A DNA stretch of 40,532 nucleotides from an uncultured Selenomonadales bacterium (GTDB taxonomy: Bacteria; Bacillota; Negativicutes; Selenomonadales; Selenomonadaceae): positions 1 through 40,532 of the forward strand of contig CAMUZU010000019.1 in assembly GCA_947165295.1 (NCBI GenBank). The letters are read 5' to 3'. A program made the position numbers and the translations under genes. Numbering within the stretch: the stretch's first letter is position 1; each line of letters begins with the position of its first letter. This document shows positions 1 through 40,532 of the stretch, piece after piece. The notes below the pieces were generated by a model, which worked only from the letters and a program-made list of their open reading frames with translations, made no database searches and had not been told where the DNA came from.

Positions 1-145
1 TCGCCAAATGTGCTTGACGGCGGACAAACTTCGTGGCGATTTTTGACTGCGGCTTGTCGGGCGGTTGCGGGTCACACCAACAGTTCTCCCGCTTTTAAAG
101 CGGGTCGCCAAATGTGCTTGACGGCGGACAAACTTTGCGCTTAAC
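1..145. repeat. Tandem repeat array, about 104-bp period, with CGCTTTTAAAGCG-type palindrome
   Basis: No gene is seen here. The stretch starting TCGCCAAATGTGCTTGACGG at position 1 recurs at 105, giving a 104-bp period. Between the two copies lies GTCACACCAACAGTTCTCCC (71-90) followed by a palindrome CCCGCTTTTAAAGCGGG (88-104). The same palindrome and the same preceding CACACCAAC(A/T)GTTC words recur in the array at the far right end of the window and once in the sufC leader. The array is cut by the window start, so the copy number is unknown. Confidence 0.75.
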
Positions 146-252
146 GTTACTTTCTTTCGGCGGCGAAAGAAAGTAACCAAAGAAAGCCGCGCCTGCTATG
201 ACGCATCCTGCGTCATGCGACAGGCGACAGCGGCCGTCATCCATGACGGCCG
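146..252 (+). repeat. Triple-hairpin interspersed repeat, copy A
   Basis: Three hairpins follow one another. The first is a perfect 13-bp stem starting GTTACTTTCTTTC (146-158 with 165-177). The second has GCCTG/CAGGC outside and ATGACGC/GCGTCAT inside around loop ATCCT (191-225). The third is a 10-bp stem CGGCCGTCAT/ATGACGGCCG with loop CC (231-252). It lies just upstream of folB. Four related copies occur in this window, all in the same orientation. The function is unknown; it could be a REP-like or MITE-like element, or a structured RNA. Confidence 0.85.
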
Positions 253-296
253 GTCAGCGTTGCGGCGTTGAACAAACTTTTTGAGGAGGCAGATTT

Positions 297-668
297 ATGA
301 CGGACAAAATTATCTTGACGGACATTGAGGTCATGGGGCGACACGGTTGCACGGCGGCCGAACGTCAAACCGAACAGCTCTTTGTCGTCGACGCGGAGCT
401 GTACCTTGACTTGTCGCGGGCGGGCAAAAGCGACGACCTTGACGACACGATCGATTACACGCGGGTTGTCGACGACATCAAAAAAATCGTCGGCGGCGTT
501 CCGCGCAACCTTATGGAGGCCGTCGCGCAGGAAATTGCCGAAACGCTCTTGCGCAAATATTTCCGCTTGAACGGCGTGAAAATCGTCTTGACCAAAGTTG
601 ACCCGCCGGTTGAAAACGCCTTCGCGGGCGCGACAGTTCAAATCGTGCGCAGTCGTTTGGACACGTAA
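297..668 (+). CDS. folB: Dihydroneopterin aldolase
   Basis: A 123-residue protein of normal FolB length. FolB converts 7,8-dihydroneopterin to 6-hydroxymethyl-dihydropterin plus glycolaldehyde in cytoplasmic folate synthesis. The N-terminus (IILTDIEVMGRHGC, about residues 5-18) is the family start, where the strand carries the conserved G-x-x-G/H region. The C-terminal segment VKIVLTKVDPPVENAFAGA matches the family K-P-x-x-(I/V)-x-x-A motif. ATG 297 follows a GAGGAGG site. The stop TAA shares one base with the ATG of the next gene, so the two are probably translationally coupled. folP is not in the window and may lie upstream. Confidence 0.93.
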   Translation: MTDKIILTDIEVMGRHGCTAAERQTEQLFVVDAELYLDLSRAGKSDDLDDTIDYTRVVDDIKKIVGGVPRNLMEAVAQEIAETLLRKYFRLNGVKIVLTKVDPPVENAFAGATVQIVRSRLDT

Positions 669-1579
669 TGATTTATTACGTCGGACTGGGCGGCAACCTT
701 GGCGAACGCGAATTGACGTTGCGTCGAGCAATTGAGCGCGTCAAAAATCTGCCGAACGTCAAACTTCTGCGCGTGTCGTCGTTTTACGAGTCGGAGCCGT
801 GGGGCGTCACGAATCAGCCGAACTTTATCAACGCCGCGATAAAAATTTCGTCGGAACTTGAGCCGCTTGCCCTGCTTGATGAACTTCAGCGAATCGAGGC
901 GGACTTCGGGCGTGTGCGGCTTGAACGTTGGGCGGCGCGAACGCTTGACCTTGACATCCTGCTTGCCGAACGCGAAATTTCCTGCGAGCGGTTGACCGTG
1001 CCGCATCCGCTGTTGTTTGAACGTGACTTCGCGCTTGTGCCGCTGAAAGAAATTTGTCCGTCGCTGAACGTCAAACTTCACGGCGACAAAGTTTCACGCG
1101 TCGAAGGTTCGCCCGTCGACTTCAAGCTTAAACTTGTCGCGTGTGTCGAAAAAAATTTCGGCCTCGGCATAAACGGGCGATTGCTGTTCCGAATCCCCGA
1201 AGACTTGAAACGTTTCCGCAAGTTGACGCTTGACCGCACGATTGTTTTCGGGCGAAAGACTTTGGCGACGTTCCCGAATCAACGGCCGCTTGAACGTCGG
1301 CGAAACATTTTGCTCAGCCGCAGTGTCGAAGAACTTTCGGGCGTCGAAGTCGTCCGCAGTGTTGAAGAACTTTTCAACGTGCTTGACGCGAGCGAAGAAA
1401 GTTTCGTTGTCGGCGGCGCGCAGGTTTATGACGAACTCATTCCTTACGCGGCGGAAATTTTTTTGACTGTCGTCGACGCGGAAGTTCAAGCGGACGTTTT
1501 CTTTCCGAACGTTGACGAATTCATTCTGCGCGACGTTGAAACTTTCGGCGGCTTTGAATTCAGGAGGTACACGCGATGA
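668..1579 (+). CDS. folK: Bifunctional HPPK-dihydrofolate reductase fusion (FolK-FolA)
   Basis: A 303-residue protein with two folate enzymes in series. Residues 1 to about 140 are HPPK (6-hydroxymethyl-dihydropterin pyrophosphokinase): it starts [10 protein letters not shown], continues [17 protein letters not shown], and carries the signature RTLDLDIL near residue 95. After a short linker, about residue 153 onward is dihydrofolate reductase: [17 protein letters not shown], then [20 protein letters not shown] and [14 protein letters not shown]. FolK feeds dihydropteroate synthase and FolA makes tetrahydrofolate two steps later, so the fused activities are not consecutive in the pathway. The DHFR half is close to full length (about 150 residues), so both domains may be active. 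The stop overlaps the ung start (ATGA). Confidence 0.88.
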
Positions 1580-2253
1580 AGAAAATTTTTCGTAACGATT
1601 GGGCAGAGCTTTTGGACGCCGAACTTGACGAGCCGTATTATCTGGCACTGCGACAGTTTTTAATCGGCGAATATCGCACGCGGGAAATTTTCCCAAACAT
1701 GTACGACATCTTCAACGCGCTGCACTTCACGCCTTACGCGTCGACGAAGGTTGTCATACTTGGGCAAGACCCGTATCACGAACCGGGACAGGCGCACGGG
1801 CTGAGTTTTTCGGTTTTGCCGAACGTGCCGCCGCCGCCGTCGCTTATGAACATCTTCAAGGAACTGCGCGACGACGTTGGCTGTTTCATTCCGAATAACG
1901 GTTGCCTCAAGCCGTGGGCACAGCAAGGCGTCCTGCTTTTGAACACGGTTTTGACGGTTCGCGCACACGCGGCGAATTCACATCGCGGGCACGGCTGGGA
2001 AATTTTCACCGACAAAATCATTCGCCTGCTCAACGAACACGAACGCCCGATTGCATTCATCTTGTGGGGACGACCTGCGCGAAGCAAAAAATCCATGATA
2101 ACCAACCCGCGACATTTTATCGTTGAGTCGGCGCACCCGAGCCCGCTTTCGGCAAGCGGCGGATTTTTCGGAAGTCGGCCGTTCTCCCGCGTCAACAAGT
2201 TTCTCGAATCGGTCGGCGAAACTCCGATCGACTGGCAAATCCCGGATATCTGA
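1576..2253 (+). CDS. ung: Uracil-DNA glycosylase, family 1
   Basis: A 225-residue enzyme that removes uracil from DNA as the first step of base-excision repair. The water-activating motif GQDPYH is at residues 63-68 with catalytic D65. It is followed by [12 protein letters not shown], and the DNA-intercalation motif HPSPLSA lies near residue 188. The length matches bacterial Ung. The start ATG lies inside the end of folK-folA (ATGA overlap) and is preceded by an AGGAGG site within the upstream gene, so it is probably co-translated. It ends 13 bases before the next ORF. Confidence 0.96.
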
Positions 2254-2266
2254 AAGGAAACCCTAA

Positions 2267-2647
2267 ATGACAAAGCAAAACATCTCCCGAATCCTGTTGG
2301 CAGTGTTGATTGTGGTGAACGTTTACGCGATTTACCGAATTCACTCGAACATGACGATAAGCTCAAGTTACGACGCGGGTCACTCGCAACGCACGGGCGT
2401 CGGGCAGCTGGAAAGTTTTTGGGCAAAGTACACCGGCAACACGAAACGCTTTGAAATCACGTACGAAGACAAACTCAAAGCCGACGCCGACAGCAACACT
2501 GCAATGATTGTCCTTGGCGTGCTGGACGTCGTGTTAATCGGCGCGATTTACCTGCTCAACAAAAAGCCCGCCGCACCGCCGCCGCGACCGTTGAGCGTGG
2601 AGGAACGCCGCGAACTTCGTTTTGAACGCAAGCGACGCAATCGATAA
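2267..2647 (+). CDS. Small membrane protein of unknown function
   Basis: A 126-residue protein I do not recognise. Residues about 6-24 (ISRILLAVLIVVNVYAIYRI) form one membrane helix, and about 78-97 (AMIVLGVLDVVLIGAIYLL) form a second. Between them is a roughly 50-residue polar loop, and the tail is very basic (EERRELRFERKRRNR). This predicts a hairpin membrane protein with both termini probably in the cytoplasm. An AAAGGAAA site precedes ATG 2267. It is the last gene of the folB-folK-ung run and is followed by a terminator. Confidence 0.7.
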   Translation: MTKQNISRILLAVLIVVNVYAIYRIHSNMTISSSYDAGHSQRTGVGQLESFWAKYTGNTKRFEITYEDKLKADADSNTAMIVLGVLDVVLIGAIYLLNKKPAAPPPRPLSVEERRELRFERKRRNR

Positions 2648-2666
2648 CCGTCACCGCAAATTAAAA

Positions 2667-2704
2667 GCGACCCGTTCGTTTGAACGAGCCGCGATTTTTT
2701 TTTT
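2667..2704 (+). terminator. Rho-independent terminator of the folB operon
   Basis: The hairpin has an inner stem CGTTC/GAACG (2673-2677 with 2682-2686) and an outer GCG/CGC pair separated by small bulges. A run of ten T follows (2695-2704). It sits 20 bases after the last gene of the operon. Confidence 0.75.
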
Positions 2705-2757
2705 AGGGACAAGTGGTAAGGGACATGGGACAAGTTCATTACGCATTACGCATTGAT

Positions 2758-4152
2758 TTACAGCTGACCTTCGAGTTCAAGGTTAATCAAGTTGTTCATT
2801 TCGACGGCGTACTCAAGCGGCAACTCTTTGGCAATCGGTTCGACGAAACCGCGAACAATCATCGCCCGCGCTTCGGCTTCGGAAATGCCGCGTGTCATCA
2901 GGTAAAAAACCGCGTCTTCGGAAATGCGTCCGATTTTCGCCTCGTGACCAATGTCCGCTTCGTCGCCTTCAATGTCCATGACGGGCAACGTGTCGGAGCG
3001 CGATTCGTCGTCGAGCATGAGCGATTCGCAGTTGACGGAGCACTTCGCAAAAGGAGCGTTCTTGGTGACTTTGACCGCCGAACGATAAGTTGCCGCGCCG
3101 CCCGATTTTGAAATTGTTCGTGTGTTAATGTTCGCCGACGTGTGCGGAGCCGCGTGAACGACAATCGCGCCCGTGTCGAGATTTTGTCCGCGACCCGCAA
3201 AGGTAACGCCCGTGAATTCGGCGCGTGCGCCTTCGCCGTGCAAAACACTGCAGGGATAAAGCATCGACACGTGCGAGCCGAAACTTCCGCTGACCCACTC
3301 AATCAAGCCGTCGCGTTCGACCAAAGCGCGCTTCGTGTTTAAGTTCATCATGTTGCGCGACCAGTTTTCAATCGTCGAGTAACGGAGCCTTGCGCCTTCC
3401 TTGACGAACAACTCAACGCAACCCGCGTGCAAGTTTGTGACGTTGTATCGCGGAGCCGAACAGCCTTCAATGAAGTGCAACTTCGCGCCCGGTTCGACGA
3501 TAATCAGCGTGTGTTCAAATTGACCCGCGCCCGCCGCGTTCAATCGGAAGTAAGACTGCAGGGGAATTTTCACGTCGACGCCCGCAGGCACGTAAACGAA
3601 ACTTCCGCCCGACCAAACAGCTCCGTGCAAGGCGGCGAATTTGTGATCTTTCGGCGGAACGAGCGTCATAAAATATTCGCGCACAATGTCTTCGTGTTCG
3701 ACGAGCGCGGTCTCCATGTCCGTGTACACGACGCCTTGATCGGTCAAACGTTTCTGTATGCTGTGATAGACGACCTCCGAATCGTATTGCGCGCCGACAC
3801 CCGCGAGCGATTTTTTTTCGGCGTCGGGAATGCCGAGCCTGTCGAACGTGCGCTTGATTTCGTCGGGCACCTGCGACCAATCGTCGACCTGCTTGGCGTT
3901 GGGCTTGACGTAAGTGACAATTTCGTCCATGTTGAGTTCGGAAATATCCGCGCCCCACGTCGGCAAGTCAATTCGGCGATAAGTTTCCAGCGACTTCAAG
4001 CGAAAGTCCAACATCCACGGCGGGTCTTTTTTGCGTGCGGAAATGTCTCGAACAACTTCCTCCGTCAAGCCCGCGTCGGATTTGTAAATCGACTTGTCGG
4101 CGTCGCGAACGTCGTAAAGTGCCCGTTCAATGTCTGCAATGTAAGTTTTCAT
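2758..4152 (-). CDS. sufB: Fe-S cluster scaffold subunit SufB
   Basis: A 464-residue SufB, the scaffold subunit of the SUF Fe-S assembly complex, working with the SufC ATPase in the cytoplasm. Recognisable family stretches are PPWMLDFRLKSLETY near residue 45, HGAVWSGGSFVYVPAGV near residue 180, FIEGCSAPRY, and the C-terminal region with CSVNCESLMLDDESRSDTLP and GRISEDAVFYLMTRGI. The length is normal. The ATG overlaps the sufC stop (ATGA). No sufD, sufS or sufU lies in the window. A SufBC pair alone is the minimal form found in many anaerobes and archaea, where SufB may work as a homodimer. No terminator-like hairpin is evident before the facing operon's terminator. Confidence 0.95.
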   Translation of the reverse strand: MKTYIADIERALYDVRDADKSIYKSDAGLTEEVVRDISARKKDPPWMLDFRLKSLETYRRIDLPTWGADISELNMDEIVTYVKPNAKQVDDWSQVPDEIKRTFDRLGIPDAEKKSLAGVGAQYDSEVVYHSIQKRLTDQGVVYTDMETALVEHEDIVREYFMTLVPPKDHKFAALHGAVWSGGSFVYVPAGVDVKIPLQSYFRLNAAGAGQFEHTLIIVEPGAKLHFIEGCSAPRYNVTNLHAGCVELFVKEGARLRYSTIENWSRNMMNLNTKRALVERDGLIEWVSGSFGSHVSMLYPCSVLHGEGARAEFTGVTFAGRGQNLDTGAIVVHAAPHTSANINTRTISKSGGAATYRSAVKVTKNAPFAKCSVNCESLMLDDESRSDTLPVMDIEGDEADIGHEAKIGRISEDAVFYLMTRGISEAEARAMIVRGFVEPIAKELPLEYAVEMNNLINLELEGQL

Positions 4153-4883
4153 GACGCGACCTCGAATTGAGCGTAACCGCCCGAAGTGACTTCGTCGACG
4201 AGTTCGGAGCCGCCGCTTGTGACGATTCGCCCGTTCAAAAAGACGTGTGCGCGAGTAACGGGCAGGTGTTTGAGAATCTGCGCGTTGTGCGTGATGATTA
4301 TGCAGGAATTGTTTTCGTTGTGGAATTTGGCGACGCCGCTTGACACGATTTCGACCGCGTCAACGTCAAGCCCGCTGTCGGTTTCGTCAAGCAGCGCAAG
4401 TTTCGGATTGAGCACGAGCAGCTGTAAAATTTCGTTGCGTTTCTTTTCGCCGCCGCTGAAGCCGACGTTCATGTAGCGGCTTGCATACGCGGGGTCAATT
4501 TGCAGTTCGGACATCAAAGCGCGCAACTCTTTGCGGAACTGCAGGATTTTGATTTTGTCGCCCGTGACCGCCTGTTTCGCCGTGCGCAACATGTTTTCGA
4601 CGGTGATGCCGGGAATTTCTTCGGGCGACTGAAACGACAGGAAAATTCCGCGCCGCGCCCGCTCGAAAGTTTTCAGCGTCGTTAAGTCTTCGCCGTCGAA
4701 GAAAATTTTGCCGCCCGTGATTTCGTACTTCGGGTGACCGAGTATGACGTTCATTAGCGTTGACTTGCCCGCTCCGTTCGCGCCAAGGATAACGTGAATT
4801 TCGCCGCGCCCGACGTGCAAGTTCAGCCCGTGAAGAATTTCTTTGTCGCCGACATTGACGCGCAGATTTTTTATCTCAAGCAA
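4149..4883 (-). CDS. sufC: Fe-S assembly ATPase SufC
   Basis: A 244-residue ABC-type ATPase that drives Fe-S assembly on SufB. Walker A is GANGAGKST, the signature is FSGGEKKRNEILQ, Walker B is LALLDETDSGLD, and the H-loop is ITH. I start it at TTG 4883, eight bases after AGGAGG (4892-4897), because the protein then begins with the usual LLEIKNLRVNV. The open frame extends upstream but has no family similarity there. A second, degenerate copy of the start and its ribosome site lies 145 bases upstream and opens a 50-codon leader ORF. That ORF's stop overlaps this TTG by 8 bases, so sufC translation may be coupled to the leader. Confidence 0.94.
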   Translation of the reverse strand: MLEIKNLRVNVGDKEILHGLNLHVGRGEIHVILGANGAGKSTLMNVILGHPKYEITGGKIFFDGEDLTTLKTFERARRGIFLSFQSPEEIPGITVENMLRTAKQAVTGDKIKILQFRKELRALMSELQIDPAYASRYMNVGFSGGEKKRNEILQLLVLNPKLALLDETDSGLDVDAVEIVSSGVAKFHNENNSCIIITHNAQILKHLPVTRAHVFLNGRIVTSGGSELVDEVTSGGYAQFEVAS

Positions 4884-5028
4884 ACCGATTGCCTCCTTTG
4901 CGGTGTTTGATGATTGCACTTGAACGCGGCGATAACGTTTGAATGTCGAATACTTGCGTCGCGAAAACTGTTCCGCCGCTTTTAAAGCGGCCGCCGACGT
5001 TGACGCGCAGATTGTGTATATCAAGCAA
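4876..5028 (-). other. 50-codon leader ORF with a duplicated sufC start
   Basis: The leader starts at TTG 5028, nine bases after GGAGG (5038-5042). Its first 11 codons (LDIHNLRVNVG) mirror the first codons of sufC (LLEIKNLRVNVG), and the DNA matches over about 39 bases with roughly six differences. The reading frame then runs through a repeat (palindrome CCGCTTTAAAAGCGG) and ends at TGA 4876-4878, overlapping the true sufC start. The repeat may have inserted within the first codons of sufC with duplication of the start. Whether the peptide is made is unknown. Confidence 0.55.
4966..4991. repeat. CGCTTTTAAAGCG-family repeat inside the sufC leader
   Basis: AACTGTTCCGCCGCTTTTAAAGCGGC repeats the core of the arrays at 71-104, 40359-40392 and 40459-40492. 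The preceding GATAACGTTTGAA also resembles the array unit at the right end of the window. This copy falls within the insertion that separates the vestigial and real sufC starts. Confidence 0.7.
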
Positions 5029-5059
5029 AACGTTTCGCCTCCGTTCAAAGTTTGCAAAC

Positions 5060-5087
5060 ATTGTAGCCGAGCAAATATTTTTGTCAA
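5060..5087 (-). promoter_or_regulatory. Probable sigma-70 promoter of the suf operon
   Basis: On the minus strand there is TTGACA (5082-5087), a 16-base spacer and TACAAT (5060-5065). It is placed so that transcripts would begin just upstream of the leader ORF ribosome site. Confidence 0.6.
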
Positions 5088-5120
5088 CGCGGCGAAAAGT
5101 GTGCACGTCTGAAAATTTTA

Positions 5121-5129
5121 TGGTACAAT
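5121..5129 (+). promoter_or_regulatory. Extended -10 promoter for the xpaC-like gene
   Basis: TGGTACAAT is an extended -10 element ending 32 bases before the GTG start. No convincing -35 is seen at 17 bases (GTGCAC), as is usual for extended -10 promoters. Confidence 0.45.
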
Positions 5130-5161
5130 GCGCACGGCAAACGACTTTGGAGGTGGCGGCT

Positions 5162-6145
5162 GTGGAAAACATTTTGAACTACTTGATAGTTATATTGATG
5201 ACGGCGGGCGTGATTTTCGGCGGCAAAGCTTTTTGGGATTGGCGCAAAAATCGCGTGCCGCAACTTGATTTGAAAGAGCTTGAGGCCGAACGTGCGCAGT
5301 TTTTGCAAGAGAACTTCGACAAGGCGACGACCGATTTCAACTTTCTTGAAGACATGCGCAAAGAACTTTCCGACCGCGAATTGTCCGCGCAACTGAATCA
5401 ACTGCAACGCACGGCGAAAAATCTTTTGGCGCACCTGGAGAAGCACCCCGAACGAATCGCGCTGGCGTCGAAGTTCATTGATTATTATCAAGACCGCGCC
5501 GTCAAAATCGTCAAGCAGTACCGCGAATTGGAAGACACGCAACTTTCGACGGACAAAGTTCAAGACTTGAAAGACCGCATGAAACAGATGCTTGCCTCGT
5601 TGGACGACGCGTATCAAGACCAATTCGAGCACGTCCTCAACGACCAAATTATTTCCGTCGACGCGGAGCTTACCGTCATGCAACAGCAGCTCAACGCCGA
5701 AGGAATCGAGACGAAGCCGATTGACGTCGGCGCGAAAGACGAATTCGGCAACGTTCGCATTGACACGGATTTACTTGACCGCCCGATTGAAATTGAGCCG
5801 CCGCGAAAGTTCATTCCCGCGCAAACAATGCAAAGACGCCCTCGCCGCCGCGACGACAATTCGCAGGAACTTGCGCCGTTCCCCGAAGAAGACCGCCCGC
5901 AAATTGTGCAAACGAAATTGATTCAATCCGCGCTGGCAATTTTCCTCGGATCGTTCGGCGCGCACAAATTCTATCAAGGCAAAACAATTCAAGGCGTGCT
6001 GTACTTCCTGTTGAGCTGGACGACACTTCCAATGTGGGTCAGTCTCGTCGAAGGCATCCGCTACCTGTTCATGCCCGTCGAAGATTTTTACGACCAATAC
6101 ATTAAAAAAGACCCGCGTCCCGACAATCACGGTCGGCGCAGATAA
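5162..6145 (+). CDS. XpaC-like protein with C-terminal TM2 domain
   Basis: A 327-residue protein from GTG 5162, ten bases after GGAGG; this start gives a clean N-terminal membrane helix (about residues 6-22). Residues about 30-190 are a long helical region (elements such as LLAHLEKHPERIALASKFIDY and LASLDDAYQDQFEHVLNDQI). It matches my recollection of the 5-bromo-4-chloroindolyl phosphate hydrolysis (XpaC) family. The last 70 residues (IFLGSFGAHKFYQGKTIQGVLYFLL and onward) form a TM2 domain with two membrane helices. XpaC genes are commonly paired with telA, as here (telA starts 20 bases downstream). The biochemical role of XpaC is poorly understood despite its name. Confidence 0.75.
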   Translation: MENILNYLIVILMTAGVIFGGKAFWDWRKNRVPQLDLKELEAERAQFLQENFDKATTDFNFLEDMRKELSDRELSAQLNQLQRTAKNLLAHLEKHPERIALASKFIDYYQDRAVKIVKQYRELEDTQLSTDKVQDLKDRMKQMLASLDDAYQDQFEHVLNDQIISVDAELTVMQQQLNAEGIETKPIDVGAKDEFGNVRIDTDLLDRPIEIEPPRKFIPAQTMQRRPRRRDDNSQELAPFPEEDRPQIVQTKLIQSALAIFLGSFGAHKFYQGKTIQGVLYFLLSWTTLPMWVSLVEGIRYLFMPVEDFYDQYIKKDPRPDNHGRRR

Positions 6146-6164
6146 ATTTTTGGAGGAGATAACC

Positions 6165-7316
6165 ATGGCCGAAATAAACCTTGACGCTTTGTTGGCGAAG
6201 AAAAAATCCGAAACGCAAACTCAAGCCGTCGCGCCCGTCGAGCCGGAAAAAGAAATCGCGACCGTCACGCAACAAGTCGAAACGTTGTCGCCCGCCGAAC
6301 TTGCCAAAGTTCAATCAATCAAAGACGGCATTGACTTGACCGATTCGAGCACGTCGCTCACTTTTGGTGCGCCCGCTCAAAAGGAAATCGCGCAGTTTTC
6401 CGACAGCATTCTCGCCAAAGTCCGCACGAAAGATTCGGGCGAAGTCGGCACGCTTTTAAATGACCTCGTCAGCAAAGTCAAAGGCTTCGACGTGTCCAAA
6501 AAGAACGACAGCTTTTTAAGCAACCTGCCGATTATCGGTTCGCTCATGAACAAAGCCGAAGACATGATGCAAAGTTACGACAAACTTTCCACGCAGGTTG
6601 AAAAGATTCAAGCCGGCCTTGAAAGCGCGAAAGTCAAGATGATGGAAGATGTCGTCATGTTCGACACGCTGTACAAAAAAAATCTCGCGTACTTCAAAGA
6701 CTTGCAACTTTACATTCGTGCGGGCGAAGAGAAACTTGACGAAATGCGCACGTCGACGCTGCCCAAACTCCGCGAACAGGCGGCGGCTTCGGGCGACCCG
6801 ATGGCCGTTCAAGTTGTCAGCGACTTTGAACAGAGCGTTGACCGCTTCGAGAAAAAACTTCACGACCTGAAAATCAGCAAGACGTTGGCGATACAAACCG
6901 CGCCGCAAATTCGCCTGATTCAAAACAACGACCGCGTCTTGATTGACCGCGTGCAGTCGGCGATATTCCACACAATCCCGCTGTGGAAAAATCAACTCGT
7001 CATTGCGCTCGGGCTCGGTCGTCAAAAAGAAGTTATCGAACTTCAACGCACGGTTGCCGACGCGACGAACGACTTGCTTCGCCGCAACGCCGAAATGCTC
7101 AAGCAAAATTCAATCGACACGGCGACGGCGAACGAACGCGGCATTGTCGACGTTGAAACCGTCAAGAAAGTCAACGAAGACTTGATCTCAACGATTGAAG
7201 AAACATTGCGCATTCAGCGCGAAGGACGCCAGAAACGTCAAGCCGCCGAAAAAGAACTTGTCGCCATTGAAGGCCGCTTGAAAGACGCGCTGTTGAAAAA
7301 CGCCACGGCTCATTGA
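6165..7316 (+). CDS. Toxic anion resistance protein, TelA/KlaA family
   Basis: A 383-residue soluble, mostly helical protein. The core from about residue 80 to 370 has the TelA family run LPIIGSLMNKAEDMMQSYDKL, then MMEDVVMFDTLYKKNLAYFKDL and TAPQIRLIQNNDRVLIDRVQSAI. It ends with IPLWKNQLVIALGLGRQKE followed by a coiled-coil tail. Family members are linked to tellurite, phage and cell-envelope stress tolerance, but the mechanism is not known. I chose ATG 6165 with GGAGGAG seven bases upstream over the in-frame ATG at 6150, which has no ribosome site. It forms an operon with the XpaC-like gene. Confidence 0.88.
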   Translation: MAEINLDALLAKKKSETQTQAVAPVEPEKEIATVTQQVETLSPAELAKVQSIKDGIDLTDSSTSLTFGAPAQKEIAQFSDSILAKVRTKDSGEVGTLLNDLVSKVKGFDVSKKNDSFLSNLPIIGSLMNKAEDMMQSYDKLSTQVEKIQAGLESAKVKMMEDVVMFDTLYKKNLAYFKDLQLYIRAGEEKLDEMRTSTLPKLREQAAASGDPMAVQVVSDFEQSVDRFEKKLHDLKISKTLAIQTAPQIRLIQNNDRVLIDRVQSAIFHTIPLWKNQLVIALGLGRQKEVIELQRTVADATNDLLRRNAEMLKQNSIDTATANERGIVDVETVKKVNEDLISTIEETLRIQREGRQKRQAAEKELVAIEGRLKDALLKNATAH

Positions 7317-7385
7317 CAGTTTGACTTCGCAGTTGCGACGGTTTGACTTCGACGACAATTAATCACTAAGGACGGCGATTCGTTA

Positions 7386-7784
7386 ATGCGTGAAACGTCA
7401 GGCTTACCCGCAGGAATTTTGGTTTACGTCACGGTAATGTTTTTCTTGCTGATGTTGTTTCAACATGTCTTCGTTGCGCCGCAGGAGTGGTCACGGTTGA
7501 TAACTTTCGCAACGGCGACGGTGTCTTTCATGCTTGCCTGTTCGGCGGCGGAAAAATTTTCCACGTTGACGGGCGTGAAAATCGTCGCGCTGTTTATCGC
7601 GGTGTTTTGGATAATCATTTTGGGCGCGGACGCACTCGACATGTTTTCAGATGCGGTTCAAGTAATCGAAGGCGACACGGAAACTTCCGTCGACGTGTTT
7701 ATCAAATTCGTTGACGCGGTGTGGAACTCCAAAATCTGCGCGGGGGTGACGATTGTCCTTGCGTTGTGGACGGTGAGCAAATGA
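7386..7784 (+). CDS. Four-helix membrane protein of unknown function
   Basis: A 132-residue protein that I do not recognise. Hydrophobic helices lie at about residues 10-30, 38-55, 63-82 and 112-129, with an acidic loop (DMFSDAVQVIEGDTETSVDVF) before the last helix. Its stop overlaps the start of the penicillin-binding protein (ATGA), so it is translated with that gene and could be an accessory to it. The context with telA and xpaC upstream suggests an envelope function. Only a weak AAGGA site precedes ATG 7386. Confidence 0.65.
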   Translation: MRETSGLPAGILVYVTVMFFLLMLFQHVFVAPQEWSRLITFATATVSFMLACSAAEKFSTLTGVKIVALFIAVFWIIILGADALDMFSDAVQVIEGDTETSVDVFIKFVDAVWNSKICAGVTIVLALWTVSK

Positions 7785-9817
7785 AAAAAGACAGAGCCTT
7801 CGTTCAGTGGCGAATCACGCGGCTGGTTCTGTTCCTGTTGATATTAATCGTCGTCATTGTCCTGCGTTACGGCTGGTTGCAACTGGTTCAAGGCAGCGAG
7901 CTTTCCGAGCGTATGCGTTGGCAGGTCGGGCACGATTATTCGGTTCAGTCGCCGCGTGGCGCAATCGTCGACAGGAACGGCCGCGAACTTGCCGTGAGCA
8001 CAATGACGAAGTCGCTGTTCGTTGACCCCAATCACGTTGAAAATCCCGCCGAACTTGCCAAAGACTTGGCTCCGCTTGTCGACAAAACCGAGCAAGAAAT
8101 TTTGGACGACATTGCGGTCGGCGGCGGTTTTTCGTGGGTCAAACGAAGGCTTGAGCAATCCGAATACGAGGCGATTCGCACGCTGATTCGCGATAAAGGT
8201 TACGCGGTGTGTCTTGGCTTCCGCGACGAGGCGAAACGTTATTATCCCAACGACGTGCTTGCCGCGAATATTTTGGGCTTCGTCGGCACGGACGACAAAG
8301 GTCTCGACGGCATTGAACAGGCGCTTGACAAGTACATCAAGGGCGAAGTCACCGAGTCGTTCATTTACGCCGACACGCAGGAACGCCCGATACTCGAATC
8401 AATCTTCACGCCGCACGGTTATCAAGGCGACAGGTGCAAGACGATTCAGCTGACGATTGACAGCGCGATTCAATTTATCGTTGAGCAGGAACTCGATCGC
8501 GCAATGGCGGAGAACAGCCCGCTGTCGATAACCTGCATTGCAATGGATCCGCATACGGGCGAAATTCTCGCAATGGCAAACCGCCCGTCGTACAATCCCA
8601 ATCGCTTTTGGGACTACGAGCCCGAAATTTGGAAAAATCGCGCCGTGTCTTACATTTACGAGCCCGGCTCCACGTTTAAAGCTGTCGTCGCGGGTGCCGC
8701 GTTGCAGGAAGGTCTTGTTGCGCCGAATCAAACTTTCGTCGACCCCGGTTATGTCATGGTTTCGGGCAAGCGAATTCAAAACTGGAACGGTCTGAGCTTC
8801 GGCACGGTCACTTTCGCCGACGTGGTTAAACAGTCGCTCAACACGGGCTTTGCGCTTGTCGGCTTGGACTTGGGCGCGGACAAACTCATCAGTTACGCGA
8901 AACTTTTCGGCTTCGGCGAATTGACGGGCATTGAACTTCCCGGCGAAGAGGCGGGACTTCTTTACGAGCCTTATGAGATGGTTGACTCCGACATTGCGAC
9001 AATGGCAATCGGTCAAAGTATCGCCGTCACGCCGCTCCAGTTGATAACGGCTTTTTGCGCCATTGCCAATGACGGAATTTTACTCAAGCCGCACATCGTC
9101 AAACAGATTCGCAACGCAAACGGTTCGATTTACAGCGAAACGCACGTTGAAGAAGTTCGACGCACGATTGATTCAGCCACCGATAAAACTTTGGTCGGCC
9201 TGCTTGAACAGGTCGTTGCTTCAGGCGGCGGCGGCAAAGCGTCCGTTCGCGGCTACCGTATCGCGGGCAAAACCGGTACCGCGCAGAAAGTCAGCGAATA
9301 CGGCACGGGCTACAGCGAAGGCAAATACATTGCATCGTTCTGCGGCTTCGCGCCCGTCGAAAATCCGCAAATTGTTCTGCTGGTCATGATTGACGAGCCT
9401 TACGGAACTTTTTACGGCGGACAAATTGCCGCGCCCGTTGCGGGAAGAATTTTTTCGCAGGTCTTTCGTTACATGAGGATTGAGCCGTCCGACGCGCCGC
9501 TTGGTCTTGACGCCGACGAAATCAGCGACGATGTCGGCACGGGTGACGCGGCGATTCAAAACATTCAACAGCACAGAGAGCCGACGCCCAAAGAGATTGA
9601 GCCGAAAGTTGAAGAGCCGCCCAAAGAAACTCTTGCGCCCGAAGCCGCACGCGTGCCGAGTTTCAACGGTAAGAGTATCCGCGAAAGTGCGCGCCTTGCA
9701 AACGAGGCGGGTCTTGCCTTCGAGGCGGAAGGTTCGGGCTTCGCGGTTGACCAAAGCGTTCCCGCAGGCGAAATCGTCGACAAAGGCACGGCGGTCAAAG
9801 TTTATTTCAGCCCGTGA
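7781..9817 (+). CDS. Class B penicillin-binding protein with PASTA domain (FtsI/SpoVD type)
   Basis: A 678-residue peptidoglycan transpeptidase. One membrane anchor lies at residues about 11-30. A dimerisation domain follows (SPRGAIVDRNGRELAVS). The transpeptidase domain has the active-site motif STFK at 297-300, SLN at 352-354 and KTGTA from 497. After a proline- and glutamate-rich linker (about 600-625) the last 55 residues form one PASTA domain (VPSFNGKSIRESARLANEAGL). It crosslinks peptidoglycan at division or elongation; FtsI/SpoVD is the closest type because of the PASTA tail. Such genes normally sit in the dcw cluster; here it is with a small membrane protein instead, suggesting an additional paralogue. 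The start ATG overlaps the upstream stop. Confidence 0.92.
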   Translation: MKKDRAFVQWRITRLVLFLLILIVVIVLRYGWLQLVQGSELSERMRWQVGHDYSVQSPRGAIVDRNGRELAVSTMTKSLFVDPNHVENPAELAKDLAPLVDKTEQEILDDIAVGGGFSWVKRRLEQSEYEAIRTLIRDKGYAVCLGFRDEAKRYYPNDVLAANILGFVGTDDKGLDGIEQALDKYIKGEVTESFIYADTQERPILESIFTPHGYQGDRCKTIQLTIDSAIQFIVEQELDRAMAENSPLSITCIAMDPHTGEILAMANRPSYNPNRFWDYEPEIWKNRAVSYIYEPGSTFKAVVAGAALQEGLVAPNQTFVDPGYVMVSGKRIQNWNGLSFGTVTFADVVKQSLNTGFALVGLDLGADKLISYAKLFGFGELTGIELPGEEAGLLYEPYEMVDSDIATMAIGQSIAVTPLQLITAFCAIANDGILLKPHIVKQIRNANGSIYSETHVEEVRRTIDSATDKTLVGLLEQVVASGGGGKASVRGYRIAGKTGTAQKVSEYGTGYSEGKYIASFCGFAPVENPQIVLLVMIDEPYGTFYGGQIAAPVAGRIFSQVFRYMRIEPSDAPLGLDADEISDDVGTGDAAIQNIQQHREPTPKEIEPKVEEPPKETLAPEAARVPSFNGKSIRESARLANEAGLAFEAEGSGFAVDQSVPAGEIVDKGTAVKVYFSP

Positions 9818-9824
9818 GGTGAAC

Positions 9825-9926
9825 GTTACTTTCTTTGGCAGCAAAGAAAGTAACCAAAGAAACTGCGCTTGCTGTGATACGTCCTGTATCACGCGCAAGC
9901 GGTGCGGCCGACGTCCATGTCGGCCG
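9825..9926 (+). repeat. Triple-hairpin interspersed repeat, copy B
   Basis: Hairpin 1 has stem GTTACTTTCTTTG (9825-9837 with 9842-9854). Hairpin 2 has GCTTGC/GCAAGC and GTGATAC/GTATCAC around loop GTCCT (9865-9900). Hairpin 3 has CGGCCGAC/GTCGGCCG (9905-9926), where the usual T-A pair is replaced by A-T. It lies directly after the PBP stop, between two plus-strand genes. Confidence 0.85.
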
Positions 9927-9958
9927 GATTTTCTGTCGTCGGTGCGTGAGGTGTCGTC

Positions 9959-10978
9959 ATGAAAAAATTTTTCGCGGCGTTGATGTTGTTGACGCTGATT
10001 AACTTCGGGACGTGCGCGGCCGAAACTGTTCACGTCACGGGACGCGGCGCAACCGAACGAAACGCAATTCACAACGCTTTACGTTTGGCGGTCGAACAGA
10101 AATTCGGTGCCGCCGTCAACTCAAAAACCCGCGTCGCAAATTCAACGCTTGCCTCCGACGACATTTCGGTTGACAGCGCGGGTTTCGTCACGCGTTACAA
10201 AATTGTTTCAAGCCGCGTCGTCAACGGGCTTTGCGTCGTCGAACTTGTCGCCGAACTTGACGACAAAAAACTTTCCGCGTTAACCGAAGTCGAAAAGAAA
10301 GCTCTCGTTGACGTGAACGCCGACAATCCGCGAATTGCGGTCGTTGCGTTTGATTCAAGCGGTAAACGTTACGCGACAGTCGAAAACGAAATTGTCACCG
10401 CGCTCCAACGTCAGGGCTTCACGCGAACGGTTGACCTTGCGCAAGTCAATCGCGCCGTCGCACAACGAATTGTTTCCGCTTCCGAAGACGACGAACTTTG
10501 CAAGACGTTGGCGAACGATTTTCACGCGGATTGTCTCGTTGTTGCGGACGTGAAAGTTTCGGCGGGCGCAGTCAACATTTCCAGCCGCTTAATCGAGCTG
10601 AACACGGGCGAAATTATTTTTGCGGGCACGTCTTCAGGCGGCGGAGATTTTCTTTCGGCCGAAGACGCGCTTAAACTTGCAAGCCGTCGCGTTGCAGGTG
10701 AACTGTCAACTGCCGCGCTGAAATCTGCCGCGACGATTGAACGTCATGTCACGTTGCTGATAACAAAAAATACGTTCGAGCAACTCGGCGGCACGTTGAC
10801 CGCTGTGCGCGAACGCATCAAAAATATTTCGGGCGTGAACGACGCCTTTGCCCGCAAGCTGAGCGCGAGCCTTGAACTTGATGTTGACTTCGACGGAACT
10901 GCCGCCGACTTTGCTCAACTGCTTGAACTTGTCGGCTTAAAAATTCTGGAGCTGAGCGCGTCTTACGTCAAGATTTGA
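9959..10978 (+). CDS. Secreted FlgT-like protein of unknown role
   Basis: A 339-residue protein with a Sec signal peptide (residues 1-20, hydrophobic core AALMLLTLINFG, cleavage after TCA). Residues about 22-100 (VTGRGATERNAIHNALRLAVEQKFGAAV, then TRYKIVSSRVVNGLCVVELVAEL) resemble the FlgT N-terminal/LPP20-like domain. Residues about 120-235 (PRIAVVAFDSSGKRYATVENEI) resemble the FlgT middle or CsgG-like nucleotide-fold domain. The C-terminal part holds further small repeat-like domains. FlgT-like proteins sit in the periplasm around flagella or outer-membrane assemblies. No flagellar genes are nearby, so a flagellar role is not supported by context. Start ATG 9959 has GAGGTG upstream. Confidence 0.6.
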   Translation: MKKFFAALMLLTLINFGTCAAETVHVTGRGATERNAIHNALRLAVEQKFGAAVNSKTRVANSTLASDDISVDSAGFVTRYKIVSSRVVNGLCVVELVAELDDKKLSALTEVEKKALVDVNADNPRIAVVAFDSSGKRYATVENEIVTALQRQGFTRTVDLAQVNRAVAQRIVSASEDDELCKTLANDFHADCLVVADVKVSAGAVNISSRLIELNTGEIIFAGTSSGGGDFLSAEDALKLASRRVAGELSTAALKSAATIERHVTLLITKNTFEQLGGTLTAVRERIKNISGVNDAFARKLSASLELDVDFDGTAADFAQLLELVGLKILELSASYVKI

Positions 10979-11010
10979 AACTTGATTCGTCGAGGAAATT
11001 CGGCGATTTT

Positions 11011-12174
11011 TTATTTGCAATACAAAATCATGTCGTATTCGCTCGGCGTGCGGAAACTCAAATCGAAATATTTCAGCACAGAATACGGATTCGCGGGATC
11101 GCCGACTTCTTTGGCGCGGTTGCACGTGTGGTGACGAAATTGGAATTCGTAATCCGCCCGCAACGATTTTATGTACGTCGGCAAAGTCCACAGATCTTCG
11201 GGCTTGTGGTAAACGCAAATGGCCATCTTCGGTTTCCAACGAACGATTGTTTTGGCCGAGCCGCGCAGAGCTTCCAACTCCGAACCTTCGATGTCGAGCT
11301 TGAGGTAATCGACACGGGGCAAATTTTTTTCTTCGACGTAAGTGTCAAGGTCGATGAAGTGTCCGACGACACCCCCCCCCGTTTGATTGGAAAGTTTGTG
11401 ACTGCCAACACCGGATTGCGAATAAAAAGCCTCGCTGACTTTGTCGTTCAAGCCGAGGTTCTCAATCGTGAAGCCGAATTCTTCTGCGGGCTTGATACAT
11501 TTTTGGTAATTGTCGGTGTCCATCTCGAAGGCGTAAACTTTCGCGCCCTGTCGCACGAAATCCGAAGCAGTGTCGCCGTCGTAAGCCCCGCCGTCAATGG
11601 CAATGTCGCCGTCACCGGGCAAAAAGCCGTTCAAGAAATATTCGTGTTCGGTCGTGAAAATGAAATCCTGCATGATTCGGGTAATGCGCCCCGTTATCGC
11701 CGCACGGAAAATTTTTTTGCTCTTGTCGTCGGCAAGCATGTCATGCACGTCGCTCAGTTCGGGCAAGTGTTTCATGTAAAGATTGTACTGAGCCTCCGCG
11801 TCGGCAACATTCGGCAAAAAGAACATGTCCGTCCCGTAACGTTTGAAATAATCAATGAACGCCGTACCGAAATATCGCTCCAGGACGAAAATGAATTTCG
11901 GCTTTTCGGGCAAGTTCGGGAATTCTTCTGCGGCAACGAGCGTTTCGCCTTCGGCGGGCTGAAAAAATTTCTTGTGCTCTTTCGACAGGACGCAAACGCA
12001 ATTCATATTGAGTCCACCGTTTTTGAACATGTCGACGATTTGTCGGGCATTTGTCGGGACGGCGGGCGCGAAAAAAATTCCGCAGGGGACTTTGTCGGCA
12101 ACCAGTCGTTGAAGCGTTCGCAAAAATCTGCGTTCGCTGCAGTCGGCAACCATCTTGAGAAACTCTGATCTCAA
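11011..12174 (-). CDS. FkbM family methyltransferase with a C9/G9 tract
   Basis: A 387-residue protein. The C-terminal half is an FkbM-type S-adenosylmethionine methyltransferase: motif I is AIDGGAYDGDTASDFVRQGA followed by VYAFEMDTDNYQKC, then the acidic motif VDYLKLDIEGSELEALRGS. The N-terminal 150 residues are an extra domain with no family I can name. FkbM enzymes usually O-methylate sugars of glycans or natural products. The start TTG 12174 follows GGAGG by seven bases. A run of nine C (11372-11380; G on the coding strand) lies inside the methyltransferase domain, so slippage would break the frame. It is the last gene of the argG-to-fkbM minus-strand run. Confidence 0.88.
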   Translation of the reverse strand: MRSEFLKMVADCSERRFLRTLQRLVADKVPCGIFFAPAVPTNARQIVDMFKNGGLNMNCVCVLSKEHKKFFQPAEGETLVAAEEFPNLPEKPKFIFVLERYFGTAFIDYFKRYGTDMFFLPNVADAEAQYNLYMKHLPELSDVHDMLADDKSKKIFRAAITGRITRIMQDFIFTTEHEYFLNGFLPGDGDIAIDGGAYDGDTASDFVRQGAKVYAFEMDTDNYQKCIKPAEEFGFTIENLGLNDKVSEAFYSQSGVGSHKLSNQTGGGVVGHFIDLDTYVEEKNLPRVDYLKLDIEGSELEALRGSAKTIVRWKPKMAICVYHKPEDLWTLPTYIKSLRADYEFQFRHHTCNRAKEVGDPANPYSVLKYFDLSFRTPSEYDMILYCK

Positions 12175-12189
12175 ACTATCGCCTCCAAA

Positions 12190-12591
12190 TTATTTCGGGT
12201 AGTGTTCGCCGTCGACGGGTTCGAGCCATTCGTTGGAAGAATTTTCCGCGGGAATTTCAACCGCCAAATGCGAAAACCAACTGTCGGCGGCGGCACCGTG
12301 CCAATGTTTGACTTCGGGCGCAATGTTGACCACGTCGCCGGCCTTGAGTGCTTGCGGAGCTTTGCCCCACTCTTGATACCAGCCGCGGCCGCCCGTCACG
12401 AGCAGAATTTGTCCGCCTTTGTGGTGGATGTGCCAGTTGTTGCGGCAGCCGGGCGAGAAAGTCACGTTGGCAATTGCGCCGCCGGTTTTCGTCAACGGAT
12501 TCAAGTAAGCTTGCCCGATGAAATATTTGCTGAACTGTTCGGGCAACGGATTTCCGACGTCAAACGCGCCGGGATTTTTTATTTCGCTCAT
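12190..12591 (-). CDS. Cupin domain protein
   Basis: A 133-residue single-domain cupin. Cupin motif 1 is the stretch with WHIHHKGGQILLVTGGRGW (two metal-ligand histidines, then a Q where Glu is common), and motif 2 is the stretch with NIAPEVKHWHGA (third histidine). It resembles the small cupins found with carboxymuconolactone-decarboxylase-like proteins, but the substrate is unknown. It starts at ATG 12591 after CGGAGG, ends 15 bases before the fkbM start, and lies 14 bases downstream of brnA, so it is probably co-transcribed. Confidence 0.8.
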   Translation of the reverse strand: MSEIKNPGAFDVGNPLPEQFSKYFIGQAYLNPLTKTGGAIANVTFSPGCRNNWHIHHKGGQILLVTGGRGWYQEWGKAPQALKAGDVVNIAPEVKHWHGAAADSWFSHLAVEIPAENSSNEWLEPVDGEHYPK

Positions 12592-12605
12592 GCGATGACC
12601 TCCGA

Positions 12606-12794
12606 TTAACTTGCCGCCTGTTCTTTCGGGCGACGGGGATTGACGCGGCGGAATTGTTTCAGCTCTTCGTCGGTCAGTTCGGGGAATTCGTCGTCGTAGA
12701 CAATCGGGCGGTTTTCAGCTTTAAGCTTGCGAATTTCTTCGATCTGTTCGGGCGTCGGCTTTTGACCTTCATAGATAACTCGTCGAATAATCAA
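12606..12794 (-). CDS. brnA: BrnA-like antitoxin
   Basis: A 62-residue protein from TTG 12794, eight bases after GGAG. A longer frame from GTG 12827 or GTG 12803 is possible but has no well-spaced ribosome site. The sequence (TPEQIEEIRKLKAENRPIVYDDEFPELTDEELKQF) fits the short antitoxins that follow BrnT toxins in Bacillota; these bind the toxin and the operon promoter. The start lies within the 3' end of the brnT remnant, the usual toxin-first order. The antitoxin frame is intact although its toxin gene carries a stop. Confidence 0.6.
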   Translation of the reverse strand: MIIRRVIYEGQKPTPEQIEEIRKLKAENRPIVYDDEFPELTDEELKQFRRVNPRRPKEQAAS

Positions 12795-13071
12795 GGTATT
12801 CACTCCTCTCTTTCGGTGACGCTTCACGCGCCATGATTAATCTTGTCGCTTCTTCGCGTTCGGTGTAGACGACGAACAAAATATCTTCGACCATGCCGAT
12901 AACCTGCCAACGGTCTTCGTCTTGTGAATGCTTATCGTCGCGGCGTTCGATTCAATTTTCATCAGCAAAAACCATGGCGGCCGTGTTAAAACTGATACCG
13001 TGCTTTTGCTTGTTGATGGCGGCTTTTTCGTCGTCCCACTCGAAAACCATTTCGTTAATTGTCGTTTCCAT
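12769..13071 (-). pseudogene. brnT: BrnT-family toxin gene with an in-frame TGA
   Basis: Reading from ATG 13071 gives [20 protein letters not shown] and then KQKHGISFNTAAMVFADEN, followed by TGA at 12952-12954 (codon 40). The same frame then continues IERRDDKHSQDEDRWQVIGM and VEDILFVVYTEREEATRLIM without further stops to TGA 12769. Both halves match BrnT ribonuclease toxins (start VFEWDxxKAxxNxxKHGxSF, centre D-x-x-H-S-x-x-E-x-R-W). The total length is 100 codons, a normal size. A single CGA-to-TGA change explains the break. The start overlaps the end of argH by 17 bases. Confidence 0.8.
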
Positions 13072-14449
13072 GATTCGTCAACCAAGCTTTTGCCGCAGAA
13101 ATTTGCGCGTCGACTTGAGCATAAGACGTGCCGCCCAAAGAGTTTCGAGCCGCAACGCAAGTTTCGGGCTTTATCGCGTCGAAGATGTCGGCGTCGAATA
13201 GCGGCGAAAAGTTTTTGAATTCGGCAAGCGTCAAGTCCTTGAGATAAATTCCGCGTTCAATGCAAGCGTGAACCAATTTGCCCGCGACGGCGTGCGCTTG
13301 TCGGAACGGCAGATTTTTCTTGACGAGATAATCCGCCACGTCGGTTGCGTTGCTGAAGTCTTCTTCGACGGCGCGGCGCATGTTTTCGCGACGAACCTTC
13401 ATGCCCGCGACAATCTGCGCGAAGACTGCAAGCGAAAACTTCACCGTGTCGAGCGCGTCGAAAACGCCTTGCTTGTCTTCCTGCAGGTCTTTGTTGTAAG
13501 CGAGCGGCAGAGCTTTGACCGTCATAAGCAACGCCGTCAAATGTCCGACGACACGTCCCGTTTTTCCGCGCACGAGTTCGGGCACGTCGGGATTTTTTTT
13601 CTGCGGCATCATCGAAGAACCCGTGCAATGCGCGTCGTCGAGTTCAACAAAGCTGAATTCGCGGCTGCACCACAGGATAATTTCTTCGCTGAGGCGCGAC
13701 AGGTGAACCATCAAAATCGACGCGGCGGACAGAAATTCCAGCAAATAATCGCGGTCACTCACGGCGTCCAAACTGTTCAAGTACAGCGCGCCGAAATCCA
13801 GTTCCCGTGCAACAAATTCGCGGTCAATCGGAAAGGTCGTGCCCGCCAACGCGCCCGCTCCGAGCGGCATTAAATCTGCGCGTTGATAAACTCCGTCGAA
13901 GCGTGCGAAATCCCGTTGCAACATTGCGAAGTAAGCAAGCAGGTGATGCGCGAACAAAATCGGCTGAGCGCGTTGCAGGTGCGTGTAACCGGGGACAATC
14001 ACGTCGCGATTTTTTTCGGCGGCTTTGACGAGTTCCGTTTGCAAGTCGACAATCAGTCGCTGAACTTCGCGAACCTGTCGGCGCATGTAAAGATGTGTGT
14101 CGAGCGCGACTTGGTCGTTGCGACTGCGCGCCGTGTGAAGTCGTCCGCCCGCCTCGCCGATTAACTTTGTTAACGCCGCCTCAACGTTCATGTGAATATC
14201 TTCGAGCGCAACGCTGAAGTCGAATTCGCCCGCGTCAATCTGTTCGAGAATCGTCTGCAAGCCCGCGCAGATTTTTGCCGCGTCGTCGTCGGAAATGATT
14301 TTCTGCGCCGCCAACATTTTCGCGTGAGCAATGGAACCTTCGATGTCTTCGCGGTACATGCGCTTGTCGAAGTCAATCGACGCTTGAAAGTCGTTAATCA
14401 TTTCGTCGGTGGACTTGTCGAAGCGTCCGCCCCAAAGTTTGTCGCTCAT
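13055..14449 (-). CDS. argH: Argininosuccinate lyase
   Basis: A 464-residue enzyme that cleaves argininosuccinate to arginine and fumarate, the last step of arginine synthesis. It begins [15 protein letters not shown], contains [17 protein letters not shown] near residue 160 with the catalytic His region, and carries the superfamily signature [12 protein letters not shown] near residue 280. The length matches the family. The ATG overlaps the argG stop (ATGA), so the two are translated together. The C-terminus overlaps the broken brnT start. Confidence 0.97.
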
Positions 14450-15648
14450 TTCTTGTTGACCAGTGCGCGAACTTTCAGCGGCAGCCCGAACAAGTTAATG
14501 AATCCCGTCGCGTCGGCTTGATTGTAAACGTCGTCGTGTTCAAACGTCACGAATTCTTTGCTGTAAAGTGAGTGGTCGGACTTCGCGCCGGCGGAAATGA
14601 TGTTGCCTTTGTAGAGCTTGAGTTTGACGGTACCCGTGACGGTCTTTTGAGTTTCGTCGACGAACGCCGCCAAAGCTTCACGCAACGGGCTGAACCACAT
14701 GCCGTCGTAAACGAGTTCGCCGTATTTAACCGCGACGTGTTGCTTGAAGTGGAAAGTCGCACGGTCGAGGCAGAGATATTCCAATTCGCGGTGCGCGTAA
14801 TACAAAATCGAGCCTGCGGGATTTTCGTAGACGCCGCGAGATTTCATGCCGACAAGACGGTTTTCGCAGATGTCGACAATGCCGACGCCGTTACGTGCGC
14901 CGATTTCGTTAAGCTTCGTGACGAGTTCAACCGCGCCGAGTTTTTCGCCGTTGACCGCAACGGGCACGCCGCAGAAAAAGTCGACGGAAATTTCTTCGGG
15001 CTTGTCGGGCGCGTCTTCGGGCGCACAGCTGATGAGGAACATTTTGTTCTGCGGAGCGTTCCACGGGTCTTCAAGGTCGGAGCCTTCGTGCGACAGGTGC
15101 CAGATGTTTCTGTCCATGCTGTAAGTTTTGTTCGCGGCGGCGATTGGGATGTTGTGCGCTTTGGCGTAAGCGATTTCGGCTTCGCGGCTGTCAAGTTCCC
15201 ATTCGCGCCACGGAGCGATAATCTTCAATTCGGGCGCAAGAGCCTTGACCGTCAACTCGAAACGGACTTGGTCGTTACCTTTGCCCGTCGCGCCGTGAGC
15301 AACCGCGTCGCAACCTTCGTCAAGCGCAACCTGCACGAGCTGTTTGGCGATAATCGGGCGGGCGAACGACGTTCCGAGCAGATATTTTTCTTCGTAAGTC
15401 GCGCCGGCTTTGAGCGTCGGGAAGATGTACTGTTCGATGAAGTCGCGGGTGAGGTCGGCGATGAAAACTTTCGACGCGCCGGACTTGAGCGCTTTGTCGT
15501 GCACGACGTTGAGTTCGTCGCCCTGCCCGACGTCCGCGCAAACCGCAATGACTTCGCAGCCGTAATTTTCTTTGAGCCACGGAATGATAACCGAGGTGTC
15601 CAAACCGCCGCTGTAAGCGAGTGCAACTTTCTTGACTTTGTCTTTCAT
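14446..15648 (-). CDS. argG: Argininosuccinate synthase
   Basis: A 400-residue enzyme that joins citrulline and aspartate using ATP. The P-loop-like motif [17 protein letters not shown] is at residues 9-25, followed by [13 protein letters not shown]. Further family blocks are [15 protein letters not shown] near residue 115 and [21 protein letters not shown] start at ATG 15648 ([15 protein letters not shown]), nine bases after TTGGAGG, rather than at upstream in-frame ATGs that lie in the promoter region. It is the first gene of the argG-argH operon. Confidence 0.97.
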
Positions 15649-15688
15649 GTTGTGAGCCTCCAAAAGATTTTTGTCTGTCGACGCAAGC

Positions 15689-15717
15689 ATTGTAACGTTG
15701 CGCTGTCGGCTTGTCAA
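15689..15717 (-). promoter_or_regulatory. Sigma-70 promoter of argGH
   Basis: On the minus strand there is TTGACA (15712-15717), a 17-base spacer and TACAAT (15689-15694). This is an almost consensus promoter 41 bases upstream of the argG ATG. Its -35 box overlaps that of the divergent promoter. Confidence 0.8.
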
Positions 15718-15739
15718 AAATTTTTCACGGTGCTACAAT
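15711..15739 (+). promoter_or_regulatory. Sigma-70 promoter of the divergent glycosyltransferase gene
   Basis: TTGTCA (15711-15716), a 17-base spacer and TACAAT (15734-15739), with TG at an extended -10 position. It shares 15712-15716 with the -35 box of the argG promoter on the other strand. Confidence 0.8.
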
Positions 15740-15771
15740 CGGCGGCGATTAATTTTGATCGAGGCGAACTC

Positions 15772-17361
15772 ATGAACTTACACGAAATATTCTTCGGCAC
15801 GGAAAAAGTTTTCAACCGCAAAGTCGCCATTTTCCACGCCGCGATTTTTTTTGCCGCAGTCGCGTTCCTGTACATGTTTTCGGTTTCGACAAGCCCGCGC
15901 TGTGAAAGTTTCGGCGACGATTCGGCAATCTTCCAAGCCGTCGGCAAATGTTGGACACTCGGCGCGTTGCCTTACGTCGGCACGTTCGAGAACAAAGGCG
16001 CGCTCCTGTTCTCCGTCGACGCGTTGGGTTACCTGCTTTGTCCGCGTGTCGGAATTTTTTTGTTGCAGATACCGTTCATGTACCTGTCGATGTTGTTCAC
16101 GTGGCGGGCGGTCGAGCTGTACTGTTCGCAACGAAAAGTTTTGGCGGTTTGGCTGCTGATGATTCTTTGGCGGGCGGCGATTTTTTACGAGGGCAACCGC
16201 ACGGAAGAATATTCGATGCCGTTTCTGTTGGCGGGGACGTATTTTTTCCTGCGTTGGCTGCGCGACGGGAAAAATTTTCTTCCGCCGACGGTCGGTTTCG
16301 CATACGGGCTGGGCTTCGGCGCGTGTGTACTGTTGCGCACGACCAACGGCCTGCCGATTTGCTGTTACGTGTTGTTGACGACATTCATGTTGATTCGGGC
16401 GGGCGCGTTCAAAAACATTGCTCAAAACTTCCTGAGCTTTTGGACGGGCTTCGCGACAATTTGCCTGCCGTTCGTGATTTACTTCGCCGCAAACGGTGCG
16501 CTGTACGAAATGCTTTACGGGACGATTCTGCTCAACGTCAGCCACGCAACGAGTTTCAATCCGAGCCGCGCAGATTTTTGGGACTTCATGGTGCCGTATT
16601 TTATCTTGCGATTGAACTTGCTGATATGGTTCGTCGTCGCAAGTTTTGTTGCCGTCGCCTTCAATCGTCGCAGTAAATTGGCGTGGAGCGGACTTTTCAC
16701 GGGCGCGGCATTGCTGTTCATACTGATGAAAAGTCGGCCGTTTTACGGTTACCCCGAATTAATCGCCGCGCTTTTGCCGCTGATGTTCGCCGTGTTCGTC
16801 GAGTTGCGGGCAAAGTTGTTGATGCCAAAAATTTTTTTGCGTCGGGTGATTTACTCCGTGCTGTTCGTAAGTTTGTTGACTTGCGCGGGCTTGCAAGCCT
16901 CGTATATGTACAGGACGTTTTCAAATTTCGCGAACGCGGAAACGAAAGCTCTTGTTCGCGAAGAACGGCAAATGATTCACGACTTGCAGGCGCACATTCC
17001 CGCCGACGAAAAAAATTCCGTCATGATTTGGGGCGAAAGTCGGTCAATAGGCATTTTTATCTTGGAGTCGGACATTGTGCCGCGCTGTCGATTTTTCGGC
17101 AACGTGACTTGTTTTTTTGGCAAGAACGATCCCGCCGTTATCGACGAGTGGCTTGAAACTGCCCGACGTTTGCGCCCGAAGTGGATTCTTTACAACGCGC
17201 TGTCCGAAGAATTTTCGGGCAACGAGATGAATTTCTTCAAGCGCAATTTCCGTCGACAACGAAATTCCGACGTCGAAAAAATTTTGGACGCGGATTACGT
17301 TTTGGTCGACGAGTTTACGCGAGGTTACACGATGAAACTTTATCGGTTGAAGAAGCGATGA
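15772..17361 (+). CDS. GT-C-like integral membrane glycosyltransferase (ArnT/PMT type)
   Basis: A 529-residue protein with roughly ten hydrophobic helices between residues 18 and 375, followed by a soluble C-terminal domain of about 150 residues. Near the start the loop CESFGDDSAIFQAVGKC holds an acidic D/E pair, and the next block is YVGTFENKGALLF. This layout is typical of GT-C enzymes that use polyprenyl-phosphate sugars on the outer face of the membrane. The donor and acceptor cannot be told. ATG 15772 follows GAGG by seven bases. The downstream FAD oxidoreductase start is one base after the stop, so the two formed an operon probably concerned with surface glycans. Confidence 0.72.
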   Translation: MNLHEIFFGTEKVFNRKVAIFHAAIFFAAVAFLYMFSVSTSPRCESFGDDSAIFQAVGKCWTLGALPYVGTFENKGALLFSVDALGYLLCPRVGIFLLQIPFMYLSMLFTWRAVELYCSQRKVLAVWLLMILWRAAIFYEGNRTEEYSMPFLLAGTYFFLRWLRDGKNFLPPTVGFAYGLGFGACVLLRTTNGLPICCYVLLTTFMLIRAGAFKNIAQNFLSFWTGFATICLPFVIYFAANGALYEMLYGTILLNVSHATSFNPSRADFWDFMVPYFILRLNLLIWFVVASFVAVAFNRRSKLAWSGLFTGAALLFILMKSRPFYGYPELIAALLPLMFAVFVELRAKLLMPKIFLRRVIYSVLFVSLLTCAGLQASYMYRTFSNFANAETKALVREERQMIHDLQAHIPADEKNSVMIWGESRSIGIFILESDIVPRCRFFGNVTCFFGKNDPAVIDEWLETARRLRPKWILYNALSEEFSGNEMNFFKRNFRRQRNSDVEKILDADYVLVDEFTRGYTMKLYRLKKR

Positions 17362-17362
17362 C

Positions 17363-18723
17363 ATGCAACGTGCGATTATCATCACGAATAGAGCGACTCC
17401 GTCGGCGGCATTTCAAAAACCGTCGTCCACAACGGCAACCGCATGGACATTGGTCCGCATCGTTTTTACTCGAAATTTGAGGAAGTCAACGCTTGGTGGA
17501 AACGTATGTTGCCCGACGAAAATTCCGACGGCGAACGAGTTCTGCTCAAGAAGAATCGTTTCACGCGGATTTTGTTTCGCGGAAAATTTTTCGATTACCC
17601 CGTCAAGCTCAACGCCGCGACGTTTGAAAATCTCGGCTTGCTTGAAACGCTCAAGGTCGGCGGCAGTTACTTCAAGAGTTTGCTTTTCAAGCGCGACGAA
17701 AATTCGCTGGAAGATTTCTTCGTCAACCGCTTCGGTCGGAAACTTTATTCGATGTTCTTCGAGAGTTACACCGAAAAAGTTTGGGGACGTCACCCGAAAA
17801 AAATTTCGCCTGAGTGGGGCGCGCAACGCGTCAAAGGTCTGTCGGGCGTCGCCGTGCTCAAAAACATGTTCGACAAATTTTTTCACCGCACGCCGCGAAA
17901 AGTCGAAACAGCACTTGCCGATACTTTCTATTACCCGAAATTCGGTTCGGGTCAAATGTGGGAAGTCACCGCACGAGAGTCCGCACGCAACGGCGCACAA
18001 ATTCTTTTGAACTCGAAGGTCACGCAAATTCACCGCAAAGCCGATGGCACGATCGAAGGCGTCACTTGCCTGCGCGACGGCGAAAAATTTTTCGTGCCCT
18101 GCGACGTGCTGTTGTCGTCAATGCCTCTGAAAGATTTGGTTGCGGGCATGAACGGCGTCCCCGTCGAAATTCAAGCCATTGCCGAAGGTCTGCCGTACCG
18201 CAATTACATTATCGTCGGCGTGGCGGTCGACAAGCTGAATTTGAACGTGCCCGACCATTGGGTTTACGTTCAAGGCTCCGACGTGAAAATGGGCAGGTTT
18301 GTCGTCTTCAACAATTGGTCAAGCGCCATGCTCAACGACGAGAAAACTTTTTGGATTGGCTTGGAATATTTTTGCCGCGAAGGCGACGAACTTTGGACAA
18401 GCTCCGACGACAAACTTGCCGCGCTTGCGACGAGTGAACTGCTCAAGAAAAATTTAATCACCGCCGCCGACGAAGTCAAAGATTTTCACGTCGAACGCGT
18501 GCGAAAAGCTTATCCCGCGTACTTTGACACTTACGAACGGATTGACGAGTTGCGAAATTTTCTGGACGAGAGCGCGAATCTTTTTTGTATCGGGCGCAAC
18601 GGTCAGCACCGTTACAACAATATCGATCACTCCATGTGCACCGCGTTTGAGGCAGTGAAAGACATTCTGTCGGGCACTGTCGACAAGTCCAACGTTTGGG
18701 GCGTCAATCCCGAAGCCGTATAA
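17363..18723 (+). pseudogene. FAD-dependent amine-oxidase-like protein, Rossmann motif deleted and frame lost
   Basis: The original start MQRAIII (17363-17383) is present one base after the upstream gene. The expected dinucleotide fold (GxGxxG and about 25 residues) is absent, replaced by 11 bases. The frame needed for the rest begins at 17395 with DSVGGISKTVVHNGNRMDIG and stays open to 18723. From the first internal ATG (17443) 426 residues can be read, including MDIGPHRFYSKFEEVNAWW, FFESYTEKVWGRHPKKISPE and a C-terminal FCIGRNGQHRYNNIDHSM. The family is the NAD(P)/FAD-dependent protoporphyrinogen-oxidase or UDP-galactopyranose-mutase-like group that travels with glycosyltransferases. Without the FAD-binding start the product should be inactive. 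The clean remainder suggests a recent deletion. Confidence 0.8.
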
Positions 18724-18727
18724 AAAA

Positions 18728-18756
18728 CTCCCGCCGATTGTTCGACGGGGTTTTTT
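18728..18756 (+). terminator. Rho-independent terminator
   Basis: CCCGCCGA (18730-18737) pairs with TCGACGGG (18742-18749) with one mismatch, followed by six T (18751-18756). It closes the glycosyltransferase-oxidoreductase operon. Confidence 0.75.
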
Positions 18757-18800
18757 GTTGATGGCAGCGGCGTTGTCGCAATTCAAGTTTTGTGTGAATC

Positions 18801-18812
18801 TACTTTCTTTCG
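18801..18812 (+). repeat. Triple-hairpin repeat copy C, left half of hairpin 1
   Basis: TACTTTCTTTCG is the 5' arm of hairpin 1. Its partner arm CGAAAGAAAGTA is at 19900-19911, on the other side of the IS30 element. Confidence 0.75.
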
Positions 18813-18824
18813 GCGCGCGAATTG

Positions 18825-19808
18825 TCAAACGAAGTGCAACGGGGTTGAAAACCACACTTCCCACGGACTTTTGTAACCCAAACATTTTCGTGGTCGCTTG
18901 TTCAACTGCTCAACCACCGCTTGTAAAGTTTCCTCGCTCAGCTCGTTGAAGTCAAAGCCTTTAGGAAAATATTCCCGAAGCAACCCGTTCGTGTTCTCAT
19001 TGCTTCCGCGCTCCCATGGGTGTCGGGGTTTAGGAAAGTAGAACTCTACTCCTAATTCTTTGGTAACGTTGCCATGTCGACGAAATTCTCTTCCTCTATC
19101 CGGCGTTATCGAATGTAGCGGTTCTCTAACCAAAAGTTTTATCATTGCTTGCTCTACTTCTTTATCGTCAAGTTTTGATATTTTTGTGGCAAAGAGAAAG
19201 CGACTTTTTCTGTCGACCAAAGTCAACAATGCGGCTTTTCCAAACTTGCCTAAAACGGTATCCGCCTCGAAATCGCCAAGCCGACTGCGTTCATTTGCTT
19301 CGACGGGACGCGCTGACAATTCGTTCGTGATTGGAATTTTCCCGCGATTGGACACATAACCTTTCGGGCGGCGCGGTTTGCCACGGTGGCGCAGTCTTCT
19401 TATCGCACCGCGATTACCTGTCGAACGTTTCTGCTCGGGCGTGTCGAACATGCCTGCGTAAATCGCCCGATAAATCGTCTTGTAACTTACCCGAATCGGA
19501 TAATTTTCAAGCTTCAATCGCTGCGCAATTTGTTCGGGCGACCAACGGTTATCAAGGAAAAGTATCTTGACGAGGTTGAACAATTCGGGCTGTGCAAGCT
19601 TTTTGTGCGGACAAGATTTTTTGCGACGGCGTTGGTAACATGCTTGCGCTTTGCTCGGTGAATAATCTGTTGCGTTACGCTTGAGTTCGCGGGAAATGGT
19701 GGACTTGTTCCTGCCGAGGAGTTTGGCGATTTGGTAGCCGGACATGCCTTGTGCCCGATAGAACATTAGCATTTCGCGCTCTGTTATGCTAAGATGTTTG
19801 TAACTCAC
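18825..19808 (-). CDS. IS30 family transposase
   Basis: A 327-residue transposase. The N-terminal helix-turn-helix is LSITEREMLMFYRAQGMSGY followed by QIAKLLGRNKSTISRELKRN. The DDE core follows: first D in GDFEADTVLGKFGKAALLTLVDR, second D in HSITPDRGREFRRH, and the Glu in ERGSNENTNGLLREYFPKG. All three catalytic residues and the full length are present, so it could be active. The start is GTG 19808 after AGGAGA. The start and ribosome site lie within a large inverted repeat (19804-19820 with 19847-19861). Confidence 0.93.
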   Translation of the reverse strand: MSYKHLSITEREMLMFYRAQGMSGYQIAKLLGRNKSTISRELKRNATDYSPSKAQACYQRRRKKSCPHKKLAQPELFNLVKILFLDNRWSPEQIAQRLKLENYPIRVSYKTIYRAIYAGMFDTPEQKRSTGNRGAIRRLRHRGKPRRPKGYVSNRGKIPITNELSARPVEANERSRLGDFEADTVLGKFGKAALLTLVDRKSRFLFATKISKLDDKEVEQAMIKLLVREPLHSITPDRGREFRRHGNVTKELGVEFYFPKPRHPWERGSNENTNGLLREYFPKGFDFNELSEETLQAVVEQLNKRPRKCLGYKSPWEVWFSTPLHFV

Positions 19809-19861
19809 GGTATCTCCTGCCTTTGTAAGAGGTTACAAATTTTTTAGCAGGATACTGTGAG
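19804..19861 (-). promoter_or_regulatory. Stem sequestering the transposase ribosome site and start
   Basis: CTCACGGTATCTCCTGC (19804-19820) pairs with GCAGGATACTGTGAG (19847-19861), with an inner hairpin TTTGTAA/TTACAAA (19822-19828 with 19832-19838). In a transcript entering from outside the element, the AGGAGA site and the GTG start would be in the stem. This is a common way for insertion sequences to stay silent under read-through. Confidence 0.6.
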
Positions 19862-19899
19862 TTTTTCATCTGTTGCACTTGGATTGTACATTCGCGCAG

Positions 19900-19985
19900 C
19901 GAAAGAAAGTATCAAAGAAAGCCGCGCTTGCTGTGATACATCCTGTATCACGCGCAAGCGGTGTGGCCGTCATCCGTGACGGCCG
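19900..19985 (+). repeat. Triple-hairpin repeat copy C, right part
   Basis: It contains the 3' arm of hairpin 1 (19900-19911), hairpin 2 with GCTTGC/GCAAGC and GTGATAC/GTATCAC around ATCCT (19924-19959), and hairpin 3 GGCCGTCAT/GTGACGGCC with one T-G wobble (19965-19984). Confidence 0.8.
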
Positions 19986-20010
19986 GATTTACGTTTGTAA
20001 TTGCGTCAAC

Positions 20011-20043
20011 AAAAAAACCCGTCACCAACGACGGGAATTTTTT
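20011..20043 (-). terminator. Rho-independent terminator of the transglycosylase gene
   Basis: CCCGTC (20018-20023) pairs with GACGGG (20030-20035), flanked by seven A on one side and six T on the other. It can therefore act in both directions. It overlaps the last codons and stop of the minus-strand gene. Confidence 0.75.
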
Positions 20044-21028
20044 ATTGCGCAAGGACGATTTCTTCAATGCGGGCACTTTCGGCCTCGGTCGAGCTGATAA
20101 CGCCCATTTTTTCCATCGCGTCAATGACGACAAGCTGACGTTTCTTGGCAAGTCGGAAGTCGACATACGGCGAATAGAGACTTGGCGCGTTCGGAAGTCC
20201 CGCAAGCATTGCGCATTCGGCAATTGTCAAGTCGGCGGGCTCCTTGCCGAAGTAGCCGTGCGACGCGTCGTAAATGCCGTAGAAGTTCGAGCCGAAGTAA
20301 ATCACGTTCAGATAAATCTCAAGGATTTTGTCTTTCTTGAAGTCGCGCTCCATGTTCATCGACAGCACGAGTTCTTCGGCTTTGCGCGTGAAAGTTTGTT
20401 CGCTGGTGAGGAACAAATTCTTGACGGTCTGCTGAGTTATGGTCGAGGCACCTTCCTGAATTTCGCCCGCCTCCACGTTGACCAAAACCGCACGGGCAAT
20501 TCCGAACAGGTCGAAGCCTTTGTGCGTGTAAAAGCGTTGGTCTTCGACGGCGACGACGGCTTGACGCAAAAGGAACGGCATCTTGTCGAGCGTGACGTAA
20601 TGCGGGATTGTCTTTATCTTCGCGTCGACGGCGGGCTTGACCGAAGTCATGCGCCCAATCGAGTCGAAAAAGCCCATGTCGTCGGTTTGCGTTGAAGTCG
20701 GTTTGTCTTTGCGAACAATTTCTTCGACGGGCTTTCGTTCGTCGCGGTCGGAAACTTTGGCGTCGGCAATTTTCGTCGGGTCGAACGGCTTGTTGTTTCT
20801 GTCGTCGAAGAGCGTTTTAATTTCGGGCGCGCCGCTACTTTTGGGTTTGACTTCGTCGGCGAAAATTTCGTTCGAGACGGCACCGAAATAATCGGCGGGA
20901 TGTTCGGCCTTCGACGTGAGTGTCACCGCAAACGAAATCAGAAACGTTGCCGTCAACGCGAAACCGAGCTTGATTATCTTGAATATCACGCGGAACGAAC
21001 GCCGCGGCTTTGGTTTGTCTTGAGCCAA
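20042..21028 (-). CDS. mtgA: Monofunctional peptidoglycan glycosyltransferase (GT51)
   Basis: A 328-residue enzyme that polymerises lipid II into glycan strands on the outer face of the inner membrane. One membrane helix lies at residues about 18-38, after a basic cytoplasmic tail. A poorly conserved, charged linker of about 100 residues follows. The GT51 domain has E162 in VEDQRFYTHKGFDLFGIARA, then EGASTITQQTVKN and RKAEELVLSMNMERDFKKDK followed by ILEIYLN. No transpeptidase domain is present. I start at TTG 21028, nine bases after GGGAG; the longer frame adds residues with no ribosome site. The linker is longer than in proteobacterial MtgA. Confidence 0.88.
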   Translation of the reverse strand: MAQDKPKPRRSFRVIFKIIKLGFALTATFLISFAVTLTSKAEHPADYFGAVSNEIFADEVKPKSSGAPEIKTLFDDRNNKPFDPTKIADAKVSDRDERKPVEEIVRKDKPTSTQTDDMGFFDSIGRMTSVKPAVDAKIKTIPHYVTLDKMPFLLRQAVVAVEDQRFYTHKGFDLFGIARAVLVNVEAGEIQEGASTITQQTVKNLFLTSEQTFTRKAEELVLSMNMERDFKKDKILEIYLNVIYFGSNFYGIYDASHGYFGKEPADLTIAECAMLAGLPNAPSLYSPYVDFRLAKKRQLVVIDAMEKMGVISSTEAESARIEEIVLAQ

Positions 21029-21119
21029 AAAAATTACTCCCTTGCGAAAATCTTGCAGGAAGTATATCACAAACTGATTCGTGTCGCCACAATTTTTTCA
21101 GAAACGGCGCATGACTTTT

Positions 21120-21680
21120 TCAGTCGATGAACTTGATGACCCGTGCGGGGTTGCCGACGGCGACGGCGTTGTCGGGCACGTCTTTGGTGACGATTGAGCC
21201 CGTGCCGACAATCGCGTTTTCGCCAATCGTCACGCCGGGCAAGATGCTGACTCGTGCGCCAATCCACGCGTTGCGCTTGATGTGAATTTCTTTCGTGTAA
21301 ATGACGCGAATATTTTTCGGCTCATGGTTGACGGTCAACAGCGCGACTTCCGGTCCCATCATTACGCCATCTTCAATCGTGATTGTGCCGACGGACATAA
21401 CCGTCAAGCCGTGGTTCGCCAAAATATTTTTGCCGAGGAAAACTCTGCACGCGGCGTCAATTTGGAACGGCGGAATCAGGAAGTTCGTCGCGTCGAAATT
21501 GCCGTTGAACAGTTCGCGCTCCAGCTCCCAAATTTTTTGACGGTCGTTCGGGTCGGTTTGATTGATGAGCCAGCAAAGGTGCCCGCAACGAGCAAATTCG
21601 CCGTGAGCGTCGCGCACATAATCGGCGTCGTCGAAAACGTGGCAGTGTTGCCCGCTGCGAAGTTTTTCAAATGCGTTCAC
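21120..21680 (-). CDS. Sugar O-acetyltransferase, maltose/galactoside acetyltransferase type
   Basis: A 186-residue left-handed beta-helix acetyltransferase. The N-terminal part (NAFEKLRSGQHCHVFDDADY) is the Maa domain. The hexapeptide turns are visible from about residue 85: GLTVMSVGTITIEDGVMMGP, then HIKRNAWIGARVSILPGVTI, GENAIVGTGSIVTKDVPDN and AVAVGNPARVIKFI. The catalytic His falls in LLTVNHEP. It acetylates a sugar using acetyl-CoA; the true acceptor is unknown. The start is GTG 21680 behind AGGA; the longer frame has no support. The gene follows the HNH gene, 123 bases downstream of its stop. Confidence 0.88.
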   Translation of the reverse strand: MNAFEKLRSGQHCHVFDDADYVRDAHGEFARCGHLCWLINQTDPNDRQKIWELERELFNGNFDATNFLIPPFQIDAACRVFLGKNILANHGLTVMSVGTITIEDGVMMGPEVALLTVNHEPKNIRVIYTKEIHIKRNAWIGARVSILPGVTIGENAIVGTGSIVTKDVPDNAVAVGNPARVIKFID

Positions 21681-21712
21681 AAGTATCAAGTCCTTTCGAT
21701 AAATTTTGCAAT

Positions 21713-21850
21713 TCAGTAGCCCAAAGTCTTCAGCCACGCGTCAACTTGCTTTTGAACTTCGTCGGGCGAGTCTTGACAATCTTTGCCGACAATCGCAAGT
21801 CCGTCAAGAATTTTTCTTTCGACCGTACGGAGGTCTTTTTCTTCCCAAAT
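21713..21850 (-). other. Protein-like tail in a second frame after the HNH nuclease
   Basis: In the frame ending at TGA 21713-21715 about 45 codons read NTLTIWEEKDLRTVERK then ILDGLAIVGKDCQDSPDEVQ and KQVDAWLKTLGY. The charge pattern and codon use look like a real C-terminus, not a shadow. It overlaps the last codons of the HNH gene in a different frame. It could be the displaced end of that protein after a one-base shift, or the end of a gene interrupted by the nuclease. I do not recognise the family. Confidence 0.4.
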
Positions 21851-22277
21851 CGTAAGCGTATTGCAAATTTTGCTTGTACGTCACCCACTGGAGATTATCG
21901 ACTCGATTGTTTTTTGTGTTGCCGTCCTTGTGGTGAACGACGGGCAGATTATCGGGATTCGGAATAAACGCCCGTGCAACAAGAACATGAATCAGATAAG
22001 TCTTCAGTTTGCCATTTTCGGTGAAAGTAGCTTTGGGGTAACCTTTCGAGTCCTTGCAAGTGCTGAGGATTCGCGGCTTTCTGCCTTTGAAGCTTTTGAC
22101 GCGCCCGTAATTGCTGATTTGGTAGTTTCCTTCGTGCCCTTCAATGTCGCGCCAAACTTCGCCGAGAGTTTTTTCGAGCTGTTGAGTGAATTCGTCGATG
22201 AGCGCAACTTCGATTTCGGTTGTCGCCTGTTCCTTCAACAGCGACAAGAGTATCGACACGGTTGCTTCGTCTCGCAT
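21804..22277 (-). CDS. HNH endonuclease with NUMOD4 motif
   Basis: A 157-residue protein. After an N-terminal helical segment, a NUMOD4 motif is seen (LGEVWRDIEGHEGNYQISNY then GRVKSFKG). The HNH core follows, with HVLVARAFIPNPDNLPVVHH and KDGNTKNNRVDNLQWVT. Such proteins are homing-type or phage-borne nucleases. The start ATG 22277 has AAGGAG six bases upstream. The C-terminus (RKRPPYGRKKNS) looks odd: in another frame, downstream of about position 21850, a protein-like sequence continues to 21713, so a frameshift or the tail of another gene is possible. Confidence 0.8.
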   Translation of the reverse strand: MRDEATVSILLSLLKEQATTEIEVALIDEFTQQLEKTLGEVWRDIEGHEGNYQISNYGRVKSFKGRKPRILSTCKDSKGYPKATFTENGKLKTYLIHVLVARAFIPNPDNLPVVHHKDGNTKNNRVDNLQWVTYKQNLQYAYDLGRKRPPYGRKKNS

Positions 22278-22383
22278 AATAATCGCTCCTTTGTGTTTGA
22301 CAAAACACGCCGAAACGATTAAGATTGACGAACTGAAAAGGTTTGACTCGCCGCTTCGACGTGTTGGTTTACTGAACAAGCAA

Positions 22384-22412
22384 ACTGTAACACAAACGAG
22401 GTTGCGGGTCAA
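22384..22412 (-). promoter_or_regulatory. Promoter upstream of the HNH gene
   Basis: On the minus strand there is TTGACC (22407-22412), a 17-base spacer and TACAGT (22384-22389). It lies 107 bases before the ATG, leaving an untranslated leader of about 100 bases. Confidence 0.5.
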
Positions 22413-22432
22413 ATTTTTTTGTCAAAAGTACC

Positions 22433-23266
22433 TCAGTGTGTTGCTTTGAGATATTGCAGGTCGCCGAACCAATAAGACGCAGTCGTCCCGCCGTCAATCA
22501 GGAAGTCCGCGCCGCTAATGAAACGTCCGCGACTGCTCATGAGAAATTCGGCAAGGTCGCCCACTTCGTCGGGAGTGCCCGCACGTCCCGCAGGAGACGC
22601 TTGCAACATCTTGCGGTAACCGTCGCCGCGAACACCTTTAAGTTCGTCCGCCGCCAAAGGCGTGATGATTATGCCGGGGCTGATTGAGTTGACGGTCGCG
22701 CCGCGTTTGCCCCACGGTGTCGCTTGACCAGCCACGCGCAGGACATTGCAACGTTTCGAGTACTGGTAAGCTTTGAGCGTGTCGGTTATCGTCTGCAGGA
22801 ACGGCAACTTGAGCAACTCTTCGGTCGGTGTCGTCGCAAGCTGAAAGTTTTGTTCCTCCGTGAGCGCGTCGAGCCTGTGACCCGATTGCGACGAAATGAC
22901 AACGCCTGAACCGCCGTCCGCGATAATTTTGCCGAACTCTTCAAGCAGGACAGCCGTGCCGTACAAGTCGACGCGCAAAATTTTTTCGACGGGTGCTTGA
23001 CTTGGTGACACGCCCGCCGCGCAGATTAAATTCTTCACCGCGCCGAAAGTTTGTGCGTGTTCGACGAGTTTCAAAATCGATTCACGGCTTGAAATGTCGA
23101 CAGCGATTGCCGAAGTGTCAAAGCCCGCGTCGTCAAAAATTTTCGCCGCCGATTGAGCCGTGTCAAGTTTCAAGTCGCCGAGGACAACTTTCTTGCCCGC
23201 GCCGACACGCCGAGCGATTGCCTGCCCGATTGAGCCGGTGCCGACAAGTACAACAACGTCTTTCAT
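22433..23266 (-). CDS. Short-chain dehydrogenase/reductase
   Basis: A 277-residue SDR. The cofactor site is VVLVGTGSIGQAIARRV at residues 4-20, followed by an acidic residue in VVLGDLKLD that suggests NAD preference. N-A-A-G-like ICAAGVSPSQ is near residue 85. The catalytic Ser lies in VVISSQSGH, and Y-x-x-x-K is YQYSK near residue 168. The C-terminus has PGIIITPLA and an ordinary GADFLIDGG end. The substrate is unknown. ATG 23266 follows GGGAGG by seven bases. It lies 21 bases downstream of a DUF362 gene, so the two are probably one transcript. Confidence 0.9.
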   Translation of the reverse strand: MKDVVVLVGTGSIGQAIARRVGAGKKVVLGDLKLDTAQSAAKIFDDAGFDTSAIAVDISSRESILKLVEHAQTFGAVKNLICAAGVSPSQAPVEKILRVDLYGTAVLLEEFGKIIADGGSGVVISSQSGHRLDALTEEQNFQLATTPTEELLKLPFLQTITDTLKAYQYSKRCNVLRVAGQATPWGKRGATVNSISPGIIITPLAADELKGVRGDGYRKMLQASPAGRAGTPDEVGDLAEFLMSSRGRFISGADFLIDGGTTASYWFGDLQYLKATH

Positions 23267-23287
23267 GTGAAAACCTCCCGAAAAATT

Positions 23288-24271
23288 TTAACCGACTTCG
23301 ACAAGTTCGTAAGCTTTGTTGCCCATGTTGAGCTGAGCCATTGCCGTGAGTTGTCGCAGACCTTGACGCGATTCAATTCGCTCGCGCAAGTCTTTGGTGT
23401 CGGCGGCGGCGTAAACCAAGTCAACCGACGCTTGATCAATCGCAAGGATGTCCGTCGACGCAAGGATACCGATGTCCGCGCACGTCGGTTCTTTCGCTGA
23501 AGTGCCCGCGCAGTCGCAGTCGACGCTCATTCGCCGCATGACGTTCAAAAAGACAATCTGCTTGCCGAAGTGGTCACAAATCGCCTTGCCGCTGTCCGCC
23601 ATGAGTTCCATGAGCAATTCGCCCGTGACCCATTTGCCGTAGTCTTGCACGCCGTGAACTTGAAGCTTGCCGACTTTGCCCGACGCGCAACCAATCGCAA
23701 TATTTTTGAGACTGCCGCCGAAGCCGCCCATTGCGTGGCCTTTGAAGTGCGTCAACACAATCAGCGAATCATAGTTCGTCAAGTGCACGCCCATGGCAAC
23801 TTCCTTGAGATGCAAGCCGCCGTTGACGGGAAAGTTGACGTCGCCGTCCGCGTCGATAATGTCGACGGGGCAAAACGTCCAGCCGTTCGTTTCCAAAGTT
23901 TTGCGGTGACGCTCCGTCGAAGAACGTGCTCCGCCGTAAGCGACATTCGCCTCGATAATCGTTGAGTTCGGAACTTGCGCCTGAAACGCCTTGACCATGT
24001 CCCGCGGCAAAATGTTGGGACCGTGCGGTTCGCCCGTGTGAAGTTTGATTGCAACGTTGCCCGTGACGGTTGAGTTGATTTTGTTGTACAGCGCGATTAA
24101 GTGTTCCGCGTCGATTGTCTTGGTGAAGTAGACCGTTGACTTTTCGGCGGCGGCGGAAGCGGTTTTCTCGACGGCGGCGGATTTATTTCCGCAACCCGTT
24201 AAACCGCCCGTCAAACCGACGAGACTTGCAATGCCGGCAAGCTTGACGAATTTTCTGCGCGTGATGTTCAT
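23288..24271 (-). CDS. Tat-exported DUF362 Fe-S-type lipoprotein
   Basis: A 327-residue protein. The N-terminus ITRRKFVKLAG is a twin-arginine signal, followed by a lipobox-like LTGC at residues 24-27, so it is probably a lipid-anchored protein folded before export. The rest is DUF362: IKLHTGEPHGPNILP, THFKGHAMGGFGGSLKNIAI, and the Cys-rich stretch with SVDCDCAGT and PTCADIGILASTD, which may bind an Fe-S cluster. The function of DUF362 is unknown. ATG 24271 follows GGGAGG. A paralogue lies at 27370-28425, with about 60 percent of residues shared by eye over the DUF362 core. Confidence 0.83.
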   Translation of the reverse strand: MNITRRKFVKLAGIASLVGLTGGLTGCGNKSAAVEKTASAAAEKSTVYFTKTIDAEHLIALYNKINSTVTGNVAIKLHTGEPHGPNILPRDMVKAFQAQVPNSTIIEANVAYGGARSSTERHRKTLETNGWTFCPVDIIDADGDVNFPVNGGLHLKEVAMGVHLTNYDSLIVLTHFKGHAMGGFGGSLKNIAIGCASGKVGKLQVHGVQDYGKWVTGELLMELMADSGKAICDHFGKQIVFLNVMRRMSVDCDCAGTSAKEPTCADIGILASTDILAIDQASVDLVYAAADTKDLRERIESRQGLRQLTAMAQLNMGNKAYELVEVG

Positions 24272-24303
24272 GGTTGAAACCTCCCGAAAATCTTTGCGAC
24301 AAA

Positions 24304-24332
24304 TATAAACACTTGCGTTGACTTCAAGTCAA
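24304..24332 (-). promoter_or_regulatory. Promoter of the first DUF362 gene
   Basis: On the minus strand there is TTGACT (24327-24332), a 17-base spacer and TTTATA (24304-24309). The -35 box lies within a palindrome TTGACTT-c-AAGTCAA, a possible operator. The flavodoxin promoter at 29222-29250 has the same layout and also carries TGAAGTC after its -35 box. Confidence 0.5.
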
Positions 24333-24333
24333 G

Positions 24334-24367
24334 AAAAAATCCCCGCGCATGTCGGGGAAATTTTTTT
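24334..24367 (-). terminator. Rho-independent terminator, bidirectional
   Basis: TCCCCG (24340-24345) pairs with CGGGGA (24353-24358), flanked by A6 and T7. It follows the stop of the MATE-HATPase gene (24376) and insulates the DUF362 promoter. Confidence 0.78.
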
Positions 24368-24375
24368 GCGAAGCA

Positions 24376-26032
24376 TCAAATCTTGACGACGGTGCGATTC
24401 TCGCCGCCAATCAAAATGTAACTGCGGAACGGCATGTGTTCGGCGACTTGCGACACGACGTATCTGCGGAAGGAGTCGGGCGCGACGTTCGTGTCGGTCA
24501 CGTCGACAATCTCGCCGTTGTCGCGAACAATCAATTCAACCTGCGCGCCGTTGGTGATTGTGATTTCGACGTGGAAGTTTTCGCCGCTCTGTTTGGCGCG
24601 GTCGACGGCGTCCATGCCGATTTCTTCGACGAACAACTCCAGCAGACGAAGTTTGCGTTCGGGCAGTTGCCACGAAGCAAGGTCGGTTTGCAGATTATGA
24701 ACAAGCGACAAAACTTCGTCCTGCGTCGACATGATGTCGTAGGAAACTTGTCGCGCAGTGACTTCGTGGTCAATCATCAACAGCCCCGACAGCTTGCCGT
24801 CGCTGCGCATGTCAATCAGCTTGACGAGCAAAACGTTTATCGGGAACTCCAGCGCGATTCCAAGTCCGAGACCGAACCACACGCCGTTAAGCCCGAACAT
24901 GTCGCCGAAGATGTTCACGCACGCAACCGGCAGTAAAAACAACAGCAGGCTCTGCAAAAATATCGACAGCAACTTTCGTTCGACGTACATGTAATAGAAC
25001 GCGTAAGTCAGCGTGAAGAAAATCGCGCCCAAGAACACCGCGTAAATTCGCACGGCATCCACCGCCGGCTGAAACAGATTCGGTGCGTCGATTGCGAAAA
25101 TCTGCGGCACGAAGTTTGCGCCGGCAAGCAACACGACGGCAACCAGCACGCCTTCAAGCAACGCGGTCTTCACGCACAGGCTCATGACTTTTTGCAGACC
25201 GCAGAAATTTCTTTCGCCAATGTACGTGCACGCCAACGATTGAAGCACGTCGTCCATGCCGAAGAACATTGCGACTGCCAAGCCCAACAGCGAATTCAGC
25301 ACGGCGAAAACCGTTATGTACGCCTCGTCATGCATGGCGATTAAGTGCGTGTTGACGACCACGGGCAGTATCGTCAAGAACAATTCGGGCATTGCGACGC
25401 AGAAGCTCAAGCCGAAGATTTCGCGCAACTTTTTGATGCTCAGGTAGAAGCCGAACTTCAGCGGGCAACGTTCGCTGAAAAGATACGTCGCGTCAATCGC
25501 CACGACCAAAACGACCGACAAGCTCATTGCCACACTCAAGCCGCTCAGCCCGAACATTTTGCACAGCACGAACTGCAGGACTACGCCCGCGATTAATTGC
25601 ACGGCGGAAGCTTTGGCGACCAAAGACTCTTCGCCTTGAATCAAAAGCAGCGACGACAAAAATATCGACAGGAACTCGAACGTCGGCAAGATTATCAGCC
25701 CGCCGAAAAATTCCGTCGCGTAACCCGTCAAAGTCGGCGACACTTTCCAAAACGAAAGTATCGGCTCGCGGAACAAAAACATCGCGACCGAAAACGCCGC
25801 GCCCCGCCGCGTAACTGATTAACGCAAGTGAGCCCGCCGCCAAAAGTTCGCCGCCAAACTCCATCAAACGAATCAGCGGGTGAGTCAAAGACATTGCCGC
25901 GATTGCCTCTTCGCCCAACAAGTGGCCCGCGATTATGTACGACGCGAACGGAATAAGCTCCAATATGATCATCGAGAAAGTGCCCGCCAATAAAATCGAC
26001 TTGAATCGTTCGGATATTATTGTTTTCTTCAA
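24376..26032 (-). pseudogene. MATE-family transporter fused to a HATPase domain, frameshifted
   Basis: From TTG 26032 (behind GGGAGGAG) one frame reads LKKTIISERFKSILLAGTFS to SLALISYAAG, the first MATE helices. At about 25797-25808 the frame changes, and the second frame reads AFSVAMFLFREPILSFWKVS without stops to 24376. It covers the remaining helices and a C-terminal domain with LLELFVEEIGMDAVDRAKQS and ELIVRDNGEIVDV, the N and G1 boxes of an anti-sigma-factor type HATPase. Together the parts make about 550 residues. The residues expected between transmembrane helices 3 and 4 are short, so a small out-of-frame deletion is likely. A start at 25782 would lack three helices. Confidence 0.75.
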
Positions 26033-26142
26033 CGTGACTCCTCCCAAAATTTGACTGCAAGCCAATGTAACTGAACGTCGTCGCCTTGTCAATGCGCAAA
26101 AAAAATGCGACGGTTGTCCGCCGCGTTCGATTAAGTTGACGT

Positions 26143-26885
26143 TCAGCCGTCGAAGGAAAAGCCGGTTATGTCGTGTTCGCCGCAAAGATCTTCTACAAGT
26201 TTTTTCGTCTCCGCCGGCACGCCTTCGGGAATTGAAATGTCGACGACAAGCCGAATGTTCGCTTTGACGTTCGGCAAGTTCAAAATGTGCGGCAAAACTT
26301 CCCGTGCGCACGGAGTGAATTTTTTATTCAAGCGCAGGTTGTCAAGTTTCACGTCCATGCGAAATTTTTTCGGCAACGGTTCGGCTTCGGGCGACGGTTT
26401 TGCAGTTTGTTCGACGGGCGCGGGTTCTTCGACGGCTTCAACTTCCGTGACGACTTCGGGCGGCTCTTCGTCCATGCCGAGAAGTTTTTTCGCGACGGAG
26501 GCTTTGACCAAAAAGTTTTCGGGCTTGACTTGACCGTCGAAATCGTCGCCGAATTGAAGATTGACATACTCGCCGTTTTTAACGTCTGCGGCAAGTGCAA
26601 AACTTTCATTTGACACACCGCGCTTGATTGCGTCGAGCAAAACATTTTCGTTGAGCAGGCGCGGCATGTAATAATACTTCGCGAAGTACTCCCACAGCTG
26701 CTTGACTTTGACGGCGTCGCCTTGCCAAAGGAACGACCGCTTGTCCAGTTCCGCCGCAACGAGTCGCCGCCGAGCGCAGTGAACAGAATTTTTTCGTCGC
26801 TGAGATTTTTGCCCATGAGCTTGTCGTAAACGAACGAAATGTTGTCTTCGGCGGTGCGTTCAAATTCTTCGACGTGCAACGGCAA
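26143..26885 (-). pseudogene. DUF499-type ATPase, C-terminal fragment with a one-base frameshift
   Basis: The first segment (26885 to 26761) reads LPLHVEEFERTAEDNISFVY and DKLMGKNLSDEKILFTALGG. After one missing base near 26761 the next frame reads VAAELDKRSFLWQGDAVKVK, QLWEYFAKYYYMPRLLNENV and LLDAIKRGV and runs to 26143. The block Y-Y-Y-M-P-R-L-x-N-x-N-V-L-L-D-A-I is what I know from the C-terminal part of DUF499 ATP-binding proteins, a family found among phage-defence and anti-phage methylation systems. The ATPase domain is missing: upstream of 26885 the sequence changes to an unrelated gene on the other strand. Confidence 0.6.
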
Positions 26886-27363
26886 GATTTACGTCGGTCA
26901 AATAAAGCGATCTTTGTAAGCGTGATTCGTCATCACGGTGCAGAAAAATTTCGTTACGGCGTCATCAAAACTTGCGCATCGAAAGCCGAAGTCGACGCGT
27001 GGGAAAAATTTTTTATCGCTGCGCTCCGTTGCAAGGTTCCGAACGGTTACAACTGCACAGACGGCGGTGAAGGCACTGCCGGTTGGAAACACAGACCCGA
27101 AACCTGCAAAAAAATCGCGGAGGCACTCACGGGCGAAAAGCTCGGCGGCTCAACGCGGCTACAGTCCGTTCAAAAATTTACTGAGCGAACTCGACGCACG
27201 TCAACTCACATATAACGCGCTTGCGAAGCTTATGGGTTTGTGCAGAAAATCTGTTTCCGCGAAGATGCGCGGCAAGCTCCGTTTCACGGACAGAGACAAG
27301 GTCAAGCTCGTTGAGATTTTCGACAAGCCGATTGAATACTTATTGGCTCGCGACGACGGCTGA
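26878..27363 (+). pseudogene. GIY-YIG nuclease with C-terminal HTH, truncated and frameshifted
   Basis: Three pieces in three frames follow one another. NGKIYVGQIKRSL (26878-26916) is the start of a GIY-YIG fold without its first strand. From 26910, IFVSVIRHHGAEKFRYGVIK and CASKAEVDAWEKFFIAAL run to NGYNCTDGGEGTAGWKH and EALTGEK at 27140, the usual C-terminal half. An extra base at 27141 then shifts to SAAQRGYSPFKNLLSELDAR and NALAKLMGLCRKSVSAKMRG, ending at 27363; this is a Cro/C1-type helix-turn-helix. The left end coincides with the broken DUF499 end at the shared word CAACGGCAAG (26877-26886). Nothing functional is expected, except possibly the HTH part. Confidence 0.7.
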
Positions 27364-27369
27364 AATTTT

Positions 27370-28425
27370 TCAGTCGACGGGAATCAATTCGTACTGCGTG
27401 TTGCCCATCTTTAAATCAGCCATTGCCTGCAACTGGTGCAAGCCCGCCCGCGATTCGATTCTCTCGCGCAGGTCTTTGGTGTCGGTCGCCGTGTAAACGA
27501 AATCGCAACACGCCTGGTCAATCGCAAGGATGTCCGTCGACGCAAGGATACCGATGTCCGCACAAGTCGGCTCGGCGGCGGAAGTGCCCGCGCAGTCACA
27601 GTCGACGCTCATTCGCCGCATGACGTTCAGGAAGACAATCCGCTTGCCGAAGTGGTCGCAGGTCGCCTTGCCCGAATCAGCCATGCGTTCCATGAAGTGT
27701 TCTTTGAGCGGCATCGACACACCGTCAAACCACGTGGGGCCGGGCGGAGGCATTTCGGTTTTGTTGTAGCCGTGGACTTGAACTTTGCCGACATGTCCGC
27801 TTGCCATGCCGATAGCAATGTTTTTGAGACTGCCGCCGAAGCCGCCCATTGCGTGACCTTTGAAGTGCGTCAACACGACGACCGAATCATAATTCGCAAG
27901 GTTTTTGCCCATCGTGACGTTTTGCAGATGTTTGCCGCCGTTGACGGGGAAGTCAACTCCGCCGTCAGCGTCCATGATGTCAACGTCGCAAAAGTCCCAG
28001 CCGTTCGTCAACAAAGTTTCGCGGTGACCGGCCGTTTCGTAACGTGCGCCGCCGTAAAGCGTGTTCGTTTCGATAATGTTGCTGTTCGGGATTTGCGCTT
28101 GAAAGGCACGAACCATTTCACGCGGCAAGATGTTGGGTCCATGCGGCTCGCCCGTGTGAAGTTTGATTCCGACGCGCCCGAAGATTTCGCCGTTGACCAT
28201 GTTGTACAGCTTAATCAAGTGCGGAGCGTCGATTTTCGGCGTGAAAAAAACTTTCGCCGCCGCGCCGGTGAACTTCGTGCCCGTGACGTTCTTTGAGCCG
28301 ACGACGGGAGCCGCGTTGAGCTTGGGAACTTTCGGTGCCGCGTGTGCGACGTTGAGTTGACCGACGGCCGCGCCGACAGCCGCGACGCCCGCCAGTTTGA
28401 AAAGATCTCTGCGTGTGATGTCCAT
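27370..28425 (-). CDS. Tat-exported DUF362 protein, second paralogue
   Basis: A 351-residue protein. It starts MDITRRDLFKLAGVAAVGAA with a twin-arginine signal and an AHA cleavage site near residue 29; there is no lipobox, unlike the first copy. The DUF362 core has the same conserved blocks (KLHTGEPHGPNILP, HFKGHAMGGFGGSLKNIAIG, RRMSVDCDCAGTSAAEPTCA followed by DIGILASTDILAIDQA). An insert with the stretch NKTEMPPPGPTWFDGVSM is not in the paralogue. The start is ATG 28425 after GGAGG. It lies downstream of the flavodoxin gene with repeat copy D in between, so it could share its transcript. Confidence 0.85.
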   Translation of the reverse strand: MDITRRDLFKLAGVAAVGAAVGQLNVAHAAPKVPKLNAAPVVGSKNVTGTKFTGAAAKVFFTPKIDAPHLIKLYNMVNGEIFGRVGIKLHTGEPHGPNILPREMVRAFQAQIPNSNIIETNTLYGGARYETAGHRETLLTNGWDFCDVDIMDADGGVDFPVNGGKHLQNVTMGKNLANYDSVVVLTHFKGHAMGGFGGSLKNIAIGMASGHVGKVQVHGYNKTEMPPPGPTWFDGVSMPLKEHFMERMADSGKATCDHFGKRIVFLNVMRRMSVDCDCAGTSAAEPTCADIGILASTDILAIDQACCDFVYTATDTKDLRERIESRAGLHQLQAMADLKMGNTQYELIPVD

Positions 28426-28453
28426 GATAAAACCTCCAAACGAACGATTTAAC

Positions 28454-28558
28454 GTTACTTTCTTTTGGCAGCAAAAGAAAGTAACCAAAGAAAACTGCGC
28501 CCGCTACGATACATCCTGTATCGTGCGCGTGCGGTTGCGGCCGTCATCCATGACGGCC
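28454..28558 (+). repeat. Triple-hairpin interspersed repeat, copy D
   Basis: Hairpin 1 is a 14-bp stem GTTACTTTCTTTTG with its complement (28454-28485). Hairpin 2 has inner stem ACGATAC/GTATCGT around ATCCT (28506-28524). Hairpin 3 is GGCCGTCAT/ATGACGGCC with loop CC (28539-28558). It lies between two minus-strand genes and therefore opposes their transcription. Confidence 0.85.
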
Positions 28559-28582
28559 TTATAATCATCACGTCAACTGTTC

Positions 28583-29191
28583 CTAAATTAAGCCGAGACG
28601 CTTCAGGTGTTTTTCGACGGTTGATTCCGCCTGCGAACGATTGTTTTGCGCCGTCGCCCCGCGAACGTCAAAACCTTTCAAGACGGTTGCAGTCGGGCAC
28701 GTCAACGAAATTTGTTGGTCGGTGCTCGACAGGCCGCTGCCTCCGTGCGTGCAGAACGGAACGATTTTTTTGCCGCCGAAGTCGTGGCCTTCCAGGAACG
28801 TGTAAACAATCTGCGGCGCATCTCCGTACCATATCGGATAACCAACGAAAACCGTCGTGTATTCGGCGAAATTGTCCACGTCGTCGACGTAAGGCGGACG
28901 AGCTTTGGTCGCCTTTTCGCGGGAAGCAATTTTCTTGCAGTCTTCGTAGCCGTCGGGGTAAGGCGTCACGGGTTTAATCTCGAACAAGTCGCCGCCGACT
29001 TTCTGCGCGATAATCTCCGCGACAATTGCCGTGTTGCCTTTGGTGATGTTGCCGACGCCGTATTCTTCGCCCGTGCGCGAAAAGTAGACGACGAGAATTT
29101 TTTCGCCCGCCGCCGCGTGAACTTTGCCGAACGAGAGCGCAAGCGTTGCCGTGCCCGCAAGTTGCAAAAATTTTCTGCGCGTGATGTCCAT
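28583..29191 (-). CDS. Tat-exported flavodoxin
   Basis: A 202-residue protein. The signal MDITRRKFLQLAGTATLALS is nearly the same as that of the two DUF362 proteins, with a VHA cleavage site near residue 26. The mature part is a flavodoxin: phosphate loop VVYFSRTGEEYGVGNITKGN, ring-stacking loops VFVGYPIWYGDAPQIV and FCTHGGSGLSST. The TGEEYGVG segment is longer and unlike the usual TGNT. Flavodoxins are normally cytoplasmic electron carriers, so a Tat leader suggests that FMN is loaded before export. The start ATG 29191 follows GGAGG. Confidence 0.85.
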   Translation of the reverse strand: MDITRRKFLQLAGTATLALSFGKVHAAAGEKILVVYFSRTGEEYGVGNITKGNTAIVAEIIAQKVGGDLFEIKPVTPYPDGYEDCKKIASREKATKARPPYVDDVDNFAEYTTVFVGYPIWYGDAPQIVYTFLEGHDFGGKKIVPFCTHGGSGLSSTDQQISLTCPTATVLKGFDVRGATAQNNRSQAESTVEKHLKRLGLI

Positions 29192-29219
29192 GTCGAAGCC
29201 TCCAAAACTTTTTGCGGTG

Positions 29220-29250
29220 ATTATAAAGTTTGAAGCCGACTTCATGTAAA
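29220..29250 (-). promoter_or_regulatory. Promoter of the flavodoxin gene
   Basis: On the minus strand there is TTTACA (29245-29250), and TTTATA at 17 bases (29222-29227) or TATAAT at 19 bases (29220-29225). The spacer contains the inverted repeat GAAGTCGGCTTC, comparable to the TTGACTTGAAGTCAA palindrome at the first DUF362 promoter. Confidence 0.5.
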
Positions 29251-29261
29251 CGCCTGCACGC

Positions 29262-29440
29262 AAAATTTTTCGACAGCGCGAATCGTCGGCGGGCGACGTT
29301 GCGGTTGCCGTTACGCAAAATTTTTTCGACAGCGCGAATCGTCGGCGGGCGACGTTGCGGTTGCCGTCGCACAAAATTTTTCGACAGCGCGAATCGTCGG
29401 CGGGCGACGTTGCGGTTGCCGTCGCACAAAATTTTTCGAC
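29262..29440. repeat. Tandem 55-bp repeat, about three copies
   Basis: The unit runs AAAATTTTTCGACAGCGCGA followed by ATCGTCGGCGGGCGACGTTG and CGGTTGCCGTCGCAC. The word TTCGAC recurs with spacings of 56, 55 and 55 bases (cgac at 29271, 29327, 29382 and 29437). The copies are almost identical. Each contains a hairpin CGTCG-gcggg-CGACG. The array fills the gap between the flavodoxin and aroF promoters (29192-29512 has no gene). It could be an iterated protein-binding site or simply slippage-amplified sequence. Confidence 0.85.
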
Positions 29441-29445
29441 GAAGC

Positions 29446-29474
29446 TTTTCAAACGTGAGCTTTCGCGTTACAAT
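29446..29474 (+). promoter_or_regulatory. Promoter of the aroF gene
   Basis: TTTTCA (29446-29451), a 17-base spacer and TACAAT (29469-29474). It lies 38 bases before the GTG start, directly after the tandem repeat. Confidence 0.6.
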
Positions 29475-29512
29475 GGCGCGGTTTAATGCAGTACATGTTT
29501 GGAGGAATTTTT

Positions 29513-30544
29513 GTGGTTATCATCATGAATCCCGAAGCGACATCGGGCAACATCGACGAGGTCATCAAAGCGATAAAAAGCGTCGGCCTTGACGCGAAGA
29601 TTATGGAAGGCGCGCAACAAAAAATCGTCGGCGTCATCGGCGACAAAACGAAGCTTGCCTCCGTGGCGATTGACGCGTTGCCGGGCGTTGAAAGCAGCGT
29701 TGCCATTTCCAAAAGCTACAAGTTGGCAAGCCGCGAATTTCACCCGCAAGCAAGCGTTATCGACGTGGGCGGCGTGAAAATCGGCGGCGGTGAACCCGTC
29801 GTTATGGCGGGGCCGTGCGCTGTCGAAAGTCGCGAGCAAATTCTCAAGGCGGCGAAAATCGTCGCGGACGGCGGTGCACAATTTCTGCGCGGCGGTGCCT
29901 TCAAGCCGAGAACTTCGCCGTATTCGTTCCAAGGTCTCGAAGTCGAAGGTTTGAAATATCTTGCCGAAGCGCGGGAAGCCACGGGCTTGAAAATCGTCAC
30001 GGAAGTCACGACCGTCGAAGGCATTGACGCCGTCGCCGAATACGCGGACATGTTGCAGATCGGTGCGCGAAACATGCAGAATTTCGGTCTGCTTAAAGAA
30101 GTCGGCAAGTGCAAGCGTCCCGTCATGTTGAAGCGCGGACTTGCGGCGACGATTGACGAGTGGCTCAACGCGGCGGAATACATCATGAACGCGGGCAACC
30201 CCGACGTCGTCTTGTGCGAACGCGGTATCCGCACGTACGAAACTTACACGCGCAACACGCTGGACTTGTCGGCGGTTGCGGCGGTCAAACACCTGTCTCA
30301 CTTGCCGATTGTCGTCGACCCAAGTCACGGCACGGGCAAATGGCGCATGGTCAAACCGATGGCTTTTGCGGCGATTGCGGCGGGCGCGGACGGTTTGATG
30401 ATGGAAGTTCACCCGAACCCCGCACGGGCACTGTCGGACGGAATGCAGTCGTTGACACCCGAACATTACCGCACGGTCATGCGCGGCGTCACGAAGCTTG
30501 CGGCGTTCATGCGCGACGAACACTTAATCGGACTTGAAGAATAA
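29513..30544 (+). CDS. aroF: 3-deoxy-7-phosphoheptulonate synthase, type Ib
   Basis: A 343-residue enzyme that joins phosphoenolpyruvate and erythrose 4-phosphate, the first step of aromatic amino acid synthesis. Residues 1-70 ([20 protein letters not shown]) are the ferredoxin-like ACT-related domain found in the Thermotoga and Bacillus-like enzymes. The barrel contains [50 protein letters not shown] and [15 protein letters not shown]. The start GTG 29513 follows GGAGG by eight bases; ATG 29486 has no ribosome site. The N-terminal domain usually makes such enzymes inhibitable by phenylalanine or tyrosine. Confidence 0.94.
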
Positions 30545-30549
30545 ACTTC

Positions 30550-30810
30550 ATGGGCAAATGTCAACGGCAGAAATTTATTGACGCGTGTGCGGCTTTTTGC
30601 GGCGGACGCGAGGCGACTTGTCCGAAATGCGGCAGTCAAAATTTCAAGCTTGCTTGTGTTAAGCTGAAAGCAAACGAAAATTCGGGCTTCGGAGCTTTTT
30701 GGTGCGAAGATTGTCGAACTGCTCTTTGGTTGTGTTGTGCCGACCTTACGAGCGAGGCAATGAGTCAACAAATTGTCACCGACTTGCCCGACGATTTGAA
30801 GTACATTTAA
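30550..30810 (+). CDS. Small zinc-ribbon protein of unknown function
   Basis: An 86-residue protein. It has a probable zinc ribbon with C24-P-K-C27 (EATCPKCGSQNF) and a second knuckle WCEDC near residue 52. Several other cysteines occur (C4, C13, C17, C35, C62, C63). The rest is not recognised. It begins five bases after the aroF stop with no strong ribosome site of its own, so it may depend on coupling. It ends 19 bases before trmB. Zinc ribbons of this kind often bind RNA or DNA, but nothing here shows which. Confidence 0.6.
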   Translation: MGKCQRQKFIDACAAFCGGREATCPKCGSQNFKLACVKLKANENSGFGAFWCEDCRTALWLCCADLTSEAMSQQIVTDLPDDLKYI

Positions 30811-30829
30811 TCGGACTGGAGGAATAATT

Positions 30830-31459
30830 TTGCGCCTGAGGAAGAAGCCTCACATTGACGAAAAACTTCAAGCTTTCGCGGACTTCGTGACGGTCGGCGA
30901 AGTTGCCCCGCTTGTCAAAGACGCGTCGCGAAAACTTTACGTCGAAGTCGGCACGGGCAAGGGCGACTTCATTACGCAAATCGCCGAACGCAATCCGCAG
31001 ATAAATTTCGTCGGCATGGAAGTCGAAGCAACGGTTGTACTTGCCGCCGCTCGAAAAGTTCGCGAAAAAAATTTGAGCAACGTTCGCCTGCTCGTCGTCG
31101 ACGTGAATCGAATCGCCGAAATTTTTTCGGAGCACGCCGTCGACAGATTGTACATAAATTTCTGCGACCCGTGGCCGAAAAAACGTCACGCCAAACGCCG
31201 CTTGACGCACGCGAACTTCCTTGCGCTGTACAGGAAAATTCTTGCGCCCGACGGGGAAATTTTCTTCAAGACGGACAATCGCGGGCTGTTCGATTTTTCG
31301 CTTGAGCAATTCGCCTCTGCGGGCATGATTGTTCGCGACGTGACCAACGACTTGCACGCCTCGGAGCCTGCCGACAACATCCGCACGGAGTACGAAACGA
31401 AATTCAGTGCCCAAGGCGTCCCGATTAACTTCTGTGTCGCGAGGTTCAGCAATGGATAA
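30830..31459 (+). CDS. trmB: tRNA (guanine-N7)-methyltransferase
   Basis: A 209-residue enzyme that methylates G46 of tRNA. Family blocks are the AdoMet site YVEVGTGKGDFITQIAERNP near residue 38, FVGMEVEATVVLAAARKV, the catalytic segment INFCDPWPKKRHAKRRLTH near residue 105, and FFKTDNRGLFDFSL. The start is TTG 30830, placed behind GGAGGAATAATT. The length is normal. It overlaps tsaD by eight bases. Confidence 0.95.
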   Translation: MRLRKKPHIDEKLQAFADFVTVGEVAPLVKDASRKLYVEVGTGKGDFITQIAERNPQINFVGMEVEATVVLAAARKVREKNLSNVRLLVVDVNRIAEIFSEHAVDRLYINFCDPWPKKRHAKRRLTHANFLALYRKILAPDGEIFFKTDNRGLFDFSLEQFASAGMIVRDVTNDLHASEPADNIRTEYETKFSAQGVPINFCVARFSNG

Positions 31460-32456
31460 AATTCTTACACTCGGCATTGAAACAAGCTGCGACGAAACTG
31501 CGGCGGCTGTCCTTCGCGGCGGACGCGAACTTTTGTCGAACGTCATTTCGACGCAAATTCCGTTGCATCAAAAATTCGGCGGCGTCGTGCCCGAAATTGC
31601 GTCGCGCAAGCACATCGTCAACATCATGCCCGTTATCGACGAAGCCTTGACGAAAGCGAACGTCAACTTGAGCGACATCAATCAAATTGCGGTGACGTTC
31701 GGTCCCGGACTTGCGGGCGCGTTGCTCGTCGGTTTGAGCGCGGCGAAAAGTCTTGCTTACGCGTTGAACATTCCGCTCGTCGCCGTCAATCATCTCGAAG
31801 GTCACATCTTCGCGAACTTTTTGAGTAAGCCCGAACTTGAGCCGCCGTTTCTTGCGCTGGTCGTTTCGGGCGGGCACACCGCGTTGATTCGCATGTTCGA
31901 CTACAACAAATTTGAACTGCTCGGTCAAAGTCGTGACGACGCGGCGGGCGAGGCCTTCGACAAAATCGCACGCGTCATGGGTCTGCCTTATCCCGGAGGC
32001 CCCGAAATTGACAAGCTTGCAAAGACGGGCGACGCGACGGCGATTGACTTCCCGCACCCGAAAGTTGACGGCTACGATTTCAGTTTCAGCGGCCTCAAGT
32101 CGGCGGTTTTGAACTTCCTGAACACCGCGCAAATGAAGGGCGACACGTTGAACGCGGCGGACGTTGCGGCAAGTTTTCAGCGGACGGTTGTCGACATTTT
32201 GGCGGAAAAAACTTTGTCGGCGGCGGACGAATTCCACCTGCACAAAATCGTTTTGGCGGGCGGCGTCGCGGCGAATTCATCACTCGAAAAAACGTTGCGC
32301 GAAGCTTGCCAACGTCGCGGCTTTGAATTCTTTTACCCGACGAAAATTCTTTGCACGGACAACGCGGCGATGATTGCCTGTCGCGGCTACTATCAAGCTT
32401 TGGCGGGCGACTTCGCGGACTCGACGTTAAATGCCGTGCCGAATCTCGGACTGTAA
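31452..32456 (+). CDS. tsaD: tRNA N6-threonylcarbamoyladenosine synthesis protein TsaD
   Basis: A 334-residue enzyme that transfers threonylcarbamoyl to A37 of ANN-reading tRNAs, with TsaB, TsaC and TsaE (not in the window). It has LGIETSCDETAAAV at residues 6-19, GGVVPEIASRKHI, the metal motif NHLEGHIFA near residue 113, VSGGHTALI, and LAGGVAANSSL near residue 270. The length is normal. Start ATG 31452 lies within the end of trmB. Together with trmB and queF it makes this a tRNA-modification-rich stretch. Confidence 0.97.
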   Translation: MDKILTLGIETSCDETAAAVLRGGRELLSNVISTQIPLHQKFGGVVPEIASRKHIVNIMPVIDEALTKANVNLSDINQIAVTFGPGLAGALLVGLSAAKSLAYALNIPLVAVNHLEGHIFANFLSKPELEPPFLALVVSGGHTALIRMFDYNKFELLGQSRDDAAGEAFDKIARVMGLPYPGGPEIDKLAKTGDATAIDFPHPKVDGYDFSFSGLKSAVLNFLNTAQMKGDTLNAADVAASFQRTVVDILAEKTLSAADEFHLHKIVLAGGVAANSSLEKTLREACQRRGFEFFYPTKILCTDNAAMIACRGYYQALAGDFADSTLNAVPNLGL

Positions 32457-32468
32457 GGAGGTCTTCAC

Positions 32469-33605
32469 ATGAAAAAAATTCTGTCGCTGATGATTGTCTT
32501 CGTCGTAGCGGTGACGTTCTTTTCCGTCGCGCACGCAATGGATTATCAACTCGAACAAGTCGTTGTGTTCAGCCGACACAACCTGCGCTACGGACTTGGT
32601 GCCGGCGACGACCGCGGACTGTTGACTTTGCGCGGCGGCGAAATGGAAACGCTCATGGGTCAATATTTCGAGGCGCGGCTCCGTCAACTGGGACTGTTTC
32701 CGAAGAACGCTCAACCTGCAGTCGGCGAAGTTCGTTTCTACGCAAACTCGTATCAGCGGACGATTGCGACGGCGAAATATTTTTCGGCGGGCGCGTTCCC
32801 GATAGCGAACATCCCGATTGATTATCACCGTGCGCTCGGTCAGAAAGATCGCGTCTTCCTGCCGCCGACGGATCCCGCGCTTGAAAGTCAACTTACCGCC
32901 GAAGCCGATTGGAAAAAATCTTTCGACAGCATGCGCAAAGAATTTGCGACCGTCGAACGGCTCACGGGCGAAAAGTTCAATCCCGCCGACATTAATTTGA
33001 TGAAAATCCGCACCGACGTTGTCGAATGGGGCGCGCAAGGTTCCGCGAAAAAAATCGGGCTTGCCGCCGACGCTTTGCTCATGGATTATTACGACGGGAA
33101 AGTTTCTTACAGCGAAGCCGAAATGCGCGACGTGGCAAGAATTTCTTCGTTCACGATTAATGCCAACTTCGACCACCCGCTCACCGCAAAAGTTTTCGCG
33201 GCTCCGTTGCTCGCCGTCATTTCCGACGAACTGAACACGCCCGGCCGCAAGTTCAGTTTCATTTGCGGGCACGACTCGAATCTGTCCAACATATTGGCGG
33301 CCATTGACGTCGAAGAATACACTTTGCCCGGCACGTTTGAATGGCGCGTTCCGATTGCGTCGAAGCTGGTTATCCAAAAACTTCGCGGCACCGACGGCAA
33401 CGAATATGTCAAATTGAGTTACGTTTACCCGTCCTCCAAGCAGATTGTCAATCGCGAAATGATTAACCTCGACAACCCGCCCATGATTGTCACTCTGAAA
33501 CTTCGCGGACTTCAAGCCGTCGACGCGAACGGCATTTATAAACTTTCGGACGTTCTGCAAAGACTTTCCGACGCGCAAGTTGTCGACGGACGCCGCGTCG
33601 CTTAA
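32469..33605 (+). CDS. Secreted histidine acid phosphatase-like protein
   Basis: A 378-residue protein with a Sec signal peptide (residues 1-23, cleavage after AHA). The catalytic region is VVFSRHNLRYGL with R36 and H37; the classical motif is RHGxRxP, so G and P are replaced by N and G here. The second half of the active site is CGHDSNLSN with H268 and D269. The general layout is that of periplasmic glucose-1-phosphatase or phytase. The start ATG 32469 follows AGGAGG. It releases phosphate from an unknown ester outside the cytoplasm. The stop is followed 12 bases later by queF. Confidence 0.83.
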   Translation: MKKILSLMIVFVVAVTFFSVAHAMDYQLEQVVVFSRHNLRYGLGAGDDRGLLTLRGGEMETLMGQYFEARLRQLGLFPKNAQPAVGEVRFYANSYQRTIATAKYFSAGAFPIANIPIDYHRALGQKDRVFLPPTDPALESQLTAEADWKKSFDSMRKEFATVERLTGEKFNPADINLMKIRTDVVEWGAQGSAKKIGLAADALLMDYYDGKVSYSEAEMRDVARISSFTINANFDHPLTAKVFAAPLLAVISDELNTPGRKFSFICGHDSNLSNILAAIDVEEYTLPGTFEWRVPIASKLVIQKLRGTDGNEYVKLSYVYPSSKQIVNREMINLDNPPMIVTLKLRGLQAVDANGIYKLSDVLQRLSDAQVVDGRRVA

Positions 33606-33617
33606 AGGAGACTTCAC

Positions 33618-34058
33618 ATGACCGAACTTAAAAGCCTCGGCAAGACGACCGCTTACAAATACGATTACTCGCCCGAATTTTTGGAGGCGATACCCAACGT
33701 CAACAGCCACCGCGATTATTTCGTCACGTTGACCAGCGACGAATTCACTTGCCTGTGCCCGATAACTCATCAGCCCGACTACGCGACGATTAAAATCCGC
33801 TACGTGCCCGACGCCAAACTTGTCGAGAGCAAAAGCCTCAAGCTGTACCTGACGAGTTTTCGCAACCACGGCACGTTTCACGAGGAAGTTGTCAACACGA
33901 TTGCCGACGATCTGATTAAGCTGTTGGAGCCGCGTTATCTCGAAGTCGAAGGACTTTTCAACGTGCGCGGCGGAATTTCGATTGTGCCGTTCGTCAACTT
34001 CGGGCGCGGCGAATTTGAATCCGTCGCGAAAAAAATTCTGGTTGAACGTCATGCTTAA
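33618..34058 (+). CDS. queF: NADPH-dependent 7-cyano-7-deazaguanine reductase
   Basis: A 146-residue unimodular QueF. It reduces the nitrile preQ0 to the amine preQ1 in queuosine synthesis. The catalytic Cys is C47 in [14 protein letters not shown], with the conserved Asp at 54. The QueF signature [20 protein letters not shown] follows at about residue 74. The length agrees with the Bacillus type. ATG 33618 follows AAAGGAG. The stop overlaps the next start by eight bases. Confidence 0.96.
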
Positions 34059-34881
34059 ACAGAAACGACTTGCGCTAATCAACGACATAACGGGCTTCGG
34101 GCGTTGTTCGGTGACGGTTGAGTTGCCGATAATTTCCGCGCTGAAAATTCAAGTGTGTCCGCTGCCGACCGCGTTACTTTCCGTGCACACGGGCTTTGAA
34201 AATTATTTCTTGGACGACTTCACCGACCGCACGCAAATTTATCTGGACAGTTGGCGCAAAAACAATTTGACCTTCGACGCGTTGGCGACGGGCTTTTTCG
34301 GCTCTGCCGCGCAGATTGAAATTGTTCGCCGACATTTGCAGACGTTCCCCGCGACGGTGATTGTCGATCCCGTCATGGGCGACCACGGCAAAATTTACAA
34401 GTCATACACCCGCGACATGTGCCGAAGTATGCGCGGACTGTTGGAGTTTGCCGACCTCGTCACGCCGAACTTGACGGAGGCCTGTGAACTTTTGGGCGTC
34501 GCGTATCCTGCAGGCGGCGTCATTTCAGATTCGGAGCTTGCGACTTTGGCGGCGAACATTGCGGCGAAAACTCGCGGCGGCCGCGTGATAATCACGGGCG
34601 TTGCGACGGACTTTGACGACGGCTCGAACATTGCGAACTTTGTTTTCGACCACGGGCAAGTTGACTTCGTTGCGTCGAAGAAAATCGGCGGCGACCGTTC
34701 GGGTACAGGTGACGCGTTCTTTGCGGTGACTGCGGCGTCTTGGCTCAACGGCGAAAGTTTGTCGGACGCGACGCGCAAGGCGGCTCACTTCGTCGGTAAA
34801 TGTATCGCGCACGCCGAAAAACTCAATCTGCCGTGGAATTACGGTTTGCCGTTTGAAGAGTTTTTAACCGAGTTGCAATGA
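34051..34881 (+). CDS. Pyridoxamine/pyridoxal kinase, PdxY-like
   Basis: A 276-residue ribokinase-superfamily kinase. It begins [20 protein letters not shown], which is the family start (I-x-D-x-x-x-x-G). It then has [38 protein letters not shown], and the phosphotransfer motif [12 protein letters not shown] with catalytic D near residue 226. It phosphorylates vitamin B6 vitamers with ATP in salvage. Start ATG 34051 lies within the end of queF. A terminator follows at once, closing the aroF-to-kinase run. Confidence 0.87.
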
Positions 34882-34882
34882 A

Positions 34883-34915
34883 AAAATCCCCGCCGTGTTG
34901 ACGGGGACTTTTTTT
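34883..34915 (+). terminator. Rho-independent terminator
   Basis: TCCCCG (34887-34892) pairs with CGGGGA (34902-34907), followed by C and seven T (34909-34915). It lies after the pyridoxamine kinase stop and, on the other strand, just after the aldehyde dehydrogenase gene. Confidence 0.8.
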
Positions 34916-34939
34916 GTGTGCGGCGTTGACCGCGTCGAA

Positions 34940-36427
34940 TCAGTACAGACCCGACGGCGATTCGCTCATGTTGATGTAAATGTTTTTCTTCTGCGTGTAA
35001 GCATTGAGAATCAGCTTGTGAGTTTCGCGACCGATGCCGGATTTTTTGTAGCCGCCGAACGGTGCGCCCGCAGGCAATTCGTTGTAGGTGTTAATCCACA
35101 TGCGGCCGGTTTCAATCGCACGGGCGACGCGCAACGCACGGTTGATGTCTTTCGTCCAGACCGCGCCGCCGAGACCGTATTCGCTGTCGTTCGCCATTTT
35201 GACAACTTCGTCTTCGTCGTGGAATTTGACGACGACCGCGACGGGGCCGAAAATTTCTTCGCAAGCGACGCGCATATTGTTGTTGACGTCGGCAAGAATC
35301 GTCGGTTGCATGAACGCGCCTTTTTCGCCGCCTTCGACTTGAGCACGTTGACCGCCCGTAATGACCTGTGCGCCTTCGGACTTGCCGATTTCGACGTAAT
35401 TCAAAATCTTTTCAAGCTGACGGTTGTCAATCTGCGAACCCATTTGCGTTTCAGGCTCCCACGGCAAACCGACTTTGACGGACTCGAACTTGGCTTTGAC
35501 GGCGGCAAGGAATTTGTCGTAAATGGTATCCTGCACGAAGATTCGCGAACCCGCGCAACAGACTTGACCTTGATTGAACAGAATGCCCATGCACGCGCCG
35601 TCAATCGCCTTGTCGAAGTTGCAATCGTCGAAGTAAATGTTCGCGGACTTGCCGCCGAGTTCCAACGTCGCGGGAATTAATTTCTTCGCGGCGGCTTCGG
35701 CGACGGCGTAACCGACTTCCGTCGAGCCCGTGAACGCAAGCTTGCGAATGTCGGGGTGATCGAGGACGAATTGACCCGTCTTTGAACCGCTGCCCGTGAC
35801 GATGTTCAAGACGCCCGCAGGAAGTTCATTTTCGATGAGTTTCATTAATTCGAGGACGCTGAGCGACGTTGTTGACGACGGCTTGAAGACGATACAGTCG
35901 CCCGCGCCGATAGCCGGAGCCAACTTCCACGCCGCCATTGCGAACGGGAAGTTCCACGGCACGATTTGCCCGACGACGCCAATCGGCTCGTTGAGGATGA
36001 TGCTCATGACGTTATCGCTGAGCATGGACGCCGCGCCTTCTTCGGCACGAATGACGCCCGCGAAATAACGGAAATGGTCGGAACTCAACGGGATGTCGAC
36101 GGCGGTCGTTTCGCGAATCGGCTTGCCGTTGTCGAGCGTCTCAATCATTGCAAGATGATCTTTGTTCGCGTCGATGATGTCGGCGATTTTCAGGAGAATC
36201 GCGGCGCGTTCGGCAGTCGAAGTTTTCTTCCACGCAGGGAACGCCTCCCACGCGGCTTTGACGGCTTCGTCGACGTCGGCTTTGCTTGCGGCGGCGACTT
36301 TGCACATGTACTCACCGTTCGCGGGATTGTACACGTCGAAAGTTTTGCCGCCTTCTGCGTCGCGCCACTTGCCGCCAATGTAGAGTTGGTAGCTGTCCTG
36401 CCAAATCTTCTTCGGAGTTGTCGCCAT
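34940..36427 (-). CDS. NAD(P)-dependent aldehyde dehydrogenase
   Basis: A 495-residue member of the aldehyde dehydrogenase superfamily. It has VVGQIVPWNFPFAMAAWKLA, the general-base E256 in LELGGKSANIYF, the nucleophile C290 in NQGQVCCAGSRIFVQ, and EEIFGPVAVVVKF. The closest general type is the acetaldehyde/betaine-aldehyde group; the substrate cannot be told. I start at ATG 36427 (MATTPKKIWQDSYQLYIGGK) behind GGGAGGG; the frame further upstream includes the promoter region. It stands alone between terminators. Confidence 0.93.
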   Translation of the reverse strand: MATTPKKIWQDSYQLYIGGKWRDAEGGKTFDVYNPANGEYMCKVAAASKADVDEAVKAAWEAFPAWKKTSTAERAAILLKIADIIDANKDHLAMIETLDNGKPIRETTAVDIPLSSDHFRYFAGVIRAEEGAASMLSDNVMSIILNEPIGVVGQIVPWNFPFAMAAWKLAPAIGAGDCIVFKPSSTTSLSVLELMKLIENELPAGVLNIVTGSGSKTGQFVLDHPDIRKLAFTGSTEVGYAVAEAAAKKLIPATLELGGKSANIYFDDCNFDKAIDGACMGILFNQGQVCCAGSRIFVQDTIYDKFLAAVKAKFESVKVGLPWEPETQMGSQIDNRQLEKILNYVEIGKSEGAQVITGGQRAQVEGGEKGAFMQPTILADVNNNMRVACEEIFGPVAVVVKFHDEDEVVKMANDSEYGLGGAVWTKDINRALRVARAIETGRMWINTYNELPAGAPFGGYKKSGIGRETHKLILNAYTQKKNIYINMSESPSGLY

Positions 36428-36455
36428 AAGAAATTCCCTCCCGTAAATGAAATTC

Positions 36456-36492
36456 GCCGTAATTATACTGCACGGCGGGCGATTCATGTCAA
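36456..36492 (-). promoter_or_regulatory. Promoter and possible operator of the aldehyde dehydrogenase gene
   Basis: On the minus strand there is TTGACA (36487-36492), a 19-base spacer and TATAAT (36462-36467). The -10 box is enclosed by a perfect inverted repeat CGCCGT/ACGGCG (36456-36461 and 36473-36478), a plausible repressor site. Confidence 0.5.
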
Positions 36493-36511
36493 GAAATTTT
36501 TTCGCCGCCGT

Positions 36512-36519
36512 GATATAAT
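36512..36519 (+). promoter_or_regulatory. -10 element of the toxin-antitoxin operon
   Basis: GATATAAT contains a perfect TATAAT (36514-36519) with TG just before it, 28 bases upstream of the antitoxin ATG. No good -35 is visible. Confidence 0.45.
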
Positions 36520-36547
36520 CGGGCAAAACTTCAAAGGAGCGATTCAC

Positions 36548-36820
36548 ATGAAATACGTAAGCATCGTCGACGCCAAAGAACGCCTTGCCGACCTGATAGA
36601 ATTTTTGCATGACGACCCGCACGCGGAAGTTTACTTGACTTTCAACGACAAGCCCGTCGTTAAAATGACGTCGGTCACCGAAGACTTGTCGCCCGTCGAA
36701 GAGCCGAAGCCGATTCGCCGCGCCGGTATCGCTAAGGGTCAATTCACTTTCGACGACGAACTGTTCGACGCATTGGACGCCGACATCGACAAAATGTTTT
36801 TCGGGGAGGCGGCACAATGA
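36548..36820 (+). CDS. Phd/YefM-type antitoxin
   Basis: A 90-residue protein. It starts KYVSIVDAKERLADLIEFLH and continues VYLTFNDKPVVKMTSV, the N-terminal DNA-binding fold of Phd/YefM antitoxins. The C-terminal part is acidic (FDDELFDALDADIDKMFF) and should be the toxin-binding tail. It probably neutralises the PIN toxin and represses its own promoter. ATG 36548 follows AAAGGAG by six bases. The stop overlaps the toxin start (ATGA). Confidence 0.85.
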   Translation: MKYVSIVDAKERLADLIEFLHDDPHAEVYLTFNDKPVVKMTSVTEDLSPVEEPKPIRRAGIAKGQFTFDDELFDALDADIDKMFFGEAAQ

Positions 36821-37221
36821 AAGTTTTGCTCGACACGCACATTCTCGTTTGGTACTTCACCGACGACACGAAACTTTCGACCAAAGCACGCAAGCTGATT
36901 GAGGACGACGCGAACGAAATCTATTATAGCATCTTGTCCGTTTTGGAAGTCGAAATCAAACACGCGGCACATCCCGACCGTCTTTCGTTGAGCGGCGAAG
37001 ACTTCATCAATTACTGCAAGAAACTGGGATTCGCTCAAGTTCCGCTTGACGTTGCGCACGTCCTCGAAGTGAAAAAGTTGACGCGCAAAGAAAACACGCC
37101 GCCGCACCGCGATCCGTTCGACAAGCTCATGCTCGGTCAGGCGATTGTCGAAAGCATGTTGTTTATCACGCACGACATGCGAATTGCCGAATACACTTGC
37201 CCGCTGATTTACAAAATCTGA
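36817..37221 (+). CDS. vapC: PIN-domain ribonuclease toxin
   Basis: A 134-residue PIN-domain protein. The acidic active-site residues are D6 (VLLDTHILVW), a central Glu (SVLEVEIKH), then D98 to D101 (HRDPFDKLMLGQA) and a late Asp (FITHDMRIAEY). These proteins cut RNA, often initiator tRNA or rRNA. All usual acidic positions appear present and the frame is intact, so the pair is probably functional. It is translated together with the antitoxin through an ATGA overlap. Confidence 0.9.
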   Translation: MKVLLDTHILVWYFTDDTKLSTKARKLIEDDANEIYYSILSVLEVEIKHAAHPDRLSLSGEDFINYCKKLGFAQVPLDVAHVLEVKKLTRKENTPPHRDPFDKLMLGQAIVESMLFITHDMRIAEYTCPLIYKI

Positions 37222-37240
37222 ATGCGATTAACCGTCGCAA

Positions 37241-37275
37241 TAAAAAATCCCGCCGAAGCGACGGGAAATTTTTTT
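37241..37275. terminator. Bidirectional terminator between vapC and fabF
   Basis: TCCCG (37248-37252) pairs with CGGGA (37262-37266), with further CG pairs around an AAG loop. It is flanked by six A and seven T, so it can serve both converging genes. Confidence 0.78.
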
Positions 37276-37288
37276 GCGTGAAAAGTTT

Positions 37289-38533
37289 TTATCCGACGAA
37301 CTTTCGGAAGGCGACGCAAGCATTGTGTCCGCCGAAGCCGAACGAATTTGAAATTGCCGCGTTGACATTGAGCGTTTGACTTTTGTTCGGAACGTAATTC
37401 AAGTCGAGTCCGTCGTCGGGCGTTTCGTAATTAATCGTCGGGTGGACAATGCCCGTTTCAATCGACAGGACGGTTGCAATGGCTTCGACGCCGCCCGCCG
37501 CGCCGAGCATGTGCCCGGTCATTGATTTCGTCGACGAGACCGCCAACTTGTACGCGTGTTCACCGAAGAGAATTTTAATCGCCTCAGTTTCGCCGCGGTC
37601 GTTGAATTGCGTCGAAGTTCCGTGCGCGTTTACGTAATCAATTTCTTCAGGCTTCAAACCCGCGTCGTCAAGTGCAAGTTTCATGCAAGCCGCTTGAGTG
37701 TGACCGCCGGGCGCAGGCGTGGTGATGTGATAAGCGTCGTTGTTGCTTCCGTAGCCGACAATTTCCGCGTAAATGTGTGCGCCGCGATTCAAAGCGTGAT
37801 TGAGTTCCTCAAGCAGAATAATTCCCGCGCCTTCGCCCATGATAAAGCCGCTGCGGTTTTTATCGAACGGTCGCGACGCATGAGCGGGGTCGTCGTTGTG
37901 ATCGGAGCACAAAGCCTTCATTGCCGCGAAACCGGACACGCCTGCGGGAGAAATTGCCGCTTCGGAGCCGCCCGCGAACATTAAATCAGCCTCGCCGCGT
38001 TGAATCACTCGAAAAGCGTCGCCGATTGAGTTTGTGCCCGACGCGCACGCCGTAACAATGCATTCGCTTGGGCCGTGAAGTTTAAACGCAATCGCGACGT
38101 TGCCCGCCGCCATGTTCGCAATCATCATCGGGATAAAGAACGGGCTGATTCGCGAAGGTCCTTTGGTGAAAAGTTTTTCGTATTGATTGTGTAAAGTTTC
38201 CATGCCGCCGATACCCGAACCGACGTAAACGCCCGCACGGTTACTGTCGACGGTCGCAAGGTCGAGCTTTGAGTCTTCAAGCGCAAGACGCGTCGCCGCC
38301 AAAGCAAACTGCGTGTATCTGTCCATGCGCTTGACTTCTTTTTTGTCGATGAATTGCACGGGGTCGAAGTCGGTTACTTCGCCGGCAATCTGCGCGGTGA
38401 ATTCGGTCGGGTCGAAGCGCGTAATTTTTCCGATGCCGTTTCGCCCGTCGATTAAAGACTGCCAAAAGTTTTGCCAACCGATGCCAAGCGGGGTGACTGC
38501 GCCGAGACCCGTGACCACAACTCTGTTATTCAA
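37289..38533 (-). CDS. fabF: 3-oxoacyl-ACP synthase II
   Basis: A 414-residue condensing enzyme of fatty acid elongation. It starts VVVTGLGAVTPLGIGWQNFW. The catalytic Cys is in VTACASGTNSIGDA, and the two histidines are in VNAHGTSTQFND and SMTGHMLGAAGGVEA. The C-terminus NSFGFGGHNACVAFRKF is the family ending. The start TTG 38533 follows GGAGG. The length is normal. It stands apart from other fatty acid genes here, with repeat copy E upstream. Confidence 0.96.
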   Translation of the reverse strand: MNNRVVVTGLGAVTPLGIGWQNFWQSLIDGRNGIGKITRFDPTEFTAQIAGEVTDFDPVQFIDKKEVKRMDRYTQFALAATRLALEDSKLDLATVDSNRAGVYVGSGIGGMETLHNQYEKLFTKGPSRISPFFIPMMIANMAAGNVAIAFKLHGPSECIVTACASGTNSIGDAFRVIQRGEADLMFAGGSEAAISPAGVSGFAAMKALCSDHNDDPAHASRPFDKNRSGFIMGEGAGIILLEELNHALNRGAHIYAEIVGYGSNNDAYHITTPAPGGHTQAACMKLALDDAGLKPEEIDYVNAHGTSTQFNDRGETEAIKILFGEHAYKLAVSSTKSMTGHMLGAAGGVEAIATVLSIETGIVHPTINYETPDDGLDLNYVPNKSQTLNVNAAISNSFGFGGHNACVAFRKFVG

Positions 38534-38598
38534 AAGTACCAGCCTCCTTTGTGCGCGATTATAACCGCGAAAAATTTTTTGTGCAACGTGCGGGGTTT

Positions 38599-38703
38599 GT
38601 TACTTTTCTTTTGGCGCAAAAGAAAAGTAACCAAAAGAAAACAGCCCGCAGGTGAAACATCCTGTTTCAACCGCGGGCGAGCGGCCGTCATCCATGACGG
38701 CCG
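38599..38703 (+). repeat. Triple-hairpin interspersed repeat, copy E
   Basis: Hairpin 1 is a 15-bp stem GTTACTTTTCTTTTG with its complement (38599-38631). Hairpin 2 has GCCCGC/GCGGGC and TGAAAC/GTTTCA around ATCCT (38644-38678). Hairpin 3 is CGGCCGTCAT/ATGACGGCCG (38682-38703). Stem sequences of hairpin 2 differ completely from the other copies, but pairing and loop are kept. Confidence 0.85.
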
Positions 38704-38716
38704 GTTACTGTCGCGG

Positions 38717-39145
38717 TTACATCTTGTAAACTTCTCTGTACTTGTCGCGCAGTTGAGTCATGCCGTCGCGCAAATCTTTTTGAAACTTGAGCAGGCGTTT
38801 GTTGCTGAAGTCGTTGTCGGTGAAATTTATCAACGCTTCGACGCGAGGAATCAAAACTCTGTTCAAGAAAATTTCCGCGCCCGTCGCGAAGGTTGCGGCA
38901 AATTTATTGCGCGTATCGTTCGTTTCGTCGGGCACGTTCAGCATTTCGACGGCGGTTCGTTCAAAAATCGTTTCCGTGCGAACAATGTCTTCAAGCGCGC
39001 TGAGTTTTTCCATTATCGCAATCAAGCCCAAAACGTCGCCGAAGTTCACGCGCTTTGCACTGCGAAAGTCGGAGTCAATCTTTTCGCCGCGCAGATAAAA
39101 TTTCCGCACGGCAAGGATTCTGTCTTTGGACGTGTCAAGTTTCAT
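38717..39145 (-). CDS. Helical protein of unknown function
   Basis: A 142-residue soluble protein that I do not recognise. It begins KLDTSKDRILAVRKFYLRGE and is probably mostly helical, with blocks VLGLIAIMEKLSALEDIVRT, EIFLNRVLIPRVEALINF and KFQKDLRDGMTQLRDKYREV. No signal peptide or cysteine is seen. ATG 39145 follows AAGGAGG by seven bases; the slightly longer frame from 39163 overlaps this site. It is a single-gene unit with its own promoter. Confidence 0.7.
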   Translation of the reverse strand: MKLDTSKDRILAVRKFYLRGEKIDSDFRSAKRVNFGDVLGLIAIMEKLSALEDIVRTETIFERTAVEMLNVPDETNDTRNKFAATFATGAEIFLNRVLIPRVEALINFTDNDFSNKRLLKFQKDLRDGMTQLRDKYREVYKM

Positions 39146-39166
39146 GTTCAGACCTCCTTGCAAAAA

Positions 39167-39195
39167 ATTTTAGCACGCGCAGGATTTTCAAGCAA
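39167..39195 (-). promoter_or_regulatory. Promoter of the 142-residue hypothetical gene
   Basis: On the minus strand there is TTGCTT (39190-39195), a 17-base spacer and TAAAAT (39167-39172), 22 bases before the ATG. Confidence 0.5.
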
Positions 39196-39209
39196 GATGA
39201 ATAAATTCC

Positions 39210-39238
39210 TTGTCATAAGGCAACGCATTCTGTATAAT
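39210..39238 (+). promoter_or_regulatory. Sigma-70 promoter of the ABC binding-protein gene
   Basis: TTGTCA (39210-39215), a 17-base spacer and TATAAT (39233-39238) with TG at the extended position. One mismatch from consensus. Confidence 0.8.
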
Positions 39239-39272
39239 ACCTGAAAGAATTTTTGACGGAGGCTCGGAGACA

Positions 39273-40319
39273 ATGCGGCGGTACACGAACTTTATCTTAA
39301 CGGCGTTCATGATAGTTCTCGCGGCGGTTGCGGGCACGGCAATTCCCGTCGACGCGGACAAAAAAGTTGTCGGCGCGCCTGCGGCTGAGTTGACGGCTTA
39401 CACCACTTTGCCGGCGGAAACTGCGGCGGTTTTGTCGGAAGTGTACGAACGCGAAAATCACGTGCGAGTTAATTTCGTGCCGATGAGTTCGCAAGAAATT
39501 CTGCAACGAATCAAAGACGACGCGGTAAGCGACCCGACGGTTGTTCGCACGGTTGACGTTGTGTTGACCGACAGCAAAATTCTTGAGCAGGCCGCCGCGC
39601 TTGATTTGTTCACGCCGTACACATCCGAGACAAACGACGCCGTCCGCCGCAAATTCAAAGACGAACACGACCGCTGGGTTGGCGTTTGGTACGACCCGAT
39701 TGTTTTCTGCGCGAACAAAGATTTTCTGCGTTCGACGGTTGACATCCCCGACACGTGGGACAAGCTTGCCAAGTCGACGAACATGCGCGTTGGCATCACG
39801 GATTTTCTTGCCGCCGACGCTTCGGTCAACTTGCTTAGCCAGATGATTGGCAACTTCGGCGACGCGAAGACTTTCGAGATTTTGTCGGGCATTCACCCCA
39901 AGGTTGTTCAGTACGCGAAATTTTTGGCGAACCCCGTCCGTCAAGCGGGCATGGGCGAAGTCGACATTTCCGTTGCCGTCGAGAGTGAAACTTTGCGTTA
40001 CCTGAACAACGGTTATCCGCTCAAGGTGATTTATCCCGCCGACGGCACGAGCTGGCTTTTGACGGGCTGTGCGATTACGACATCCGACGCGAAGAAACAT
40101 CAAGTCGCCGCGAAATTTTCCGATTGGCTCCTGGGCGACGAGGCGCAACTTTACCTGCAGACAAACGGCTTTTACTTCGTGCCGACGAATCCGCAGACGC
40201 TTGCTTACAAGTCGTTCGCGGGAAAAAATCTTTCGCTGTTGGACAGAGGCAAAACTCTTTCGCCCGAACAGCAACGTTTCTTCCTTGACCGCTGGATTAA
40301 CGTCGTGCGCTTGAAGTGA
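39273..40319 (+). CDS. ABC transporter substrate-binding protein, ferric iron type
   Basis: A 348-residue exported binding protein. The signal peptide is residues 1 to about 29 (hydrophobic FILTAFMIVLAAVAGTA, cleavage near VDA). The mature part (LTAYTTLPAETAAVLSEVYE, VDVVLTDSKILEQAAALDLF, WVGVWYDPIVFCANKDFL, PDTWDKLAKSTNMRVGITDF) is the two-lobed fold of the Fe(III)/thiamine/spermidine-like family, nearest to ferric-binding AfuA/FbpA proteins. No permease or ATPase gene lies before the window end. ATG 39273 follows GGAGG. The last codons run into the first unit of the right-end repeat array. Confidence 0.8.
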   Translation: MRRYTNFILTAFMIVLAAVAGTAIPVDADKKVVGAPAAELTAYTTLPAETAAVLSEVYERENHVRVNFVPMSSQEILQRIKDDAVSDPTVVRTVDVVLTDSKILEQAAALDLFTPYTSETNDAVRRKFKDEHDRWVGVWYDPIVFCANKDFLRSTVDIPDTWDKLAKSTNMRVGITDFLAADASVNLLSQMIGNFGDAKTFEILSGIHPKVVQYAKFLANPVRQAGMGEVDISVAVESETLRYLNNGYPLKVIYPADGTSWLLTGCAITTSDAKKHQVAAKFSDWLLGDEAQLYLQTNGFYFVPTNPQTLAYKSFAGKNLSLLDRGKTLSPEQQRFFLDRWINVVRLK

Positions 40320-40532
40320 ATTTAATCTTGACGGCTTGCGGCTGTTGAAACGTTTCGGGTGACACCAACTGTTCCGTCGCTTTTAAAGCGACTGCGGCTG
40401 AAGTGAATTTAATCTTGACGGCTTGCGCGACAACGTTTGAACAGCGGTAACGTTTCGGGTCACACCAACTGTTCCGCCGCTTTTAAAGCGACTGCGGCTG
40501 AAGTGAATTTAATCTTGACGGCTTGCGCGACA
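40313..40532. repeat. Tandem repeat array, about 87-100 bp units, right end
   Basis: GAAGTGAATTTAATCTTGAC followed by GGCTTGCG occurs at 40313, 40400 and 40500 (spacings 87 and 100). Between them lie CACACCAACTGTTCCG-type words and the palindrome CGCTTTTAAAGCG (40380-40392, 40480-40492). The first unit overlaps the stop codon of the upstream gene. The array runs off the window, so its total length is unknown. It shares the CACACCAAC core, the palindrome and CTTGACGGC with the array at the left end. Confidence 0.8.

Follow-up and report, generated by a model that had tools for sequence, protein, structure and literature searches.

What kind of element is a three-hairpin unit that recurs five times in one stretch of a rumen bacterium genome? 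The stretch, here called the window, comprises 40,532 nucleotides of contig CAMUZU010000019.1 from an uncultured Selenomonadales bacterium, and the unit is a short structured repeat, dispersed through the genome, which keeps its folded shape and not its sequence. Five copies (A to E) had been placed in the window by a sequence-only reading, and matches to a covariance model agree with these positions to within one base (145-251, 9824-9925, 19885-19984 with a split left half near 18801, 28453-28558 and 38598-38702). Below, "reader's strand" denotes the unit as read in the window and "reverse strand" its opposite. The parts of the copies are as follows.

146..177, minus strand: copy A hairpin 1, 13 bp with a GGCGGC loop, proposed to be S2 of a pseudoknot
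178..190, minus strand: copy A linker CAAAGAAAG (proposed third strand) and pseudoknot partner CCGC (187-190), which pairs with GCGG of the hairpin 1 loop (160-163)
191..225, minus strand: copy A hairpin 2 with an ATCCT loop, reverse-strand AGGAT
232..251, minus strand: copy A hairpin 3 with an ATCCAT loop, reverse-strand ATGGAT
9813..9821, no strand: copy B left target duplication CGTGAGGTG
9825..9854, minus strand: copy B hairpin 1, GCAG in loop (9838-9841)
9855..9866, minus strand: copy B linker CAAAGAAA and pseudoknot partner CTGC (9863-9866)
9867..9900, minus strand: copy B hairpin 2, loop GTCCT
9906..9925, minus strand: copy B hairpin 3, with a T-A to A-T swap
9945..9953, no strand: copy B right target duplication CGTGAGGTG
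18799..18820, minus strand: copy C hairpin 1, left half, severed by a presumed IS30-type element
18828..19808, minus strand: transposase within copy C hairpin 1 (Pfam HTH_38 and rve), which we take to be of IS30 type
19885..19984, minus strand: copy C right part (remaining hairpin 1, linker, hairpin 2, and hairpin 3 at 19965-19984)
28454..28485, minus strand: copy D hairpin 1, loop GGCAGC (GCAG at 28468-28471)
28486..28498, minus strand: copy D linker CAAAGAAAA (28486-28494) and pseudoknot partner CTGC (28495-28498)
28499..28532, minus strand: copy D hairpin 2, loop ATCCT (28513-28517)
28539..28558, minus strand: copy D hairpin 3, loop ATCCAT
38599..38631, minus strand: copy E hairpin 1, of a short-loop type without a pseudoknot of at least 4 bp
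38632..38641, minus strand: copy E linker CAAAAGAAAA
38644..38678, minus strand: copy E hairpin 2, loop ATCCT
38683..38702, minus strand: copy E hairpin 3, loop ATCCAT

A dispersed family with a conserved fold

The interruption reported for copy C proved to be the transposase ORF listed above, and the family is far larger than five copies. In the host's own genome (G000; 2.49 Mb, 80% complete), the covariance model matched all 150 of the candidates scored, from 3049 in all, and the 40 units counted over 376,603 bases, on three large contigs, extrapolate to approximately 265 copies genome-wide. A survey under the stricter filters applied for more than 40 genomes detected the repeat in 27 of 36 same-genus genomes and in none of 23 other genomes of the class.

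It had been argued from paired changes that the fold is what is kept. The middle-stem variants and ATCCT/GTCCT loops quoted in support are all present in the sequence, as is the T-A to A-T swap in copy B, and in an alignment (A2) of 22 of 28 copies, which leaves out near-duplicates and the IS-split copy C, the stems covary and changes are mostly paired. Paired cells make up 93.9% of this alignment, as against 34-50% after shifting the 3' partners by 1-3 columns, and both sides are altered in 70 cells where 23.8 are expected, a count reached in 0 of 500 shuffles that leave the relatedness of copies in place; further pair types (21) do not exceed the shuffles (22.7). Z-scores of -7.6 to -9.0 were obtained for six RNA folds, four on the reverse strand and two on the reader's. 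Unpaired stem changes had been named as the observation that would count against a kept fold, and isolated mismatches do exist: in the three hairpins of a 190-unit set we counted 77 that are G.T when read on one of the two strands, and 112 others. This set joins matches of at least 39 bits, further matches and 27 of 29 extra loci, with identical rows removed and two loci left out (L033, an own copy, and L059, a hairpin 1 misfit), and its members were picked by a model already containing the hairpins, the linker and the hairpin 3 loop.

A fixed (A/G)TCCT loop had been assigned to the middle hairpin; a near-fixed loop does exist, but in hairpin 3, where RTCC lies within the last 32 bases of 190/190 units and RTCCNT in 181 (the model contains this loop), the reverse-strand loop being ANGGAY in 181 of 190. 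The hairpin 2 loop varies, with ATCCT commonest beside ATCAC, TTCCG and others, and most units have a pentaloop or a non-GGA loop there on the reverse strand. Of the two loops in which a CsrA-binding RNA would be expected to carry ANGGA, one is near-fixed and the other variable in the 190 units. ANGGAY hexaloop hairpins in the host's own stretches lie inside units in 102 cases and outside in 2, both of which belong to copies missed by the unit list. The near-fixed loop appears to be of CsrA-site type and may bind CsrA, which the host genome encodes adjoining FliW.

The suspicion that the unit might be undescribed fits our searches: window copies gave nothing significant in Rfam, where no family was reached at its gathering score, the exact repeat sequence was absent from the literature searched, and in a literature search with the short CTTTCTTTG, AAAGAAAGTAACC was not found among the matches listed. 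The three-part pattern gave 0 matches in viral contigs and the full unit none in phage sequences. Weak matches to a 45-base hairpin 1 query occur in 15 phage records, nine from Prevotella Lak phages, and the one Lak and one Acinetobacter phage locus that we checked do not fit the module pattern.

A predicted pseudoknot and a mirror linker

The loop of hairpin 1 is predicted to pair with bases just beyond the AAAGAAA linker, forming a pseudoknot that had not been noted earlier. Among 167 of the 190 units that could be parsed, 25 of 54 distinct loop/partner haplotypes have at least 4 Watson-Crick pairs, whereas permutation gave a mean of 10.4 and a maximum of 19 (0 of 2000 reaching 25); outside the genus, 20 of 28 distinct haplotypes reach this level, where permutation averaged 4.7 and peaked at 12 (0/2000 as high), the rows being related copies so that these counts are not strict probabilities. 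Fewer than 4 pairs are found in 31 of 107 own units, 13 of 16 in one relative (G034) and 31 of 44 in other relatives.

A second regularity concerns the linker, which mirrors the purine arm of hairpin 1 and does not copy it. Of 186 units parsed from the 190, 77 have an asymmetric purine arm, and in 74 of these the linker is mirror-like (63 exact mirrors and 11 mirror-leaning with one run of another length), the remainder being one copy-leaning case and two symmetric linkers; in copy D, for example, linker CAAAGAAAA is the mirror of arm AAAAGAAAG. Pairing of the linker with the 5' arm in an alternative Watson-Crick hairpin, which predicts a copied linker, was rejected, given 0 exact copies and 1 copy-like case among the 77. 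Where the innermost pair is T-A the linker has A in 37 of 37 units, and where it is C-G the linker has G in 31 of 32; with G-C, a pair that offers no Hoogsteen purine on that strand, the linker has G in 6, A in 7 and C in 13 (96 of 190 units fitted the pattern used for this tally).

Read on the reverse strand, the mirror linker corresponds to a Hoogsteen rule (U.A-U, C+.G-C), a pattern seen at the level of sequence, and covariation indicates that third-strand bases follow this rule along the stem, with a weaker signal in a stricter comparison. The 3' end of a reverse-strand RNA may thus form a major-groove triple-helix pseudoknot resembling that of telomerase RNA. Such an RNA would run from a 5' ANGGAY-loop hairpin through a second hairpin, often with an AGGAU loop, to a 3' pseudoknot. 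This last part would combine a short S1 stem (GCAG/CTGC, for instance), a U-rich strand (such as UUUUCUUUGG) and the roughly 13-bp hairpin S2, the loop of which would supply the second half of S1. In this classic H-type topology the U-rich strand would lie in the deep groove of S2, forming U.A-U and C+.G-C triples. Telomerase RNA has comparable triples in its pseudoknot, and SAM-II and preQ1-II likewise are H-type pseudoknots with a U-rich strand in major-groove U.A-U triples. The repeat shares the predicted topology but is bacterial, mobile and of high copy number, its C+.G-C triple moves with the stem, and, unlike telomerase, we find no link to a reverse transcriptase. If correct, this provides a covariation signature for a predicted triple helix in bacteria, one that shifts along with its stem.

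Relationship to TwoAYGGAY

The first hairpin had been recognised as resembling a repeat in other bacteria, and it recurs in Caballeronia, Ilyobacter, Pasteurella, Psychromonas and others. One search found at least 83 stretches, at least 22 of them outside Selenomonadaceae. The putative triplex design appears also to be present in unrelated bacteria. Three Psychromonas genomes carry 12, 37 and 30 matches to TwoAYGGAY (RF01731), of up to 76.7 bits (gathering 43). Among 30 loci tested out of 80 matches, 23 have a downstream hairpin preceded by a Hoogsteen-rule tract of at least 6 bases (tract/arm examples being TTTCCTTT/AAAGGAAA, TCTCTTT/AGAGAAA and CTCTTTT/GAGAAAA), and runs are shorter in seven (L289, L292, L295, L285, L302, L291, L276), with the wrong hairpin apparently picked by the script in L292 and L295. 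The observed sum of tract matching was reached by 0 of 1000 between-locus shuffles. A reversed-arm control scored nearly as high (175 vs 185) because many tracts are symmetric, and the stricter comparison, with 25 cases, favours parallel matching in 11, antiparallel in 4 and neither in 10.

We regard the repeat as an architectural relative of TwoAYGGAY RNA, with the same predicted 3' module as in Psychromonas, where it lies directly 3' of TwoAYGGAY. Both have many copies per genome and, on the reverse strand, two tandem hairpins with GGA-type loops, which in the repeat are near-fixed in one hairpin and variable in the other; the repeat differs in having no long enclosing stem, a pentaloop in hairpin 2 and scores below the gathering cut-off. 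Rather than two AYGGAY-loop hairpins, units have the ANGGAY loop of hairpin 3 and mostly other loops in hairpin 2. RF01731 does not match the window copies or a further 20 loci, gives 0 matches in the host's own genome (6 of 55 candidates scored), and has no match in 6 of 10 outside genomes searched, all six of which show the module pattern (Rudaea, Methylobacter, Lysobacter, Mucilaginibacter, a Lysobacterales and a gamma MAG). Elsewhere in the phylum, 30 RF01731 loci inspected by eye have a long closing stem in most cases, and the triplex module was not seen beside them. The module extends a little-studied Rfam motif; the passages on that motif that we consulted do not describe it, and sequence and topic searches did not find it.

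Bacillaceae-1 (RF01690), whose loops are both RUCCU, matches weakly on the reader's strand at 12.4 bits (E = 7.5), below its gathering score of 35. TwoAYGGAY and the reverse complement of Bacillaceae-1 are predicted in PMC4333381 to bind CsrA, and this prediction becomes directly testable for the TwoAYGGAY class in named Psychromonas strains. A more far-reaching proposal, which we consider doubtful, is that TwoAYGGAY forms one branch of a wider, cross-phylum class of RNA-coding mobile repeats combining a CsrA-type hairpin pair with a 3' telomerase-style triplex pseudoknot; in rumen Selenomonadaceae, hundreds of copies would act as genome-wide CsrA decoys whose spread involves no known transposase.

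Mobility, strand and competing explanations

The repeat is mobile: copies insert intergenically in both orientations, creating target duplications that differ in length. The unit is approximately 107 bp, with 123 bp between the duplications of copy B. Flanking direct repeats of 11-38 bp are present at 12 of the 112 own units and at 0.37% of mismatched flanks, although three of the twelve (two at L158, one at L164) belong to tandem pairs and could stem from tandem duplication. At the copy B junction, seven of eight relatives that keep both flanking genes lack the element, as judged by eye. An origin through a RAYT was rejected, there being no Y1_Tnp match in the host's own genome (80% complete), as was one through a reverse transcriptase: RVT_1 is absent from that genome and from G006, G028 and G034, all with many copies, and among congeners (11 of 36) it does not track the repeat (6 of 27 with, 5 of 9 without). 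A 107-bp repeat at hundreds of copies, with variable-length duplications and neither REP transposase nor reverse transcriptase found, is a puzzle.

Our preferred explanation, to which we assign a probability of roughly 0.55, is a mobile non-autonomous structured repeat whose reverse-strand RNA is TwoAYGGAY-like with a triplex end. Copies would spread by intergenic insertion with variable-length target duplication, transcripts crossing a copy would display CsrA-type hairpins and a triplex-stabilised end, and copies might act as CsrA decoys or mRNA 3'-end modifiers, persisting mainly as mobile DNA. The reverse strand is the likely functional one; only there, as we infer, would the pseudoknot and third-strand layout have natural deep-groove geometry. 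Counting against the preferred reading, wobble haplotypes point to no clear strand, with G.T on the reverse strand in 19 cases and on the reader's in 12 (9:2, 5:6 and 5:4 for hairpins 1 to 3), and orientation preference is slight: in co-directional gaps the two strands are sense 38 times each in own stretches, and 12 (reverse) and 6 (reader's) times in G034.

A possible but rather unlikely alternative is a palindromic DNA-level repeat of REP/MITE type, recognised by an enzyme as folded single-stranded DNA or H-DNA, in which RNA plays no part. The intergenic placement, both orientations, hundreds of copies and target duplications suit this reading, wobble pairs do not clearly favour either strand, and mirror purine tracts can form DNA triplexes. 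Moreover, foreign sequence lies inside hairpin 1 of three copies, reminiscent of the insertion sequences that target REP elements elsewhere. The repeat resembles REP/REPIN elements with RAYT in being short, palindromic, intergenic and present in hundreds of copies, but is an asymmetric three-part unit with variable-length duplications and no Y1_Tnp in its genome; congeners give partial-length matches in 5 of 36, one below the cut-off. The predicted strand-specific geometry and the presence of the module after TwoAYGGAY, a family modelled as RNA, also argue for the RNA-based reading.

Improbable, in our view, is a bidirectional terminator or 3'-end stabiliser, with hairpin 3 followed by T-rich sequence and, in the other direction, hairpin 2 followed by a T-tract. 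Divergent (promoter) gaps are avoided, with 7 of 109 copies there as compared with 50 of 242 gaps (p = 0.0005); for convergent gaps the figures are 26 of 109 copies and 39 of 242 gaps (p = 0.10), and G034 copies have T-rich 3' flanks. Against this, copies D and E have no terminator-like match, the one plus-strand match at copy B is within shuffled expectation (1.2), and the fixed loop, pseudoknot and mirror rule are left unexplained. Scans around copies B, D and E gave no promoter for a reverse-strand RNA and no reverse-strand terminator, the promoter-like match beside copy E (minus strand, 38585-38558) lying beyond the RNA 3' end; together with the little orientation preference, this does not support a dedicated sRNA or cis element. 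A host-maintained CsrA-sequestering sRNA family like CsrB or RsmZ is very improbable: hairpin pairs with one GGA loop nearly always, a CsrA gene adjoining FliW and the published binding prediction must be set against hundreds of scattered copies and nine of 36 congeners that have CsrA, all nine, and no repeat match.

Replication-strand bias was discarded, being weak in own contigs (p = 0.006) and absent in G034, with GC skew too small as a guide. The regular spacing of about 10 kb and the shared strand of the window copies look like chance, since the coefficient of variation of spacing is 0.07 in the window and 0.64-0.91 in three other own contigs and one contig of a relative, and 57 of 112 own units lie on the plus strand.

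Copies, distribution and mobility

All five copies described in the sequence-only reading are present, at positions right to within one base; the unit order on the forward strand is hairpin 1, purine linker, hairpin 2, hairpin 3.

Copy A, 146-252
Copy B, 9825-9926, flanked by direct repeats CGTGAGGTG at 9813-9821 and 9945-9953
Copy C, 18801-19985, interrupted
Copy D, 28454-28558
Copy E, 38599-38703, of a short-loop sub-family

We regard the family as a mobile structured repeat, with a probability of about 0.9. The same reading had argued that stem changes stay paired, and indeed covariation was strong in a model built from 22 copies, with 93.9% of cells paired versus 34-50% in slid controls. 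Double-changed stem cells numbered 70, against 23.8 in shuffles of this alignment, and the number of further pair types in stems was not higher than in shuffles. The window's own genome (2.49 Mb in 110 contigs, 80% complete) holds at least 150 model matches, from 150 scored candidates, and extrapolation from 40 units in 376,603 bases of three large contigs, picked after hits had already been seen on them, gives about 265 genome-wide. Covariance model searches matched the repeat in 27/36 same-genus relatives and in none of 23 other genomes of the class, while a 20-base pattern of hairpin 1 and linker, allowing at most one mismatch, occurred in 2/299 genomes of a phylum sample (this genome and one other). 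Carriers among the matches listed are rumen Selenomonadaceae/Selenomonas MAGs.

Units are intergenic, overlapping genes (as judged with a simple purpose-made gene caller) by fewer than 35 bases in 102/112 cases here and 32/33 in the same-genus relative G034. They avoid divergent gaps, and between co-directional genes both orientations occur (38 and 38 here; 6 and 12 in G034). Direct repeats of at least 11 bp, spanning 11-38 bp, flank 12/112 units of the own genome, three of the 12 in tandem pairs, versus 0.37% of mismatched flanks. At the copy B junction, both neighbouring genes are kept in 8 of the 29 relative loci examined; by eye, seven of the eight carry no element, with the genes 11-13 bases apart in four, and the eighth (L141, from relative G026) carries a different, longer and independent one. 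Given these empty junctions and the flanking repeats, the most likely history of copy B is insertion after the split, with duplication of the target. Neither the RAYT/REP transposase domain Y1_Tnp nor the reverse transcriptase domain RVT_1 had a match in the own genome (80% complete), and the distribution of neither follows the repeat.

Hairpin 1 is itself an insertion target, since copy C is split there by an element whose transposase (Pfam HTH_38 and rve) we take to be IS30-type. Nearly the same sequence replaces the left of hairpin 1 in units at L076:10137 and L065:1978, and is probably the end of an insertion sequence targeting this hairpin.

Several variant arrangements were also observed. 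Three complete units lie in tandem at L081:3918-4450, with a 213-bp period that includes host flank. Longer units of about 165 bp occur at L074:11225, L151:17666, L155:5779 and L160:8481, the first of which, inspected in full, has additional bases ahead of hairpin 2. A GCTTG-type loop in hairpin 1, like that of Proteobacteria and Fusobacteria, is present in four units of the own genome; these forms may be nearest to an ancestral or imported one. In contig C16 of G034 (L083, L088, L092, L101), units are adjoined by short repeats that resemble hairpin 3 and have GTCCATG loops (e.g. AAGCGCGTGCGTCCATGGCGCGC), and hairpin 3 seems able to multiply independently of the whole unit.

A predicted pseudoknot and a mirror-image linker

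Bases directly past the linker are complementary to the hairpin 1 loop, and the pairs covary (loop/partner GCAG/CTGC, GCGG/CCGC, GCGT/ACGC and CGAG/CTCG in the own genome; GCGCC/GGCGC, AAGCCC/GGGCTT and GCGTC/GACGC in relatives). At least four pairs form in 25 of 54 distinct loop/partner haplotypes, where permutation gave a mean of 10.4 and a maximum of 19 in 2000 trials. By parsed unit, such pseudoknots occur in 76/107 from the own genome, 3/16 from G034 and 13/44 from other relatives; the short-loop sub-family (copy E and most of G034) has none. The linker, furthermore, mirrors hairpin 1's purine arm.

Purine arm of hairpin 1 and the linker that accompanies it
A4GA3 with A3GA4
A3GA4 with A4GA3
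A3GA5 with A5GA3
A4GA5 with A5GA4
A5GA4 with A4GA5

Asymmetric arms, found in 77/186 parsed units, were accompanied by an exact mirror in 63 and by a mirror-like linker (one run of another length) in 11; the rest comprised one copy-like and two symmetric linkers. An alternative hairpin of arm and linker would need a copied linker, and with no exact copy among the 77 it is not the main cause of this regularity. The innermost pair of the stem fits this regularity too, T-A accompanying linker A in 37/37 and C-G accompanying linker G in 31/32. Innermost G-C pairs followed no rule (linker G 6, A 7, C 13); a single A-T pair accompanied G.

Viewed on the reverse strand, the linker becomes a T/C tract that runs parallel to the purine arm, with T opposite A-T and C opposite G-C, and at the sequence level it matches the U.A-U and C+.G-C Hoogsteen rule. 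The order S1a (loop/partner pairing), U-rich strand, S2a (hairpin 1 stem), S1b, S2b would make an H-type pseudoknot in which the first loop occupies S2's deep groove. If the forward strand were read as the RNA, the purine linker would instead be the last loop, in the shallow groove, where the Hoogsteen rule would have no obvious basis. Because deep-groove geometry would explain the rule and the shallow groove would not, we favour the reverse strand as the functional RNA strand. G.T pairs, which counted by haplotype number 19 on the reverse and 12 on the forward strand, clearly favour neither. A triple-helix pseudoknot on the reverse strand is the fold that we consider probable.

The module outside the genus and its relation to TwoAYGGAY

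Hairpin 1 had also been said to resemble a repeat of other bacteria, and the module of hairpin 1, linker and pseudoknot does recur outside the genus. At least four pseudoknot pairs were present in 21/36 module matches at the non-selenomonad loci inspected, and in 20/28 distinct haplotypes (permuted mean 4.7, maximum 12 in 2000 trials).

Pseudoknot pairs outside the genus
Methylobacter, GTCGCC/GGCGAC
Pseudoxanthomonas, CGTGC/GCACG
Caballeronia, GCTGC/GCAGC
Pasteurella, TGTA/TACA
Ilyobacter, TGCC/GGCA
Psychromonas, GTGCC/GGCAC

In Rudaea, 11/12 copies have only three pairs, and no pseudoknot pairing was found in module copies from Lysobacterales and Mucilaginibacter. At L116 and L117 (Caballeronia), the Burkholderia sRNA candidate Bp1_684 (Rfam) matches just under cut-off on the opposite strand, immediately adjoining the hairpin 1 module.

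In Psychromonas, the part past the pseudoknot is Rfam TwoAYGGAY (RF01731) on the reverse strand (a 60.6-bit match at the L196 module; gathering threshold 43), and three genomes carry 12, 37 and 30 matches. The single match in Pseudoxanthomonas is under cut-off, and six other module-bearing genomes have none. Among 30 fetched TwoAYGGAY loci (29 Psychromonas, one Pseudoxanthomonas), the downstream hairpin is preceded in 23 by a tract obeying the Hoogsteen rule over at least six bases, in which C positions shift along with the stem (TTTCCTTT/AAAGGAAA, TCTCTTT/AGAGAAA, CTTTTT/GAAAAA). The summed Hoogsteen run was 185, against a maximum of 162 in 1000 shuffles; an arm-reversal control still scored 175, because many tracts are symmetric. 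In a stricter comparison (n=25), parallel matching won 11, lost 4 and tied 10 against antiparallel.

TwoAYGGAY was matched in 50/398 genomes of other phylum members (33 above cut-off) and not in the own genome, where 6 of 55 candidates were scored; 30 loci from these members, read by eye, had no triplex module and, in most, a long closing stem. By the tests applied here the repeat does not belong to TwoAYGGAY, though it resembles a member in layout; in the cases seen, its 3' module lay either beyond the RF01731 match or at the extreme end of that match. In the portions of the literature consulted, a 2014 proposal has CsrA bound by TwoAYGGAY and by the reverse complement of Bacillaceae-1 (RF01690; PMC4333381), a 2025 preprint terms the TwoAYGGAY motif relatively unexplored (PMC11661157), and no mention of a 3' triplex was found in PMC2864571 or PMC11701678.

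GGA-type loops and other repeats

The (A/G)TCCT loop of hairpin 2 was initially thought fixed; ATCCT (AGGAT on the reverse strand) is the commonest there, yet other loops also occur. RTCC lies in the last 32 bases of 190/190 units, which were found with a model already containing an RTCC loop, and RTCCNT in 181/190, corresponding to ANGGAY on the reverse strand. Hairpins of at least 6 bp with an ANGGAY hexaloop numbered 102 inside units and two outside in 781 kb of the own genome, both of the latter in repeat copies absent from the unit list (L066:6464, under the score limit; L081:4131, dropped as a duplicate). In the same 781 kb, five scrambled versions of the loop pattern turned up 0 to 2 times each; a sixth, ANCCAY, gave 83 in units and two outside, largely the same hairpins on the other strand. 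The CsrA/RsmE site is ANGGA in a hairpin loop, and the own genome encodes CsrA, adjoining FliW. We tentatively predict CsrA binding by the repeat RNA, as a possibility somewhat short of even odds.

Both contig ends (1-140 and 40306-40532) lie within other repeats, probably the cause of the assembly break there. A 100-bp tandem unit (AACGTTTCGGGTCACACC...) occupies 40349-40532, with related copies at 64-102 and 4951, and a further tandem repeat (55-bp unit, 3.3 copies) lies at 29257-29440.
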